From Labilibacter sediminis (GTDB lineage: Bacteria; Bacteroidota; Bacteroidia; Bacteroidales; Marinilabiliaceae), in the NCBI RefSeq assembly GCF_005877885.1, contig NZ_VCHY01000001.1, positions 124,001 through 188,000 of the forward strand: 64,000 bases of DNA, written 5' to 3'. Positions 1-64,000 of the stretch are shown in pieces; within the stretch, counting starts at the first letter, position 1, and each line of letters starts with the position of its first letter. Both the position numbers and the translations under genes were made by a program. The notes beneath the pieces were generated by a model. It did no database searches. It was not told the DNA's origin and saw only the letters and a list, made by a program, of their open reading frames with translations.

Positions 1-1400
1 CCTGCTCCGTAAGTATCACCAAAACCATTGTTTCTTAACTGTTTGTTGAATTGTACTATGATATTATGTGAATCCCAAATCCAACAACCTTCTCCACGTC
101 CGTATAATCTGTCGGTAGATGAATTTTTGTCGCCCAAACCTAAATCAATAAAAGTATTTTTTTCAACAAGTCCATTGCAAACCGAAGAAAATACAACACC
201 ATCGCCACCTAATTGCTCAAATGTATTGTTGCGGATAACATAGTTCATATTTCTACCTTCCTCACTTATCGGATTGTTGGCCGGATTTAAATTTCTGCAA
301 TGAATGGCTGTACTTCCCAGGTTGTAAAAATAGCAGTTCTCAATTAATACATCATTAATTCTTACTTCTCCTAATTCAGGATCATCTGCTGTAGCATCAA
401 AGAAAATACCTTTGGCTGTATAATAATCAAGAGTGAATTTACCTTCCCAGTCCAGCATATTTATAGCAAAAACATCGGTTATTTTAAGATTTCGGAAAGT
501 AAGGTTTTTACTTATGCCTCCCCATTTATTAGCAATTACTTTAATACCGTACGCGTTATTTGTGCTCCATGTAATATTACCCATATTTTGGCGGTCGTTT
601 TTGATCCATATATCATTGAAAATAATATGGCTGGTATTAATCATTTTTACAGCTTCGATATAGTCACCGGTCAGAGTACTTCCCGAACCTGATAAAATAG
701 GAAGTTCACCTAATCCATAGCTGCCAATTTCAATAGGACGTTCTTGAGTACCTGATCGGTTAAGCGAAAGTTGACCTTCAAAATAATCACCTCGCTTAAA
801 CAACACTTTATCGCCGGATACTAAATATCCTCCATTACCATCTGTGGCTGCCGCCGCGCTGACCTTAGCAATGGTTTGCCATGGTGAATTGATGCTACCA
901 TCGTTGGCATCGTTTCCACTTGCACTTACATAATAAACATTGAAATCTTCGCTAAGCTCAAGCTTATCAATTAAAATGTCAGCTGCTGATGTGGCTGCAA
1001 TAGTAATTGTATTACTGCTACCGGCATCTAAAGCAACATCTAAATACGTAACTTTTGCAGAATCCTCATAGGCCCAGTTTGAAGGTTGTAGCGTAACAGT
1101 GGTTGCAGCCTCACCATTTACTGATAGCAAAGCATCAACAGTTACTCCTCCGTTAAAAGAATATACCTCCAACTTGTAGGTACCTGCTGTAGTTACATTG
1201 GGGATAGTGAACTCTAATACTCCCTGAGGTGACGAACTTTTTAATATAACAAAGCTACCTCCTGATGCTAACTCTTTACTAACTAAGGAATAGTCACCGG
1301 ATAATGTGGCATTTTCAGCTTCCACAGCTAGAAGTGTTTGTGCATTAATGCACATATTGCTTGCCAGAAATAGGAGCAACAAAAGTGTAAAATTTTTCAT
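1..1400 (-). CDS. Secreted right-handed beta-helix protein with N-terminal CBM-like domain (3' end outside window)
   Basis: The frame is open from an ATG at 1400 to the window edge, about 466 codons with no stop reached. Residues 1-20 form a signal peptide ending ...CINA-Q. Residues about 22-150 (AEN start, regular beta strands, ending DILIDKLELS) resemble a CBM6/CBM35-type carbohydrate-binding sandwich. From residue 156 the motif YYVSASGNDANDGS opens a parallel beta-helix region with N-rich turns (RNNTFEQLGGDGVVF). The same entry motif is found in the beta-helix proteins ending at 19266 and 48966. Such folds occur in polysaccharide lyases and glycosidases, but I see no family-specific catalytic signature, so the activity is unknown. 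A start 9 codons upstream (1427) is in frame and belongs to a conserved leader. Confidence 0.85.
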   Translation of the reverse strand, partial: MKNFTLLLLLFLASNMCINAQTLLAVEAENATLSGDYSLVSKELASGGSFVILKSSSPQGVLEFTIPNVTTAGTYKLEVYSFNGGVTVDALLSVNGEAATTVTLQPSNWAYEDSAKVTYLDVALDAGSSNTITIAATSAADILIDKLELSEDFNVYYVSASGNDANDGSINSPWQTIAKVSAAAATDGNGGYLVSGDKVLFKRGDYFEGQLSLNRSGTQERPIEIGSYGLGELPILSGSGSTLTGDYIEAVKMINTSHIIFNDIWIKNDRQNMGNITWSTNNAYGIKVIANKWGGISKNLTFRNLKITDVFAINMLDWEGKFTLDYYTAKGIFFDATADDPELGEVRINDVLIENCYFYNLGSTAIHCRNLNPANNPISEEGRNMNYVIRNNTFEQLGGDGVVFSSVCNGLVEKNTFIDLGLGDKNSSTDRLYGRGEGCWIWDSHNIIVQFNKQLRNNGFGDTYGA

Positions 1401-1423
1401 GTGTCTAAATTTGATTTTATTTG

Positions 1424-1503
1424 TCATATGGAACTCCCAAGAAAAGTTAATCATTCCCCTGTACGGAAATTGAATGATTAAATTTTACATGCTCGTTTCA
1501 TCA
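1424..1503 (-). repeat. Conserved leader element, copy 1 (upstream of beta-helix gene)
   Basis: Read on the minus strand it runs GAAACGAGCATG, an inverted repeat TTAATCATTC/GAATGATTAA (1481-1472 and 1456-1447), then TTCTTGGGAGTTCCATATG. The ATG at 1427 lies 27 nt before the gene start and is in frame with it. Related copies lie at 11004-11150, 53937-54097 and 62608-62729. This copy has the shortest loop (15 nt). A role in RNA-level control is inferred. Confidence 0.7.
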
Positions 1504-1867
1504 TCATACTTGAAATTAATTAGTGATTAATATGCCACGTTTGGCATCTTGTAATGAATTCCGGAATTAGTGATGTAAATATATGTGAGACTTGGATTTA
1601 GGAAAGGCTGATAATCGACAAAAGAATAACACTTTTAACAAAAAGAGAGCACAAGCGCGTTTGTTATTTTATGATTCGTTAATTCAATTATATTTTTTCT
1701 GATCAGAGAAATGTTGAGAGAGCAGACATGTCAGAGTTGATAAAGGATATCAGAAGGAGTGTATTGCTATATTATTTAGAAGAGTCAGGGTTTTCTGTGC
1801 GTAAAACAGATAAATATTTGTCGAAAATATGATACTATTCAAATGTGTTCATGTTGTGTCCTATTAC
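1504..1867. other. Intergenic, no supported gene
   Basis: AT-rich DNA. A plus-strand 34-codon frame at 1728-1832 contains a stretch that vaguely resembles a helix-turn-helix segment (EESGFSVRKTDKYL), but it is too short and isolated to call. It may be the remains of an element. Confidence 0.4.
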
Positions 1868-1899
1868 AAAAAACTCCTGCCTCAGGGAGAGACAGGAGT
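1868..1899 (-). terminator. Rho-independent terminator (minus strand)
   Basis: Stem ACTCCTG (1873-1879) pairs with CAGGAGT (1893-1899), with a run of A on the plus strand at 1868-1873 that becomes the U tract on the minus strand. It now follows only decayed coding sequence (1923-2455), so it looks like the surviving terminator of a lost gene. Confidence 0.75.
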
Positions 1900-1922
1900 G
1901 AAATCATTAGTTGGTATTCTGT

Positions 1923-2455
1923 TTATTTTATTATAAGTTTTTCAGTAACGCGTTTATCGGTTCTCTAATCCGAAACAGAGAAAAGTAATCTGAATGCCAG
2001 AATAAGCAATCGGTATTGTTTTACCACCTATCCGAATCACCCCCTTTACCCATCCGAATGACTCATCTGTTGATCCGAATCAGAAAATGTTGCCATCTGA
2101 AAAGGTGAATCTGCAATCGGAACAGATAAATTATTGATTACACTGTTTGTGGCATACTGCTAAAGTTCTATCAATATCAGTTTCTATAGTCGCACTTTTA
2201 TTCAATGATTCTAAATAGTCTTAAGTTGTACTACCTACATGACCTTTCGATTCGGCATCGGCACCGTTTAACTCTATCTTCAGGAAGTTAGTTTCGGCTG
2301 GAATTGCTTTGGCAGGAGTACAGTTGAACAAATTGCAAGTACCTAAAGTCATAACATTTGCCATGCTGCGGTTAATCAATTTGTAAGATTACATCATCAG
2401 GCTTCCTCCAATAATGGCTCCATCTTCAATTCTAAATACTACTTTATTTCCTTCT
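1923..2455 (-). pseudogene. Decayed secreted-protein gene remnant
   Basis: Minus-strand translation of about 2131-2455 gives protein-like sequence broken by stops: VVFRIEDGAIIGGSLMM, stop, then ANVMTLGTCNLFNCTPAK followed by a stretch containing NFLKIELNGADAESKG, another stop, then 27 residues to a stop at 2131. In another frame a short tail RVTEKLIIK ends at 1923, like the basic end of a type IX secretion tail, just before the terminator at 1868-1899. The original family is not recognised. The frame changes and internal stops argue that it is dead. Coordinates are approximate. Confidence 0.4.
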
Positions 2456-2489
2456 CATCCCTTAAACCTTCAATATGCGTTAGAAAACC

Positions 2490-2509
2490 CCAGCCTGCCG
2501 GCTGGCAGG
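2490..2509. repeat. 20-bp micro-palindrome A
   Basis: CCAGCCTGCCGGCTGGCAGG, two overlapping palindromes (CCAGCC/GGCTGG and CCTGCC/GGCAGG). The matching repeat copy at 11161 reads straight through from GTTAGAAAACC to ATTACGTAATG without it (apart from one C/T change at the edge), so this is a precise short insertion. Confidence 0.8.
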
Positions 2510-2944
2510 CATTACGTAATGAAACTACTGTCAATCAAGGCGTAAACTAAGTTGTTTCAACTCACCATAACGGAGCTATGCATCGTCTCAACATGTCCTT
2601 GATTGTTTAGTGCCTGATTATTGCATCGTTCAGCATAGCTTAAGCAAGCTTAGCTCTGCCTTCACTTATCGCAATAATTGTACTTTCATTCCTCATTACG
2701 ATGTTCTAACACATAATTCCATCTAACTAATATTGTTTTGCCAAACAGGCTTTCTTTTTGCTTGATCAAAAAGAAACAAAAAAATCAAGTTCAATTCATC
2801 CTTCAGCCCACCTCCTTGTTGAATCTATTGCCGTCACACATTCCTTATTCACCCGCATTCAACTGCGTCGCGCTATTACCGGCCCGGGCCAATTGAACCG
2901 GCCAACACACATTTTTATCGAGATAGAACTAAAATACCTGAAAT

Positions 2945-3264
2945 CAGAGCTGTCCTAAATAATTGGTGCTTCGCCCAAACCAGACTTACTTTTTGTTCTT
3001 GATGACAAAAACTAAGGAAAAAACATCAAGGCTGCTTTAAAAATAACGTTCTTATTTGCATAAAGATCAAGTGCGGCCGGACGATCTTCGAGCAAAGCTC
3101 TCAGCTTCCTGGTCTCACTAAATCTTTATTCAAAACAAAAGTAATTTTTAAAGAGGCCGTTTACTTGCATACTGCAAAATAACCCCCAGCCTAAACAAAC
3201 GATTACAAAACACTGTTATCTAAACATTTAAATAAAAACGACATAAACATTTAGGACAGATGTG
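2945..3264. mobile_element. 320-bp MITE, copy 1
   Basis: The ends are CAGAGCTGTCCTAAAT and, inverted, CACATCTGTCCTAAAT (14 of 16 identical). It is flanked by the direct repeat ACCTGAAAT (2936-2944 and 3265-3273), a 9-bp target duplication. The same target is uninterrupted in the repeat copies near 11950 and 28075 (there ACTTGAAAT), which serve as empty sites. It carries no transposase. A second copy lies at 38944-39265. Confidence 0.9.
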
Positions 3265-3325
3265 ACCTGAAATAGTTAGCTACTCGGTTTTACTTTTCAA
3301 AATGTCTTAGGAATCCGGGTTAAAA

Positions 3326-3633
3326 GTTTTACCATCAAATAAGATGGTGCTACTATTTTGACAACAAGAACTTAGATGAGTGATAACTGCCAAGAATATG
3401 AAATTTTGCACTTATCGTTTCATATTTGATTTAATTACTTGGTTCTATTCCTTCTTATTAAAAAAGGATAAAAAAGTCATAAATCGTAATAATGAACAAC
3501 TATAAAACTACCAGATATATGTCAATAATTATCTTCGCAAAGACGTATAAACTTTGCCGAGAAACAAGCTTAACTATTTCGGCTGTTCCAACTGATATAT
3601 TTTAGTTTCATAAACAAATCATTTAAAGGATAT
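3326..3633. other. Intergenic, no supported gene
   Basis: AT-rich sequence after the end of the dispersed repeat. A weak stem ACCATC/GATGGT lies near 3330-3350. No coding signal stands up: the plus-strand frame from about 3400 is interrupted by stops within roughly 36 codons. Confidence 0.4.
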
Positions 3634-3668
3634 AAAAAAAACCTCTGATAATTAGAATTTATCAGAGG
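3634..3668 (-). terminator. Rho-independent terminator of the 118-aa protein gene
   Basis: CCTCTGATAA (3642-3651) pairs with TTATCAGAGG (ending 3668), followed on the minus strand by eight U from the A run at 3634-3641. It sits 10 bp past the stop of the small secreted protein gene. Confidence 0.9.
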
Positions 3669-3678
3669 CTGCAATTTA

Positions 3679-4035
3679 TTACCTGTTTATACATTTAGCT
3701 CTTGTTTCCTTATCATAGGCCTTCAATTCCTTTAATTTCTTCCCTGTGAGTGTTTTAAGTAAATTAAAAAACTCCGCATTGACCTCTGCCATTTTAGCTT
3801 GTCTCTGTTCTTTGGTAATAGAGCCGGCATTCATTTGTTTCTTAAGAGTATTTGATTCCTTACTTTTTTTAGTGAAAGCCTCTGAAAGACTTTCTTGTTG
3901 ATCTTCATCCAGCGAATATTCGGCAGCTATTGTCGAAACATAACACTCTCTGACCTTGATGAACTTTTCATTTTTTTGTGCATTCACTCCAATTGTTGCA
4001 AATGCCACCACAATTAATAAAATATACTTTTTCAT
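3679..4035 (-). CDS. Small secreted protein, Spy/CpxP-like in character
   Basis: The 118-residue product has a signal peptide (residues 1-19, ending GVNA-Q) and a mature part that is almost entirely helical and charged. Features are EYSLDEDQQESLSEAF, a KKQMN segment, ITKEQRQAKMAEVNAEFFN and a C-terminal KELKAYDKETRAKC. The LDEDQQ and ITKEQRQAKM pattern recalls periplasmic LTxxQ/Spy-type chaperones, but this is only resemblance and the family is not recognised. It lies 83 bp downstream of the sulfatase at 4119-5522 with a hairpin between, and has a strong terminator, so it ends this transcription unit. Its link to glycan use is unknown. Confidence 0.8.
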   Translation of the reverse strand: MKKYILLIVVAFATIGVNAQKNEKFIKVRECYVSTIAAEYSLDEDQQESLSEAFTKKSKESNTLKKQMNAGSITKEQRQAKMAEVNAEFFNLLKTLTGKKLKELKAYDKETRAKCINR

Positions 4036-4053
4036 ACTTCTTGTTTTTATTTT

Positions 4054-4088
4054 AACCTGAGTTCGACATAAAATTTTGGATTCAGGTT
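4054..4088 (-). terminator. Possible terminator or attenuator hairpin after the sulfatase
   Basis: AACCTGA (4054-4060) pairs with TCAGGTT (4082-4088) with a 21-nt loop. On the minus strand it is followed by AAAATAAAAACA rather than a pure U run, so termination would be partial. Confidence 0.45.
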
Positions 4089-4118
4089 ATTTTAATAAAT
4101 ACGCTATAATTTGATACA

Positions 4119-5522
4119 TTATTTTGGTTGAGTCAATTGATATTTCCTGTCATACAAATCCACTTGTTCACGTCTCCACTTATTCCCCTCCAGGTATAGA
4201 ACCTGTGGACGAGACACATCCCAATCCCCTAATTTCTTTAGCATACGCTTCACTATTTCCAGATTCTGCTCCGACACATCATTCTGCTCTGCCAGATCCT
4301 CTGCCAGATTGTAAAGCATTGGTAAACGGTCAGGCATACGCACCAATTTCCAATCACCCTCACGTATACTGGCACTAATTGTAAATCGCCACAACATTTC
4401 TTCATGTGGACGTATGGAATTTTCTCCATTAACAAATGGGAAAATATTAACACCATCCACCTTATCTTTTGAAGGTATTGTTCCACCTGCCATTGCGACA
4501 AATGTGGGTGTCAAATCCAGGCTGGAGATGGGGTAATTGTATTCTACACCTGCTTTTAACTGTTCCGGCCAGCTCATCACAAAGGGTACTCGGATACCGC
4601 CTTCCAAAAGTGTTCCTTTAGCTCCTCGTAAAGGCATGTTTAATGAAGCATTGTGATGACATGGCCCACCATTATCACTGAAAAAGACAACAACTGTATT
4701 CTCATCTATCTTTTGTTTTTTGAGCTCTTTCATAATTCGACCTACATTCACGTCCAAACGATGTACCATAGCACAATAAGTGCGTCGTTTCTCATCTTTT
4801 ATATGTGCATATAGCTTCAAATCCTCTTCCGTTGCCTGCATTGGTGCATGAGGCGCATTGAAAGAAGCATACAGGAAAAATGGTTCATCTTTGTGCCGGC
4901 GAATAAAATCCACACATTCATCCCCTTTATTATCGGTAATGTAGGTTATTGGCTGAGGCTCTTTGTAGTTACAAAGTATCTTATAAGGATAAGGTTTTCC
5001 TTTAGCATTGGTTGGAAAATAATTATGGCCTCCTCCCAGATAGCCCCAAAATTCGTGAAAGCCTCTTTTTAAAGGATGAAAATGTTCTACTTCTCCCAGG
5101 TGCCATTTACCTATTAAACCATTGACATATCCGAGTTCTGCCAATCGATCGGCAATAGTGGTTTCATCAACCGGTAAACCAACAAAGTTCTCATCAAACT
5201 GTGGTAATTCTCTTTCATCGACTATCGGATTATTATCAAATCCAAAGCTGACCTGGTTACGTCCGGTCATTAAACCGGCTCTTGATGGTCCGCAAACCGG
5301 TGCAGACACATAGCCCTGTGTAAACGTGACACCAGACTGAGCCAAGGCATCGATATGAGGTGTTTTGATTTGGGTACTACCCGTAAATCCCACATCTCCA
5401 TACCCCAGATCATCGGCCAGTATAATGATAAAGTTTGGTTTATTTTCCTTTTCAGGTGTCTTTGCATTAATCCCCAAGTTGAGAATAATGGTGAAAATTA
5501 TTGTGAGAGATAATTTATACAT
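4119..5522 (-). CDS. S1-family sulfatase
   Basis: A 467-residue secreted sulfatase of normal family length with signal peptide to about residue 20. The formylglycine motif is C77-G-P-S-R81, and the metal ligands D37-D38 sit in ILADDLGYGD. The second metal site is FFSDNGGP, typical of the arylsulfatase A-like branch, and GKWHLG near residue 140 supplies the usual Lys/His pair. Substrate specificity cannot be read by eye. It is last in a four-gene operon: the GH2 gene upstream ends 13 bp before this start. Sulfate release presumably occurs in the periplasm or on the surface; no lipobox is seen. The SAPVCGPSRAGLMTGR segment shows it is distinct from the other ten sulfatases here. Confidence 0.93.
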   Translation of the reverse strand: MYKLSLTIIFTIILNLGINAKTPEKENKPNFIIILADDLGYGDVGFTGSTQIKTPHIDALAQSGVTFTQGYVSAPVCGPSRAGLMTGRNQVSFGFDNNPIVDERELPQFDENFVGLPVDETTIADRLAELGYVNGLIGKWHLGEVEHFHPLKRGFHEFWGYLGGGHNYFPTNAKGKPYPYKILCNYKEPQPITYITDNKGDECVDFIRRHKDEPFFLYASFNAPHAPMQATEEDLKLYAHIKDEKRRTYCAMVHRLDVNVGRIMKELKKQKIDENTVVVFFSDNGGPCHHNASLNMPLRGAKGTLLEGGIRVPFVMSWPEQLKAGVEYNYPISSLDLTPTFVAMAGGTIPSKDKVDGVNIFPFVNGENSIRPHEEMLWRFTISASIREGDWKLVRMPDRLPMLYNLAEDLAEQNDVSEQNLEIVKRMLKKLGDWDVSRPQVLYLEGNKWRREQVDLYDRKYQLTQPK

Positions 5523-5535
5523 GTCTGATCTTTAT

Positions 5536-8007
5536 TTATTCTGATTTTATGGTTAACTCAACTGTTTGAAGACCTTGTCCATTTACTTTTAGTGTAATAT
5601 CACCTTTGGCTTTCAATGATTGAACCGTCACTACAAGCTGTCCATTAAATGCCTTCATCGTAGGCTTGTGGAACATCTCCAATGAAGTTGCATCTCCATT
5701 ACAGACTGCTTTAAATTGTCCTGCCCCCGAAACTTCGAAAATCAGCTGATTTTGAGCCTGAGGACAAAGATTACCGTCTTTATCTACCACAGAAACTGTG
5801 ATATAACTTAAGTCCCTCCCATCTGCTTCTATTTCGTTACGGTCTGCACTTAATTCGAAATGGTGTGGCTCTCCGGCCGTGTGTATTTCTTTTTCAGCCG
5901 CAGGTTTTCCATAATCATCAAAAGCCACAACTTTAATGGTTCCCGGTTGGTATTTTACATCCATCCACATCAGGCGGTAACGTTCCTGTTTGCTTTTATT
6001 TTTTGTTTTTGTTTGAACGCCTTGTGATACTCCATTAACGAATAGCTCGGCACTATTATAATTGGTATATACAAATACAGGTGTTATTTGACCTTCACGA
6101 CCTTCCCAGTTCCAATGTGGCAACACATGCAAGGTTTCATCTTTCGTGTTCCAGCGACTACGATACAGGTAGTAACGATCCTTGGGTAAACCAGCCAAAT
6201 CGCAGATACCAAAATAAGAGCTCCTCGATGGCCAGAATTGATCAAAAGGTGTTGGTTCGCCCAGGTAATCAAAACCAGTCCAAACAAATTCACCAATCAC
6301 CCATGGTTTATCATCCTGTAAAATAAAATCGTCATCAGGCAAGTTAGACCAACCACAATATTCCAGGTCGTATGATGAACATTGGTATGTATCTCCATAA
6401 AAAGCTTCCTTCTGTGCTTTCAAAGCATTATAATCGTCTTTAACTTCAACAACCGGGAAACGATAAAAGCCTCTTGAACTCAATGTTGAAGCTGTTTCAG
6501 AACCCAGAAGCATACCCTGCGGAAACTTCTCATAAGCTTCTTCATACAGGTGCACCCTGTAATTTAGCCCCGGAATATCCATAACTGCACCAAAACCACT
6601 TTTCATGGTAGCTTTAACCTGGTCCATACCCACCGTTACCGGTCGTGTGGGGTCTTCGCGATGAAAAATATCCTGTAACCAACGAGCACGAGCCACACCC
6701 TCTTTACCTAGCTGGTCAGGTACTTCATTGCCAGAACTCCACATAACGATACATGGATGGTTACGTGTGGCATGCACCAGGTTCACCACATCTTTTTCCG
6801 CCCACTCATCAAAGAACAGGTTATAACCATTTTTCATCTTTGGTTTTTTCCACTCATCAAAGCTTTCTGCCAAAAACAAAAAACCCATTTCATCACATAA
6901 CTCCAGCTGTTCCAATGAAGGCATATTATGGGAAGAACGAATAGCATTACAGCCCATATCTTTCAGTATAGTCAATTGACGTTTTAAGGCCGCTTTATTA
7001 ATTGCAGCTCCCAGAGGACCTAAATCGTGATGAAGACACACACCTTTGAACTTCGTCACCCTATCATTCAACAAAAAGCCTCCTTTATCTGCATTATATT
7101 CTATTTTGCGAATACCAAAACGCACTGTTTCTTTGTCCTTCAGCATATCATCATGATATAGACTTAACTCGGCATAATAGAGATTAGGCGTATCTATATC
7201 CCAAATTGCAGGATTTTTGACAATGAGTTCCTGTTCTATTTCATCCCCTGTTATTTCATCCGATTGACTTTGGGCAACAATGTTTCCTTCAGCATCTTTA
7301 ATAACTGCTTTAACCAGAACTCCATTACCATTAAGTTTGCTCTTAATATTTATCGTTGCATTTTCGTTTGACACCCGGGGTGTGGTAATAAAATGTCCCC
7401 AATGCTTGAATGACACTTCATCTTTCACTACCAGTTGTACCTTTCTGTATAAACCTGCTCCCGGATACCATCGCGATGAATAGGGCAAATTCTCTAAACG
7501 CACAGCTAATAAGTTTTCTCCTTTTTGAAGGTATTGGCTTATGTCAAAGTAAAAATAGTTATAGCTATTTTTCCATTCGCCAACTTTGGTTCCATTAATA
7601 AAGACTTGTGGCTGACTCATGGCTCCATCAAATGTCAGCAGCACCTTTTTACCTAATTGATAATCCGGAACCGAAAAGAATTTTCGATACCAGCCCACAC
7701 CAACGTGTGGCAGAGCACCTGTCCTACCGGTTTTTTCAGTAGCAATCTTTTCATTGTTTTGCCTGATAATACCACTTTGCTTATCTACTTCTTCATCAAA
7801 AGGCCCTTTGATGGCCCAGTCATGTGGAACTGTTACATTTTCCCAATCAGCGGTATTGCAATTCATCTTTTCAGCACCATTTACGTCCTTATTAATAAAT
7901 TGCCAATTGGTGTCCAATAACTCAACTCTTCGTGAAGCACCATCTTGATGGGCGCAAGCAACAATGACCTGACTCAAAACAATTAAACTAAGTATTACGT
8001 TTTTCAT
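5536..8007 (-). CDS. GH2 beta-galactosidase-like lipoprotein
   Basis: An 823-residue glycoside hydrolase family 2 protein. The N-terminus ends in IVAC (Cys18), a plausible lipobox, so outer-membrane anchoring is likely. Order: sugar-binding domain (GWYRKF, about 105-200), immunoglobulin-like domain (about 200-310), TIM barrel (about 315-610), then C-terminal sandwiches including YTNYNSAELFVNGVSQG, typical of the DUF4982 type. The acid/base is E428 in MWSSGNEVPD and the likely nucleophile E504 in MLLGSETAST. GEFVWTGFDYLGEP is the conserved barrel-end segment. It is much shorter than LacZ and lacks its C-terminal domain. It is flanked within 15 bp by sulfatase genes, suggesting alternating desulfation and exo-cleavage. 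The exact sugar is not certain. Confidence 0.9.
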   Translation of the reverse strand: MKNVILSLIVLSQVIVACAHQDGASRRVELLDTNWQFINKDVNGAEKMNCNTADWENVTVPHDWAIKGPFDEEVDKQSGIIRQNNEKIATEKTGRTGALPHVGVGWYRKFFSVPDYQLGKKVLLTFDGAMSQPQVFINGTKVGEWKNSYNYFYFDISQYLQKGENLLAVRLENLPYSSRWYPGAGLYRKVQLVVKDEVSFKHWGHFITTPRVSNENATINIKSKLNGNGVLVKAVIKDAEGNIVAQSQSDEITGDEIEQELIVKNPAIWDIDTPNLYYAELSLYHDDMLKDKETVRFGIRKIEYNADKGGFLLNDRVTKFKGVCLHHDLGPLGAAINKAALKRQLTILKDMGCNAIRSSHNMPSLEQLELCDEMGFLFLAESFDEWKKPKMKNGYNLFFDEWAEKDVVNLVHATRNHPCIVMWSSGNEVPDQLGKEGVARARWLQDIFHREDPTRPVTVGMDQVKATMKSGFGAVMDIPGLNYRVHLYEEAYEKFPQGMLLGSETASTLSSRGFYRFPVVEVKDDYNALKAQKEAFYGDTYQCSSYDLEYCGWSNLPDDDFILQDDKPWVIGEFVWTGFDYLGEPTPFDQFWPSRSSYFGICDLAGLPKDRYYLYRSRWNTKDETLHVLPHWNWEGREGQITPVFVYTNYNSAELFVNGVSQGVQTKTKNKSKQERYRLMWMDVKYQPGTIKVVAFDDYGKPAAEKEIHTAGEPHHFELSADRNEIEADGRDLSYITVSVVDKDGNLCPQAQNQLIFEVSGAGQFKAVCNGDATSLEMFHKPTMKAFNGQLVVTVQSLKAKGDITLKVNGQGLQTVELTIKSE

Positions 8008-8022
8008 TTTCCTGAGCTCTTT

Positions 8023-9459
8023 TTATTTCTTCGATGCTTTGTATCTTTCTGATGGCTTACTATCCTGAATAACCCCACCTTCCGGGAAGGCTTCATTGGC
8101 TGAGCGCAACTTAAATACCTTTTCCATTTCAATAACAATATCCGGATGTTCAGCTGCAATATTATTTCGTTCTTTAATGTCTTTATCCAGATTATATAAT
8201 TCAGTTGATGAATCAATTCCATAACGAACGCCTTTCCACTTACCAATACGTGCTGATTGTCTGAATCCTCCTTTAGGCATGATGCGGTACCAGCCATCCA
8301 ATTGTATTTCCCAGTTTAAGGACTCACACTCCATTTGCTCCTCTCCCGTTAAAGCAGGTAATATAGACATCCCGTTCGAAGCTTCGGGTGCGCTGATTCC
8401 TGCCACTTCCGCAAATGTTGACATCAAGTCCTGGGCACTTGAAATATGGTGTGATTGACTGGCAGGTTTAATTTTGTCTTTCCAATACGCAATCATAGGT
8501 ACGCGGATACCTCCTTCGTATAAATCGCGTTTTATGCCTTTAAGAAGTCCGTTGCTTTTGAAAAATTGAGGACTATGTCCACGCCCTTCTTTATGAGCAC
8601 CATTATCACTGGTGAATACAATAAGCGTGTTATCTAACTCACCCAACTCTTCAAGTTTAGCCAACATACGACCAACCTGCTTGTCTAAAAGAGTTATTTT
8701 AGAAGCGTGGAAACGCTCTGCTTCAGGCCAGTCTTTATCCAGATAAAGGGAATTGTTGCCTATGGCATATTCATGGCCGTGTGGTGCCCGGTACGACATA
8801 AACAAGAAGAATGGCTGCTCTATATTAATTGTGTTCAACCAATTAAATGCCAAGTTGGTTCTAAAGTCATCCAAACATTCCCACTCTTTTACATCATAAA
8901 AAACAGAATCCTGCATTCCATTAATCCAATGCATGCGCTCATCAAAAACCCGACCTCCAAAGCGTGAACTCCATTGCTCCTGAACCGCATAATCAAAACC
9001 ACGGTTGTAAGCCCAGGTTGATAAATCATTTGGATCACCTAAATGCCATTTCCCCACAAAACCAGTCTGGTAACCTGCTTCACGAAGCATCTCTGCCATG
9101 GTGATGTCGTCTTTTTCAAGTGCCACACGCATCCAACGGTCGTCAGCAAAATGCCCGCTATTACCACGAATGGTATTATATGATGATGATTTACCTGTCA
9201 TTAATACAGCTCGCGAAGGTGAACACACGGCGTTACCGGCATAAAAATCAGTAAAAAGCATGCCTTGCTTTGCCAAACTATCCAATACCGGCGTTTGTAT
9301 TTTTTCCTGGCCATAACACCCTAATTCACCATAGCCCATATCATCGGCTAATAAAAGGAGAATATTAGGCTGTTTAACTTCTGTTTGATTAGTCTTTCCT
9401 TTGGCACATCCCGAAAGAAAGCCAAGTAATATGATGGCAATTACTAATATATTTCTCAT
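8023..9459 (-). CDS. S1-family sulfatase, lipoprotein
   Basis: The product has 478 residues with lipobox LSGC (Cys18), so it is probably membrane-anchored. The motif C79-S-P-S-R83 supplies formylglycine, metal ligands D39-D40 lie in LLADDMGYGE, and VFTSDNGAHKEG supplies the distal Asp-Asn. GKWHLGD follows near residue 135. Its nearest relative in the window by eye is the sulfatase at 29810-31246 (shared VCxPSRAVLMTGK and DLYEGGIRVPMIA versus DLYEGGIKVPFAA). It starts 32 bp after the preceding sulfatase stop and ends 15 bp before the GH2 gene, so it is co-transcribed. Confidence 0.93.
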   Translation of the reverse strand: MRNILVIAIILLGFLSGCAKGKTNQTEVKQPNILLLLADDMGYGELGCYGQEKIQTPVLDSLAKQGMLFTDFYAGNAVCSPSRAVLMTGKSSSYNTIRGNSGHFADDRWMRVALEKDDITMAEMLREAGYQTGFVGKWHLGDPNDLSTWAYNRGFDYAVQEQWSSRFGGRVFDERMHWINGMQDSVFYDVKEWECLDDFRTNLAFNWLNTINIEQPFFLFMSYRAPHGHEYAIGNNSLYLDKDWPEAERFHASKITLLDKQVGRMLAKLEELGELDNTLIVFTSDNGAHKEGRGHSPQFFKSNGLLKGIKRDLYEGGIRVPMIAYWKDKIKPASQSHHISSAQDLMSTFAEVAGISAPEASNGMSILPALTGEEQMECESLNWEIQLDGWYRIMPKGGFRQSARIGKWKGVRYGIDSSTELYNLDKDIKERNNIAAEHPDIVIEMEKVFKLRSANEAFPEGGVIQDSKPSERYKASKK

Positions 9460-9491
9460 TACTGTGAGGTTTTATTTTATTTCCAGCACGA

Positions 9492-11003
9492 TTAACGTGT
9501 GACTTCGTTGTTTTTAATTCGGTCTATTTCAGCCTGTAGTTTTTTAACAAGCTTTTTATTCTTTGCAGCAATATTTACCCGCTCACCAACATCCTTTGAC
9601 AAATCAAATAATTGCGGTTCAGTTGATGTTCCGGCTTCAATATTTTTTTCTTCTTTGATCCAGGCGGCCTTTTTAGTGGTTGGATGGATATACTTGTAAT
9701 TTCCGTGACGCAAGGAAAGTGTTACTGATTCTTCCAGCAGAAATTCACGCCCCTTATTCGATTTACCTGCAAAAGTAGACCACATGGCATAACTGTCAGG
9801 CGCTTCTGTTTCAGATAATTTATGTCCTATTAATTCTGCAATTGAAGCATATAAATCCGTCTGAGTCACCAATGCATCACTTTCCTTTGCTTCAATCGTT
9901 CCCGGCCAGTACACAATGGTTGGAACACGAGTTCCTGCCTCGTAGGCGCTATATTTATTGCCTCGGTAAGGACCTGCTGGTTGATGTTTTCCTAGTAATT
10001 CAACAGCTTGATCGGTGTAACCATCGTCGAGAACCGGTCCGTTATCACTTGAGAAAACAATAATGGTATTTTCGCTAAGACCTCGTCTCTCAAGATGCTT
10101 CACCAACTCTCCCGTGATGTAATCCATCTGTACAATGGCATCTCCCCTTACACCCATACTGGTAGAACCGATAAAGCGGGCATCCGGCAAACGTGGCACG
10201 TGAATATCGTGAAAGGCAAAATACAGAAAGAAAGGCTCCTTTTGGTTCTTATCAATAAAAGTTCGGGCTTTCTGTAGCATCTGGTAAGGTACGGTTTCGT
10301 CGCGAAAACGTGCAGCATTGCCGCCTGACATATAGCCAATACGGCTAACTCCATTTACAATAGTTTTACCATGAAAATTATCCGACGGGTAACGAAGAAG
10401 TTCCGGATTTTCTATGCCTGTTGGATCATTACCTACTTTCTTTTTATAGTTAATTTTAATGGGATCTTCCTGGTCGAGACCTACAACGTGATGGTTCTCC
10501 AACATAACTGATGGCACGCGGTCACCTGTTGATGGAATCAGGTAGCTGTAATCAAAACCTATCTCTAAAGGTCCGGGTGCCACTTTTCCATTCCAATCCA
10601 CATTGCCATCTCCTAAACCCAGATGCCATTTACCAATTACAGCCGTGTTATAGCCATTTTGTTTTAACATACCCGGTAGTGTCGCTCTATCGGTACTAAT
10701 TAGCAAAGGTGCATCGCCAGGCAATACAGCCGCATCTTTACGAAAAGCGTAACGTCCGGTTAGCAAAGAATAACGCGATGGTGTGCAGGTAGCAGCGGAG
10801 CAATGCCCATCGGTAAACTTAATACCTCCATTGGCAAGCTTGTCCACATTGGGAGTAATCACCTCAGTAGCACCGTAGCTGCTCAAATCGCCATAACCTA
10901 AATCATCCACGTAGATGATAACAATATTTGGTTTCGTATTTTGTCCGTTTAAAAGGGGACAAATCATCATTAATCCTAAAAAGAGAATAATTGCTTGTTT
11001 CAT
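9492..11003 (-). CDS. S1-family sulfatase, first gene of a four-gene operon
   Basis: I place the start at 11003 (MKQAIILFLG), giving 503 residues with a clean signal peptide; an upstream TTG start would add 12 residues from leader sequence. The motif is C73-T-P-S-R77, metal ligands D33-D34 (YVDDLGYGD), and the distal site SSDNGPVLDDG. It is a close paralogue of the sulfatase at 28190-29740: both share SSYGATE, CTPSRYxLLTG, GKWHLGLG and AGTRVP. A leader repeat (11004-11150) precedes it, including a nine-codon uORF whose TGA overlaps this ATG (ATGA). A repeat island separates it from the SusCD genes upstream, so it may have its own promoter. Confidence 0.93.
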   Translation of the reverse strand: MKQAIILFLGLMMICPLLNGQNTKPNIVIIYVDDLGYGDLSSYGATEVITPNVDKLANGGIKFTDGHCSAATCTPSRYSLLTGRYAFRKDAAVLPGDAPLLISTDRATLPGMLKQNGYNTAVIGKWHLGLGDGNVDWNGKVAPGPLEIGFDYSYLIPSTGDRVPSVMLENHHVVGLDQEDPIKINYKKKVGNDPTGIENPELLRYPSDNFHGKTIVNGVSRIGYMSGGNAARFRDETVPYQMLQKARTFIDKNQKEPFFLYFAFHDIHVPRLPDARFIGSTSMGVRGDAIVQMDYITGELVKHLERRGLSENTIIVFSSDNGPVLDDGYTDQAVELLGKHQPAGPYRGNKYSAYEAGTRVPTIVYWPGTIEAKESDALVTQTDLYASIAELIGHKLSETEAPDSYAMWSTFAGKSNKGREFLLEESVTLSLRHGNYKYIHPTTKKAAWIKEEKNIEAGTSTEPQLFDLSKDVGERVNIAAKNKKLVKKLQAEIDRIKNNEVTR

Positions 11004-11150
11004 GCGTTTATAATTTTCAATTTTTGCATGCCTGCCCAACGCAGGCGGGGAACTTCCAAGAAAATTTGATCATTGACTACGTCGATCTTACGATTCACTT
11101 GTGTGTAAACTTGAATGATTAAATTTTACATGGTCGTTTCATATTTATAT
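11004..11150 (-). repeat. Conserved leader element, copy 2 (upstream of sulfatase)
   Basis: Minus strand: ATGAAACGACCATG, TTTAATCATT, a loop with CGTAAGATCGACGTAG, AATGATCAAA, then TTCTTGGAAGTTCC. A 19-bp palindrome is inserted here, then ATG (11029) opens a nine-codon frame ending in ATGA at the sulfatase start. The loop is nearly identical to copy 4 at 62608-62729, while copies 1 and 3 have different loops. Confidence 0.75.
11031..11049. repeat. 19-bp micro-palindrome B
   Basis: Reads CCCGCCTGCGTTGGGCAGG on the minus strand. Leader copies 1, 3 and 4 lack it: copy 4 joins GTTCC directly to ATGC. It is an insertion inside an otherwise conserved leader. Confidence 0.75.
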
Positions 11151-11570
11151 TTTAACCCGCAATATGCGTTAGAAAACCTATTACGTAATGAAACCACTGC
11201 CAATCAAGGCGTAAACTAACTTATTTCAACTCACCATAGCGGTGCTATGAGTCGTCTCAACAAGTCCTTGATTGTTTGCACTTTCATTCCTCATTACGAT
11301 GTTCTAACACATAATCCGGGTTTAATTTAAACTCGTTTATCTAAGTTCAAAAGTATGCAATACGGAACCAACAATCGGACACAAATTCAGCAATCGCTAC
11401 CTTATATTTAGGAGTGCCCATTTTGTGTTAGTTTTTAGATATTTTTGTGTTAGCTACAACTTGACATTCCGGGTTTAACACCAATATAAGCATGAACTGA
11501 GCTTCATAATAAAATTAGTATAATTGCAACTTGCTTTCATCCACAACCTCATTCGATGATTCAGTAAAAA

Positions 11571-11625
11571 TCCCCACCCAAAGGATGGGGATTTGAAACA
11601 GCCCCTACAAGGGGATGAACTACAA
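11571..11625. other. Two GC-rich hairpins in the repeat island
   Basis: AAATCCCCA...TGGGGATTT (about 11569-11597) and CCCCTACAAGGGG (about 11602-11614) form adjacent strong stems. There is no clear U tract on either strand and no gene ends here. Confidence 0.45.
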
Positions 11626-11773
11626 ATACTGAAGTGAATTTCTTGAAGCTTGGGACCTTGTCCCAAACCCTACTTCATTTTTTTAATAAGATTATTGCTT
11701 CGTTCGGCATAATTCAAGCAAGCTTGATTCTGCTCTCTCTTAACGCAATAATTGGCATCGCTCCAAAAAGAAA

Positions 11774-11793
11774 CCTGCCTTCCGTCAGGCAGG
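11774..11793. repeat. 20-bp micro-palindrome C
   Basis: CCTGCCTTCCGTCAGGCAGG, 7-bp stem with a 6-nt loop, between AAAAAGAAA and CAAAAAAATCAAG. Repeat copy I at 2769-2785 has AAAAAGAAACAAAAAAATCAAG with no palindrome, an exact 20-bp difference. Confidence 0.8.
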
Positions 11794-12118
11794 CAAAAAA
11801 ATCAAGTTCAATTCATCCTTCAGCCCACCTCCTTGTTGAATCTATTGCCGTCACACATCCCTTATTCACCCGCATTCAACTGCGTCGCGCTATTATCGGC
11901 CCGGGCCAATTGAACCGGCCAACACACATTTTTATCGAGATAGAACTAAAATACTTGAAATAGTTAGCTACTCGGTTTTACTTTTCAAAAAGTATTAGGA
12001 ATCCGGGTTGAAGGACTCTTGCCATCACCGGCTCGGTCTCTTGCCCTGGCCTACCCGCTTTGATTTACAGCTCCAAATTTGATTTCCCAAAATATTATGG
12101 CTTAGCCTAAGATTCTGA

Positions 12119-12145
12119 CCACGTCCATAGGACGTGGTTTTATGT
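12119..12145 (+). terminator. Hairpin with short U tract (plus orientation)
   Basis: CCACGTCC-ATA-GGACGTGG followed by TTTTATG on the plus strand. No plus-strand gene precedes it, so its role is unclear; it may simply be part of the repeat island. Confidence 0.4.
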
Positions 12146-12173
12146 ATTAAAATAAGAGATTCCTGTAACAAAG

Positions 12174-12209
12174 AACACCTGATCCGGATATATATCCAAA
12201 TCAGGTGTT
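12174..12209 (-). terminator. Likely terminator of the SusD gene
   Basis: AACACCTGAT (12174-12183) pairs with ATCAGGTGTT (12200-12209), with an inner GGATATATATCC palindrome. It lies 28 bp past the SusD stop. The minus-strand downstream sequence is CTTTGTT, a weak U tract, so partial read-through is possible. Confidence 0.65.
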
Positions 12210-12237
12210 AGTTATTTATGGTATATTTCTCTATACT

Positions 12238-13911
12238 TTAGTTACTCGACCATTCCGGTTTTTGATCCAGTTTATCGTTAATGGTTACTTCCTGAAATGG
12301 ATAAGGCAAGGCTAAGTGCTTATTAATATCAAAGTTTCGCACTGCTCTCAAAAAGTGATCATGTTTAAGCGCATCGTAGATTGCATCACCTTTTACTGCC
12401 GCCTCAACTTCAGCCAGTTTTTCATCCAGTAAGCCCCAGCGTACAAGATCGTGCTTGCGAAGCCCTTCGAAAGCCAATTCTCTAAGTCTTTCGTCAACAA
12501 TTTCTTCAAAGAATAAATCTTTATTTCCTGCTGCCGAAGGATTTGCAACTTCCAAGGCCTCTAAGCCCGCTCTGTCTCTCACTTCATTAATACACTGAAG
12601 TGCTTCAGCTGTTGGTCCACCGCTCACTTCATTAGCAGCCTCGGCATACATTAACAATACATCTGAATAACGCAAAACCGGGAAGTTGATCGGGGACTGG
12701 TTGATGCTAATCATTGATTCGTTGGTTAATAACACGTAGTTCATAACGTTGGCTCCATCAACCAATTCATCATAATTTTCAGGGTCCCAACGTCTGAATT
12801 TACCCGGGCAGTATCCCCATGACAAAGGTCCTCCGGTTATCTTAACTATCTTAAGTGCATTATTGATAGTAATGCCAGGGATATTCCAGTTTTTACGTTT
12901 GTCTGTTTCATCATACTTCATATCAAGAATCGGTGAAGCATTGATAAAATTCTTTTTTGTCGTAGGGTAATTCTGTCCATCCTGGGCCGTAAACAAAAGG
13001 CCGTTACCTACGCCTATTGAGCCCATTGTTGCCATACCAATGTCCAGGTTATTGGTAAAGGTAATTTCAAATAAATTTTCCTTTAGATCATATTGTTCTC
13101 CACCGATTACATCGATAAACAAATCCCTGTATCCTGTTGTATCACCATTTACTCTTAACTGATGATAAACGTCCTGATAAATGATAGTATCACAGTGAGC
13201 TAGAGCTTTCTGATAACTTTCTACATTATTATACGGATAGCCACCCATTTTCATATACAGACGAGCCAATAAACCGTGCGCTGCCATTCTGTGCGCTCTA
13301 CCGGCAATATAAGAACCATCAGTTACATGCGGTAAGTTATGACTGGCAAACTCCAGATCCTCAATAATAAAATTATAAACATCCCCTAAAGTAGATAAAC
13401 CTACATGATTAGATGTCTGATCGGTGGTTGGCATTTCTCTTAATGGCACCTCGTTCCACCAAAGTGTCAGATTCAAATAAGCAAAACCTCTTAAAAAACG
13501 CGCTTCCGCCAAATAACGGTTATATTCTTCCTCCTCAAAATTGGCAGGATCCATATAAGTAATCATGTTATTGGCATTATGAACAATAGTATACAGGTTT
13601 CTCCATGTATCAGCCACAAAAGGATCGAGTGTTGTATGTGCATTTAACGAAACTGTCCAACGCTCATCATATGCCCTGTTATAATAGCCTTCATCTGTTC
13701 CGTAGGCCATTGAAATTGACAATGCTTCACCAAACAAGTCGGGGCTTCTCATCATTCCGTACATTCCACCGAAAGCAATATCCACCTGAGTAGGGTTCTC
13801 GAAATAATTATCAAGCTTCCATTCTGATTTTGGCTCAATGGTAATATAGTCCTCACACGAACTCATCAGCACCAATACAGCCAAAAGTATTGTATATATA
13901 TAATGTTTCAT
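12238..13911 (-). CDS. susD: SusD-family glycan-binding lipoprotein
   Basis: Start chosen at 13911 (MKHYIYTILLAVLVLMSSC), which gives a standard lipoprotein signal with Cys19; an in-frame ATG at 13935 would add eight residues. The mature protein has the SusD/RagB hallmarks: AEARFLRGFAYLNLTLWWNE (helical core near residue 130), RYSDVLLMYAEAANE, INEVRDRAGLEAL and ERLRELAFEGLRKHDLVRW near the C-terminus. Length (557) is typical. It closes the lid of the SusC transporter encoded just upstream (gap 35 bp) and binds the imported oligosaccharide at the cell surface. Confidence 0.95.
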   Translation of the reverse strand: MKHYIYTILLAVLVLMSSCEDYITIEPKSEWKLDNYFENPTQVDIAFGGMYGMMRSPDLFGEALSISMAYGTDEGYYNRAYDERWTVSLNAHTTLDPFVADTWRNLYTIVHNANNMITYMDPANFEEEEYNRYLAEARFLRGFAYLNLTLWWNEVPLREMPTTDQTSNHVGLSTLGDVYNFIIEDLEFASHNLPHVTDGSYIAGRAHRMAAHGLLARLYMKMGGYPYNNVESYQKALAHCDTIIYQDVYHQLRVNGDTTGYRDLFIDVIGGEQYDLKENLFEITFTNNLDIGMATMGSIGVGNGLLFTAQDGQNYPTTKKNFINASPILDMKYDETDKRKNWNIPGITINNALKIVKITGGPLSWGYCPGKFRRWDPENYDELVDGANVMNYVLLTNESMISINQSPINFPVLRYSDVLLMYAEAANEVSGGPTAEALQCINEVRDRAGLEALEVANPSAAGNKDLFFEEIVDERLRELAFEGLRKHDLVRWGLLDEKLAEVEAAVKGDAIYDALKHDHFLRAVRNFDINKHLALPYPFQEVTINDKLDQKPEWSSN

Positions 13912-13946
13912 TTTTATTCTTTTTAATTTATTCATAGCATCAGTTA

Positions 13947-16900
13947 CTAGAAAGTAATATCAATACCACCCATCACAGTTAAACTTCTAGGGTATGACGA
14001 ATAATCCAGGTTAGGCATCAAAGCACTACCTTTAATGCTTACTTCAGGATCATAACCTGAATAGTTGGTCCAAGTATATAGGTTCTGCCCTGATACATAT
14101 ACTCTACACTTTTTCATTTTTAACTTTTCGGCAATGTTTGAAGGTAAAGTATAACCCAATGCAACCGTTTTAAGTCTTAAGTAAGAACCATCTTCAATAT
14201 ATCTGTCATCAGTCATATTACCCAACTTGGCATTACCATTAACGCCATAGTAATGACCGGTATTAACATCCGTATCCGGATTCCAGGGTGTCCACATATC
14301 CGCAACTTCCGATAACTTATTATAGCTCTGCGTTGGGTGCGGGCTCCCTAACATTACTCTGTTACCATTTAATATTTCAGCGCCATACGACCACTGGAAC
14401 AATACGCTTAAGTCAAATCCTTTATATTTGAAATCGTTTGTTAAACCACCAAAGTGTTTAGGGTGCGGGTTACCAATAATCACACGATCGTTTTCGTCAA
14501 TGGTTCCATCATTGTTTTGGTCGATGTAACGGATACTTCCTGGTGTAACTGCATCGCCATTATCAGGAATACCTTCCTTTAAAATATAGCTTTGTGTAGT
14601 ATTATCCCAGTTAAAATCATCAACCTGGTACAAACCATCAAACTGAAGTCCATACATCATTCCTACAGGCTCTCCTATGCGTGTGATATAGTCATTTTCA
14701 AAATCTCTAATCTGAGTTGTATAACCCGATGATGTAAAAATTTCGTTTTGTCCATCATTTAATTTGATCGTTTTGTTTCGGTTGAATGAGATATTAATAG
14801 AGGTATCCCATCTAAAACCACCTTTATCAAAATTAACGGTTGATAAAGATAATTCTAATCCCTTGTTTTGGACCTCACCAACATTTTGTGTTACACGGTC
14901 GAAACCTGTACTCAGTGCCATATCTGCACCTAACAGCAAGTCGTAAGTATTTTTCTTGTATAAATCAATGGTACCTTTCACTCGGTATCTGAAAAGTGAA
15001 AAATCTAATCCAAGGTTAGTTTGAGACGTTGTTTCCCAGGTTAAATCAGGTACAGCAATATTCGTTTGGATTGAGCCAGGCACAAAGTTCTCTCCCTGCC
15101 CCCATGAGTATGCATTCCAGCGACTAGCATTGACAAGGTTAAAAGCAGAGAAGTTACCAATGTAATTATTACCTGAAATACCCCATCCCCCTCTTACTTT
15201 CAATGAAGACACAAAATCTAAGTTTTTAATGAACGGCTCTTCTCCAATTTTCCAGGCGGTAGAGAATGACGGGAAGTAGCCCCATTTATTACCAGTAGGA
15301 AACTTTGAACTACCATCAGCTCTGAAGTTAGCCGTTAACAGATATTTCCCTTTATAATCATAAGTCGCACGTGAAAAGTAAGAAACCAAAGAGTTAGCTG
15401 TCCACGATGTTCTGGCCAGATTAGCCACTGTACCAATATCTAAACCATCAATACCAAACTCATCAGTAGGCAATTGGGAGTTCATCAGGTAACTATAATC
15501 GTTTTGATTATAAGAAGCTTCAAATCCTCCCATTACCGAAAACTTGTGCTTCTTAATCTTTTTGTTGTACGTTAGAGTATTAGACGTTGAAAGATTCTGA
15601 TACTTCCACTGTTCAATCTGCCCATAGATACCATTTACGCCGAAATAGCCCGAACGAGTTTCCTGTCCAAAGAACTGTGTATCTTTTACCTGACGGTTCT
15701 GATAGTTACCCGACAACCTTAATTTCAATCCTTTAGCTAAATCAATATTAAAAGCTAAGTTTCCACGTACCACATCCTGTGTGTTTTTCGAATCAGTATT
15801 TTCCAGGTTTGGTACCGGAGGGAACATTACGTTCATACCATCTCCTTCCGGATCAAATCCATCAGCACCAAGTCCGTCCCAGATAATTGGACCTGTTGGT
15901 CTAAACTTAACTGCATCACGAATAACACTTGAATAAGCAGTTTCACGCAAGGTTGGCCCTGTTCTTACTGAATTAGAATATAGCAATGCTCCGTTTACTT
16001 TTACCTTATCAGTAATACTGTGATTTATGCGCACGTTATTAACAATTTTTCTAAAACCTGTTGTGATTAAGGTACCATCCTGATCGGTAAAGTTACCTGA
16101 ATAATAAACATTGGTTTTTTTATTACCCCCACTCATCGACAAGTTATACACCTGCATTGGGGCTGTTCTGAATAAATCGCTCTGCCAATCACTACCTTTC
16201 ATGTTACGGTATAATTCAGGGTCAACCCATTTATTGTAAAAACCTTGATCGCCAATAAGATAACCTGTAGACGGATCCCTATCCATTTCGTTCACATTAA
16301 ACGGACCATTCCAGTTATTTTTACCGCTTGCCTGATATTCAGCTACCTTTACATATTCGTAAGGACTCATTACTTCCATGCGATCCGGTATATACTGAAA
16401 ACCATAAGAAGCACCAAAATTAATATCTGTTACTCCATCAGTACGTCCCTGCTTGGTTGTAATAACAATTACACCATTGGCACCTCGCGAACCATAAATA
16501 GCTGTTGCTGAAGCATCCTTTAATACATCAAAGCTCTTGATATCTTTTGAGTTGATAGTAGCCGGATCGAAAGACTCTAAAGGAATACCATCCACCACAT
16601 AAAGCGGTTGGTTACTACCGGTAATTGAGTTACCTCCACGAATGGTAATATTCATAGGGGCACCAGGCGTACCTTCGTTGGCACTAATATTAACACCCGC
16701 AATACGACCAACAAGTGCTTCGTCGAAGTTGGCAGTAGGCGCTATGTTAATTTCGCGGCTGTTAACCGATGCCACTGCACCAGTTAAGTCACTCTTTCTT
16801 GCCGTTCCATAACCTACTACTACAACCTGATCTAATGCATAATCAGATGGTTGCATCTGAACATCAATCTTAGTTTGTTTACCTACCTTTACTTTCTGGT

Positions 16901-17132
16901 CTTCAAAACCGATAAAAGAAAAGATCAATACGTCTTCCGCCTTCAGCTGCGAGAGTGAATAACTTCCGTTTATATCGGTTATCGTACCCGTTGAGGTTCC
17001 GCTAATTATGATAGAAACACCCGGTAAGGCCTCAAAATTCTCGTCTACAACTGTACCAGTCACCTTCTTTTGTGCGAAGGCCATGCCAGGTAGCAGTAGA
17101 ACTAAATATATATATAATAATATCTTTTTCAT
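13947..17132 (-). CDS. susC: SusC-family TonB-dependent oligosaccharide transporter
   Basis: The 1061-residue outer-membrane protein has a signal peptide to about residue 20 (MAFA-Q) and an N-terminal carboxypeptidase-regulatory-like domain (VTGTVVDENFEALPGVSIII, about 23-105). The SusC junction VVVVGYGTARKSDLTGAV follows, then the plug (YVVDGIPL, DVLKDASATAIYGSRGANGV) and a beta-barrel ending in an aromatic-rich strand (GIDITF). Energy comes from TonB-ExbBD. It is paired with the SusD gene downstream and preceded 84 bp upstream by a glycan-binding lipoprotein gene; an intercistronic hairpin lies between (17161-17198). Confidence 0.96.
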   Translation of the reverse strand: MKKILLYIYLVLLLPGMAFAQKKVTGTVVDENFEALPGVSIIISGTSTGTITDINGSYSLSQLKAEDVLIFSFIGFEDQKVKVGKQTKIDVQMQPSDYALDQVVVVGYGTARKSDLTGAVASVNSREINIAPTANFDEALVGRIAGVNISANEGTPGAPMNITIRGGNSITGSNQPLYVVDGIPLESFDPATINSKDIKSFDVLKDASATAIYGSRGANGVIVITTKQGRTDGVTDINFGASYGFQYIPDRMEVMSPYEYVKVAEYQASGKNNWNGPFNVNEMDRDPSTGYLIGDQGFYNKWVDPELYRNMKGSDWQSDLFRTAPMQVYNLSMSGGNKKTNVYYSGNFTDQDGTLITTGFRKIVNNVRINHSITDKVKVNGALLYSNSVRTGPTLRETAYSSVIRDAVKFRPTGPIIWDGLGADGFDPEGDGMNVMFPPVPNLENTDSKNTQDVVRGNLAFNIDLAKGLKLRLSGNYQNRQVKDTQFFGQETRSGYFGVNGIYGQIEQWKYQNLSTSNTLTYNKKIKKHKFSVMGGFEASYNQNDYSYLMNSQLPTDEFGIDGLDIGTVANLARTSWTANSLVSYFSRATYDYKGKYLLTANFRADGSSKFPTGNKWGYFPSFSTAWKIGEEPFIKNLDFVSSLKVRGGWGISGNNYIGNFSAFNLVNASRWNAYSWGQGENFVPGSIQTNIAVPDLTWETTSQTNLGLDFSLFRYRVKGTIDLYKKNTYDLLLGADMALSTGFDRVTQNVGEVQNKGLELSLSTVNFDKGGFRWDTSINISFNRNKTIKLNDGQNEIFTSSGYTTQIRDFENDYITRIGEPVGMMYGLQFDGLYQVDDFNWDNTTQSYILKEGIPDNGDAVTPGSIRYIDQNNDGTIDENDRVIIGNPHPKHFGGLTNDFKYKGFDLSVLFQWSYGAEILNGNRVMLGSPHPTQSYNKLSEVADMWTPWNPDTDVNTGHYYGVNGNAKLGNMTDDRYIEDGSYLRLKTVALGYTLPSNIAEKLKMKKCRVYVSGQNLYTWTNYSGYDPEVSIKGSALMPNLDYSSYPRSLTVMGGIDITF

Positions 17133-17160
17133 ACGTTAAAAATTAATTTTCAATTATTGG

Positions 17161-17198
17161 ATGAAACACACCACAAAGCATTAATAGTGTGATTCATG
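17161..17198 (-). promoter_or_regulatory. Intercistronic stem-loop between glycan-binding protein and SusC genes
   Basis: ATGAAACACAC pairs with GTGTGATTCAT (one mismatch) around a 15-nt loop, 29 bp upstream of the SusC start. There is no U tract. It could set the protein ratio by RNA processing or stability; inferred from position only. Confidence 0.4.
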
Positions 17199-17216
17199 CT
17201 CAACACCTATTGGTTA

Positions 17217-18752
17217 TTATTTTTCTACTGCTTTATAGTTTACGTCAGAAATCCAGAATTTACCGGCTTGTCCCTCTCCTCCTGTCGGACCTCCTGAAAG
17301 TGGGTCGTCAAAATAAGTGGCATATTTAAAAGCTAAAGTAAAGTTGGCCATATCTTTATAAGGTTCGAGATCTAACTCACATCTCATCCATGTACCTAAA
17401 TAACTCTTTGTAGGATCTTTTAATCCGTCAGGGTCATCTCCTAAATTATCTCCAGGATAAGGTGTTCCCGTAAACTCAACACCACTGCCGTTTACTTCGC
17501 ACTTCACAAGGTCATTTACCTGGGTCCAGGTAGTGGTTGCAACGTCTCCGGTAAAGGAATCTGTGATATAAATTTCTATATCGCAAGGTGTTCTTCCATC
17601 GGCCATATAAAATAACATTGAATGCTTAAGGTAGAACATCGCATTAATATCATAGCCATAACTGTATTGTGATAAGTTTTGGGAATTCATCACCATCCAT
17701 GATGTCATTGGCTCGGCTTTGTTACTTTGATTCCAAACAATATTAAGAAGCGACAAAGATTTATTTCCTGTTACCTCTGCAGGTCTTTCAGGTGCGGCAA
17801 GCGGGCTTGCTTTCTCAGCTTTCCAGATAACATTATTTGGGGTATCTCCCTGGTCGAAGGTATACTTCAAGTAACCATTTACAGTATTATTACCACTTAA
17901 CATGCTTGGATAGAAGAAATTAAACTGCATCTTAGGCAAGTCAACCGGCTCATTTGAAATAACAATATTTAAAAAACCCTCATCAAATATAACTGCCTCT
18001 CCACTAATATTTGAAATTAAAGTAAGAGATGGCTGTATAGTTTCATTTTCGGTAACTGTATATGACGGATTTAAAGAGAAAGCACCTGTTTCAGGATCTA
18101 CCACCAATTTATCCTCATGACTAGTCAGCTTAAATGTTACATCCGGATTACGCATCGGCACATAAGCCTCCGTTGTTTTCATATCTGCACCAACAACGAG
18201 GTTTTGGTTAAATGGGGAGTATAACACGGCTGATGGTAATTCAGGCATTACATTCAGATGAAAGGCATCTTCAAACACTGTACTTAACGATTTCCCATTC
18301 TTTGTTGTAGTTGCTTCAATTGTAAAGTAATAATCACCATGCGCAAATACATCATTATTTTCGATGGAGATTTGCCCTGCATTATTAGGTACAATAATTG
18401 GTCTGTCGTAAATAAGCGTATCTCCAGCTTCCGTTACACCTTCTACATGCACTGTATCCAGGTAAGCACTGGCGATTGACACACTTTCCAGATACTCGTC
18501 ACCTAAAACACCAGCATCATTTTTAACGCTTAGTATTTCGAAAAAACAAGGAATACCTCCAGAATTTACTGTTGGTACATTTGATTTGATTTTTTCATAC
18601 TCACGTGCATTCATAACGCTTGAATACTTCAATCCGCTCGGAGCCACATGATAATCCGGGGGCGTATTTTCCATAAAGGAACTCTCTTTACAGCTCGCTA
18701 TAATGAGCAAGGCTGCAAAAAACATCATTATTTTATTTCGGTTTTGTTTCAT
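17217..18752 (-). CDS. Surface glycan-binding lipoprotein (SusE-position protein)
   Basis: A 511-residue lipoprotein with lipobox IIASC (Cys21). The mature chain has a flexible start and repeated beta-sandwich-like segments (cadherin/SusE-like folds, about 30-170, 190-280) ending with a C-terminal domain of about 200 residues rich in aromatic and acidic residues (WMVMNSQNLSQYSYGYD, GTWMRCELDLEPYKDM) and the closing KFWISDVNYKAVEK, which looks like a laminin-G or jelly-roll binding domain. It is the first gene of the SusC/SusD set. The domain family is not recognised with certainty; function is inferred from lipoprotein status and operon position. Confidence 0.75.
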   Translation of the reverse strand: MKQNRNKIMMFFAALLIIASCKESSFMENTPPDYHVAPSGLKYSSVMNAREYEKIKSNVPTVNSGGIPCFFEILSVKNDAGVLGDEYLESVSIASAYLDTVHVEGVTEAGDTLIYDRPIIVPNNAGQISIENNDVFAHGDYYFTIEATTTKNGKSLSTVFEDAFHLNVMPELPSAVLYSPFNQNLVVGADMKTTEAYVPMRNPDVTFKLTSHEDKLVVDPETGAFSLNPSYTVTENETIQPSLTLISNISGEAVIFDEGFLNIVISNEPVDLPKMQFNFFYPSMLSGNNTVNGYLKYTFDQGDTPNNVIWKAEKASPLAAPERPAEVTGNKSLSLLNIVWNQSNKAEPMTSWMVMNSQNLSQYSYGYDINAMFYLKHSMLFYMADGRTPCDIEIYITDSFTGDVATTTWTQVNDLVKCEVNGSGVEFTGTPYPGDNLGDDPDGLKDPTKSYLGTWMRCELDLEPYKDMANFTLAFKYATYFDDPLSGGPTGGEGQAGKFWISDVNYKAVEK

Positions 18753-19185
18753 AAAAAATGAATTTATAATTACTGTTTACTTTGATTTTTTTTATTTGTT
18801 TTCATACCTGGTGGAATAACAGTTTCAAAACTACTGTTCCTTATGTTTATGCCTTAACACATTTTTACATTTACATTAACATTAATTAAGAGCTGTTTAT
18901 TATTTGTTATTTTTTGTTCTTTTTGTGATAAAAAACTCATCCTACCTTCTCTTTTCCTGCACCTTACATTCATAACAAACAAAAACTACCAGCTCATTTA
19001 AGGCTTATTTCTTACTCGTTTTATTACCTTTTAAAAGTTGCTTTTTGTTTTTATTCAATATTTAAAAGTACACACTTTGTAGTTCATTATTCTGTAGAAA
19101 ATTATCCAATACTAACCATCTATTATCTTCTTTCTGACTTGAGATATTTTCAGTAATCCAATTGACAAAGATTATTTGCATGCAT
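18753..19185. other. Promoter-bearing intergenic region upstream of the first SusCD set
   Basis: AT-rich, with long T runs. One minus-strand TAGTTTTG box at 18826-18833 fits the Bacteroidota -7 consensus. No ORF and no dispersed repeat seen. Confidence 0.5.
18826..18833 (-). promoter_or_regulatory. Candidate -7 box for the glycan-binding protein/SusCD operon
   Basis: TAGTTTTG on the minus strand matches TAnnTTTG. It would give a leader of roughly 65 nt before 18752. No good -33 TTG element at the usual spacing is seen, as might be expected for an activated promoter. Confidence 0.35.
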
Positions 19186-19231
19186 AAAAAAAAGTGAATT
19201 CGAAACTGATTTAACAGCTTGAATTCACTTT
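19186..19231 (-). terminator. Rho-independent terminator of the beta-helix gene
   Basis: AAAGTGAATTC (19191-19201) pairs with GAATTCACTTT (19221-19231), with an inner AAGCTG/CAGTTT pairing, and is followed on the minus strand by a U tract. It lies 34 bp past the stop at 19266. Confidence 0.9.
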
Positions 19232-19265
19232 CTAACTAAGTAATAAAAATAGAATAAAAAAGTGT

Positions 19266-20912
19266 TTACCTTATTTCTATAGCACCCATATCAGGCAAAC
19301 CAACTATTTGATTACCCAAAATATCTTCTTTCACTTCCAGCCCCATATATAAACCTTTTCGATCCATAGGAATCTGTGGTATTCGTATACCTTTATCTTT
19401 AACCAGTTCTATATTTTTGGGCATAAAGTCTTCCGCTTTATGACCATTAGGATTTGTAAACTGCGGATCTCCAATTACAGGCGTTGCATCCTTAATCAAT
19501 ACTTCGCCGGGCCAATTATCTGCTCTAAGAAACAGATTGTTCTTAAACACCACATTCTTAATGAATGACTCTCCCTCTGAAGCTGGTTTATACTGGTCTC
19601 CCATTACCATTTTACTTTGTCCTTCTATAAAAAAGATATTATTGGCTAATAAAGCGCCTTGTGCTGTTCTGGTTACCGCTACTTTAGCTTCAATATCACT
19701 TTTTACGTAGATTGTATTGTTATAAAAGTAGCTGTTAAAGGGGCCATTATGCTCCTTGCCTTTTCCATTAAAACCACTTAACCAGAAGATTTTACCTTCC
19801 TGAAAAGCAACACCCTTCTTTTTAACGCGATGCCCATCATTAATACTGATATTATAGCGATAGGCACAATTGTAGTTATTACCCAATATTTCGCAGAAAC
19901 CACCTGCATTAGCCTCACTAATATTATACTGAACAATCACATTATCACAGTTAAAATCGATATGACAACCTGCAGAATCAGCCGGACCGTTGGCATAACG
20001 AAATTCATTGTGCTCGATTAGCACTTTTGAGCAACCCCAAGTCCAAAGTCCACTGCCACGTCCCCATTTACGGGTATCGGTTGTACTTCCGGAATAGGTA
20101 ATAATATTGCCTTTAACATGCCCATTGAGCACTCCGCTCATTTGCATTCCAGGACCGCCTGTGTGGGTTATCGTATTATTGAACAGTTTTAGATCCTGTA
20201 TGCTATGCTTGCCTCCAGTTACTTTGATACCTGTATGTCCCACATTCTCCACCTTACACGACTCTACTTTCATACCCTTCATCATCGCTTCCTTGCTGCG
20301 ATTAATAAGGCGAATTCCCCAACCATAGGCTTGTGTACCATTGGGTGAATTCGTTTCCTTTTTACTGCGAACTACATCTTTATCCGCATAAAACATATCT
20401 TTAACAATTAAATGGCTTAATTCAACTCCTTCATAAACCCCGGGCTTATTGTTTGTAACCAAGACTCCGCAACGCATATCATTTTTAATGACTTTACCAC
20501 CTGGAACACCACCTGCATCAGCCGTAACAGCAATATTACTAATTTTTACATGGCTACAGTTAAGCACCAGGATTCCGTTCCTCCACCCTCTGGCATTGAT
20601 CTGCGGTAATCCATTCCCCTCTGACGATATATATTCTTTAATTTCTATGGGTTTCTTCTTAGAGCCCGATATACCATTGAGTATAAGCGAGCCATTAAAA
20701 GTCTGCCCACTTGCCAGCAACACCTTATCTCCAGGTTTCAGTTTTAACTGGTTCACCTTTTCAAGCGTTTTTAAAGCCCTATGCTTACTTACCCCATCAT
20801 TTCGGTCATTACCGGCCTTTGCATTGACATAGTAAGTTACCGCACCAACTGGTATCGTGGCTAGCATAAAAGCAATAACTATGATTAGTTTCAATCCGTT
20901 TTTTAGTTCCAT
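19266..20912 (-). CDS. Secreted right-handed beta-helix protein
   Basis: Start placed at 20912 (MELKNGLKLIIVIAFMLATI), which gives a good signal peptide and 548 residues; the longer frame from 20942 adds ten residues without merit. After the signal comes YYVNAKAGNDRNDGVSKHRA, then PGDKVLLASGQTFNGSL and successive parallel beta-helix rungs from about residue 110 to 430 (VKISNIAV, KVLIEHNEFRYANGP, NVIVQYNISEANAGG, AYRYNISINDGH). It is homologous to the protein at 48966-50786 (shared YNISINDG, GGFCEI versus GGFVLV) and to the partial one at 1-1400. It is flanked by terminators on both sides, so it is its own unit. The catalytic family is not recognised; a lyase or glycosidase role is inference. 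Confidence 0.88.
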   Translation of the reverse strand: MELKNGLKLIIVIAFMLATIPVGAVTYYVNAKAGNDRNDGVSKHRALKTLEKVNQLKLKPGDKVLLASGQTFNGSLILNGISGSKKKPIEIKEYISSEGNGLPQINARGWRNGILVLNCSHVKISNIAVTADAGGVPGGKVIKNDMRCGVLVTNNKPGVYEGVELSHLIVKDMFYADKDVVRSKKETNSPNGTQAYGWGIRLINRSKEAMMKGMKVESCKVENVGHTGIKVTGGKHSIQDLKLFNNTITHTGGPGMQMSGVLNGHVKGNIITYSGSTTDTRKWGRGSGLWTWGCSKVLIEHNEFRYANGPADSAGCHIDFNCDNVIVQYNISEANAGGFCEILGNNYNCAYRYNISINDGHRVKKKGVAFQEGKIFWLSGFNGKGKEHNGPFNSYFYNNTIYVKSDIEAKVAVTRTAQGALLANNIFFIEGQSKMVMGDQYKPASEGESFIKNVVFKNNLFLRADNWPGEVLIKDATPVIGDPQFTNPNGHKAEDFMPKNIELVKDKGIRIPQIPMDRKGLYMGLEVKEDILGNQIVGLPDMGAIEIR

Positions 20913-21413
20913 ATTTTTCTTATTAATTCCTACAGGAAGCATCCACTTACAGAATCCCCAAAGTGGCTCTCTGGTTAACCTTCATATGCTAAAATAATAA
21001 GCGAATACGATATTCATCAACACATATTCACCCAACAATAACATAAAGTACAAATAGTGATTTTACGACAAAATTTGTTTAAAAAATGCCATTAGGTGTT
21101 TATATATCATTAAAGCTTGAAATATTTGGGTAGGGTATAATGCATATTTCTGATCATCATTGTATAGAGGAAAATACATAGCAAATTATTTATTTGCTTA
21201 ATTATTTCATAAACGTATGAGTTATACCAAAAATACCATGAAATGATTGATATAAATTCATTCTTTTGTTGTTTTTACTTCGTCATAAAATATCACCGTA
21301 ACTATGGCTATGCTTCTATTTTATTCCTTGTAGAAACACAAAATTGTTAAATTTATTTATCCATCATTTCATAATACATTTGGTATTAGATTTTCTTCAT
21401 AAGATTACATTAC
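20913..21413. other. Intergenic region upstream of the beta-helix gene
   Basis: Very AT-rich. A perfect short stem AGCAAAT/ATTTGCT lies at about 21180-21198. No gene, no dispersed repeat and no convincing promoter box seen. Confidence 0.4.
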
Positions 21414-21451
21414 CAAAAAAGGCCTCAATTGCTTTTATAATTGAGGCCTTT
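21414..21451 (-). terminator. Rho-independent terminator of the three-sulfatase operon
   Basis: AAAGGCCTCAATT pairs with AATTGAGGCCTTT (8-nt loop) ending at 21451. The A run at 21415-21420 gives the minus-strand U tract. It sits 38 bp past the sulfatase stop at 21490. Confidence 0.92.
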
Positions 21452-21489
21452 GCCGTTTTACGGTCATTTTATGACGTTAAGATAACGTC

Positions 21490-22944
21490 TTAATGCTTCT
21501 TATTCTTCTTTTTTGCCTCTGCTTGTTTTAATCTGGCTTTATCAGCTCCAACAATGCTCCAGGGTGAAATATATTCTTCAATGGTTGCGGCTTCCTGTTT
21601 TGGCAAGTCAGCCGCCAATGTTTCTTTCTTATCCTTGTACTTTATATCATTGGCCAGGTTGTGCCATTCATTGGTATCCGACTGGTGATTATACAGCTCT
21701 TCAGTACCATCAAAATATCGAATGTAACGCCAGTTTTTCGTCCTAACGGCATAATTGCCTCTTCCCCAAGATATAACCGTTGGCTTATTCAACTGAGCAT
21801 CTGCATCTTTTAAAACAGCCACTAAACTTTCTCCATCAACATAGGCTGGAGCTTCAATACCTGACATCTCGGCCAGGGTGCGATAGATATTTATTAATGA
21901 AACCGCCTGCGTGCAGGTTTGACCTTTTTGATTGGATTTACCCCTTCCATCGTAAATAATGAAAGGCACACGAGTAGCCTCTTCCCAAAGCGTAAACTTA
22001 CGGAAGCTCATCTTCTCCCCCAGGTGAAATCCATGGTCGGACCATAGCACTACAATGGTATTATCGGTATAAGGACTTGCTTCTAAAGCATCCAAAACAC
22101 GACCAATGTTGTAATCGGCCCATGAGATACAGGCTAAATATGCTCGTCGTACATCCTCCCAGGCATTGTCCTGTTTGAATCGGCGGTCATCACCAACTCG
22201 TCTAAAGCTATTTCCTTCTCTGGGAATATCGATTAAGTCATCTTTAAGAATTGCAGGCGCTTCTATCTTATCAGGCAAGGCATTGAAGAAACGCTCGGGA
22301 CAATCAAATGGCAAATGTGGTTTCACAATACCAACAGCCAGAAAGAAGGGTTTATCGTGTTTCTCCTTCAACACGTCAATACCATATGAAGCCACCTGGT
22401 GATCCACATGGTCTTCATCAGCATTCACCGTCGGACGGAAAGACGACTTTTTACTGCTTCCTACCTGATAACCAGCCCCTTCTTTAAACACTTTTTTTGA
22501 TTTCTTTAGTTCAAAATAATCCGTCCACTCACGTGGATCATCTTTCAAGCCATGGTGTACCTTACCTGCTCCATAGGTATTATAACCATTCTCCTTTAAA
22601 AGACGTGGCAAAGTGATATATTGTTCCATAAGCTGCTCATGAATGGCATGCTCATAAAATGGATACAAACCTGAATTAAATGGTTCAACTCCGTACAGTA
22701 AGGCATTGCGACTTGGTGAGCAACCAGGCGCCGAGCAGTGTGCATTTGTAAAATTAACCCCTTTGGCAGCAAGTTTATCCATGTTAGGTGTAATGGCCTG
22801 GGGGTGTCCGCCCAGGAAACCAGTCCAATCATTCATATCATCGATGGCGATGAAAAGTATATTTGGTTTTTCCTGTGCCAAAACAGAATAGCTTTGAAAC
22901 AAAGCAAGAATTCCAATTAGAAAGAATATTCTTGTTCTAGTCAT
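21490..22944 (-). CDS. S1-family sulfatase, iduronate-2-sulfatase-like branch
   Basis: A 484-residue protein with signal peptide to about residue 23 (VLA-Q). Motif C75-S-P-S-R79, metal ligands D35-D36 in IAIDDMNDW, distal site LWSDHGFHLGEK. The DDMNDW-GGHPQAITPNMDKLA block and SDH rather than SDN place it with the iduronate-2-sulfatase/choline-sulfatase-like branch. The C-terminal tail is very lysine-rich (EAKKKNKKH). It is third in a three-sulfatase operon; the upstream sulfatase stops 11 bp before its start. Confidence 0.92.
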   Translation of the reverse strand: MTRTRIFFLIGILALFQSYSVLAQEKPNILFIAIDDMNDWTGFLGGHPQAITPNMDKLAAKGVNFTNAHCSAPGCSPSRNALLYGVEPFNSGLYPFYEHAIHEQLMEQYITLPRLLKENGYNTYGAGKVHHGLKDDPREWTDYFELKKSKKVFKEGAGYQVGSSKKSSFRPTVNADEDHVDHQVASYGIDVLKEKHDKPFFLAVGIVKPHLPFDCPERFFNALPDKIEAPAILKDDLIDIPREGNSFRRVGDDRRFKQDNAWEDVRRAYLACISWADYNIGRVLDALEASPYTDNTIVVLWSDHGFHLGEKMSFRKFTLWEEATRVPFIIYDGRGKSNQKGQTCTQAVSLINIYRTLAEMSGIEAPAYVDGESLVAVLKDADAQLNKPTVISWGRGNYAVRTKNWRYIRYFDGTEELYNHQSDTNEWHNLANDIKYKDKKETLAADLPKQEAATIEEYISPWSIVGADKARLKQAEAKKKNKKH

Positions 22945-22955
22945 TTTTAATTAAT

Positions 22956-24512
22956 TTATAGTTCTATTGATGGTACTTGTTCTTTTAAGTAGGATCGCAT
23001 CTGTTGAAGCACATCTGCGTATTCACTATCTGCAGCTACATTTATCCATTCATACGAATCCGTTCGATGATCGTATAACTCCTCTGAACCATTGATATAG
23101 CGCACATATCTGTATTCCTTTGAACGAATGGAATAATTCTGGTCTTTCGGTTTAAGTGTCTTTTTGCCATATACCACCGTTAAAGCAACATCCGGCCCAT
23201 CCCAGGACTTGCAGTCAGGCTCTTTTATGAATGGCTTAAGACTATAGCCATCCAACTCAGCTCCATTCGCATTTTTAAGTGTGGAGCCTTCCATATTACA
23301 CAAATCAACAATGGTAGGATATACATCAATCAGGCTAACGGGGTGTTTCACTCGTCTACCGGCATTTTGCTTATAATCAGGATGTCTGATAATAAGTGGC
23401 ACCCGGGTACTTTCTTCCCAAAGCGAATTTTTAAAGAGATAGTCTTTCTCCCCCATGTTGTAACCATGGTCGCTAAATAAGATAACAACAGTATTATCCT
23501 TAAACTTGCTATTGTCTATAATACCCATCACATTCCCAACAATATCATCGGCAAAGGATACACACGCCAGATAGCCCTGTAAATAGGCTCTTAAACCTTC
23601 ATCCAGGTCGGAATAGGATTCTTTTAAGGCCGCAAAATGCGTTCGTCCTTTTCCTACCAATACTTCATCGTAATGGCAGTCATCATTATCGCCCTCCCTG
23701 ATAACCGGTATTTTTAATGAATCAAGCGTATACATATCAAAGTATTTCTTTGGCACCACATGAGGCGTATGCGGATTCATGATACCAAAAGCAATAAAGA
23801 AAGGCTTTCCATTTTCTTCAGTCTGCAACGCATCAATCTTATTGCTTAACCAGTCCACACTCTTTTCATCGGTCATCTTGTCACGGTCATCATCACTCAC
23901 ATATCTGAAAGGCGTTTTTGCCTGATGATTGTACCATCCTTTATAGCCTGGTGCAGTTGATGAAGCCGGTACGTCCGGAACATCAGATAAAGGCGCAAAA
24001 GTACCATCCAAAGGACCTACGGCACTAAAAGCTTTAGGTACCGAAGGATGGGCAGCTACTTTTTTTCCATCAAACGGCATGGGCCCCTGGTATTTTTTCA
24101 CACCCATTTCGTTCCAATCCTTTTTATGGGGATGATGTTGAATTTTACCCGTTTGATAGGCCTGATAGCCATTCTCCATGGCAAAGGCAGAAATGGTTTT
24201 ACAATTTTTCAACACATCGTTCTGCATCCATTTATCAAAACCATAGTTCTGCGATGTTACGGGATGTATTCCTGACATAAAACTAGAACGTGAAGGTGCA
24301 CAAACGGGTGCGTTACTGTGCGCATTTTCAAACAAAACACCGTTACGTGCCAATTGATCCAGATGAGGCGTAATAGCCTGCGGATGGCCATCCATCACGC
24401 CCAGGTAATCATTCAGATCATCCAACACAATCATGACCACATTAGGTTGTTGTGCCTTTGCCATCAAAGCAAACACACACAACACTCCCAAAACCATTAT
24501 ATTTTTTTTCAT
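22956..24512 (-). CDS. S1-family sulfatase, iduronate-2-sulfatase-like branch
   Basis: Start taken at 24512 (MKKNIMVLGVLCVF), giving 518 residues with a signal peptide; a start at 24536 adds eight residues. Motif C71-A-P-S-R75, ligands D31-D32 (VLDDLNDY), distal LFSDHGYNMGEKDY. It is a close paralogue of the EF-hand sulfatase at 46750: both carry HPQA, DRDKMTDEKSVDW, FAPLSDVP and SDHGYNMGEKDYLFK, and more distantly of 36963-38588. Middle gene of the three-sulfatase operon. Confidence 0.92.
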   Translation of the reverse strand: MKKNIMVLGVLCVFALMAKAQQPNVVMIVLDDLNDYLGVMDGHPQAITPHLDQLARNGVLFENAHSNAPVCAPSRSSFMSGIHPVTSQNYGFDKWMQNDVLKNCKTISAFAMENGYQAYQTGKIQHHPHKKDWNEMGVKKYQGPMPFDGKKVAAHPSVPKAFSAVGPLDGTFAPLSDVPDVPASSTAPGYKGWYNHQAKTPFRYVSDDDRDKMTDEKSVDWLSNKIDALQTEENGKPFFIAFGIMNPHTPHVVPKKYFDMYTLDSLKIPVIREGDNDDCHYDEVLVGKGRTHFAALKESYSDLDEGLRAYLQGYLACVSFADDIVGNVMGIIDNSKFKDNTVVILFSDHGYNMGEKDYLFKNSLWEESTRVPLIIRHPDYKQNAGRRVKHPVSLIDVYPTIVDLCNMEGSTLKNANGAELDGYSLKPFIKEPDCKSWDGPDVALTVVYGKKTLKPKDQNYSIRSKEYRYVRYINGSEELYDHRTDSYEWINVAADSEYADVLQQMRSYLKEQVPSIEL

Positions 24513-24568
24513 CCTAATTTTGTTTTCAGTCTCCAATTAATCAATGGACAATTAAAACTTTTAATGTA

Positions 24569-26026
24569 TTAATTCTTCCTAAAACCTTTCTCCAAACCAG
24601 GTTCATTGAATTGCTCCATTTGTTTGTACAATTCATCCATTAATCGTTTAGCCACTTCAGCATACTCCGGATGATTATAGAAGTTAATAAGTTCATCCGG
24701 ATCATTCTTCAAATCAAATAACCAGGGACTATCCGAAGGTGACAAAACAAGCTTATATTGATTATCAACTGCCGCTACCCAACGACCAAAAGCATTGGTG
24801 ATATACACAATGCGATCATCTGTCAAAACCATCTGTTTGTTGATAAAATCACCAGATAAATCCTCTCCATGAAAACTATAGGCTGAGTGATCTACATTCA
24901 TTAATCCTAATATGGTTGGCGTAAAATCGGCCATGGTGTAGGCCTTTTGAATGCGTTTACCACTTTTCACCAGTTCTGGATACTTCAGCAGAAAGGCTAC
25001 CCGAGCTGACATCTCATACGGCAATCCTTTATTGTGCTTACCATGCTCACCCATTAAGTCACCATGATCAGATGTAAATACCACAATTGTATTCTCTTCC
25101 AATCCTTCATCTTTTAAAAACTTTAAAATACGGCCTACATTGTCATCAATGCACTTGGTCATGCCAAAGTAATCAGCCATTTGAGCCTGTTTTAATTGTA
25201 GCGCCCTGTTTTTCTTGCCTTTCAGGTTTAACCAACCCGGCGAATTATTTGGATCAGGATGCATCGTACGAGGATCTTCAAAATGCATATGATCATACAT
25301 GGTATCGTAAGGTGATCTTACATGGTTTGGACCATGCGGATCAGGAATGGATAACATTAACGCAAAGTGCTTGTCTTTATCTCGCTGGATGATTTCCAAT
25401 GTTCGATCAACTAAGAAATCGGTTGTAAATGACTTTTCATTGACTTCATCAACCATAAATTGAGCCATACCATTTTTGCTCATCTTTTGATCCACTCTTA
25501 GTCCTTTTTCATCTTCAGCCAATACCTTCCAGTGACCCCGGTTAAACATGTAACGGTTATCAGCAAATCCAAACTGACGCTCCGGTGCAAAGCCTGGTTT
25601 AGCATCACCATCGAGGTGCCATTTGCCTACGTAAGCAGTGGCATAACCGTTTTCTTTAAGGATATGCGCAAACGAAACCAATTCATCATTTAAAGGTAAA
25701 TCATTGCGGTGCGAACCGGTGGCAATCGGATATAGTCCACTTATCATAGAAGCCCTGGACGGCGTACAAACCGGCGATGTCGCGTACCAGTTTTCGCATA
25801 AAACACCCTCGCTGGCAATTTTATCCAAATTTGGAGTTTCAACAATGGTATTTTCACCCCACATCAAAGCCTGTTCATCACTCATGGTGTTGCGATAGCA
25901 ACCTAAAGTGCGCAGATTATGCTCATCGGTATGGATTATGATAAGATTGGGTTTTTGCTTTTTTTTACCCGTAGCATGTATATTTAATGTACATGCAAAA
26001 ATTAAAATAAAAACTAAATTCTTCAT
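24569..26026 (-). CDS. S1-family sulfatase with TDEHN metal site
   Basis: Start at 26026 (MKNLVFILIFACTLNIHA) gives 485 residues with signal peptide. Motif C87-T-P-S-R91. The first metal site reads HTDEHNLRTLGCY, with Glu in place of the second Asp, and is followed by a 20-residue insertion (MSDEQALMWGENTIVE) before the TPNLD motif; the distal site is FTSDHGDLMGEHGKHNKG. These features mark a different subfamily from its neighbours. The gene leads the three-sulfatase operon, 42 bp ahead of the next start counted from the trimmed ATG of that gene. An intact IS4-type element sits 180 bp upstream and may have displaced its original promoter. Confidence 0.92.
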   Translation of the reverse strand: MKNLVFILIFACTLNIHATGKKKQKPNLIIIHTDEHNLRTLGCYRNTMSDEQALMWGENTIVETPNLDKIASEGVLCENWYATSPVCTPSRASMISGLYPIATGSHRNDLPLNDELVSFAHILKENGYATAYVGKWHLDGDAKPGFAPERQFGFADNRYMFNRGHWKVLAEDEKGLRVDQKMSKNGMAQFMVDEVNEKSFTTDFLVDRTLEIIQRDKDKHFALMLSIPDPHGPNHVRSPYDTMYDHMHFEDPRTMHPDPNNSPGWLNLKGKKNRALQLKQAQMADYFGMTKCIDDNVGRILKFLKDEGLEENTIVVFTSDHGDLMGEHGKHNKGLPYEMSARVAFLLKYPELVKSGKRIQKAYTMADFTPTILGLMNVDHSAYSFHGEDLSGDFINKQMVLTDDRIVYITNAFGRWVAAVDNQYKLVLSPSDSPWLFDLKNDPDELINFYNHPEYAEVAKRLMDELYKQMEQFNEPGLEKGFRKN

Positions 26027-26191
26027 AGGTATCATTTATTAATCGTTCGAAAATACACTACTCTTATCAAGTAACTGTTCACAAAACGAACGATTGTTAA
26101 CAGTTTTTAATTTACAACTTAACCAGTCATAAGATTTTAACTTAAAAACAACTTCATTGTGTTTTAAACCCGCTTTATGCATTAGAAAATC
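26027..26191. other. Short promoter region between sulfatase operon and insertion element
   Basis: The inverted pair CGTTCG (near 26044) and CGAACG (near 26077) could be an operator or hairpin. From 26165 the sequence becomes the edge of composite repeat copy III. Confidence 0.35.
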
Positions 26192-26207
26192 CCTGCCTGC
26201 CGGCTGG
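26192..26207. repeat. Micro-palindrome D, split by the IS4-type element
   Basis: CCTGCCTGCCGGCTGG here and, after the element, CCGGCTGGCAGG (27794-27805). Removing the element and one 8-bp duplication restores the 20-mer CCTGCCTGCCGGCTGGCAGG, a palindrome with two mismatched pairs. Confidence 0.8.
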
Positions 26208-27793
26208 CCATAGCCGTCAAGCTAAGCTGTTTTTAATAAATTAAATCGCTGTATATGTGAAAGATCGCCTTTTTTTGTTTCTCTATACAGCTTTTTCTCT
26301 GACATGGTCAATATTACCGAAAGCCATTGATGCATTAGTTCTTTGGCTTGTATTATCTTGCATATTTTATCAGGGAATTCCGATATAAATTTGTAGTACT
26401 TCCATATACTCAGAGTTTTTTGTTTTTTACTTTGTTTTGATAACCATTTGTCAGCCACTTGAAATATTTTCCAATTTGCCAGAACCCAAATTAATCCTGA
26501 CAGTAATACGCACTCGAACCTATGGATTTTCATTTTCTTTACCTTATCAATGTTTACTATTGATTTCCAGGCTTTAAAAATCAATTCTATCTGCCACCTC
26601 ATGCTGTATATCTTATAAATATCTTGTGCTTGAATTTTATTCTTAGGCACATTAGTAATGTAGAGATTTAGCTGTGAGCGCAACTTAGTTTCCTCCGAAA
26701 CTTTGCATCCGATGCTCTTTGTGTTTTTAGTGGTTTTCTTTAACCTTTTTTGCGCAGCTTTCTCTTCGCAAACGGAAACAACCAATCGGCAAGGTAATTG
26801 AGCTTTCTTGCCAACCAGCACGTCAACCTCCATATAAGGTAAATCGTAGCGCTTCAATTTCTTATATATTTTCTTCAGGTCAACGAGTTGTTTGCTGTGT
26901 GGATCGTATAGGTTTACCTGAGAAGGTAGTCTGTTCAGGAAAAATGCTTCCCTTTTTATTATCTCGGACATATATGTTGTTGTAACATATCCCAGATCCC
27001 TTACCAATAGCTCTCCTTTTTTTACGTTTTTGATGCTTTCTTTGGTATCCTCCTGATCATTCCTACATCCACTTGTAAGCTGTATATCAACTTGGTTACC
27101 AGTTAATAAATCGAATTCATATTGTATACTGATCATTGATTGGGTATTTGTTGCTCCCCCATGCCCCTTATATACAGATCGGTATTCCTGCGGAAGTCCA
27201 AATCGGGTAGAATCCCGTAACCGACATGAAGAAAAGTGACTGCTGCTTCCATTTGCCTCTGTGATGTTTAATTGCTGTCCAACCAACTTATCTAATATAG
27301 ATTTTAAGAAGCATACCGCTTGCGCATTAAAACGTTCATCGAGTCCTTGTTTAGAAATAGACTCGCCATAACTAGCTTCAAAATGTCTGGCAAGATCCTC
27401 TAAGCTCAACAGTGTACCTTTTGTGCTGTTTGAAACTAAGAGGTCAAGAAACTTCTTGCCATCAATTAAAGAAGACCGCTTGACAAAACCACTTTCTTTT
27501 GCCAATTCCTCTACTTTATCTTCACTCAAGGCTAAGTTTAAATTTGCTTCTAACATATTGATAAAGGATTTAATAAATCTATTGATTTTCTTCTGATTCT
27601 TCTCCTAAAAGTGATTGATATTTAGTATCTTCATGCATGAAGGGCGCAGTAATGCAATACTAAAAATCGCCCTTCATTTTACATAAAAAACAACTTACAA
27701 TGGAGAATAATACTGACGATTCCCCCAAGGGGAATTATATCCTCCTATCAAATTTAATTTCAACATCTTATCTTTTTAGCTTGACGGCTATGG
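26208..27793 (-). mobile_element. Intact IS4-family insertion sequence (1586 bp)
   Basis: The inverted ends CCATAGCCGTCAAGCTAA are identical for 18 bp. The target duplication is CCGGCTGG (26200-26207 and 27794-27801), lying inside a micro-palindrome. A single full-length transposase gene fills most of the element. A possible hairpin CGAAGGGCG/CGCCCTTC-type pair (GAAGGGCG near 27640, CGCCCTTC near 27670) lies upstream of the transposase. Confidence 0.92.
26222..27556 (-). CDS. IS4-family DDE transposase
   Basis: 444 residues, intact. The catalytic triad fits D115 (RLRDST), D187 (VRDLGY) and E324 (WQIELIF). The YREK signature is Y317-x2-R320-x3-E324-x6-K331, diagnostic of IS4. A helical N-terminal region (1-100) precedes the RNase H-like fold, and a long beta-rich insertion lies between D187 and E324. 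The gene reads the same way as the surrounding operons, so transcription from upstream could enter it. Confidence 0.94.
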   Translation of the reverse strand: MLEANLNLALSEDKVEELAKESGFVKRSSLIDGKKFLDLLVSNSTKGTLLSLEDLARHFEASYGESISKQGLDERFNAQAVCFLKSILDKLVGQQLNITEANGSSSHFSSCRLRDSTRFGLPQEYRSVYKGHGGATNTQSMISIQYEFDLLTGNQVDIQLTSGCRNDQEDTKESIKNVKKGELLVRDLGYVTTTYMSEIIKREAFFLNRLPSQVNLYDPHSKQLVDLKKIYKKLKRYDLPYMEVDVLVGKKAQLPCRLVVSVCEEKAAQKRLKKTTKNTKSIGCKVSEETKLRSQLNLYITNVPKNKIQAQDIYKIYSMRWQIELIFKAWKSIVNIDKVKKMKIHRFECVLLSGLIWVLANWKIFQVADKWLSKQSKKQKTLSIWKYYKFISEFPDKICKIIQAKELMHQWLSVILTMSEKKLYRETKKGDLSHIQRFNLLKTA

Positions 27794-28131
27794 CCGGCTG
27801 GCAGGTCGTGCATTCAATGTTCATGACGAAGTTCTAAAACATGATTCCATCTAACTAATATTGTTTTGCCAAACAGGCTTTCTTTTTGCTTGATCAAAAA
27901 GAAACCTGCCTTCCGTCAGGCAGGCAAAAAAATCAAGTTCAATTCATCCTTCAGCCCACCTCCTTGTTGAATCTATTGCCATCACACTTCCCGCATTCAA
28001 CTGCGTCGCGTTATTACCGGCCCGGGCCAATTGAACCGGCCAACACACATTTTTATCGAGATAGAACTAAAATACTTGAAATAGTTAGCTACTCGGTTTT
28101 ACTTTTCAAAAAGTATTAGAAATCCGGGCTA
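27794..28131. repeat. Composite dispersed repeat, copy III (right part)
   Basis: After the insertion element the sequence resumes with TTCTAAAACATGATTCC and the long conserved segment found at 2705-2944 and 11762-12008, ending GAAATCCGGG near 28128. It lacks 14 bp (part of TTATTCACC) found in copies I and II. It includes micro-palindrome E. It fills the space between the insertion element and the terminator of the next sulfatase. Confidence 0.8.
27905..27924. repeat. 20-bp micro-palindrome E
   Basis: Same 20-mer as palindrome C (CCTGCCTTCCGTCAGGCAGG) at the same position in the repeat. Absent from repeat copy I at 2775. Confidence 0.8.
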
Positions 28132-28136
28132 AACGC

Positions 28137-28171
28137 AAAAAGTCTGACCAAATCAATTGACCAGACTTTTT
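28137..28171 (-). terminator. Bidirectional rho-independent terminator
   Basis: AAAAAGTCTG (28137-28146) pairs with CAGACTTTTT (28162-28171), with further pairing GGTC/GACC type inside. It lies 19 bp past the sulfatase stop at 28190. Confidence 0.9.
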
Positions 28172-28189
28172 ATCTTAATTTATTGACTC

Positions 28190-29740
28190 TTATTTTAACT
28201 CCAATTTCTGTGTTTTGGAATAATTTTCACCTCTGATAGCTTTAAAAGCATCTACCATTTCTTTTAATTTTTCAGGATTGCTTTCTGCTACATTATTTGC
28301 CTGCCCAATATCATCCTTAAGGTTATACAACTGAAAAACTTTGTCGTTTCCTAATTCAATATTCACAAACTTATTCTTTTTAGCTCCGTTGTATGGAGGA
28401 ATCATCAACCAGTCACCTTTACGCAAGGCCGTGCGAGTTGTTGCTTCAATTACCAAAGATTCACGTCCTTCTGTACTTTTTCCCATCAAGGCATCCAATA
28501 ATTCTTCACTATCCGTGCTTGCTTCCTCTGTTCCGACAAGCTTTGCTAATGAGGCCAGTAAATCCATCTGACAAACCAAGGCATCTGAAACTCCAGGTTG
28601 AATAGTTCCTTTCCAATAGGTAATAAATGGTACACGTGTACCAGCCTCGAACAAGCTATACTTTCCTCCGCGTAATGGTCCTGCAGGGGTATGCTTACCC
28701 AGTTTTTCAACGGCATCATCATAATAACCATCATTTAAAACAGGTCCATTATCGCTAGAGAACACGATTAAAGTATTTTCAAGAATCCCTTCTTCCTCTA
28801 ATGTTTTAATAAATTCACCAATGCACCAGTCAGCTTCCAGGATCACATCACCACGAGGTCCCATACCTGATGTACCTTCAAAACGAGGGTGTGGTGTGCG
28901 TGGTACGTGTGGCTGCTGCATGGCATAATATAAGAAGAAAGGTTGATCCTTATGCGATTTCACATAGTCCTTCGCCTTAGCCAGGAAATGATCTGCCATG
29001 TCCACATCGCTCCACTTGGCTGCTTCGCCACCTTTCATAAAACCAATACGAGGTACACCATTTACAATAGTAGAATTATGACCATGGTGCCACATCATTT
29101 CGCACAACTCAGGATTGTCTTTGCCGGTAGGCTGTCCTTCAAAGTTATTCTTATAATCAACCTCAATCGGGTCATTAGGATCAAGTCCTTCAACCACACC
29201 ATTCTTCAGATAGACAGTTGGTACACGATCTTGCGTTGCAGCCATGTAATAAGCATAATCAAAACCTACTTCGTTAGGACCTGGCGAAACTGCTTTATTC
29301 CAATTTACATGACCAGTACCTAAACCAAGATGCCACTTACCAACCAAGGCTGTTTGATATCCTTGTGTACGCAACATTTTAGGTAAAGTAATTTGTGCAG
29401 TATCAATAATTAATGGCGCAGTACCCGGTAGTATCTTTGCATTTTTGTTTTTCCATGGATATACGCCTGTTAATAAGGCATATCTACTAGGTGTGCATGT
29501 GGCGGAAGAGGCATATCCGTTTGTAAACTTAACACCACCATTGGCCAATGCATCAATATTTGGGGTTTGCAGTTCGGTAGCACCATAGCTACTTAAATCG
29601 CCATAGCCTAAATCATCCAGGTAAATGACAACAACATTGGGTTTAACGGGCTTATTATCCGTCTCTTTTTTTACTGGTTGGCATGCAGTAAACAACACCG
29701 TACCTACGATGAGTAAACAACTGATTTTTGTTCTGATCAT
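28190..29740 (-). CDS. S1-family sulfatase, lipoprotein
   Basis: 516 residues, lipobox LFTAC (Cys20). Motif C82-T-P-S-R86, ligands D42-D43 (YLDDLGYGD), distal site SSDNGPVLNDG. It is the closest paralogue of 9492-11003, sharing the insert after GKWHLGLG, VNW, PGP, VPRIGFM versus VSRIGYM. A duplicated sulfatase in two operons of one region suggests the same sulfate position is met at different stages, one anchored (this one) and one soluble. It is the last gene of the 28-38 kb cluster and ends at a strong terminator. Confidence 0.93.
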   Translation of the reverse strand: MIRTKISCLLIVGTVLFTACQPVKKETDNKPVKPNVVVIYLDDLGYGDLSSYGATELQTPNIDALANGGVKFTNGYASSATCTPSRYALLTGVYPWKNKNAKILPGTAPLIIDTAQITLPKMLRTQGYQTALVGKWHLGLGTGHVNWNKAVSPGPNEVGFDYAYYMAATQDRVPTVYLKNGVVEGLDPNDPIEVDYKNNFEGQPTGKDNPELCEMMWHHGHNSTIVNGVPRIGFMKGGEAAKWSDVDMADHFLAKAKDYVKSHKDQPFFLYYAMQQPHVPRTPHPRFEGTSGMGPRGDVILEADWCIGEFIKTLEEEGILENTLIVFSSDNGPVLNDGYYDDAVEKLGKHTPAGPLRGGKYSLFEAGTRVPFITYWKGTIQPGVSDALVCQMDLLASLAKLVGTEEASTDSEELLDALMGKSTEGRESLVIEATTRTALRKGDWLMIPPYNGAKKNKFVNIELGNDKVFQLYNLKDDIGQANNVAESNPEKLKEMVDAFKAIRGENYSKTQKLELK

Positions 29741-29809
29741 TTCTATAATTTTAAATTAGCTTTCTTCTAGATTATCACATCAACGCGCTTAAAACATAGT
29801 AATTGCACG

Positions 29810-31246
29810 CTATTTCTTCTTTTTATATGGATTCTCTCGCTTCGTTAAAGGGAATTGCTGATGTTCGGTTCTGGCCTTATTCATCAGTTCCAGAAGTTCC
29901 TTACATTTTTCAAGGTTTTGAGCTGATACGTCAGTCATTTCTGATACATCAGAAGCCACCTGATATAGTTCAATTTTACCTTTAAACACAAACCTCTGTA
30001 ATTTCCAATTACCTTTTCTGATCATTTGTACAGGCCCTTTACTCTCATTAAACTCCCAATATAAATACTCATGCTTCTTTTGTTGATCTTCATTCCCCAA
30101 CAAAGCAGGTAAGAAAGAAATTCCATCAACTGTTTTATCTGAAGGACTAATTCCTGCAATATCACAAACTGTTGGCAGGAAATCCCAGAACGCACTCACA
30201 TGATCTGATTTTGAATTAGGTAGAATATATCCAGGCCATCTGGCAGCGAAGGGTACTTTAATGCCACCTTCATATAAGTCGCGCTTCCTTCCTCTTCCAT
30301 CTCCATTGGAGTTAAAAAACTCATCTTTCAGGTTATCATACTCATGCCCGTTATCACTGGTAAATACAACAAGGGTATTATCAGTAATTTTTAACTCATC
30401 AAGCAAGTCCAGTATTTCCCCAATTTGACGATCAACATCACTTACCATGGAGGCATATGTTACATGCCCGTTTTTATCATTCAGATAATGCCCTGCCTTC
30501 ATTTCTCGTAATGGCCAGTCTTTATCTGCATACATGGCTTTTCGCTCTTCAGGGATGGTTAACTCATAATGAGGTGTGGTATAGGCCAGGTGCAAATAGA
30601 AAGGCTGCTCACTTTTTGCCTCTCTGCGAATAAAGCCCTTTGCCTCTTCTGTGAATAGGTCAGTGATGTATTTACCTTTTTTTTCCGCTGTCACATTTCC
30701 TTCAATGGTGATTAATTCTTCATTACGAAACACCTGTTCCGGGTAATAATGGTGCGCAGGCAGGTGACGATTAAAACCGTAGAAATAGTCGAAACCTTGC
30801 TCGTTCGGTCTCCCATGGGTTAAATTTTCAGCCAGCCCCCATTTTCCAATAACAGCAGTTGTATAACCAGCACGCTTTAACTCCTCTGCAACAGTGACAT
30901 CTGACGCATCTATATCAACCGGATTTCCTGAAAGAGACCATCTTGGGTTGCCTCTAACAGTACAATGGCCCAAATGCTTACCTGTCATCAATACTGCACG
31001 CGAGGGGCCACACACAGGAGCCCCGGCGTAATGATTTGTAAAAACAATACCTTCCCTGGCCAATTGATCTATTCGCGGTGTCATTATCTTATCCTGGCCA
31101 TTAAAGCCAACATCGCCGTAACCTAAATCATCAAGAATGATATATAAGATATTGGGAGCTGTATCTTTTTGCTTCCTGTTTTCGACTGACTGACATGCGA
31201 TTGATGTAAATAGGACTAAAACGCCCAATATTGCGAGTATCTTCAT
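29810..31246 (-). CDS. S1-family sulfatase, lipoprotein
   Basis: Start set at 31246 (MKILAILGVLVLFTSIAC, Cys18 lipobox; 478 residues). An upstream ATG at 31273 abuts the stop of the preceding gene (TAAATG), so coupled initiation there is possible. Motif C79-G-P-S-R83, ligands D39-D40 (IILDDLGYGD), distal FTSDNGHEYDN. HLPAHHYYPE and GKWGLAE are unusual: the common GKWHLG has Gly in place of His, worth noting for the catalytic Lys-His pair. Co-transcribed with the sulfatases on both sides. Confidence 0.92.
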   Translation of the reverse strand: MKILAILGVLVLFTSIACQSVENRKQKDTAPNILYIILDDLGYGDVGFNGQDKIMTPRIDQLAREGIVFTNHYAGAPVCGPSRAVLMTGKHLGHCTVRGNPRWSLSGNPVDIDASDVTVAEELKRAGYTTAVIGKWGLAENLTHGRPNEQGFDYFYGFNRHLPAHHYYPEQVFRNEELITIEGNVTAEKKGKYITDLFTEEAKGFIRREAKSEQPFYLHLAYTTPHYELTIPEERKAMYADKDWPLREMKAGHYLNDKNGHVTYASMVSDVDRQIGEILDLLDELKITDNTLVVFTSDNGHEYDNLKDEFFNSNGDGRGRKRDLYEGGIKVPFAARWPGYILPNSKSDHVSAFWDFLPTVCDIAGISPSDKTVDGISFLPALLGNEDQQKKHEYLYWEFNESKGPVQMIRKGNWKLQRFVFKGKIELYQVASDVSEMTDVSAQNLEKCKELLELMNKARTEHQQFPLTKRENPYKKKK

Positions 31247-31273
31247 AGGAGCTAATTTATAGCAATTTATCAT

Positions 31274-33178
31274 TTATTGACGGTACGAAGGATTATTAGG
31301 TACTAATCCCAGACTACCCAGAAAATCAACGGCTGCGGCTTTTGCATTGTAGTTACGCCCTTCTAATTCTCTGGAGGCTCTAACTGTATCAACAAAAGGT
31401 TCTTTGTTTTCTACATACATTAAGTAGTGGATCGCCAATAATGCCAAATTATTATCCTGGTTAAAACAGTAATCCTTTATTAAGGTTTCTGCTTTATTAC
31501 TTTCAAATTGATTATATGCGATGGCGGCTGCTGTAATGGCTACTGGTGGATAGTTATCTCCCATGGCTTGTTTAATTTCCTTTTCATACCGCGCCAAAAT
31601 CTCTTTTGGTTGCGATCGAAGCCCCACTATCGCCCAATACCTGGCTACTTTATTTACATGAGAAAGGTTCTGAATCTGTTTTTCAGCTACCAGCTCATTT
31701 CGTTCACCGGCTAACCATGCACTTTCCAAAATTGCGTCCACATCATAATCTTCACTTAGGCGATACTCATAAGGAGCCTGTTCTTTAGCGATCAACTCCA
31801 ACTCATATTCCGGTAGTAAAAGCACATCGCGTGCTTCCAACATCTCCTTTTTTAATATTTGTCGCATCTCATTTAAAATAGTTTGGTACGAAGCATCATT
31901 CACCAAATTATTTAGTTCCCATTTATCATTTTCAATATTGTAAAGATACTCCGTGGCACGCGGCTCAAACAGGCTTTTTTGTACAGAATTCAGCTTATTT
32001 TGTACATAATCTGTTCGCATTAACTGTTTTATGTCACTAATTTCCATATATCGGATATATCTGGCTTCCGGTATAAATGGCATGAAGTTACGCGAATAAA
32101 TGTATTTGCCATTAGTTACAGTTCGTACCATATCGATCCCATTATCTGCCCTATCGGAAGAAAGCACCAGGTGTTCTGCTTCCGGTGATCTTTTTTTTCC
32201 CATCATCACTCTGCCTGTCATATGCTCAGGAATTTCACCCCCGGCCAAACCAATAATGGTGGGTGCCAAATCTTCGAAGCTAACCATTTCATTGGTTACA
32301 ACACCTTCTGTTCCCCACGGTGATAAATGCTTATATTTTTCAGGAAACCAAACAATAAATGGTACACGGTACCCTAAATTAATTCCATTGGTTTTACCAC
32401 GTGGAATACCTTCTCCGTGGTCAGCATACATAAAGATGATGGTGTTTTCTTTTAATCCGTCTTCCTCAAGTCTTTTAAGCAAGGCTCCGATTTTATTATC
32501 GGTCAATTTCAGAGAGTTGTAAACACGGGCGAACTGCTTGCGCATTTTTGGGGTATCGTTATAAAAAGGAGGCATCTCAAAATCATTTTCGCCGATACGC
32601 TCATCTGCACTTAACTTATTTAGCACCTGTTTTTTGTACCAGCCATATGTATGAGTCATGGTGCGTGACTGGTGGGAATCCATAAAATTAAAAACAGCAA
32701 AGAACGGTTGGTCATCTGCCCTATTCCACCAACCTGCGCTATCTGAACTCTCGTGCCATGCTTCAGCCGTATACCCAATTTCATCTGCTACATTATAATC
32801 TGTTTTTTTGTTATTGCTAGTGTAATACCCTAGCTGTTGCAGATAGTAGGGAAACCCTTTGATATATTCAGGAACGGCAATGGCACTTCGGTGATTACCA
32901 GTACCTGTTTTATAAGTTTTTACACCCGTTATAATAGCCGTTCTGCTGGGCGAACAAACCGTTCCGGTTGAAAAAGCATTATTGAATCGTACACCTTCAT
33001 TGGCCAATTCATCTATAACCGGCGTGTTAGCATATTCATTACCATAGCATCCGATAAAATGCGGCGAAGTATCTTCAATTGTTATCCATAAAACATTGGG
33101 CTTCTCAAGATTTTTCTTGCAAGAAGCAAATAAAACAAGCGCAACAATAAGCACTAAACCATTCATTTTCACATACAT
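31274..33178 (-). CDS. S1-family sulfatase with long helical C-terminal extension, lipoprotein
   Basis: I prefer a start at 33178 (MYVKMNGLVLIVALVLFASC), giving 634 residues with Cys20 as the lipid site; the frame extends to 33232. In this numbering the motif is C75-S-P-S-R79. The first metal site is IEDTSPHF (Glu-Asp instead of Asp-Asp) and the distal one YADHGEG. Beyond the sulfatase core (about residue 470) come some 160 helical residues resembling HEAT-type repeats (VARYWAIVGLRSQPKE, ITAAAIAYNQFESNKAE, LLAIHYLMYVENKEP), ending in NNPSYRQ. The family is normally 450-550 residues long. 48 bp downstream of the GH2 gene here called LacZ-like. Confidence 0.9.
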   Translation of the reverse strand: MYVKMNGLVLIVALVLFASCKKNLEKPNVLWITIEDTSPHFIGCYGNEYANTPVIDELANEGVRFNNAFSTGTVCSPSRTAIITGVKTYKTGTGNHRSAIAVPEYIKGFPYYLQQLGYYTSNNKKTDYNVADEIGYTAEAWHESSDSAGWWNRADDQPFFAVFNFMDSHQSRTMTHTYGWYKKQVLNKLSADERIGENDFEMPPFYNDTPKMRKQFARVYNSLKLTDNKIGALLKRLEEDGLKENTIIFMYADHGEGIPRGKTNGINLGYRVPFIVWFPEKYKHLSPWGTEGVVTNEMVSFEDLAPTIIGLAGGEIPEHMTGRVMMGKKRSPEAEHLVLSSDRADNGIDMVRTVTNGKYIYSRNFMPFIPEARYIRYMEISDIKQLMRTDYVQNKLNSVQKSLFEPRATEYLYNIENDKWELNNLVNDASYQTILNEMRQILKKEMLEARDVLLLPEYELELIAKEQAPYEYRLSEDYDVDAILESAWLAGERNELVAEKQIQNLSHVNKVARYWAIVGLRSQPKEILARYEKEIKQAMGDNYPPVAITAAAIAYNQFESNKAETLIKDYCFNQDNNLALLAIHYLMYVENKEPFVDTVRASRELEGRNYNAKAAAVDFLGSLGLVPNNPSYRQ

Positions 33179-33280
33179 AACCAACAAACATTTCTTTTTA
33201 AATAAAACATAAATAACCATGCGCATAAGCACATGGTTATTTCAAATTAATACAAATCTAATCTTAGGGGAATATTTTCT

Positions 33281-36418
<3,138 letters not shown>

Positions 36419-36645
36419 TTAGATTTTTTATCTTAAAAAACTCACCTTGTATTATAGCTGCAAGTTGCATTATCTCTTAGAAATAAATGAGCCTATTTTA
36501 TTCAAATGCTAACACGTTTTTTGCCTTTAATCTATTCATAATTGTCAAAAAGGCGCGCATTCTCATTCAAACACATGCCTTTTACAACTGTAAATCTGTA
36601 CATTACAAAACAAATTACATTAAACCACAAAACGTTTTAGTATTT

Positions 36646-36951
36646 TTATAACTCATAATCCACAATTTGCTCGTCTTCCTGCACAGACTGAATATAAGCT
36701 ACCACATCATCATGCTCGGGATATTTAGTATAGTTCCAAAAAGTATCTTTATTTTCAAATACTGAAACTAAACTTACATCGTAAAACGAAGCTCCATAGT
36801 CTCCTATATTAATCGCTACTTCATATTCTTTTATCTCATTTATTACGGCAGGAAGCGCTTCCAACTTTCTTTTTACTTCTTTAGCCAATTCAGACCTGGA
36901 CATTCCGTCAGCATTTTCCTTTAATTTCCACAATACTACGTGTTTATACAT
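36646..36951 (-). CDS. Dabb (stress-responsive A/B barrel) domain protein
   Basis: The 101-residue cytosolic protein has the Dabb pattern: MYKHVVLWKLKE at the start, a helix SRSELAKEVKRKLEALPAVI, then EYEVAINIG and SFYDVSLVSVFENKDTFWNYTKYPEH followed by a C-terminal strand. Dabb proteins dimerise into ferredoxin-like barrels; some are sugar-related lyases or isomerases, many are uncharacterised. It sits 11 bp after the sulfatase stop at 36963 and is transcribed with it. There is no signal peptide, so it could act on an intracellular intermediate. Catalytic role unknown. Confidence 0.9.
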   Translation of the reverse strand: MYKHVVLWKLKENADGMSRSELAKEVKRKLEALPAVINEIKEYEVAINIGDYGASFYDVSLVSVFENKDTFWNYTKYPEHDDVVAYIQSVQEDEQIVDYEL

Positions 36952-36962
36952 TGTATTTATAT

Positions 36963-38588
36963 TTATTTGTTAGAATTAACCATATTTTTTACTTTTTCCC
37001 TCATGACGATAAGATGAGGTTCATACGCTTTATCGGAAGCCAGATTATACCATTCATTAGGATCATTTTTCAGATCATACAACTCCTCTGCCCCATTTGG
37101 ATAAATAATATATCTAAAGTCTTTTGTGCGATATGAAAATGTTTGGGCTTCCAGATTATAATCTACCACATCCGTGGCAATAGCAGTCAATGTTCCTTCA
37201 GGCCCTTGCCAACTTTCTGATTTTGTGTTTTCCAATAATGGTTTAAAGCTAAACCCGCCTAACGACAGACCTTTTTCATTCTTTTTATTGTTATCTCCCA
37301 GGTTGCAAATATCTACTAAACTAGGATAGATATCCACCAAAGAAACCGGCTGTTCTACTTTACTTCCAGGTTCTATCCCCGGTATACGCACCACAAGTGG
37401 AATTCGGGTACTGTTTTCCCATGGTGAATTCTTAAACAAGTATTGCTTTTGTCCCATCTGCCAGCCATGATCACTGGTTAAAACTACAATGGTATTTTCC
37501 GCAAACTTACTTTCACTCAAAGCATCTAAAACAATACCCACTTGTTCGTCAACAAAAGCAACACAAGCCAGGTAGGCCTGCAAAAAGTGCTTTAGGCCTT
37601 CTTCTTCATCCCCACCATAGGATTCGGTAAGCATCTTTGAATACATCTGCCCTTTTGATGTATTGGTATACCATTTATCATCCGCAGTGCGTTCAACCGG
37701 GTAATTTACCTTATAGTAGGTATCCTCAACATCACCTTCTTTAATCAGTGGCAGTTGTAGCTTCTCTATGGGAAACATATCAAAGAAACGCTTGGGTGCA
37801 TAAAGTGGTGTATGTGGACGAACAAACCCGATTCCCATAAAAAAGGGCTGGTCAGATTCCTGTGCATCCATCTCCTTTATTCGCTTTGCCGCCCATTGCG
37901 CATGCAGTTCATCGGGCACTAAATCACGGTTTGTTTCATCTACATAGTGAAAAACTTTTCCATCTTTCCCGGAATAAGCCCAACCTGGATTCTCTCCTTT
38001 TATTTCATTCTCCTGAAATATAGGAATATCAGATAATGGCGCATAGGAACCATCAATATCACCAATGCTCCTGAATGGTTGCGGAACCGAAGGGTGTGCT
38101 ACCTGTTTTTCGCCATCATACGCAAAGGGGCCATAGTTATTAATTTGAACACCCCATTCATCCCAGAGATTCTTTTGATTGGAATGCAACAATTTACCGC
38201 TACCCATCACGTAATAACCCTTTTCGGAGAATTGCTCCATAATGGTCTTATTGTTTTTAAAAAGCTTTTGAGTGGTTTTCTTATCCAGGCCAAAATTGCG
38301 TGACTGATGCGGATAAATGCCGGTAAACAAACTATTACGTGAAGGGTTGCACAAACCAATGTTTGTTTGCGCATTGATAAAACGAACACCCGAAGCAGCC
38401 AATTTATCAATATTTGGCGTGTGTGCTTGCGGATGACCACCAAAAGCGCCCTGGTAGTCATTGAGATCGTCGCACATAATAAACACAACATTAGGATGAT
38501 CTGGTACAGAAGCGGATTTGGACTGATTGCAGCCCAATAGAATTAAAGCAAAAACTATGATTGAAAGAACTCTTTGATATGTATACAT
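36963..38588 (-). CDS. S1-family sulfatase, iduronate-2-sulfatase-like branch, lipoprotein
   Basis: 541 residues with lipobox ILLGC (Cys20). Motif C80-N-P-S-R84, ligands D40-D41 (IMCDDLNDY), distal LTSDHGWQMGQKQYLFK. Shares HPSVPQPFRSIGDIDGSYAP and FVRPHTPLYAPKRFFDMFP blocks with 22956 and 46750, so these three are paralogues. It leads the 28-38 kb cluster, with the MITE-bearing intergenic region upstream. Confidence 0.93.
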   Translation of the reverse strand: MYTYQRVLSIIVFALILLGCNQSKSASVPDHPNVVFIMCDDLNDYQGAFGGHPQAHTPNIDKLAASGVRFINAQTNIGLCNPSRNSLFTGIYPHQSRNFGLDKKTTQKLFKNNKTIMEQFSEKGYYVMGSGKLLHSNQKNLWDEWGVQINNYGPFAYDGEKQVAHPSVPQPFRSIGDIDGSYAPLSDIPIFQENEIKGENPGWAYSGKDGKVFHYVDETNRDLVPDELHAQWAAKRIKEMDAQESDQPFFMGIGFVRPHTPLYAPKRFFDMFPIEKLQLPLIKEGDVEDTYYKVNYPVERTADDKWYTNTSKGQMYSKMLTESYGGDEEEGLKHFLQAYLACVAFVDEQVGIVLDALSESKFAENTIVVLTSDHGWQMGQKQYLFKNSPWENSTRIPLVVRIPGIEPGSKVEQPVSLVDIYPSLVDICNLGDNNKKNEKGLSLGGFSFKPLLENTKSESWQGPEGTLTAIATDVVDYNLEAQTFSYRTKDFRYIIYPNGAEELYDLKNDPNEWYNLASDKAYEPHLIVMREKVKNMVNSNK

Positions 38589-38943
38589 GATATATTCCGA
38601 TTTAACAGTTTTAACGAAAAGTAAAAATACGCTTACTGCTACTGAATTAAAATGCAGATATTATCTGATAATGGTTAATAATTAACATATAATGCCAATC
38701 ATGAGTTAAAAATATTAAAAACACAGAGGCGCAAAGACACAGAGACAATACATTACATTATTCTTGTAAATTACGCCACTTAGCATCTGAATAAATACAT
38801 TAATGACGTTTTAAAAAGGAGAGCACAGAGGTAAATTCTTACGGATTTCATATCTTAATTATTAAACTCTATCTGTAAAAAAACTCAGTGTCTCCGTGTC
38901 TTTGTGTTCATTATTCCAACCTAGATTCACATATGTATAGAAA
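38589..38943. repeat. Intergenic region with an inverted repeat pair
   Basis: AACACAGAGGCGCAAAGACAC continuing to AGAGAC (38720-38746) is matched in inverted form by GTGTCTCCGTGTCTTTGTGT (38888-38907), about 16 of 18 core bases paired. Sequences of this cacagag/aaagacac type are widespread environmental repeats. 160 bp of AT-rich DNA lie between the arms. No gene seen. Confidence 0.55.
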
Positions 38944-39265
38944 CAGAGCTGTCCAAAATAATTGGCGTTTCACCCAAACCCGACTTCATTTTTTGGCTTA
39001 ATCCCAAAAACAGAAGCAAAAAAAATCAAGGCTGCTTTAAAAAACAACTTTCTTATTTACACAAAGATCAAGTGCGGCCGGGCGATCTTCGAGCAAAGCT
39101 CTCAGCTTCCCAGTCTTACTAAATCTTTATGCAAAACAAAAGTAATTTTTAAAGAGGCCATTTACTTACGTAGTAAAAAATACCCCCTAGCTCAAACAAT
39201 CTATTATAAAAAGCACTTAATTAAGTACTTACCAAAAAACAACCTAAACATTTAGGACAAATGTG
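38944..39265. mobile_element. 322-bp MITE, copy 2
   Basis: The ends CAGAGCTGTCC... and ...GGACAAATGTG match copy 1 at 2945-3264, as does the interior (CAAGGCTGCTTTAAA, AAGATCAAGTGCGGCCGG, GATCTTCGAGCAAAGCTCTC). Flanked by the direct repeat GTATAGAAA (38935-38943 and 39266-39274). The differing sites show true transposition of the same element. Confidence 0.9.
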
Positions 39266-39281
39266 GTATAGAAAATACACT

Positions 39282-39308
39282 AAAAAAGGGAACCCACCTG
39301 GATTCCCT
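39282..39308 (-). terminator. Rho-independent terminator of the type IX cargo gene
   Basis: AGGGAACCCACCTGGATTCCCT with an A run (39282-39287) giving the minus-strand U tract. The hairpin has one bulge. It lies 31 bp past the stop at 39340; the MITE stops just short of it. Confidence 0.85.
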
Positions 39309-39339
39309 CTTCTGTATATAGTGCAGTGTTGTATAGCAT

Positions 39340-40269
39340 TTATTTAATCACCACTTTTCTGGTACATATTTCACCATTAGCTGCTTCTAGTTTCAATATA
39401 TACAAGCCCTTAGGCAGGTTACTTACGGCAATTGCTTCTGATGTACTGCTTTGATAAACCGCCTTACCGGTTAAATCCAACAAGACAACTTCAGTAATAT
39501 CTACATCAACAGCCGAGATATTAATGACATCTGTGGCCGGAGTAGGGAATGCATTTACCTTATCAGATAAGGTTGGAGAATCAATGGCAGTTGGGGTACT
39601 GTCATAAATAGCCAAATTATCAATAAGCATAGCACTCGCTTTTGCAAGACCATTAGGCAGTTCTAAACGGAAAATTGCTGTTTCCTCATTTCCTAATATT
39701 ACATCTGTCATATTATTCATAGGAACATTTTTACTATACCATATAGTCTTATCCGTTGCAGTTATAGTGTTATCAAGAGATACACTTACATCTCCGTCTC
39801 CCAGGTCACTAATAGCATCTAAGTGCAACACATTTAGCTTTAAATCAGCTAAATCAACACTTGCATCATCATTCCATGCGACCTTATAATCAAAAGCAAT
39901 CCCTCCAATGGTTACATCTGCACCACTATTGTTCGTTACTGCAAAATCTACCCGTCTTTTTCTATTATCATTCGCAGCAATCTTGACTGCCCTAAACTGG
40001 GTAGGTAGTGGATCAATAGCAATATTCTCGCCATATGTACCGTCATCACTGTTTCCTGAGGTTACTTGTACCCCTCCCCCGGTCGTTGCAAATGCCGGTT
40101 CAACCTGATTTCCGAGTAAACCAGTAAAACCAGTTTTCGTATTATCGGGCAATTCTGAGGCTACGGAGGTACTTGTTGTTTCAAACGAATGCCATCCCAC
40201 TAAAACATTTTGCGCGTTTACACTACTAATCATAACGGCTAATCCTAATACGAGTATAAATTTTTTCAT
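39340..40269 (-). CDS. Secreted protein with type IX secretion sorting tail
   Basis: 309 residues: signal peptide to about 19 (VNA-Q), a beta-sandwich region (about 25-225) ending MLIDNLAIYD, as in carbohydrate-binding jelly-rolls, and a C-terminal sorting domain of about 75 residues (NAFPTPATDVINIS, VVLLDLTGKAVYQ, LPKGLYILKLEA, CTRKVVIK). The usual YPNP has become AFPTP. The binding target is unknown, but the context suggests a surface or extracellular glycan-binding accessory protein. Its tail resembles that of 43955-44737, so the two may be duplicates separated by the intron. Confidence 0.85.
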   Translation of the reverse strand: MKKFILVLGLAVMISSVNAQNVLVGWHSFETTSTSVASELPDNTKTGFTGLLGNQVEPAFATTGGGVQVTSGNSDDGTYGENIAIDPLPTQFRAVKIAANDNRKRRVDFAVTNNSGADVTIGGIAFDYKVAWNDDASVDLADLKLNVLHLDAISDLGDGDVSVSLDNTITATDKTIWYSKNVPMNNMTDVILGNEETAIFRLELPNGLAKASAMLIDNLAIYDSTPTAIDSPTLSDKVNAFPTPATDVINISAVDVDITEVVLLDLTGKAVYQSSTSEAIAVSNLPKGLYILKLEAANGEICTRKVVIK

Positions 40270-40454
40270 GAAATAAATATTTAAGTTATATAAATTCGAT
40301 GAAACGAAAATAATTTATACCTAGCTTCAATACAGACACATATCAGAACTATAATGTCTTAAATCGAGCAATGTATGATTTGTGTTATTCAATGTCATTT
40401 TTAAGACAAAGCCTATGCACTTAACTGTGAATCGGGTAGATGGCCATTGAGGAA

Positions 40455-40513
40455 ATAAATCTCACTGGTGCACCTCCCACAGCACCGTACATACGGATCC
40501 GTATACGGCGGTT
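40455..40513 (-). ncRNA. Group II intron domains V and VI
   Basis: The catalytic hairpin CCGTATACGG-AT-CCGTATGTACGG with the GTGGGAGG segment after it, followed by a stem ending near 40440. Recognised by similarity to the end of bacterial group II introns; RNA structure not computed. Confidence 0.7.
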
Positions 40514-40514
40514 C

Positions 40515-41929
40515 CTACGTTACACCTTTACGCGCCTGTTTATAATAATCGGAAAAGAAAATGAATCCTTCCTCCTCCAAGCGTATATCGGTTATACTGG
40601 TTGACAATATCGGGCTTAAGGAGGTTCGCCAGAAACTTTTACGTGTGTTGGCAAATTCCCAGGCCTTATATTTGTTAACACCTAACTGCTTCAGCTTGGC
40701 AAATCGAGTTCGGACTCGTTTCCATTGTTTCCAGATAATCATACGCAAGCGCCTGCGATACCATGAGTCTATCCGTTTCAACAATCCTGTGATATCGGCA
40801 AACTTATAATAGTTCACCCAGCCTTTTATGAAGGATTTGGTTTTGTCTGTTCGTTTTTCATTCCCCCATCCGTTGCTCCTGCTTGTCAGAACACGAACCT
40901 TGTCTTTCAACTTAAGTGCGCTGTCAGGGTGAATCCTGAACCTGATTTCCTTAGCCTTATAAAAGGAATACCCCAGAAATTTGATCTGATTCAGATAGAC
41001 CACTTTGGTTTTATCTTTGTTTACGCGCAAATAGAGTTTGCGTTCGATGAAATCCGGAACACTATTCTTTATCCGTTCTCCTGCCCGTCGACTTTTACAG
41101 AAGATAACAAAATCATTAGCGTACCGAACGAAACGATGCCCCCTTTCTTCCAATTCCTTATCCAATTCATTGAGCATAACATTGCTCAGCAAAGGACTCA
41201 GAGGACCTCCTTGGGGAACGCCTTGTTCCGTGCAGATAAAACTGTGATCCACAACAACACCTGCGTTCAGATATCTATGAATCAACGAGATGACTCTGCC
41301 GTCTTTGATTGTCTTAGATAGAATTTCGGTCAGTTTACTGTGGCTAACCGTGTCGAAGAATTTCTCCATATCCATGTCGACGGCATAATGATAACCGTCG
41401 GACAGAATTTGTTTACTTTGATGCAGCGCATCATGAGTCCTCTTTTAGGACGGAAACCGAAGCTACTGTTTGAAAATTGTTGTTCGTAAACAGGTGATAA
41501 AACCTGTAGGATCGCTTGTTGTATTCCCCTGTCAACCACCGTGGGAATCCCCAGCGGTCGAGTCTTTTTCCCTTCTTTGGTTATTTCAACCCGCCTGACG
41601 GGATTGGACATAAACGTGCCTGTGCGAATGGATTTTATGATGTTCGATCCATGTTTCAGCAGGTATTCTCTCAGAGAATCGATTTTTAACCCGTCAATTC
41701 CATGACTGCCCTTGTTTCGACAAACCTACAAATAGGCTTTGTTAATATTGTAAGGACAAATGATCTTCTCCAGTAATCCGTCTGCAACAGGGGGTGTTAC
41801 TGCATTATTTTCAGTTATCCAAACGGAGGTAAACCCTTTCGCATATTTTCCACGTTCCGCGTGTATCTTCTGCGAGGAGGCTCTTCTATGAGTTTTCTGT
41901 TTTCGTCCCTTCATTCGGTAAGCATTCAT
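40515..41929 (-). pseudogene. ltrA: Group II intron reverse transcriptase/maturase, broken
   Basis: Three fragments make one protein. The first (41929-41726) ends NKAYL at a TAG. The same frame continues past it as VCRNKGSHGIDGLKIDSL, so a CAG-to-TAG nonsense change is likely. The second fragment ends near 41435: GFRPKRG is followed after a one-base loss by HDALHQSKQILSDGYHYAVD. The third (to 40515) holds QGVPQGGPLSPLL, the active-site motif as YAND instead of YADD, and a C-terminal maturase domain (SFIKGWVNYYKFAD). No HNH endonuclease domain is seen. It cannot make a full protein. Confidence 0.9.
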
Positions 41930-42018
41930 TTAACGCCGTCAACTAAGGTTCTGCCCTTCCTCGAAAAAAAAATCGAAACTGAGTGCTATGGCGTCTTTCA
42001 TCTAACTAAGCGAGTAAA

Positions 42019-43323
42019 TCATAAATAACCATCTAATTCTAGATTAAGCTTTTGGATTGTTTTAGAAAGATGGTTCACCCTACTTCGTAAATAATTTTCA
42101 CGGTTACCATCAATTATATATGGATCAAAAGCTATTTTTTCGGTAACCATTTTGTAAAATATTGTAGCTATTTTTTTAGCTGTTGCGACTATAGCCTGTC
42201 CTGATCCAGATTTTGATTTTTTTGATCTTAAATAATCTCCAAATGGATTTTTAGCATTCCATAGACCATTAGCAGCTTCTCTAAATGCCTGACCTGCTTG
42301 ATTTTTTCTTTTGCGAACCTTTGAGGATAATACTTTCCCTCCAGATATCTTATTGTCGGGAACCAGATTCAACCATGACAAAAACTGTTTGACCGTCGTA
42401 AACTTTTCTTTTACATTCGGCCCTATTTCTGAAAACACTGTCAGTGCAGTAGTTTGTTTGTAACCATATATTTCGGTGACATCCACTCCGTAAGCATTGT
42501 AAAGAAGTTGAGATACGTTAAATATGGGTTGTTTATTTTTTGACGGACGGTATGGAACTTTTACTTCTTCTACCTCAGGTGATGCTAATAACTTAACCAC
42601 TCTTTCACTTGCTTCATCAACCTTTCTTAGGTGTTGTTCCAACTCGCGATACCTGTCTCGCGCCATCTGTAAACAAAACAACTGCTCTTCTCTCCAATTG
42701 CCCTCTAATGACTTAATTAGGGTTTCTTCGGTGCATTTAATTCTATGATGCCGAAGTTGAGATAAAACTAAAGGGTTTCTTTCTCCTGCAAGTATAGCAT
42801 TTACAATTTTAGAACCAGTTTCGCCATTGATATCGTTAATTACATCGTGTAATTTAATGTTCATACAAACCATTGCCTTCTGCATATGTTGCGTTTCTTT
42901 TGCCATATCACGTATGATTTGCTTTCTCAAACGGACATATGTACGAAGTTCTCTTGTAAGATTATCGGGTTGAAAACAAGCTGTGAGATACCCATTAGCA
43001 TGAAGCTCCTGAAGCCATTGGGCATCTAAAACATCGGTCTTCCTTCCCGGCACATTTTTTACATGATAGGCATTGACTAAATATACCTCTATCCCATAAT
43101 CCAATAATATTGTATACAAATGATACCAATAAGAACCTGTAGATTCCATAGCAACTGTTTCTATACTTAGGGAAACAAGCCAATTTGCTAACTCATGTAA
43201 ATCTCTAGTAAATCCTTTAAAGCTCCTTACTGGAGTGGTACTCTTTTCTGGAGAAACTGCAACATAATGAAGGTTTGAAGCAATATCAATACCTGCCGCA
43301 TTTTTGTTTATTACCTTTGCCAT
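42019..43323 (-). CDS. IS110-family DEDD transposase/recombinase
   Basis: 434 residues, apparently intact. The RuvC-like N-terminal domain has D13 (AGIDIA), E60 (MESTGSYW), D97 and D100 (GRKTDVLDAQW). A coiled-coil middle (about 175-250) leads to the Tnp2-type domain with TVFSEIG, FLSWLNLVPDNKISGGKVLSSK and AFREAANGLW, the latter region carrying the family serine. These enzymes are guided by a structured RNA from the element's own flank and do not use inverted ends. It lies inside the group II intron, 90 bp upstream of the RT fragment. Confidence 0.93.
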   Translation of the reverse strand: MAKVINKNAAGIDIASNLHYVAVSPEKSTTPVRSFKGFTRDLHELANWLVSLSIETVAMESTGSYWYHLYTILLDYGIEVYLVNAYHVKNVPGRKTDVLDAQWLQELHANGYLTACFQPDNLTRELRTYVRLRKQIIRDMAKETQHMQKAMVCMNIKLHDVINDINGETGSKIVNAILAGERNPLVLSQLRHHRIKCTEETLIKSLEGNWREEQLFCLQMARDRYRELEQHLRKVDEASERVVKLLASPEVEEVKVPYRPSKNKQPIFNVSQLLYNAYGVDVTEIYGYKQTTALTVFSEIGPNVKEKFTTVKQFLSWLNLVPDNKISGGKVLSSKVRKRKNQAGQAFREAANGLWNAKNPFGDYLRSKKSKSGSGQAIVATAKKIATIFYKMVTEKIAFDPYIIDGNRENYLRSRVNHLSKTIQKLNLELDGYL

Positions 43324-43490
43324 AACTTAATTGTTTTGCAGGTAATGTTCAATATGCTTAAGGGTAAATATTCTTTCATAAGAGATCAAAGTCATCAATT
43401 GGATATTTAAAAGCATATATGCCTATACTGCTGATAGGGTTCTAAACACCAATGCCATACAAGGTCTGAACATTACCTTTTTTTTTTAAG
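43324..43490 (-). ncRNA. Candidate bridge (seek) RNA of the IS110 element
   Basis: This 5' non-coding end lies just upstream of the recombinase, where IS110-group elements encode their guide RNA. GGTAATGTTCA (43477-43467, minus strand) can pair with TGAACATTACC (43351-43341), enclosing about 115 nt with smaller stems such as GCATATATGC. The outer stem is perfect over 11 bp. The element end appears to lie in the poly-A/T region near 43478-43490. Guide loops were not resolved by eye. Confidence 0.55.
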
Positions 43491-43897
43491 GTACCTCTTT
43501 ACTTACAAACTACTCCACGTTAGATTATTGAATATGCCGCAAATGCGGCTGGAGTACTGCTGACTGCTCATGACAAACCTTTTCCGACCGTATATCATAC
43601 CTGTTGTTTCAATGCGCCCATGAGATCTCCCGTGGTAAGGTAAATAACTTTCATTCCATGTACCCACATCATTTACACTCCATTGCCCGTGTAGTATTAG
43701 GACTTTGTTTTGTTTAGCAAACTCATCCACAACAGATATGCCTGATGATGTTCGTGCTCCTCGGGTCGGAACTTTGCCGCCGGCTTCCTTCAGGTTATAC
43801 CTCACGATAAGCACCCTTGCCTTGAGCTAGTGGTTGGCTACTACAAACCCCCACAGCGGACTTTCACCGCCTAGCTATTTTCCATGCACGGCACACT

Positions 43898-43929
43898 AAA
43901 AAAGGAGAACCCTTGGGTTCTCCTTTTTT
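43898..43929 (-). terminator. Rho-independent terminator used as intron insertion site
   Basis: AAAAAAGGAGAACCC pairs perfectly with GGGTTCTCCTTTTTT around a 2-nt loop. It lies 25 bp past the stop at 43955. The group II intron begins one base beyond it. Confidence 0.95.
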
Positions 43930-43954
43930 ATCTCATTCGATATGTGGGAAATAA

Positions 43955-44737
43955 TTACTTTATCATCACCTTCTGCGAAGAAACTGTACCATCTATTGTT
44001 TTTACCTGTAAAACATACACTCCTTGAGGTAAATCACTTACATTAATAGGCTCAGTCGTTACACTTTGATACACTTGTTTACCTGTAACACTAATAAGCA
44101 CAACACCCTCTATTTCAGCATCAGAATAAATATTGATTACATCTGAGGTTGGATTTGGGTAAATTGAAATAACATCCTGTAAAGTATTGCTATCAATGTC
44201 GGTAGGTGTACAAGTAGTACATGTTAAAGATACATTATCGAAGCTTGCACCCTGATTACCCCAAACTTTTGTAAGCCTGAATCCATAATTTTGGGTAGTC
44301 GCTGCAGTATACGACACCGTTAGTTCTTGCCACTCTCCTCCTGTTCCTTTGATTGGTCCAGCAACAACAGCCGTTCCAGCAACTACATCAATTACTTCCA
44401 GTTTCAAAGAACCTATCTGTCCTGCCGCATCGGGCTTAATCCAAATTTTATACTCGTAAGTTTCACCTGCCGTTAATTCGTATACCCTTTGAGCAACAGC
44501 AAAATCCAATGTTCCTCTCTGCATTTTAACATACCAGTTGGAGTTTTCAGCTCCAACACCAGCTTCATTAGTGGCAGTAAATGTATATTCATTACCCCAG
44601 GTTTGCCAATAATCAAATCCGGTAATATCCTGACCATCTGTATACCCATTTTCAAAATCTTCTGAGTAAATAGTTACCTGAGCAAACATACCTGAGCAAA
44701 TAGCCATTAATGTAAATAATAGTAAGATTTTTTTCAT
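43955..44737 (-). CDS. Secreted carbohydrate-binding-like protein with type IX sorting tail
   Basis: Start set at 44737 (MKKILLLFTLMAICSGMFA-Q), 260 residues; the upstream 20 codons are an artefact of the open frame. Residues about 20-175 resemble a CenC-type (CBM_4_9) jelly-roll: YSEDFENGYTDG, YEYKIWIKPDAAGQ, EWQELTVSYTA, GASFDNVSLTC. The tail is a type IX sorting domain (ISIYPNPTSDVINIYS, VVLISVTGKQVYQS, LPQGVYVLQVK, SSQKVMIK). Probably displayed on or released from the cell to bind the substrate. The terminator is followed by the intron. Confidence 0.87.
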   Translation of the reverse strand: MKKILLLFTLMAICSGMFAQVTIYSEDFENGYTDGQDITGFDYWQTWGNEYTFTATNEAGVGAENSNWYVKMQRGTLDFAVAQRVYELTAGETYEYKIWIKPDAAGQIGSLKLEVIDVVAGTAVVAGPIKGTGGEWQELTVSYTAATTQNYGFRLTKVWGNQGASFDNVSLTCTTCTPTDIDSNTLQDVISIYPNPTSDVINIYSDAEIEGVVLISVTGKQVYQSVTTEPINVSDLPQGVYVLQVKTIDGTVSSQKVMIK

Positions 44738-45117
44738 CATAATTAATTTAAAGATTACACTGATTATTAATATCAATTCAAAAATAACGAATACCATAAG
44801 GCATATCTTATCACCAATTACCTAACAATCACCAGATATTAACACATTTTCGACAAACACCCCTTAAGTCATTCATAATCTATGTGCATAAAATGAACAA
44901 CCGCGATTTTAACTATTTTATTTAGACATTTTTTACTTCTTTTTTCCATTACTCACGATGGAGCTTTACACTAAAACCAAGAGCTTTGATAATACACCAA
45001 TTAAACATCAAAATGCGCCATATAATTATATTCTTATCAGCTTGCTTATCATCATCGACTTATTCCCTAGCTAATGCAATAAGTCTCTTCTTCAAGCAAA
45101 CTAATAATATTTAAAAT
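44738..45117. other. Promoter region of the type IX cargo gene and flank of an insertion element
   Basis: A TATTTTTG box at 44779-44786 is the only regulatory candidate. 45109-45117 is the left target duplication (ATTTAAAAT) of the IS4-type element. No gene seen. Confidence 0.5.
44779..44786 (-). promoter_or_regulatory. Candidate -7 promoter box
   Basis: TATTTTTG on the minus strand matches TAnnTTTG, about 42 bp upstream of the 44737 start. No clear -33 element. Confidence 0.35.
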
Positions 45118-46542
45118 CACTATTAACCGACTAAAGTCGGAATTCATGAAATTATCTTCTGTAACGCCTATAAATTGGGCGTTCTTTTTTCAATTTCAAA
45201 TCAGACCCCATTCCAATTTAACTTTAATTGGCCCGGAGAACCACCAACCTGCTTTTTAAAACTCCTGTTTGTGTTACGTAAAAGCTCTGTTAACTCAAGC
45301 ATACTTATCAGATGTATTCTCACAAGTGAGGCGACCACAGAAAATGCCTTCTTCGTTTTTGCCTTCTTTTGAATGACGGTCATTAAAAGCTGTGCAATTA
45401 GTGTACACCAAACTTGCGTCCGTATAGTATTCTCATTTTCACCATAGAAATAGTGGAGCTGGAAGTTTTGCTTCATCTTTTTGAAAAGAAGTTCAATACC
45501 CCAGCGTTTCTTGTATAGAAATGCCACTTCCTCAGCTGTGATTTCAAAATTGTTGGTTAAGAACTCAAAGTAGCGGTTCTGCTCATCTTGATAAGCTACT
45601 TTTCTTAGCCTTAATAACTTCTTAATCTTATACTGTTTACCGCCATTTTCATTCTCCGGATAGTACTCCAACTCTATAGTTTGATCCTTTAGAACTTTAG
45701 CAACTCCTTTCTTCCGATAACCTGTTCTATGTGTTTCGATCACTGTGAAAACAGCATTCTTCTTTAAGCGAGTGACAAAATAAACCTGCTGGTTAGTCCA
45801 CAATGCAAACTGTTGATAATAATTGTATGCCTTATCGAAAACTATCATGCTGTGGGATATAAGTTCCAAACTCTTGAGAAAGTTTTTGTCATGCACCTTA
45901 GCTGCCGTAACCTTTACAAATCTACCGACTGATTGTACGGCATCAATAAGCATATGTACCTTAAGTCCACCTTTCTTTTTGCCATCTCCTTTAGGGTTGC
46001 GTCCTACACCTTTAAGTACATCACTGAATAAACGAATTGTAGTAGAATCAATCAAAAGCACCTCTTTGAAAGTCAATCCATAAGTTCGGCTGTCCGACAA
46101 AAATGACTGGTATTTATTAACCAATTCGAAATATAACGATTCGAAAAATCGATGGTCACGATTTCGTAATCCATCTCCTGCTGTACTCTTTGCAGGGTGC
46201 CTTATCAAGTCCTAAGTGATTTAATTTTCCTCCTAAAGCACGCAGTCCTTCACAGGTTTCCGTCATTGAATCACAACGACTAAAAATTCCAAACAGCATG
46301 GTAATAATATGTGTTCTGGTTTTAAAAGCCTTGTAATAGCGGTCACTATCATGCTGTTTAATTAATGATGGTATGTCTGCAACTTTAAGCAAATCTATTA
46401 TCTGTTTGAATATCGGCTGACCGACAAAATTTATTTCTTTATTTTTACTCATGTTGTAAAAAGTTTCGCAAAATCAATTTACAACTTTGAGGGGAAACCA
46501 TTAGGAAGTACCCTCTTTTAATAATTTAGTCGGTCACTAGTG
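45118..46542 (-). mobile_element. IS4-type insertion sequence with frameshifted transposase (1425 bp)
   Basis: The ends CACTATTAACCGACTAAA and CACTAGTGACCGACTAAA (inverted, 16 of 18) are flanked by the 9-bp direct repeat ATTTAAAAT (45109-45117, 46543-46551). A hairpin AACGCC/GGGCGTT followed by CTTTTTT at about 45161-45187 is a terminator-like structure near the left end. Its ends do not match the MITEs or the element at 26208. Confidence 0.9.
45201..46452 (-). pseudogene. IS4-type transposase, frameshifted
   Basis: The N-terminal part (46452 to about 46198: FVGQPIFKQIIDLLK, TRTHIITMLFGIFS) runs out of frame at GCACCCTGCAAAG. Removing one C gives KAPAKSTAGDGLRNRD and rejoins the long frame to 45201. 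That part has DDE residues in LLIDSTTIRL, MIVFDKAYNYY and YKKRWGIELLFKKMK, with the Y..R...E......K signature. A one-base gain in a C run suggests recent inactivation. IS4-type elements are not known for programmed shifting, so I call it broken. Confidence 0.85.
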
Positions 46543-46677
46543 ATTTAAAATACTAAAGTCTCACCTTGAAATTCAATTGGTATTATTGTTTTATGTTTTT
46601 TTTAAAAAACTCGGACTTTAATCTAACTTTTTAATGACAGAATACAGCATAGGGTCAATAGCCATAACTATAAGGAC

Positions 46678-46723
46678 AAAAAAAATGCTTATAGTCGTGT
46701 GATATTACACACTACCATAAGCA
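46678..46723 (-). terminator. Rho-independent terminator of the EF-hand sulfatase gene
   Basis: TGCTTAT (46686-46692) pairs with ATAAGCA (46717-46723), continued inside by GTGTG/CACAC, with the A run at 46678-46685 forming the U tract. It lies 27 bp beyond the stop at 46750 and still separates this gene from the insertion element. Confidence 0.88.
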
Positions 46724-46749
46724 AGTATCTTTGTGACCATTAAGGCTCC

Positions 46750-48501
46750 CTATTCTTCTTTATGCGCTTTATATTCAGACCAGGAAAGCTTTCCGTCCTT
46801 ATCTGTGTCTGCTTCGGGGTTCATTTTAAAGTATTTATCTTTCCAGATCTCACCGCCTGTTTTCTTATCATTGAAAGACGGAGTCGGTTTCTTTCTATCT
46901 TCGTTAACTGATTGAGATGGTTTATTCTCTTTTTTAAGGAGGTTAAACATCTGTTCTTTAAGCTGCTTTTTAATTGTAGCATACTCAGGAAGATCAGCTA
47001 AATTATCCCACTCGTATTCATCGACCCTATGGTCATACAACTCTTCTGCTCCATTGCCATAATGTATATACCTGAAATCTTTAGAACGTACAGACAAATG
47101 CTGTTCTGCCGGATTCTTTGATTTCCAACTTGAGATTATAGTAAGTGCAAGCTCAGGTCCTTCCCATGCCTTTGTTTGGGGATTCACCATAAAAGGCTTT
47201 AGGCTATGGCCATCCAACTCAGCTCCTTTATCGTTGATCAATGTAGAACCCTCAAGTTCACAAAAATCCTTAATGGTTGGATAAATATCAATTAAAGATA
47301 CAGGATGATCCACTTTACTGCCCGCATGCTTAGCATACTCCGGATGGCGAATAAGCAAAGGTACACGTGTTGTTTCTTCCCAAAGACAGTATTTAAATAA
47401 GTAATCCTTCTCCCCCATATTATAACCATGATCACTAAACAGAATTACGATAGTATTATCTTTAAATTTACTATTATTGATGCTATTCATTACACCGCCT
47501 ACCATATCATCAGCAAAAGCAACGCTGGCCAAATAGGCCTGAATATATCTGCGTAATCCTTCTTCGGGAGTAGAATACCCTTGTATTAACCCTTTGAATG
47601 CAGTACGTCCACGAGGGTCTTTGTTCAAAGTATTTGCACTAAGCTTACAGTCGTCTTTGTCATTTTCTTTGTACACCGGAATCTTCACCTCATCCAAAGG
47701 AAACATATCAAAATACTTTTGCGGAACCACAAGCGGCGTATGAGGACGAATAAAGCCCACTCCAATAAAAAACGGTTCATCACTGTCACTTCTTTCCAAT
47801 TGGGTCATTTTATTTTTAAACCAATCCACACTTTTCTCGTCGGTCATTTTATCGCGATCAGTACTACTCGCATAATGAAATGGTGTTTGGTTGCCCCATT
47901 TGCTATTGTACCATCCTGTATAACCGGGCGCATTGGCCGTAGCAGGAACAGAAGGCACATCAGACAGGGGTGCAAAAGTGGCATCCAGAGCACCCAGTTC
48001 AGCCATTTGTTTTGGATTAGAAGGATGAGCCACCGTCTTTTTACCATTGTACGCCAAAGGGCCATAATCAGCATAAACGCCCATCTCATCCCAAGCACCC
48101 GGTTTGGTGTTATGTAAAACTTTACCACTCTGATAGGTATTATACCCATTCTCATTTAAATACTCCGGAAGTGTTTTTGAGTTGATCAGCACTTCATTTT
48201 TTAACCAGTTATTAAATCCCCAATTAAGCGATGTTTGAGGTGCCACACCAGTCATAAAACTGGCCCTAGATGGCATACACACCGGACAGTTACTATGGGC
48301 ATTGGTAAAAAGCACACCTTCTTTGGCAAGCTTATCAATATTAGGTGTTTGAGCCTGCGGATGCCCTCCCATTACCCCTACATAATCGTTAAGGTCGTCA
48401 AGGACAATCATAATTACATTAGGCTTTTCTTTTGCTTTTAGTTGTGTCACTATGCTAAAAGCAAGAACTGCAACCGCTATTATTTTTATTAAACTCTTCA
48501 T
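46750..48501 (-). CDS. S1-family sulfatase with C-terminal EF-hand-like motif
   Basis: 583 residues, signal peptide to about 23 (KA-KEKPN). Motif C75-M-P-S-R79, ligands D35-D36 (VLDDLNDY), distal LFSDHGYNMGEKDY. Close paralogue of 22956-24512. Beyond the core (about residue 525) a lysine-rich linker leads to DTDKDGKLSWSEYKAH, which has EF-hand spacing: D-x-D-x-D-G-x-L-x-x-x-E. A calcium-dependent tether or stabilising tail is an inference. Last gene of the 46-62 kb operon group, with its own possible promoter box (48523-48530). Confidence 0.92.
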   Translation of the reverse strand: MKSLIKIIAVAVLAFSIVTQLKAKEKPNVIMIVLDDLNDYVGVMGGHPQAQTPNIDKLAKEGVLFTNAHSNCPVCMPSRASFMTGVAPQTSLNWGFNNWLKNEVLINSKTLPEYLNENGYNTYQSGKVLHNTKPGAWDEMGVYADYGPLAYNGKKTVAHPSNPKQMAELGALDATFAPLSDVPSVPATANAPGYTGWYNSKWGNQTPFHYASSTDRDKMTDEKSVDWFKNKMTQLERSDSDEPFFIGVGFIRPHTPLVVPQKYFDMFPLDEVKIPVYKENDKDDCKLSANTLNKDPRGRTAFKGLIQGYSTPEEGLRRYIQAYLASVAFADDMVGGVMNSINNSKFKDNTIVILFSDHGYNMGEKDYLFKYCLWEETTRVPLLIRHPEYAKHAGSKVDHPVSLIDIYPTIKDFCELEGSTLINDKGAELDGHSLKPFMVNPQTKAWEGPELALTIISSWKSKNPAEQHLSVRSKDFRYIHYGNGAEELYDHRVDEYEWDNLADLPEYATIKKQLKEQMFNLLKKENKPSQSVNEDRKKPTPSFNDKKTGGEIWKDKYFKMNPEADTDKDGKLSWSEYKAHKEE

Positions 48502-48522
48502 TTCGATAAGTTTTACAATTTA

Positions 48523-48530
48523 CAAAGTTA
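48523..48530 (-). promoter_or_regulatory. Candidate -7 promoter box for the EF-hand sulfatase
   Basis: TAACTTTG on the minus strand is a full match to TAnnTTTG, 22 bp upstream of the start codon. The -33 position is not convincing. Confidence 0.35.
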
Positions 48531-48755
48531 CATAACCAGGTTCTGAATAAGAATTCAAATTTTAACAAATAACCTCAGTTTGATTAAAATTTACAGTCTC
48601 AGTTTTTAGTAAATAATTGATATAGTATGAATTTAAGAAGCACAGCAAGCAATGGAGATAAAATTCATTGCCATAGATCGATTATTTACTAATAAGCATA
48701 TGTTACCGCTTATAAACAACAATTTTCTTCGTCCTATATATTTACCATAGCCAGC

Positions 48756-48776
48756 CCTGCCTGTTGGGTATGCAGG
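48756..48776. repeat. Micro-palindrome F (degenerate, 21 bp)
   Basis: Begins CCTGCCTGTTGGG and ends ATGCAGG, matching the outer arms of the 20-mer family. No empty-site comparison is available in the window. Confidence 0.5.
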
Positions 48777-48965
48777 TATGCTTTTACAAATATTCCTTGA
48801 AACTCATTATTCATAAGCGATCTTAATCATATTTTTTTTGTCGAACTGAGGTGAATGCTAGTTGTGAATTAACAAGTAAAAGATGGTGTAAAAACTATAG
48901 ATGAAACTTCATAATACTTTCAAAAAGACATAATCCAACTGTAAATACGGATGCTTTTCGACCAA

Positions 48966-50786
48966 TCACAGCTTTATAAAACGTCTGGAGTATATGTTCT
49001 GACCAGACTCTACGGAGACAATATACATTCCGTCAATATAATTGTCCACATCCAATTTTAGGCTACCTGTATTTAAAAACGAATATAAATCCGTACTGAT
49101 TACCTGTCCTGTAAGGGAAGTTATGGTAACCCTGGCAGCCTGCAACGGCTCATGCACATCCAAATACAACTCACTTTTTACCATATTTGGATATACCTTA
49201 AACAATTCTTTACCATCTGATTTGTTCCAGAACAGACCTGTATCCTTTTCTCCATTGTCGGCACCAATATTAGGTGCTTCGGTTGCTGAAACCGGATTTC
49301 CGAAGAAATCGCGTCCCCCGTTATTTGGCATCACACGACCTTGACCTATTGCAGGACTTCCTTCGTCCAATTGGTAATCGTCGGGAGTGCCCCCTTGCAT
49401 ATTGGCAAATATGGGGTTGCCCATTACTTTATTGTCATCACTTATCGGCCCGTTCCGGTCTTCAATGGTAGGCACATTAAAGTACAGGTTGTTATCTATA
49501 TCTGTGTTTTTGTTGGCACCCATATCGATTTTACCACCGTACATGCTTGTTGCAAAAATATTGTTATAGATACTTGTTGACCAGGGTTCGCCCCAGATGG
49601 CTTTTACAAAATGGGGTGCAGTACCGGCCAGTTCATCCAGCTTATTACCCATAAAAAAGGTGTTATTGTAAATCATCGTCCCTTCAGGATGTCCATGAAA
49701 ATACACGACCGGAAAATCGTGCGCATGGTTACCCCATGTTCTTCCGCCATCGTTTATGCTGATGTTGTAACGTATTATAGTTCCGGTATTGGGACTTGAT
49801 TGACCATCTGCACTCATATCCTTATTTCCACACACCAAAACAAATCCTCCACAGTTATCATGGCTGTAATTATACTGAATAATAGTACCTGTACACCAAA
49901 AATCGCTATCAAAGCCTTGTCCATCAAGGGGAGCTGTATGTCCGCTTACTTCGTTAAACTGAATAATGGTATTATTAGAGTTAAAAGGCCAAATTCCTGC
50001 TGCGGCATTTCCTTCAGGTAAAGTATTAGGAAAATCGCGAGCAATATTGTATTCAACCACCGAATTATCACACGAAATCAACACAATAGCATCTCCCGGA
50101 ACCTGTTCTATCAGGTTTTGCCTAACCTTAAGACGTAGATGACGAATTGTACGGTTGATGGATCCGCCAATGCCGTTTCGTTCACAACGGTAAATATGGT
50201 TTCCCTGAATCAATCCATCCACTAAACGTCCGTCAGTACTTCCTCTGTTCGACCAAAAAATACCACAACCGGCACCTGTCTGCTTCGATGATTGACTTTT
50301 ATCTACCTGCCCGTTAACATCATGTACATCTACATTTTTAACCACCACACCAGGAATATCCCCACTCATGGCTGTGATATATATCCCTATACGGCCGGCC
50401 AATATGCTTTCACCTTTATTGGTAATATCAAACTCAGAGAATATAGTATAGCTGGCATCAGCAAGTTTAACCGTATAAATCTCTTCTCCGTTGCCGTTAA
50501 TCTGAGGTTTATCTCCTTCTCCATATCTGGAATAAACAATGGTATCACTTTCGGTTCCTTTATCATCGATCAGCAATTGACCATTCCAAACTTCGCCCGC
50601 TTTAAAAAGAATACTATCACCCGGACTAAAGGATTGCGCATTGACCTTAGCTAAAGTTGCCCAAGCCTGAACCTTTGATAATCCTGAGTTATCATCATTC
50701 CCTTCTGTAGCATTGATATAATAATTTTCTGCTTTTGCAAACACGGCACTGAATGCTATGATTAGTAGTAATATTTTTGATTTCAT
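48966..50786 (-). CDS. Type IX-secreted right-handed beta-helix protein
   Basis: Start at 50786 (MKSKILLLIIAFSAVFA-KA) gives 606 residues; the open frame extends upstream but lacks a signal there. The mature protein opens with YYINATEGNDDNSGLSKVQA, has PGDSILFKAGEVWNGQL, then beta-helix rungs (TIFSEFDITNKGES, SVVEYNIARDF, TIIQFNEVSGHTAP, TIIQYNYSHDNCGG, IIRYNISINDGGR). It ends in a sorting domain (KVYPNMVKSELYLDV, DGMYIVSVES, YSRRFIKL). The conserved YSHDNCGGFVLVCGNKD segment aligns with ISEANAGGFCEILGN in 19266-20912. Surface-located enzyme candidate with unknown chemistry. Confidence 0.9.
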   Translation of the reverse strand: MKSKILLLIIAFSAVFAKAENYYINATEGNDDNSGLSKVQAWATLAKVNAQSFSPGDSILFKAGEVWNGQLLIDDKGTESDTIVYSRYGEGDKPQINGNGEEIYTVKLADASYTIFSEFDITNKGESILAGRIGIYITAMSGDIPGVVVKNVDVHDVNGQVDKSQSSKQTGAGCGIFWSNRGSTDGRLVDGLIQGNHIYRCERNGIGGSINRTIRHLRLKVRQNLIEQVPGDAIVLISCDNSVVEYNIARDFPNTLPEGNAAAGIWPFNSNNTIIQFNEVSGHTAPLDGQGFDSDFWCTGTIIQYNYSHDNCGGFVLVCGNKDMSADGQSSPNTGTIIRYNISINDGGRTWGNHAHDFPVVYFHGHPEGTMIYNNTFFMGNKLDELAGTAPHFVKAIWGEPWSTSIYNNIFATSMYGGKIDMGANKNTDIDNNLYFNVPTIEDRNGPISDDNKVMGNPIFANMQGGTPDDYQLDEGSPAIGQGRVMPNNGGRDFFGNPVSATEAPNIGADNGEKDTGLFWNKSDGKELFKVYPNMVKSELYLDVHEPLQAARVTITSLTGQVISTDLYSFLNTGSLKLDVDNYIDGMYIVSVESGQNIYSRRFIKL

Positions 50787-50862
50787 TTTTTTTGAGTATA
50801 AAGAATAAAGTATAAAGCCCAAAAGTGAAAGCATCAAGGCAAACAAACACATACCTGTAACA

Positions 50863-50901
50863 TAAAAAACAAAAGCTGCATCATCTCTAATACAGCTTTT
50901 G
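50863..50901 (-). terminator. Rho-independent terminator of the FN3 lipoprotein gene
   Basis: CAAAAGCTG (50870-50878) pairs with CAGCTTTTG (50893-50901), and the A run at 50863-50869 gives a U tract. It lies between the FN3 lipoprotein and the beta-helix gene, so the latter may depend on read-through or a separate promoter. Confidence 0.8.
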
Positions 50902-50959
50902 CTTTCAATTACTTTATCACACAATACAAATCATGCGACAAAATGGTTTTTCTAAAAAA

Positions 50960-52102
50960 CTATAACTTTTTAATAACAATATTATCGTAGCAATGTGTTC
51001 TTGGTCCACCCGGACCATACCATTGACCAATCCTAATAACCGGACTAACCTCTTCTGCTGTAAATTGGTATGTTGTAGTTTTCCAAACATCATCCCCCCC
51101 CATAGCATCTACAACAGTATTACCAATTGGCAATTCCAGATATACCGGATTTGGCGTTTTCAAATCAATTGATATTTCATAAGTAACACCTACTTCAAGC
51201 GTTATGGTAGGTAATGTAAGATTCATACCTCTGGCTTTTTGCCATGTAGATCCCGGTGCTGGCCCTGTTTGGACATGAGTACCGAATTGAGTACCGTATG
51301 CTAAGGTATTTTGCTCATGTGCATTTATACTTGAAAAACCCTCACCTTTATCCCAGGCAGCTCCATAATCAGGAACAAACCCAAGTGGATCTAAAGTAGA
51401 TCCTAAATCTGATGTCTCAAAATTAATGTAAAGAGGAAAATCAGCATCGCTCCCTGCTCTACCTGACGCCATTGATCCTGCTGATGTACCGCAAACACTA
51501 ACAGCTTTTATAGTATATTCGGTTACTTCATCCAATGCTTCGTTATCTTCATAAAACAAACTTAAGATAGGACCAGCAATCAATTGCTCCCCTCTCCAAA
51601 CTTCATAAGATTCGGCATACAACATCTCATCCCAACTCAATTTAACACTCTTGCCTATAGCATCGGTTGCCGTAACACCAGTAGGTGCATCCGGTGTACC
51701 GCCACTAATTCCTACATTGGAAGCATAGGTATACGAAGTATTTTTAGGGTTTTTAGAATACAAACGAAATTCTGAAACCGTTAGCACATCTGGCAATTGA
51801 TAAGTAAGCGCCTCAATATTATCCGCAATAATAATTTCGGCACCTGTTACCTGATCAACTTCAACCAACTTATATCCAGTACAACGATTTTCAACTTCAT
51901 CCCAAGAAAAGGTTACTGACCTGTCACAGTTTGGTATCATTTCTAAACTAACTGGTGCTATTGGAGGAATCGTATCGCCCTGCACCACCACATCCATCAA
52001 TTCATTGTCTACTTCAAACTCACCATTGGTTGTAATTTTTTCGCAAGACCATGCTAAAAATACTACGGCAAGGATGGAGCTATAAAATATTTTGTTTTTC
52101 AT
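50960..52102 (-). CDS. Surface lipoprotein with two FN3-like domains and a C-terminal binding domain
   Basis: Start at 52102 (MKNKIFYSSILAVVFLAWSC), 380 residues, lipid Cys20. The first FN3-like domain (about 50-140) contains CDRSVTFSWDEVENRCTGYK. The second (about 140-225) has APTGVTATDAIGKSVKLSWD and ESYEVWRGEQLI. The C-terminal part (about 235-380) is a jelly-roll (LYINFETSDLG, YEISIDLKTPNP, THCYDNIVIKKL) of the carbohydrate-binding kind. It follows SusD, the usual place of a surface glycan-binding protein. Binding target not readable. Confidence 0.82.
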   Translation of the reverse strand: MKNKIFYSSILAVVFLAWSCEKITTNGEFEVDNELMDVVVQGDTIPPIAPVSLEMIPNCDRSVTFSWDEVENRCTGYKLVEVDQVTGAEIIIADNIEALTYQLPDVLTVSEFRLYSKNPKNTSYTYASNVGISGGTPDAPTGVTATDAIGKSVKLSWDEMLYAESYEVWRGEQLIAGPILSLFYEDNEALDEVTEYTIKAVSVCGTSAGSMASGRAGSDADFPLYINFETSDLGSTLDPLGFVPDYGAAWDKGEGFSSINAHEQNTLAYGTQFGTHVQTGPAPGSTWQKARGMNLTLPTITLEVGVTYEISIDLKTPNPVYLELPIGNTVVDAMGGDDVWKTTTYQFTAEEVSPVIRIGQWYGPGGPRTHCYDNIVIKKL

Positions 52103-52212
52103 ATCTGTAATTTTTAGTATAAACACATAAGCATTAATAATATATTACTTGATGTAGAATAAATGCTTCTTAATACTTACATTTTATCTTATATTAATAT
52201 TCAAAATATTTG

Positions 52213-52238
52213 CGGGAGGTAATGATCAAATCCTCCCG
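52213..52238 (-). promoter_or_regulatory. GC-rich intercistronic hairpin after SusD
   Basis: CGGGAGG (52213-52219) and CCTCCCG (52232-52238) enclose 12 nt. The minus-strand tail CAAATATTTTG is a poor U tract, so attenuation or RNA stabilisation is more likely than full termination. Confidence 0.5.
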
Positions 52239-52250
52239 GCATATATTATC

Positions 52251-53936
52251 CTACCAACCGGTGTTCTGTAATAGATTTTCGTTAATAATGGTTTCATCAT
52301 AAGGAAATGGGTACAGATACATTTTATCTTCCCACAACCTTTCATCTACCACAGTTGGTGCGTAAGTTAAAGTACCATCGCTTTGTTTTGTGATTTTTAC
52401 ACCGTGCACAGTTTTTGTTTCTTCACCTATCTTCCATCTTCTGATATCCCAATAACGATGATCTTCAAAAGCAAGTTCAACTCTTCTTTCATTTATCAAT
52501 TTCTCTCTAAATTCAACCACATTGCTTGTAGTAATTACCGGCATTCCTCTGGTAACTCTTAGCATATTAATGGCCTGAGAGGCAGTCATGGTAAAGTCTC
52601 CTCCTAAACCATTAGGACCATAAGCTTCATTCATGGCCTCCGCATAATTCAGAATAATTTCGGCAAAGCGATACAATACCCATACATGCTCTCTATTTTT
52701 TACTGGACTGTTTGGCGCAAAGCCAATATCCTCAAAAATATATTTTTTCAGATAGTACCCTGTTAAAGTACCTCCCTCCAGGTCGGAACCGTTTTTACCA
52801 CCTATAAAAGACTCTACGTCCATTCCTTTAAAAGATGCGCCGTTATATAAAATAGTAGCTGCAAAACGAGGATCCCTATTATCGTAAGGATTAGCCGCAT
52901 CAAAAGTTGGGTCATCAGAAACCCAATTTCCAGATGCTTCTAAAGTAACATCATATCCATTTCTAGTTTGAAAAGCATCTACCAGATTCTGGCTAGGACA
53001 CAATCCTGTGTTACCACCTTCGTAACCTATAGGAAAGTTAGCACGCTCAAAGGAGTTTGAATTACCTGTTCTTCGTTCAAATATTAATTCGGTATTTGCA
53101 GCTGATCGATCATTCACTACTACCGAAAAGTCGGCCAACGAATAAATCCCTAAATCCATCACTTCTTTAGCAGCTGCTGCGGCAGCAATCCACTTATTGT
53201 TATCTCCTGTTGGATTGTGCAAAGGACTAGCTGCATACAACAATGCTCTTGCTTTAATGGCTAGTGCAGTTCCTTTTGTCACCTTTCCTGTTGGAGGTAC
53301 GTTTGAAACACCTTCGTAACTCAATGGTAGGTTTTGAGCAGCTAAGTCGCACTCACCTACTAAATAAGTAATCACCTCATCAAACGTGCTTTTTGTTAAT
53401 TTATTGGCCTCTTCTCTGTCTAACAATTCATCTCCCACAAGAGGTACCCCTCCATAGCGTTTTGCCAAATCAAAATAGAAAAAAGCTCTCAAACAACGGG
53501 CCTCTGCCAGATGATATTGCCATCTCTCAAACTCTTCTTCGTAGGTAGAACCCGGCAACAACTTTCTGTCATCAAATTTAGCAATATCAAATTCCTTCAT
53601 AAAAAAGTTAGCTGCACGAATGGCCTTATAGTTGTTCGACCATTGGGCATCTAATGGGTTTGATGGTCCCCATGCTCCATTATTCAATCGCTGCACAGCC
53701 GAACTTTGCCATACATTTTCTGCATCATCGGAAGCACACGAACGCATGGTTCCTCCTATACTATTAAAATCGGTGGGTAAATAACTATATATATTATTTA
53801 ACCAGTTTGGTGCCAATGAGCTGGCATCAAATATCTGATCTGAATCAGAATAATAACTGGCTTCGGAATATTCCAAATGCTCGCAACTTGTAAAAACAGA
53901 AGCCAGTACCATTAAGATTATTATTTTATTTTTCAT
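52251..53936 (-). CDS. susD: SusD-family glycan-binding lipoprotein
   Basis: Start at 53936 (MKNKIIILMVLASVFTSC), 561 residues, lipid Cys18; in-frame upstream codons belong to the leader element. SusD features: AEARCLRAFFYFDLAKRYGG (TPR-like core), RFAEIILNYAEAMNEAYG, INERRVELAFEDHRYWDIRRW, and a C-terminal YLYPFPYDETIINENLLQNTGW, the typical RagB ending. Partner of the SusC at 54218-57031, from which it is separated by 281 bp containing leader copy 3. Confidence 0.95.
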   Translation of the reverse strand: MKNKIIILMVLASVFTSCEHLEYSEASYYSDSDQIFDASSLAPNWLNNIYSYLPTDFNSIGGTMRSCASDDAENVWQSSAVQRLNNGAWGPSNPLDAQWSNNYKAIRAANFFMKEFDIAKFDDRKLLPGSTYEEEFERWQYHLAEARCLRAFFYFDLAKRYGGVPLVGDELLDREEANKLTKSTFDEVITYLVGECDLAAQNLPLSYEGVSNVPPTGKVTKGTALAIKARALLYAASPLHNPTGDNNKWIAAAAAAKEVMDLGIYSLADFSVVVNDRSAANTELIFERRTGNSNSFERANFPIGYEGGNTGLCPSQNLVDAFQTRNGYDVTLEASGNWVSDDPTFDAANPYDNRDPRFAATILYNGASFKGMDVESFIGGKNGSDLEGGTLTGYYLKKYIFEDIGFAPNSPVKNREHVWVLYRFAEIILNYAEAMNEAYGPNGLGGDFTMTASQAINMLRVTRGMPVITTSNVVEFREKLINERRVELAFEDHRYWDIRRWKIGEETKTVHGVKITKQSDGTLTYAPTVVDERLWEDKMYLYPFPYDETIINENLLQNTGW

Positions 53937-54097
53937 ATGATTATAATTTACTTTCATTTGCCATATGGAACTCACAAGAAATTTTATTATTCACTAAAAT
54001 TTTACACTTTAAGGTGTTCATGAATACTTCGTATTTCATTACCCTGTGTGTAATTTTTAAGATTAAAATTTACATGTTCGTTTCATATCTTTAATAT
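53937..54097 (-). repeat. Conserved leader element, copy 3 (upstream of SusD)
   Basis: Minus strand: ATGAAACGAACATG, a divergent and longer middle, then TTCTTGTGAGTTCCATATG. The ATG at 53964 opens MANESKL and stops at 53941, five bases before the SusD ATG. The conserved ends with a changed middle argue that the ends matter. It sits between SusC and SusD, an odd place for a new leader. Confidence 0.7.
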
Positions 54098-54217
54098 TAG
54101 TATCAAGATTCAAGTATTCAGACACAAGATTGATTTACATGACGTAAAGCGTACTTGTTTTGATATTTACTTATCATCTTGATCATTACAATACTTTCTT
54201 AAAATGCTATCAATCCA

Positions 54218-57031
54218 TTAAAAATTAACTTTCATTCCAATATGGAAAGATTTTAATGTTGGGTAAACCATCCTAATTTCTTCCGGATCCATCATTTCTA
54301 CATCATCAAAAGATAACAGATTCATCCCTCTCACATAGAACGTAGCACCTTGCATATTCAGAGAAGACAAGAGTTTTTTAGGTAGGTTATAATAAACCTC
54401 CAGATTACGCAACTTTAAATAAGATCCATCCTGAACCCAAATGTCGTTTACACGATAATTGTTCAGATTTTGGTCAACCGTTAATCTTGGCAAAGTAGCT
54501 GTAGCAGCTGTTGAAGGTGTCCAGCGATCGTTAGCAAAAGTTGATATAGACACATTATTAACCAAGGGTCTGTACACCCCCGGCGTATTCAAATATATAT
54601 TTATATTTGAAGCCCCCTGGAATTGTCCACTAAATCCAAATCCCTTATACTCTGCACCTAACGTAAATCCGTAATACATTTCCGGATTGATTTGATTATA
54701 ACCAATGGCTGTCATATCAAAATCATCGATAAAACCATCGTTATTTAAGTCTTTGTACTTCACATCCCCCGGTTTTAAATTGTCGCTATAGAAATACTGA
54801 TCAGTATTGCTATCGATAGCTGCCTGATCAAAGATTCCATCAGAAACTAAACCAAAGGTTTGTCCTACCGACTGACCTGTTCTTTTTAAGTAATCGTAAG
54901 GACGATAGGTTTCATTTTGCTCAATAATTTCGTTACGTGAAAAAGAGAAGTTACCTCCAAGAAAATATTTAAAATCACCCAAGGTTTGATTCCAGTTAGC
55001 ACTTAGGTCAACTCCCATGTTCCTAACAACACCTTCGTTTACATTGGCCAAGCCAACACCAACCGTCTGCGAAACAGAACCGGCTTCTGATACCAGTATA
55101 TTTGAACGCTCCTGGAAGAACCCATCAACTGAAAGATCTAATCCTTTTAACAAACGTGCATCGATTCCAACATTACTAATAAAAGCTTTTTCAGCTCTGA
55201 AATCACTGTTTGGCAAGGCACCTTCATAGATACCACCATAACCACCGTTGTCTTTGTTAAAGTTATAACCTTGCCCTGAGTAATATTGCTGTTCGTGAAG
55301 ATTGATTTGACTAGGCTCCAATCCAACCAAACCGGATGATGCCCTTAACTTTAACATATTAACAACTTGCGACTCTTTTAAGAAGCTTTCTTCCGATATC
55401 ATCCAACCAAGCGATAATGCAGGATAAATAGCAAAACGATTTTCTTTAGGTAAAATACTGGTGCCACTGTACGAAACAGTAAGGTCGGCAAAGTATTTGT
55501 TATTATTCACATAATGACCTTGCAAAGCCATGGTTTGTGTACGATAAGTAGAATACTGGGAGTTACCCACTATTTCATCCTGATGAAAATAAAGGCCTGA
55601 ACTTAACTTATGATCCCCCCATTGTTTTTCGTAATTAATTTGACCAACTACATTTATCATACGTCCTTGGTTCCCTACCGAGTTGCCTGCCGACAATTCC
55701 GTTTCGTCACCAAAAGATTGACTAAGCTTATTGTATAAATTACCATTGATTTCATCAATATCTGCAGTTCTAACATCATATGCATAGTCTTTGCTTTGGT
55801 TATCCCAATACGTCACATAATTATCAATACCTCCTGACACAGAGAAAGATAAACCTTCCACTAAAGCAGACAAATCCTGTTTAAGGGTCATGTCGGCAAA
55901 AACAGAGCGATCAAGTGACTTCCCAAATCCAATACCATTGATTTGAGCCATTGGGTTATCTCCATATAGGGTAGAACCTCCCCATCGTCCATCTTCGTAC
56001 TTAACAGGATAGGCATTTGAAGGCAAGCGATAAGCCAAAGAAAAGATGTTTTCCGTATTTACTCCGGGTCTGTTATACCCCAACAGACGTCCTGCCAAAT
56101 TCACTTTTAAAAGTGTACTCTTAGTAACATCAATATCCAAGTTCGTTCGGATATTCAGCTTCTCAAACTTAGCCTCTGTTGAAGCACCATAAATATTACT
56201 TTTCCCATTCATTAAACTAGTCTGGTTCACGTAGTTGATCGTTGTATAATAACGAGCTACCTTACTACCTCCCGTGAATGATAAGTTAAGTTCATGAGAT
56301 TGTCCATTATCATTCATGATTTCATCCAACCAATCTACATTTGGATAATAGTCAGGGTAAGTACCGTTTTTATATGCATCCAGTTGAGATACCGAATAAC
56401 GAGGACTTTTCCCATCTAAGATTAATGCTTCGTTATAGGCATTGGCATAACCATGAGCATCCAACATTTGAGGCATTCTAAAAGGTTGGTTCATCCCATA
56501 TTCATAAGAAGCGCTGATTTTTAATTTCTCCTGACTACCTCGCTTGGTTGTTACCAAAATAACACCATTAGCACCTTTTACACCGTAAATAGCTGTAGCA
56601 GCAGCATCTTTTAACACACTAACACTTTCTATTTCAACCAAACTTAGGCTTGCCAAGTTTCTTTCGTAACCATCTACCAACACCAAAGGAGATTTATTAC
56701 CCATGGTGGCCACTCCCCTAACAAATAAAGTTGGATTCTGGCTCCATATATCACCACCATTCTGAAGAACGGTTAATCCGGATAACTGCCCAAACAAAGC
56801 ATTTCCAGGGTTAGCTACTGAATATTTAGACAGCTGTTGCGAATGAACAGTGCTTACCGCAGATGTCATTTCCTTTTCGTTGATACTTACACCGTAACCC
56901 AGATCAACTTTAACCTCGGTTTCCGGAACGGGTTTTGTTGAGGATAAACTATCCGCTTCGTTTTGCGCTATGGCACTTTGCGCAAACAAAACCCCAACGA
57001 ATATCATTAATAAAATTTTATATTTATTCAT
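54218..57031 (-). CDS. susC: SusC-family transporter lacking the N-terminal regulatory-like domain
   Basis: 937 residues, signal peptide to about 22 (AIA-Q). After a short acidic linker (residues 23-45) the plug begins directly (GVSINEKEMTSAVSTV, LVLVDGYERNL, SVLKDAAATAIYGVKGANGV). The roughly 80-residue carboxypeptidase-regulatory-like domain present in both other SusC proteins here is absent. The barrel ends in GMKVNF. The second of two tandem SusC genes; the upstream SusD gene ends 27 bp before its start. Confidence 0.95.
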   Translation of the reverse strand: MNKYKILLMIFVGVLFAQSAIAQNEADSLSSTKPVPETEVKVDLGYGVSINEKEMTSAVSTVHSQQLSKYSVANPGNALFGQLSGLTVLQNGGDIWSQNPTLFVRGVATMGNKSPLVLVDGYERNLASLSLVEIESVSVLKDAAATAIYGVKGANGVILVTTKRGSQEKLKISASYEYGMNQPFRMPQMLDAHGYANAYNEALILDGKSPRYSVSQLDAYKNGTYPDYYPNVDWLDEIMNDNGQSHELNLSFTGGSKVARYYTTINYVNQTSLMNGKSNIYGASTEAKFEKLNIRTNLDIDVTKSTLLKVNLAGRLLGYNRPGVNTENIFSLAYRLPSNAYPVKYEDGRWGGSTLYGDNPMAQINGIGFGKSLDRSVFADMTLKQDLSALVEGLSFSVSGGIDNYVTYWDNQSKDYAYDVRTADIDEINGNLYNKLSQSFGDETELSAGNSVGNQGRMINVVGQINYEKQWGDHKLSSGLYFHQDEIVGNSQYSTYRTQTMALQGHYVNNNKYFADLTVSYSGTSILPKENRFAIYPALSLGWMISEESFLKESQVVNMLKLRASSGLVGLEPSQINLHEQQYYSGQGYNFNKDNGGYGGIYEGALPNSDFRAEKAFISNVGIDARLLKGLDLSVDGFFQERSNILVSEAGSVSQTVGVGLANVNEGVVRNMGVDLSANWNQTLGDFKYFLGGNFSFSRNEIIEQNETYRPYDYLKRTGQSVGQTFGLVSDGIFDQAAIDSNTDQYFYSDNLKPGDVKYKDLNNDGFIDDFDMTAIGYNQINPEMYYGFTLGAEYKGFGFSGQFQGASNINIYLNTPGVYRPLVNNVSISTFANDRWTPSTAATATLPRLTVDQNLNNYRVNDIWVQDGSYLKLRNLEVYYNLPKKLLSSLNMQGATFYVRGMNLLSFDDVEMMDPEEIRMVYPTLKSFHIGMKVNF

Positions 57032-57058
57032 TACGTTCTTGTTTTAAAATTCCTTAAA

Positions 57059-59005
57059 TCAATACCCCGGATTCTGAACTAATCCATATTGCTTGTTAAT
57101 CTCATTAAGTGGAAATGCTTGTAAATAATACTTGGTATCAAAAGCTGTTTTCCATGCTCTCTGGTTAGTCACTATAGGACGGTATTCGTACGAAAACTGT
57201 GTAGGATGAACCTTTGGACTGGTACTACCGTTTTCTGCAAAAACATACACGTTTTTTATTTCACCAGTAAAGGCCTCTTCTATTTTTCTTCGAGTGATGT
57301 CATACCAACGCACATCCTCATACGCCAACTCTCTGGCACGTTCATCTATAATTTCGTCAATAAGCGCCTGTCCCGATAAATCCGGTTCGTAAGCATCATC
57401 GATACCTTTAAGTCCAACTCTGGCACGCACTATATCCAGATAATACTTCGCATCAACATCTCTGCCTACTTCAGCCAGGGCTTCGGCATATGCCAGATAA
57501 ATTTCGGGCAATCTTAAATAACACCAATGGTCATTAATTCTGTTATTATTAGCCCATCCATCAGGATAATATTTACGTCCGTGTGCTCCTCCGTTGTTTA
57601 TAAAATTACTACCTACTGACGAACCATTATTTAACCCATCTACATGTTCACCGGAATAGGATTGCCACCATCCTCCAGAACGGTTGCTACCACGATTGTC
57701 ACCATTCAACAACGCCGATTCATATAAACGAGGATCCCGGTTATACTTACGATTATCGGGGCTACCTGGTGCGAAGCCTTCTAAGCCAAACGGATCCACA
57801 TTCTCATCCCAACCTGAAGCCGGATCAGTAATAGGAGTGCCATCGCTCATTGGAAATAAACGTAGGAAGTTATCAGTAGGCACACCAGCACCAAATCCCA
57901 TAATAGCATGATAAGAATGATTTGAATAATCACCTCCCCATATTAAAGTACCACGATAATCAGGACGCACACTAATCAACACTTCAGAACTTTCTCTGTT
58001 AAAATACGCTTTTTGAAAAGCCGATCTATAATCCTCACAAGTTGTACCTTCAGCTTGCACAAGGCTATAATCTCCTCCTGCGTTACCCTTCATAAATTCA
58101 TCACACGCCTCTATTACATCCTGCCATCTGCTTCTATCTTCTCCGCCATACCAGGTTAATTTTGCATCTGCAGCATCTCCTTCTTTATAAGGGGTATCGC
58201 TATTAAACAACGGACTGGCACCAAACAACAAGGCACGAACCTTTAATCCCACAGCAGCACCACGGGTAAACCTACCGTCCCATTGAGCTTTTTCGTCTGC
58301 CGGAATAGCCCAAGGTAAATCAGGTTCTGCCAATTCAATGTACTTCACAATTGAATCTAAAGAAGCCGCTGCGGTAAGTCTTGGTAACTGGAAAGATTCA
58401 CTACTTCCTTTATCACCAATATTAAAATCCTCGCCCAGTTCGAAAGCTTTGCCTACCCACGGTACACCACCAAGGTTTCGATACATATCAAAATACTGCA
58501 AAGCAATAATCATTCTGGCCTCGGCCGTAAGTCGTTTCTTGGTTTCCTCATCGGCATTGGGTACCCTATCAATGTTCTCAATTAAGAGGTAACAATTCCT
58601 AAAGGCTTTCCATTTAGCAGGATGGTTAAAATTATAAACCGATTGACCTCCACTTGATTGCTGAACCGATGCACTGTAAGTACCATCATAATAAATAGCA
58701 GCCGCACCACCCCATATCATAATATTATGGGCAAGATCTGTAATATCTTCCAGAATATTATCACCTAATGGCGTATTGTTACCATCACTCTTTGCCCTGC
58801 GCGACATGATGGAATACGGTAAGGTTTGATAAGATTCCCACAACAAACGTTGCGTATATTCTATATCTGCGAAGATTGAATCTTCCGTTATTGCAACCAC
58901 CTGTGGCTCTTCCAAAATATCAAGCCCCACACGATCGCAAGATGGAAATATCGTAATCGAAACAAATACGATTACTATTCCTAATAAATATATTGCTCTA
59001 TTCAT
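57059..59005 (-). CDS. susD: SusD-family glycan-binding lipoprotein
   Basis: 648 residues, longer than the other two SusD proteins. Lipid Cys23 (FPSC). AEARMIIALQYFDMYRNLGG, LRLPEIYLAYAEALAEVG and IDERARELAYEDVRWYDITRRK are the family landmarks. The C-terminal YYLQAFPLNEINKQYGLVQNPGY ending is typical. Glycine/asparagine-rich loops (about 470-520) may shape the ligand site. It starts 10 bp after the SusC stop at 59016. Confidence 0.95.
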   Translation of the reverse strand: MNRAIYLLGIVIVFVSITIFPSCDRVGLDILEEPQVVAITEDSIFADIEYTQRLLWESYQTLPYSIMSRRAKSDGNNTPLGDNILEDITDLAHNIMIWGGAAAIYYDGTYSASVQQSSGGQSVYNFNHPAKWKAFRNCYLLIENIDRVPNADEETKKRLTAEARMIIALQYFDMYRNLGGVPWVGKAFELGEDFNIGDKGSSESFQLPRLTAAASLDSIVKYIELAEPDLPWAIPADEKAQWDGRFTRGAAVGLKVRALLFGASPLFNSDTPYKEGDAADAKLTWYGGEDRSRWQDVIEACDEFMKGNAGGDYSLVQAEGTTCEDYRSAFQKAYFNRESSEVLISVRPDYRGTLIWGGDYSNHSYHAIMGFGAGVPTDNFLRLFPMSDGTPITDPASGWDENVDPFGLEGFAPGSPDNRKYNRDPRLYESALLNGDNRGSNRSGGWWQSYSGEHVDGLNNGSSVGSNFINNGGAHGRKYYPDGWANNNRINDHWCYLRLPEIYLAYAEALAEVGRDVDAKYYLDIVRARVGLKGIDDAYEPDLSGQALIDEIIDERARELAYEDVRWYDITRRKIEEAFTGEIKNVYVFAENGSTSPKVHPTQFSYEYRPIVTNQRAWKTAFDTKYYLQAFPLNEINKQYGLVQNPGY

Positions 59006-59015
59006 TTTTTAAATT

Positions 59016-62000
59016 TTAGAAGTTAAACTTAAGACCAAAGTTGTATGTCTTAATGATTGGATAACTACCCTCCTTATCGGGTTTAGCTTCAGGATCCATA
59101 AAATCAACCTTATCAAAGGTCAAAAGGTTATAACCGTTAGCAAACAACCTGATATTGTCGACACCCAGGGTTTTTAGTTGTTCTAATTTAAGTACGTAAC
59201 TTATCTCAATATTTTTTAAGCGGATATAAGAACCATCTGTTTGCCATAAATCAGCATTTTTCTTAAAGTTTAAATCGTTATTTTGCAACGATATTCTTGG
59301 CATAGTTGCAGTATTCTTTGTTTCCGGTGTCCATGCTCCTTCTTGTTGAAATTTAAACAGAGCTCTGGTCATACCTCCAAACGGTTCTCTAAGGGTACCC
59401 TTCATAATACGTGAAACATTGGTAGCTCCGGACCAGGTCATATTCAATCCCCAATTTTTATACTTAAAACCAGTATTTAAACCAAACACCCACTCAGGAT
59501 TCTGAGTATATCCTATGGCTGTCATATCATCATCTGTAATTACTCCATCCTTATTCATATCTACCCATTTGGCATCACCTGGTTGATACACTCTACCACT
59601 AGGGTCACCATTTACATCTACTTCTATGTGTTCTTCTTCATAAAATGAATCAAACACTAAACCGAAAGGTTGATATAAGGGCAGGCCTGTTTGCACCTGA
59701 TAATCGTAGTCGCGCGGTACTTCATCTTTATACACCCATTCATTACGTGCATATGAAGTATTAAAGCCCAGGTTATAAGAAAAATCCCCTAACCTCTGTC
59801 TCCAGCTAATATCCACTTCAAATCCTTGGTTCTTCACCTCTCCCATATTAACAACCGGCAATGACATACCCGTGTAAACAGGCAAGGTTCCTCTGCTAAT
59901 CAGGATATCTTTTCGAAACTCATGAAAGTAATCAAAGGTAAGCCCCAGTTTACTATCTATGAACTTCATATCTATCCCATAATTTTGTTTAAATGCTGTT
60001 TCCCAGGTAACATCCGGGTTACCCAAAATATTTTCTGCAGCTCCAGGCAGGTTATTAGGATTACCTTGTCCAAAATTCACACCTCCGTTATTCACATCCG
60101 GATTCCACGTTGTAGGTAGATACATAAAACGGTTATTCCCTAACTTATCATTACCCACCAATCCAACGGATGCTCTTAACTTCATGTAATTAATAACAGA
60201 TGAACCTCTCAGAAATTCCTCCTCTGAAGCTATCCAACCAAAGGAACCTGAAGGAAAGAATCCAAATCTATTTCCTTCCGGAAAATTCTCTGAGCCATTA
60301 TAACCTGCATTAATATCAAACAGGTATTTCATATTGTAGTTATATGTTATTCGCGCAACAAAACCCAGTGTAGCACGAGGTATATATTTATAAGGCATAT
60401 ACTGTCCATTACTTTTGGGGTAATGTTCTAACTTTTGATTATACAGAAGCAATCCACCAAACTCATGACTACCAAATTTTCGATTGTAATCCAAGGCAGC
60501 TTCCATATACCAATCTCTCTTGGGATCAGTGGAACTAGAGTTATAATTTAATTTACCAGCATCTGTGGCACGTGCTAATTCCACCGTAACCGGATCGTTT
60601 GGAATAACCACCGGCAAGAATTTTTCAGGCGTACTTTCACGGGTTACCCGATGCTCATAGCTGGTATTAATGGAAGCTTTCCCTCTAAAACGCAGTCCAT
60701 TTGTAATTGCATTCAGATCTTGAATTAAATCAACATCTACATTAAGAATATTAACCGTATTTTTTCGGTATCCTTTACCATAAAAAGCAGTCAATGGATC
60801 TTTTACTTCATGAGGAATAATATTTGATCTGGTATTTGTAACCCATACATCATCTACAATTCCGGCCCCGGCATATGGTTGCGCTTCCAACAGGTATAAC
60901 CACAAACCCTGTTCTTGAATATTGGGTTCATTTTTAATTTGTGTTCTACCTCCTAACGAAAATTTTAATTGTGTACTATTGGTAACGGCAATATCCAGGT
61001 TAGTACGATAGTTAATACGTTCGTAATTATAATTCTCATCATAATCTTTATTGTTTATATTTTTAAACAATCCATCCTGTGCAAAATACCCAAAGGATGC
61101 AAAATACTTAACCCTGTCGCTACCACCACTAATGTTCACATTATGCTTTTGCTGTAAGGCACCTTTCTTTAAAAGGTAATCGTTCCAATCCATATCCGGA
61201 TAAGCTGTTGGCAAATCCTGATCCTTCAGATGTTGCAATTGCTCATCGTTAAACACTGCCGGGTTACCATCATTAACGCTTCTTGTATTTAGAGCAGAAG
61301 CCATTTCATAAGCATTTGCTTTCTCCAACAGGCGAGTCGGCTGCTGAATGCCAAAAGATGTACTAACTGCAATTTTGGCCCTTCCTTTTTGCCCACGCTT
61401 GGTAGTTACAATGATAACTCCGTTAGCACCGCGCACCCCGAAAACTGCTGTTGCTGAAGCATCTTTAAGCACTGCAATACTTTCTATTTCCTCCGGATCC
61501 AGTTGCATAAAATCACGCTCAACACCATCCACTAGTGTTAATGGACTTGCATCATTTGGCGTTGCCATACCCCTTACAAATAGCTCTGCTTCATCCGCAC
61601 CAGGTTCTCCGGTTAATTGCACCGATGAAACCCCGGTTACCTGCCCCATCAGTGCATTACCCACACTTCCACTTGGCGAACGTAACAATTCCTGATTACC
61701 AATATTAGAGATAGCTCCTGTTACAGAAACTTTTTTCTGAACACCATACCCTACTACCTGCACCTCCGCTAAATCAAGCGCTGCTGACGTTAATGTTACA
61801 TTAATAACACTTTTACCTTCAACCATAATGGTTTGCGAATCCATTCCAATAAAAGAGAAAACCAACTTTGTATTGGGACTAACATTTGACACGATGTACT
61901 TACCTTCAAAATCGGTAATGGTACCTGTGTTGGATGATTCAATCAAAACAGTAACACCAGGGAGAGATTCTCCATTACTATCTTGCACTACTCCTGTTAC

Positions 62001-62069
62001 TGTTATATTCTGCGCATACACAAAAGGTATAGCACAAAACATCAACAGTACGAGAATTGCTTTTTTCAT
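59016..62069 (-). CDS. susC: SusC-family TonB-dependent oligosaccharide transporter
   Basis: 1017 residues, signal peptide to 19 (VYA-Q). The regulatory-like domain (about 22-105, TGVVQDSNGESLPGVTVLI) is followed by VQVVGYGVQKKVSVTGAI, the plug (TLVDGVERDF, AVLKDASATAVFGVRGANGV) and a barrel ending GLKFNF. It opens the second SusCD series. A minus-strand TATTTTTG box 50 bp upstream is a likely promoter. Confidence 0.96.
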   Translation of the reverse strand: MKKAILVLLMFCAIPFVYAQNITVTGVVQDSNGESLPGVTVLIESSNTGTITDFEGKYIVSNVSPNTKLVFSFIGMDSQTIMVEGKSVINVTLTSAALDLAEVQVVGYGVQKKVSVTGAISNIGNQELLRSPSGSVGNALMGQVTGVSSVQLTGEPGADEAELFVRGMATPNDASPLTLVDGVERDFMQLDPEEIESIAVLKDASATAVFGVRGANGVIIVTTKRGQKGRAKIAVSTSFGIQQPTRLLEKANAYEMASALNTRSVNDGNPAVFNDEQLQHLKDQDLPTAYPDMDWNDYLLKKGALQQKHNVNISGGSDRVKYFASFGYFAQDGLFKNINNKDYDENYNYERINYRTNLDIAVTNSTQLKFSLGGRTQIKNEPNIQEQGLWLYLLEAQPYAGAGIVDDVWVTNTRSNIIPHEVKDPLTAFYGKGYRKNTVNILNVDVDLIQDLNAITNGLRFRGKASINTSYEHRVTRESTPEKFLPVVIPNDPVTVELARATDAGKLNYNSSSTDPKRDWYMEAALDYNRKFGSHEFGGLLLYNQKLEHYPKSNGQYMPYKYIPRATLGFVARITYNYNMKYLFDINAGYNGSENFPEGNRFGFFPSGSFGWIASEEEFLRGSSVINYMKLRASVGLVGNDKLGNNRFMYLPTTWNPDVNNGGVNFGQGNPNNLPGAAENILGNPDVTWETAFKQNYGIDMKFIDSKLGLTFDYFHEFRKDILISRGTLPVYTGMSLPVVNMGEVKNQGFEVDISWRQRLGDFSYNLGFNTSYARNEWVYKDEVPRDYDYQVQTGLPLYQPFGLVFDSFYEEEHIEVDVNGDPSGRVYQPGDAKWVDMNKDGVITDDDMTAIGYTQNPEWVFGLNTGFKYKNWGLNMTWSGATNVSRIMKGTLREPFGGMTRALFKFQQEGAWTPETKNTATMPRISLQNNDLNFKKNADLWQTDGSYIRLKNIEISYVLKLEQLKTLGVDNIRLFANGYNLLTFDKVDFMDPEAKPDKEGSYPIIKTYNFGLKFNF

Positions 62070-62118
62070 AGATTAACAAATTTTAATTACCACTAAATGT
62101 TTTTTTAATATCTGTTAA

Positions 62119-62126
62119 CAAAAATA
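62119..62126 (-). promoter_or_regulatory. Candidate -7 promoter box of the tandem SusCD operon
   Basis: TATTTTTG on the minus strand fits TAnnTTTG and would start RNA about 40 nt before the ATG at 62069. The -33 element is not evident. Confidence 0.4.
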
Positions 62127-62471
62127 CATCCTAACTATAGGTTATTCTTACCACCAATTATCTATCAATAATCAAATATTATCACCTTTTCAACAATTAT
62201 TAACACTAAATAAACTTCAATTAACTCCTTCTGTACAATGAGAAAACACACATACACCTGTATATCAACCTCTTTACTGTATATACATTGAAAATCCACA
62301 TTAAAAAGACCACAAAAACCATTTGTAATTGTCAATTTTATTTATGTGAGATTTCCTATATCTATTAGACAGTACTTGAAAGTTGCATTTCTATTAGCCT
62401 TATAGTTATACCCAAAGACACCTAACCTAAATTACTTACCGATAGATTTAAAATGAATCTGTTATTTTGTT

Positions 62472-62510
62472 AAAAAACATCGCTATAGCCGTAGCTATGA
62501 CGATGTTTTT
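62472..62510. terminator. Bidirectional rho-independent terminator
   Basis: AAAAACATCG and CGATGTTTTT enclose a second stem ATAGC/GCTAT. A and T runs flank both sides. It ends transcription from the hydrolase gene at 62748, about 240 bp downstream of its stop, or from a lost plus-strand gene. Confidence 0.85.
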
Positions 62511-62607
62511 ATTTTATGAAATCGGCATGGCCGGAGCAAATAATCAAGTCACACAGGAGCATGATTGAAATTTATACTGGTTAACAAGGTTTTGTTAATT
62601 TTTATAC

Positions 62608-62729
62608 ATATGAAACTACCATGCAAAATTTAATTATTCAATTTTTCACACAAGTGAATCGTAAGATCGACGTAGTCAATGATTAAATTTTCTTGGGAGT
62701 TCCATGCAGCAAATGAAAATTATAAAGGC
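62608..62729 (+). repeat. Conserved leader element, copy 4 (orphan, plus strand)
   Basis: ATGAAACTACCATG, TTTAATTATT, the loop shared with copy 2 (GTGAATCGTAAGATCGACG), AATGATTAAA, TTCTTGGGAGTTCC, then ATG at 62704 opening MQQMKIIKA, with stop TGA overlapping an ATG at 62730 (ATGA). What follows (MKTKLLLLLKSHRQ) looks like a signal-peptide start cut off by the end of the opposing hydrolase gene. Confidence 0.75.
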
Positions 62730-62747
62730 ATGAAAACAAAATTATTA

Positions 62748-63632
62748 TTACTCCTCAAATCCCACAGGCAAGCGTTTAATCCAATTGATTGCCACATCTA
62801 GCCGCTGACTTGTGCCATCAGCTGTTTTTCCTAAACCATAACCATGTTTGCCTTCCCGATAAAGGTGCAATTCTGCCGGGACTTTGTGTTCAATTAAGCA
62901 AGTGGTATAATCAATAGTTTGCTGAACACTACAGACAGGGTCATCAATAGAATGTACCAGAAAAGACGGAGGATGCTCTTTTGATATCAACGAAATTAAA
63001 TCCAATTTTTCAAAATCCTCTTTGTTCATATTTTCGAGTTTCTTTTTTTCTTTTATGCTTCCGCTTCCTTTTTCGGTTCTATTGTATTTACCATAGATGA
63101 GTATTGAAAATGCTGGTTTGGCATTGCTCAATATACAGGTAGTTGCAGCAAGGTTAGCTCCTGCTGAAAATCCGGCTACACCAATCTGATTTTTATGGAA
63201 ACCATAATCTGCTGACTTTGCTCTCATCAAACTAAAAGCCTTTTGCACATCAACTGCTGGCACCAGGTGCGGTTTATCCGAAGCCTCTTTAAGCGGGAGT
63301 CTGTATTTTAAAACACAAGCTGTAATGCCTCGTTCTGATAGTTTTTTAACCACATCAAAACCCTCATGATAAAGAGCAACTAAACGATAACCTCCACCCG
63401 GAAGTATAATCACAGCCTTTCCACTGTTTTTTCCTTTAGCCCTAAAAACCGTTATCTCAGGATTGGTTATATTATGAACACACACTGTGCTCCATACCTC
63501 TTTTTCATACTCTTTCAGAGAATTTTCCTTAAAGTAAGGTTTTTCACCAGCAGCCCACAATTGATACGTGTCTTGGGCTGTAGTAAAACAGTGAACTGAA
63601 ATAGAAAATAAAACCAATAATAAATACTTCAT
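62748..63632 (-). CDS. Secreted alpha/beta-hydrolase, acetylesterase-like
   Basis: 294 residues, signal peptide to about 19 (TTA-Q). The oxyanion motif is LPGGGY (77-82), the nucleophile S156 in GFSAGA, acid D230 or D231 in HSIDDPV, base H263 in GKHGYG. This is the pattern of the BD-FAE/acetyl-xylan-esterase-like group that removes acyl groups from plant or algal sugars. An internal charged insert (residues about 185-210, KGSGSIKEKKKLENMNKED) is unusual. It lies at the upstream edge of the SusCD series. Substrate is an inference from context. Confidence 0.88.
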   Translation of the reverse strand: MKYLLLVLFSISVHCFTTAQDTYQLWAAGEKPYFKENSLKEYEKEVWSTVCVHNITNPEITVFRAKGKNSGKAVIILPGGGYRLVALYHEGFDVVKKLSERGITACVLKYRLPLKEASDKPHLVPAVDVQKAFSLMRAKSADYGFHKNQIGVAGFSAGANLAATTCILSNAKPAFSILIYGKYNRTEKGSGSIKEKKKLENMNKEDFEKLDLISLISKEHPPSFLVHSIDDPVCSVQQTIDYTTCLIEHKVPAELHLYREGKHGYGLGKTADGTSQRLDVAINWIKRLPVGFEE

Positions 63633-63701
63633 AACAATTTGTCTTTTAATTCATTTGCCATGAACGTCAACATTAACACAAAAGGAGTATTGAAATTACA
63701 A

Positions 63702-64000
63702 TTACTGCTCTTTTTGCCAAATAGATTTAAGTTGATATATCACCAATGACTTAACTATTTCTTCTGTAGCGGAATTTACTTTTGTTTCTGTGTCCTTCAG
63801 CGTTTCTTCCTTTCTTGTATTCACTCTAAAAAAAGCTCCTTGATCAGCAAAGACTTCGTTGAAATTTCTGTCGGTAAAGATTCTAGCACTCCTCCCTTTA
63901 AAATCAGCCTGAATTCCGTTAATCATTAGTTCTTTTGTTCCGCTATTCTCAAACTCAATCAACACTTCTGTCTCTTTGTTCCCGCATACTTGCAGTAGTT
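63702..64000 (-). CDS. C-terminal part of an unidentified protein (start outside window)
   Basis: The frame is open from the window edge to a stop at 63702 (about 98 codons visible), so the ATG-less upstream codons LLQVCGNKETEV belong to it. The sequence looks like the final beta-sandwich of an enzyme: ELMINGIQADFKGRSARIFTD is followed by RNFNEVFADQGAFFRVNTRK. The DRxxxEVFxxxG spacing recalls the C-terminal sandwich of GH32-type enzymes (DRSSVEVFVNDG), but confidence is low. A gap of 69 bp separates it from the hydrolase gene downstream. Confidence 0.6.
   Translation of the reverse strand, partial: LLQVCGNKETEVLIEFENSGTKELMINGIQADFKGRSARIFTDRNFNEVFADQGAFFRVNTRKEETLKDTETKVNSATEEIVKSLVIYQLKSIWQKEQ

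Follow-up and report, generated by a model that had tools for sequence, protein, structure and literature searches.

A GC-rich palindrome of about 20 bp with filled and empty sites in Labilibacter sediminis and in distant bacterial phyla: a possible REP-like mobile unit

Fungal mitochondria carry GC clusters and double-hairpin elements, which are GC-rich hairpins inserted in AT-rich DNA and in RNA genes. Cyanobacteria have very small mobile repeats such as SDR5, reportedly treated by Elhai in 2008, which are said to be palindromic and to have filled and empty sites. Transposition by Y1 chemistry is expected to leave no target-site duplication (TSD). RAYT-associated REPs bear a GT[AG]G or CGTC tag on the hairpin, according to the sections of two studies that deal with them (PMC2817692; PMC3733652), and the CGTC-tagged REPs are described in part of the second as small hairpins that occur in Bacteroidetes and for which no dedicated transposase was found (PMC3733652). 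A later paper cites SDR5 as a module of very small size that inserts precisely within a different repeat (PMC4390886). Rickettsia palindromic elements (RPEs), as reviewed in PMC2229807, are specific to Rickettsia, measure 105-146 bp and are found both between genes and, in frame, within conserved protein genes.

The palindromes analysed here, from a stretch of 64,000 nucleotides of the L. sediminis genome (the window), share several features with REPs and REPINs (RAYT, TnpA-REP): GC-rich hairpins in the range of 20-40 nt, many copies, a mostly extragenic location, and insertion in and beside other repeats. They differ from RAYT-REPs in lacking a GTAG/GTGG head or CGTC tag at the hairpin end (PAL-B has CGTC in the loop only) and in being near-identical across phyla. 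In addition, no rayt flanked by two inverted palindrome copies was found among 36 and 66 Y1 loci and 116 palindrome loci. The sequence also differs from that of the CGTC-tagged REPs, and the palindrome sits inside repeats that look CGTC-like, as read for five of ten units in one region of genome G075 and for L192 in a PVC bin. An IS200/IS605 derivative would have no TSD and would insert 3' of a fixed short target; at the palindrome sites no TSD and a weak A-n-A preference were observed. A DDE-type MITE would have terminal inverted repeats and a TSD, and no such duplication accompanies the palindrome. SDR5 is set apart by description, as it enters HIP1 octamers (GCGATCGC), while the palindrome has other targets and spans many phyla; GCGATCGC was absent at the repeat target sites read. 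Like RPEs, the palindrome also occurs in frame in a protein gene (RecG, one clean case), but at 20-21 bp it is far shorter than their 105-146 bp. The fungal mitochondrial GC clusters are likewise GC-rich hairpins and differ in organelle setting and sequences.

The GC-rich palindromes of about 20 bp in the window belong to one 20-bp superfamily, CCWGCCTNYCGKCWGRCAGG (Table 1). Searching with the 20-mer at up to three mismatches gave seven strand-matches, at 2490, 11774, 26192 and 27905, where 100 shuffles gave an expectation of 0. A sequence-only reading of this DNA had counted six copies; these four stood, 11031 turned out to be a different hairpin, and 48756, a weak stem that showed no empty partner when its surroundings were read, is not counted. 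The pair listed in that reading as 26192/27794 is a single palindrome, cut in two by a DDE insertion sequence, for which we read directly 17-bp ends (CATAGCCGTCAAGCTAA) and a 10-bp target duplication (GCCGGCTGGC, at 26199-26208 and 27793-27802). Over the whole home genome, the search proposed earlier (run at up to three mismatches) returned 43 forward and 46 reverse matches, altogether 89 strand-matches, far above chance, as the pattern read backwards gave 0. The intergenic location that had been claimed was borne out at 48 of 49 superfamily places checked in the scanned DNA of this genome. The sole exception, 11774, lies inside a 110-aa ORF within the repeat itself, which we take for spurious. 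A paired change from CCTGCC/GGCAGG to CCTGTC/GACAGG on both arms keeps the hairpin, four of the five palindrome forms folded gave hairpins stronger than most shuffles, and the unit length varies slightly (19, 20 and 21 bp).

Table 1. Features of the window that bear on the palindromes
Feature	Position	Strand	Basis or remark
PAL-A unit CCAGCCTGCCGGCTGGCAGG	2490..2509	+	in a diverged relative of the 170-bp element, at its 'left site'
Empty PAL-B site AAAAAGAAA^CAAAAAAATC	2776..2777	.	comparison with filled copies
19-bp hairpin CCTGCCCAACGCAGGCGGG, different from the 20-bp unit	11031..11049	+	leader-repeat site CATG^GAACT
170-bp foldback element, left and right sites empty	11154..11323	+	partner of 2490
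PAL-B unit CCTGCCTTCCGTCAGGCAGG, filled	11774..11793	+	20-mer match and filled/empty comparison
PAL unit, left part, IS-interrupted	26192..26208	+	
Insertion sequence, DDE_Tnp_1 ORF 26222-27556	26209..27792	-	inserted into PAL unit
PAL unit interrupted at 26208, right part	27793..27805	+	first 10 bp = duplicated target
PAL-B unit, filled, identical to 11774 copy	27905..27924	+	
Weak 5-bp-stem hairpin, sixth copy of the earlier reading	48756..48776	+	membership unsupported
Empty leader site GGAGTTC^CATG	62696..62706	+	

Filled and empty sites could be compared in three repeat contexts. The presence and absence proposed for 2490 and the element at 11154-11323 was confirmed, the former reading GAAAACC, 20 bp and CATTACG and the latter GAAAACC followed by TATTACG. 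The same held for 11774 and 27905, which read AAAAAGAAA, CCTGCCTTCCGTCAGGCAGG and CAAAAAAATC, against 2776/2777, where AAAAAGAAA and CAAAAAAATC adjoin, a difference of 20 bp. The comparison of 11031 with leader copies also stood, with one limit: the 19-bp CCTGCCCAACGCAGGCGGG lies between CATG and GAACT and has a clean empty partner at 62696, but the homologous copies at 1427 and 53964 both read CATATGGAACTC, which makes the site less precise there than had been claimed. Eight copies of the leader site GAGTTC^CATG are empty (62696 and seven more in fetched genome DNA). Units of 20 nt occupy it in the forward orientation in L031 and L056 and in the reverse orientation in L034, L053 is filled too, and window 11031 has the different 19-mer there; palindromes facing either way, and two different sequences, thus occur at one leader-repeat site. 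Comparison of 55 full-length 170-bp foldback elements gave 45 empty and 10 filled, and every filled one equals the core 170 plus 20 bp exactly. Within one genome, the palindrome contexts include the left and right sites of the 170-bp element, the leader repeat, the PAL-B repeat and solitary sites.

One clean case was found inside a gene. In the conserved DNA-repair gene for RecG of G434 the palindrome forms an in-frame insert of 21 bp which adds seven residues (xLPAGRQ), and this is absent from 28 of 29 fetched relatives; in the 29th, this codon boundary carries a different 21-bp insert. The RecG chain of 1gm5 is also without the G434 insert. Two other in-gene candidates (L231 and L262) gave alignments too unclean to size an insert and are not claimed. 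The earlier description of inserted cassettes too small to encode anything is supported, more firmly than that reading could show, by the clean presence or absence of 19-21 bp in the three repeat contexts and in RecG.

No TSD of the palindrome was seen in the flanks of 123 sites or in the copies of the 170-bp element, a host which, unlike the palindrome, has a target duplication in most copies read. The pooled flanks of the 123 sites contained no conserved tetranucleotide beside the palindrome, and their preference was weak (A at -1 in 46%, A at -3 in 41%). Over 117 sites, insertion at a hairpin apex was not enriched relative to random positions (p=0.48) or to local ones (p=0.65), and we rejected it as a general rule; apex scores of at least 8 occurred at 4 of 117 sites, against 0.5% at random and 1.8% locally, a slightly heavier tail. 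Single apex cases that looked striking were L236, L186 and L287. On hairpin-primed templating, an option of the earlier reading, the observation that bears is this overall lack of enrichment at inverted-repeat centres. In several cases the unit lies within the D-loop of a tRNA-like stretch. Insertion into tRNA genes was rejected as well, as ARAGORN with the flanks joined found no tRNA across the junction at 125 sites and, in a second set, one at 1 of 212 sites (L370, a tRNA-Met on a viral contig). The other tRNA-like sites look like 5' tRNA fragments; L208 was too short for this test. ORFs were listed in 11 regions with clustered units, in view of a possible mobiliser flanked by two of them.

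We propose, with a probability of about 0.5, that the units are non-autonomous miniature mobile palindromes, REP-like and moved in trans. One hairpin sequence of roughly 20 bp, rich in GC, would insert precisely, without TSD and often into other repeats. The form in which it travels would most likely be a single-stranded hairpin, a single-stranded intermediate being what we infer. The mover would be of the HUH/Y1 type (TnpA/RAYT-like) or another enzyme acting on single-stranded DNA, and its gene need not adjoin the unit in the carrier; that it is Y1-type is possible, though we hold this with some doubt. Gain was presumably the main direction, and some element copies may instead owe their state to precise loss. 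Inside the 170-bp foldback family the units probably also spread and vanish through recombination between copies, and gene conversion among these copies may add to the spread.

A REP-type transposase acting in trans had been suggested earlier. The home genome does have one RAYT, yet within 1.5 kb of that gene we found none of the units, and movement by such an enzyme is no more than a possibility. Some Y1 gene is present in all eight palindrome-rich genomes of the window's class, and a Y1 match was obtained in 15 of 20 palindrome-bearing genomes. The five carriers without a match, three of which are metagenome bins and perhaps incomplete, include one with 43 copies and also G434, the bearer of the RecG insertion. 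No link in cis was detected, as 2 of 36 and 4 of 66 Y1 loci had a palindrome within about 1.5 kb (5 of 66 distinct loci had a palindrome-like unit when two matching criteria were pooled). The density at Y1 loci (4 in 210 kb, 0.019 per kb) equals that of unselected tiles of the home genome (0.018). A RAYT match was found at 1 of 116 palindrome loci with a home-made profile, built from few RAYTs of the window's class and perhaps blind to distant ones. Within the class, RAYTs at E<=0.001 occurred in 47 of 58 carriers versus 219 of 337 non-carriers (p=0.016, kinship ignored) and strong matches in about 25 of 58 versus 108 of 337 (p=0.13), the carrier figures 47 and 25 being counted by hand from the table; the association is weak.

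It is unlikely, though conceivable, that no enzyme takes part and that the cell takes up stable, GC-rich hairpin fragments of single-stranded DNA from neighbours that have died and joins them into its genome when a gap is repaired or the template is switched; selection would then retain the in-frame and harmless inserts. The slight variation in length, the lack of TSD, the carriers without Y1 match and the patchy occurrence in distant phyla would all suit such capture. However, one sequence is reused, often exactly over 20 nt, and the same sites are targeted repeatedly, which random capture does not predict.

We consider it quite improbable that one or two original insertions were followed only by travel with, or conversion among, larger repeats. 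Filled 170-bp copies are scattered on the element tree (10 changes needed, shuffled mean 9.4; five of the ten forced by starred branches), an intermixing that gene conversion would give, the 92-bp forms of the element look like a deletion between two palindromes, and in the G075 region all ten units are followed by AATC and five are preceded by the same CGTCATTCCGAGCACCAGCGA repeat. Against this, the palindromes do not track with repeat recombination only, because several contexts in one genome, two orientations and a conserved gene have all been targeted. The RecG insertion and the leader site, with its reverse orientation and different sequences, thus refute recombination as the sole explanation and leave it a role in secondary spread.

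If the palindrome were a binding site or transcription terminator under selection, present in the ancestral repeats and precisely lost from some copies, this would account for the strong hairpins, the two-sided change and the mostly intergenic location in the home genome. Such a role appears very improbable given that a single site holds different palindromes, and in either orientation, and that nearly all fetched relatives lack the in-frame RecG insert. TTTT within 10 nt on either side was found at 21 of 123 units and at 151 of 965 local controls; T-runs are no commoner than at nearby points, which argues against a terminator. An assembly or binning artefact is hardly credible: most of the 116 palindrome records are titled metagenome-assembled genomes, but the flanks vary from record to record and named strains carry the palindrome (Maribacter halichondriae Hal144, in a complete chromosome, Winogradskyella echinorum, Salegentibacter, Mucilaginibacter, Aquiflexum and Longitalea).

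The perfect form CCTGCCTGCCGGCAGGCAGG was found in named genomes from about ten phyla and, within a sample of 286 genomes from one Patescibacteria phylum, in 65, a distribution that suggests sharing by horizontal transfer. Viruses showed no sign of being the main vehicle, with the exact palindrome in 33 stretches of a collection of 2.9 million viral contigs. Neither the palindrome nor its peptide was found in the open-licence literature searched, which excludes preprints. A wider reading, which we regard as rather doubtful, would make one palindrome of 20-21 bp a mobile element that bacteria in general exchange horizontally, independent of RAYTs and moved by an undescribed mechanism. Its carriers would include more than a fifth of the sampled genomes of the Patescibacteria phylum along with many members of the Bacteroidota, Omnitrophota and Nitrospirota, and its precise insertion sites would range from repeats and tRNA fragments to the reading frame of a core gene.

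As a mobile palindrome, the unit would rank among the smallest known to move, with one sequence across phyla that include the ultra-small Patescibacteria. As a defined sequence of 20 bp, with both filled and empty sites and with named strains among its carriers, it can serve as a probe of how REP-sized palindromes move and whether a transposase is needed. It also illustrates a route for adding a peptide of seven residues to a core enzyme, and it is a possible marker of DNA exchange between Patescibacteria and other bacteria.

PAL-A (CCAGCCTGCCGGCTGGCAGG) and PAL-B (CCTGCCTTCCGTCAGGCAGG), two forms of the palindromic unit of about 20 bp, align without gaps and, judged by their sequences, are members of one superfamily, CCWGCCTNYCGKCWGRCAGG. 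Its perfect form is CCTGCCTGCCGGCAGGCAGG, and in the variant CCAGCCTGTCGGCTGACAGG the same base pair is altered on both sides. With the 20-mer at up to 3 mismatches, 7 matches were obtained in the window (C1:124001-188000) compared to 0 in 100 shuffles. In line with the family proposed in the sequence-only reading, the whole Labilibacter sediminis genome (6.36 Mb in 372 contigs) gave 43 forward and 46 reverse matches at the same threshold, palindromic places scoring on both strands, and the pattern read backwards gave 0. Folded as single-stranded DNA, the four 20-mers tested formed hairpins with energies between -5.6 and -8.0 kcal/mol, whereas many shuffles did as well as the weaker 19-mer at 11031 (-4.0 kcal/mol). 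The palindromes had been described as solely intergenic, which holds for 48 of the 49 distinct superfamily places in the L. sediminis DNA scanned (window, fetched stretches L015-L058 and L102-L141) and not for the remaining one, judged against ORFs of at least 100 aa, which cover 79% of that DNA.

Within the window, the same host repeats are found with and without the palindrome (filled and empty sites), and the three comparisons proposed earlier were borne out, two of them with a difference of exactly 20 bp. Of the six mobile copies claimed, that at 26192/27794 is real, being a single palindrome split by an insertion sequence, while 48756 received no support as a family copy. By direct reading, the insertion sequence has perfect 17-bp ends and a duplicated 10-bp target, GCCGGCTGGC, and may be a palindrome-targeting element; REP-targeting insertion sequences are already described in the excerpt of PMC1525189. 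The window genes also include a TonB-receptor/SusD pair and sulfatases, which are indicative of Bacteroidota.

Palindrome sites and other features of the window
Feature	Position	Strand	Remark
Palindrome, filled site	2490		exactly 20 bp longer than empty 170-bp element at 11154-11323
PAL-B, filled sites	11774; 27905		exactly 20 bp longer than empty site at 2776/2777
Other hairpin, 19 bp	11031		occupies leader-repeat site
Insertion sequence	26209-27792		DDE_Tnp_1 transposase gene 26222-27556; splits palindrome 26192/27794
IS110-type transposase gene	42019-43323	-	near group II intron match
Group II intron RNA match	43640-43811	-	RF02001, 122 bits

Visual inspection placed 24 of the 36 PAL-A sites (at most 2 mismatches) inside a foldback element of 170 bp whose ends are inverted. 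On direct reading, TTTAA-type 5-bp repeats flank most copies of this host element and are absent from a few, which makes it MITE-like. Many nearly identical copies occur in L. sediminis (211 first-look candidate places, 40 of them scored), one of these lying between two RAYT (REP-associated Y1 transposase) gene fragments (C311:382427-382603, L014). The fetched DNA, in which fetching favoured filled copies, held 59 distinct end-to-end copies. Full length was seen in 55, of which 45 were empty (core 169-170) and 10 filled, all 10 with a core of 170 plus 20 bp. The right site, G[TC]TTTA^T (^, insertion point), is occupied in 8 of these and the left one, ATC^TATT, in 2. The tree left out four copies (one of 191 bp with no recognised unit, two filled 92-bp copies lacking the middle and one of 93 bp with a 21-bp variant). 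On it the filled label required 10 changes, of which starred branches force 5, against a shuffled-label mean of 9.4, a scatter equal to that of shuffled labels. The palindromes were therefore gained, lost or converted recurrently, rather than descending from one old copy.

At the leader-repeat site, GAGTTC^CATG, 8 copies have no insert and three have one of exactly 20 nt, which runs one way in L031 and L056 and the opposite way in L034; three more rows matched the search pattern with 6, 6 and 17 nt in the gap, none of them a palindrome. The site is also filled in L053, and the window has the different 19-mer there. Different units in different orientations thus occupy the same nucleotide position, which speaks for separate insertion events and against an ancestral part having been lost. 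Hairpins of the type CCCCAxGC...GCxTGGGG were seen at L053:5226-5244, directly adjoining an IS200/IS605-like gene, at L062:365-383 and in three copies in C1 1-448000.

Target duplication was not found: flanks matching over 3, 4, 5 and 6 nt occurred at 0, 0, 1 and 0 of 123 sites, compared to 1.3, 0.6, 0.2 and 0.05 after shuffling. Matches of 1 nt (31 vs 22.2) and 2 nt (15 vs 9.8) were slightly above shuffled, and a weak flank preference was detected (A 46% vs T 9% at -1; A 41% vs T 15% at -3). Y1/HUH single-strand transposition would yield precise units and hairpins with no duplication, and as these three features fit, our best guess is that an enzyme of this type would move the palindromes. 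Y1 genes in all 8 palindrome-rich genomes of the L. sediminis class and in 15 of 20 carriers count for it, whereas the lack of a Y1 hit in 5 of the 20, including G453 (43 units) and the Yanofskybacteria genome G434, counts against it. The Y1 REP transposase gene sought in L. sediminis was found as one RAYT above the curated cut-off (L059, NF047646, 100.8 bits), together with three other full-length Y1 proteins, two above the IS200/IS605 cut-off and one below, and two partial matches. A palindrome-like unit lay within about 1.5 kb of 2 of 36 Y1 loci (within 2 of consensus) and of 4 of 66 (up to 4 mismatches to the perfect form), or 5 distinct loci of 66 when both were pooled. The Y1 loci held 4 units in 210 kb, 0.019 per kb, compared to 0.018 in unselected L. 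sediminis tiles and 0.088 at named palindrome loci, own exact units excluded. A home-made profile matched RAYT at 1 of 116 palindrome loci, and in the class RAYT was mildly commoner in carriers. With so few Y1 loci having units and carriers lacking Y1 hits, the link is poor and the assignment to this enzyme type tentative. The excerpt of PMC6006769 lists atypical structures for the Bacteroidetes TnpA-Y1 subclass 2.6.

The PAL-A pattern at up to 2 mismatches was present in 8 of 41 genomes (L. sediminis included), the figure within its genus being 4 of 9, and CCWGCCTNCCGKCWGGCAGG in 58 of 395 genomes and 33 of 197 genera of the class (reversed control 0); 20 carrier genomes held 1 to 49 units each at up to 2 mismatches. 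The exact perfect form occurred in at least 116 stretches in named species genomes. Among those listed, a hand count of titles gave 44 of Patescibacteria types, 29 Bacteroidota plus 3 of Ignavibacteria types, 12 Omnitrophota, 7 Nitrospirota, 3 Verrucomicrobia/PVC, 2 each of Elusimicrobia, Planctomycetes, Chloroflexi and Deltaproteobacteria types, 1 WOR-1, 1 Lindowbacteria and 8 unplaced; absence of a phylum from these matches means little. In the phylum of the Collierbacteria carrier G443, which we take to be Patescibacteria, 65 of 286 genomes had the exact form (reversed control 0/286), including three carriers known beforehand (the centre G443, G435 and G444). Copy number was highest in G443 (26 in 0.9 Mb), followed by a genome with 23 in 1.2 Mb.

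In named loci of at least 1 kb, 42 of 123 exact units fell in ORFs of at least 80 aa, many of them putative, against an ORF cover of 86%; 19 of the 42 translate as xLPAGRQx. The clearest case within a gene is the Yanofskybacteria RecG (G434), which reads AQS[RLPAGRQ]GYQT and at this point exceeds the 1gm5 chain by seven residues. RecG matched in 74 of 75 genomes searched, and of the 29 best relatives fetched and compared, 28 lack the seven residues (nearest three 83-85% identity in the alignment); the remaining one, L323, carries another 21-bp insert at that codon boundary. With 21 bp inserted in RecG vs 20 bp in repeats, either a spare base accompanies the 20-bp unit or selection retained the in-frame length. 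A second insertion relative to 1gm5, GC-rich and repeat-like, was seen in this same RecG gene (L250) at codons about 525-570.

An RluA-type pseudouridine synthase gene has two units (L262:3413 and L262:3872), and the flanks of one of them, CTTGTTTTA|TCG, correspond to those of the right-hand site in the 170-bp element. A different palindrome, CCTGCAGGGCCTGGCCCTGCAGG, lies twice in-frame in a Collierbacteria RAYT-like gene (L305:1428-1450 and L305:1750-1772, the latter reading NPIDI-LPAGPGPAG-LEAYKYSSYG). On a viral contig (L370:2284), a unit lies about 45 nt into a tRNA-Met gene, by count the variable-loop region, and ARAGORN calls the tRNA despite the 20 bp. D-loop units were seen in tRNA-like 5' fragments at L184:2127, L208:67, L273:2881 (intact tRNA-Asn beginning 50 bp downstream of the unit start), L280:30, L384:1513/1614/1715 (three copies spaced 101 bp, beside one with no unit) and L387:12419. 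In the G075 region (L381, L382), AATC follows 10 of 10 units and CGTCATTCCGAGCACCAGCGA, a CGTC-like repeat, precedes 5 of 10, so many of these units seem to be carried along with a larger repeat.

Neither the palindrome nor the peptide letters had a match in the literature searched (open-licence, without preprints), and a topic search of its titles and abstracts gave none describing such a palindrome. The palindrome behaves much like REPs, SDR5 and Rickettsia palindromic elements, but, as far as the excerpts of these sources go, it has neither the tag nor, at the loci examined, the flanked rayt gene of RAYT-REP systems (PMC2817692; PMC3733652), differs in size from the Rickettsia elements (PMC2229807) and does not share the target of SDR5 (PMC4390886). 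The behaviour has precedents, and what is new is the identity across phyla and the seven-residue insert in a gene.
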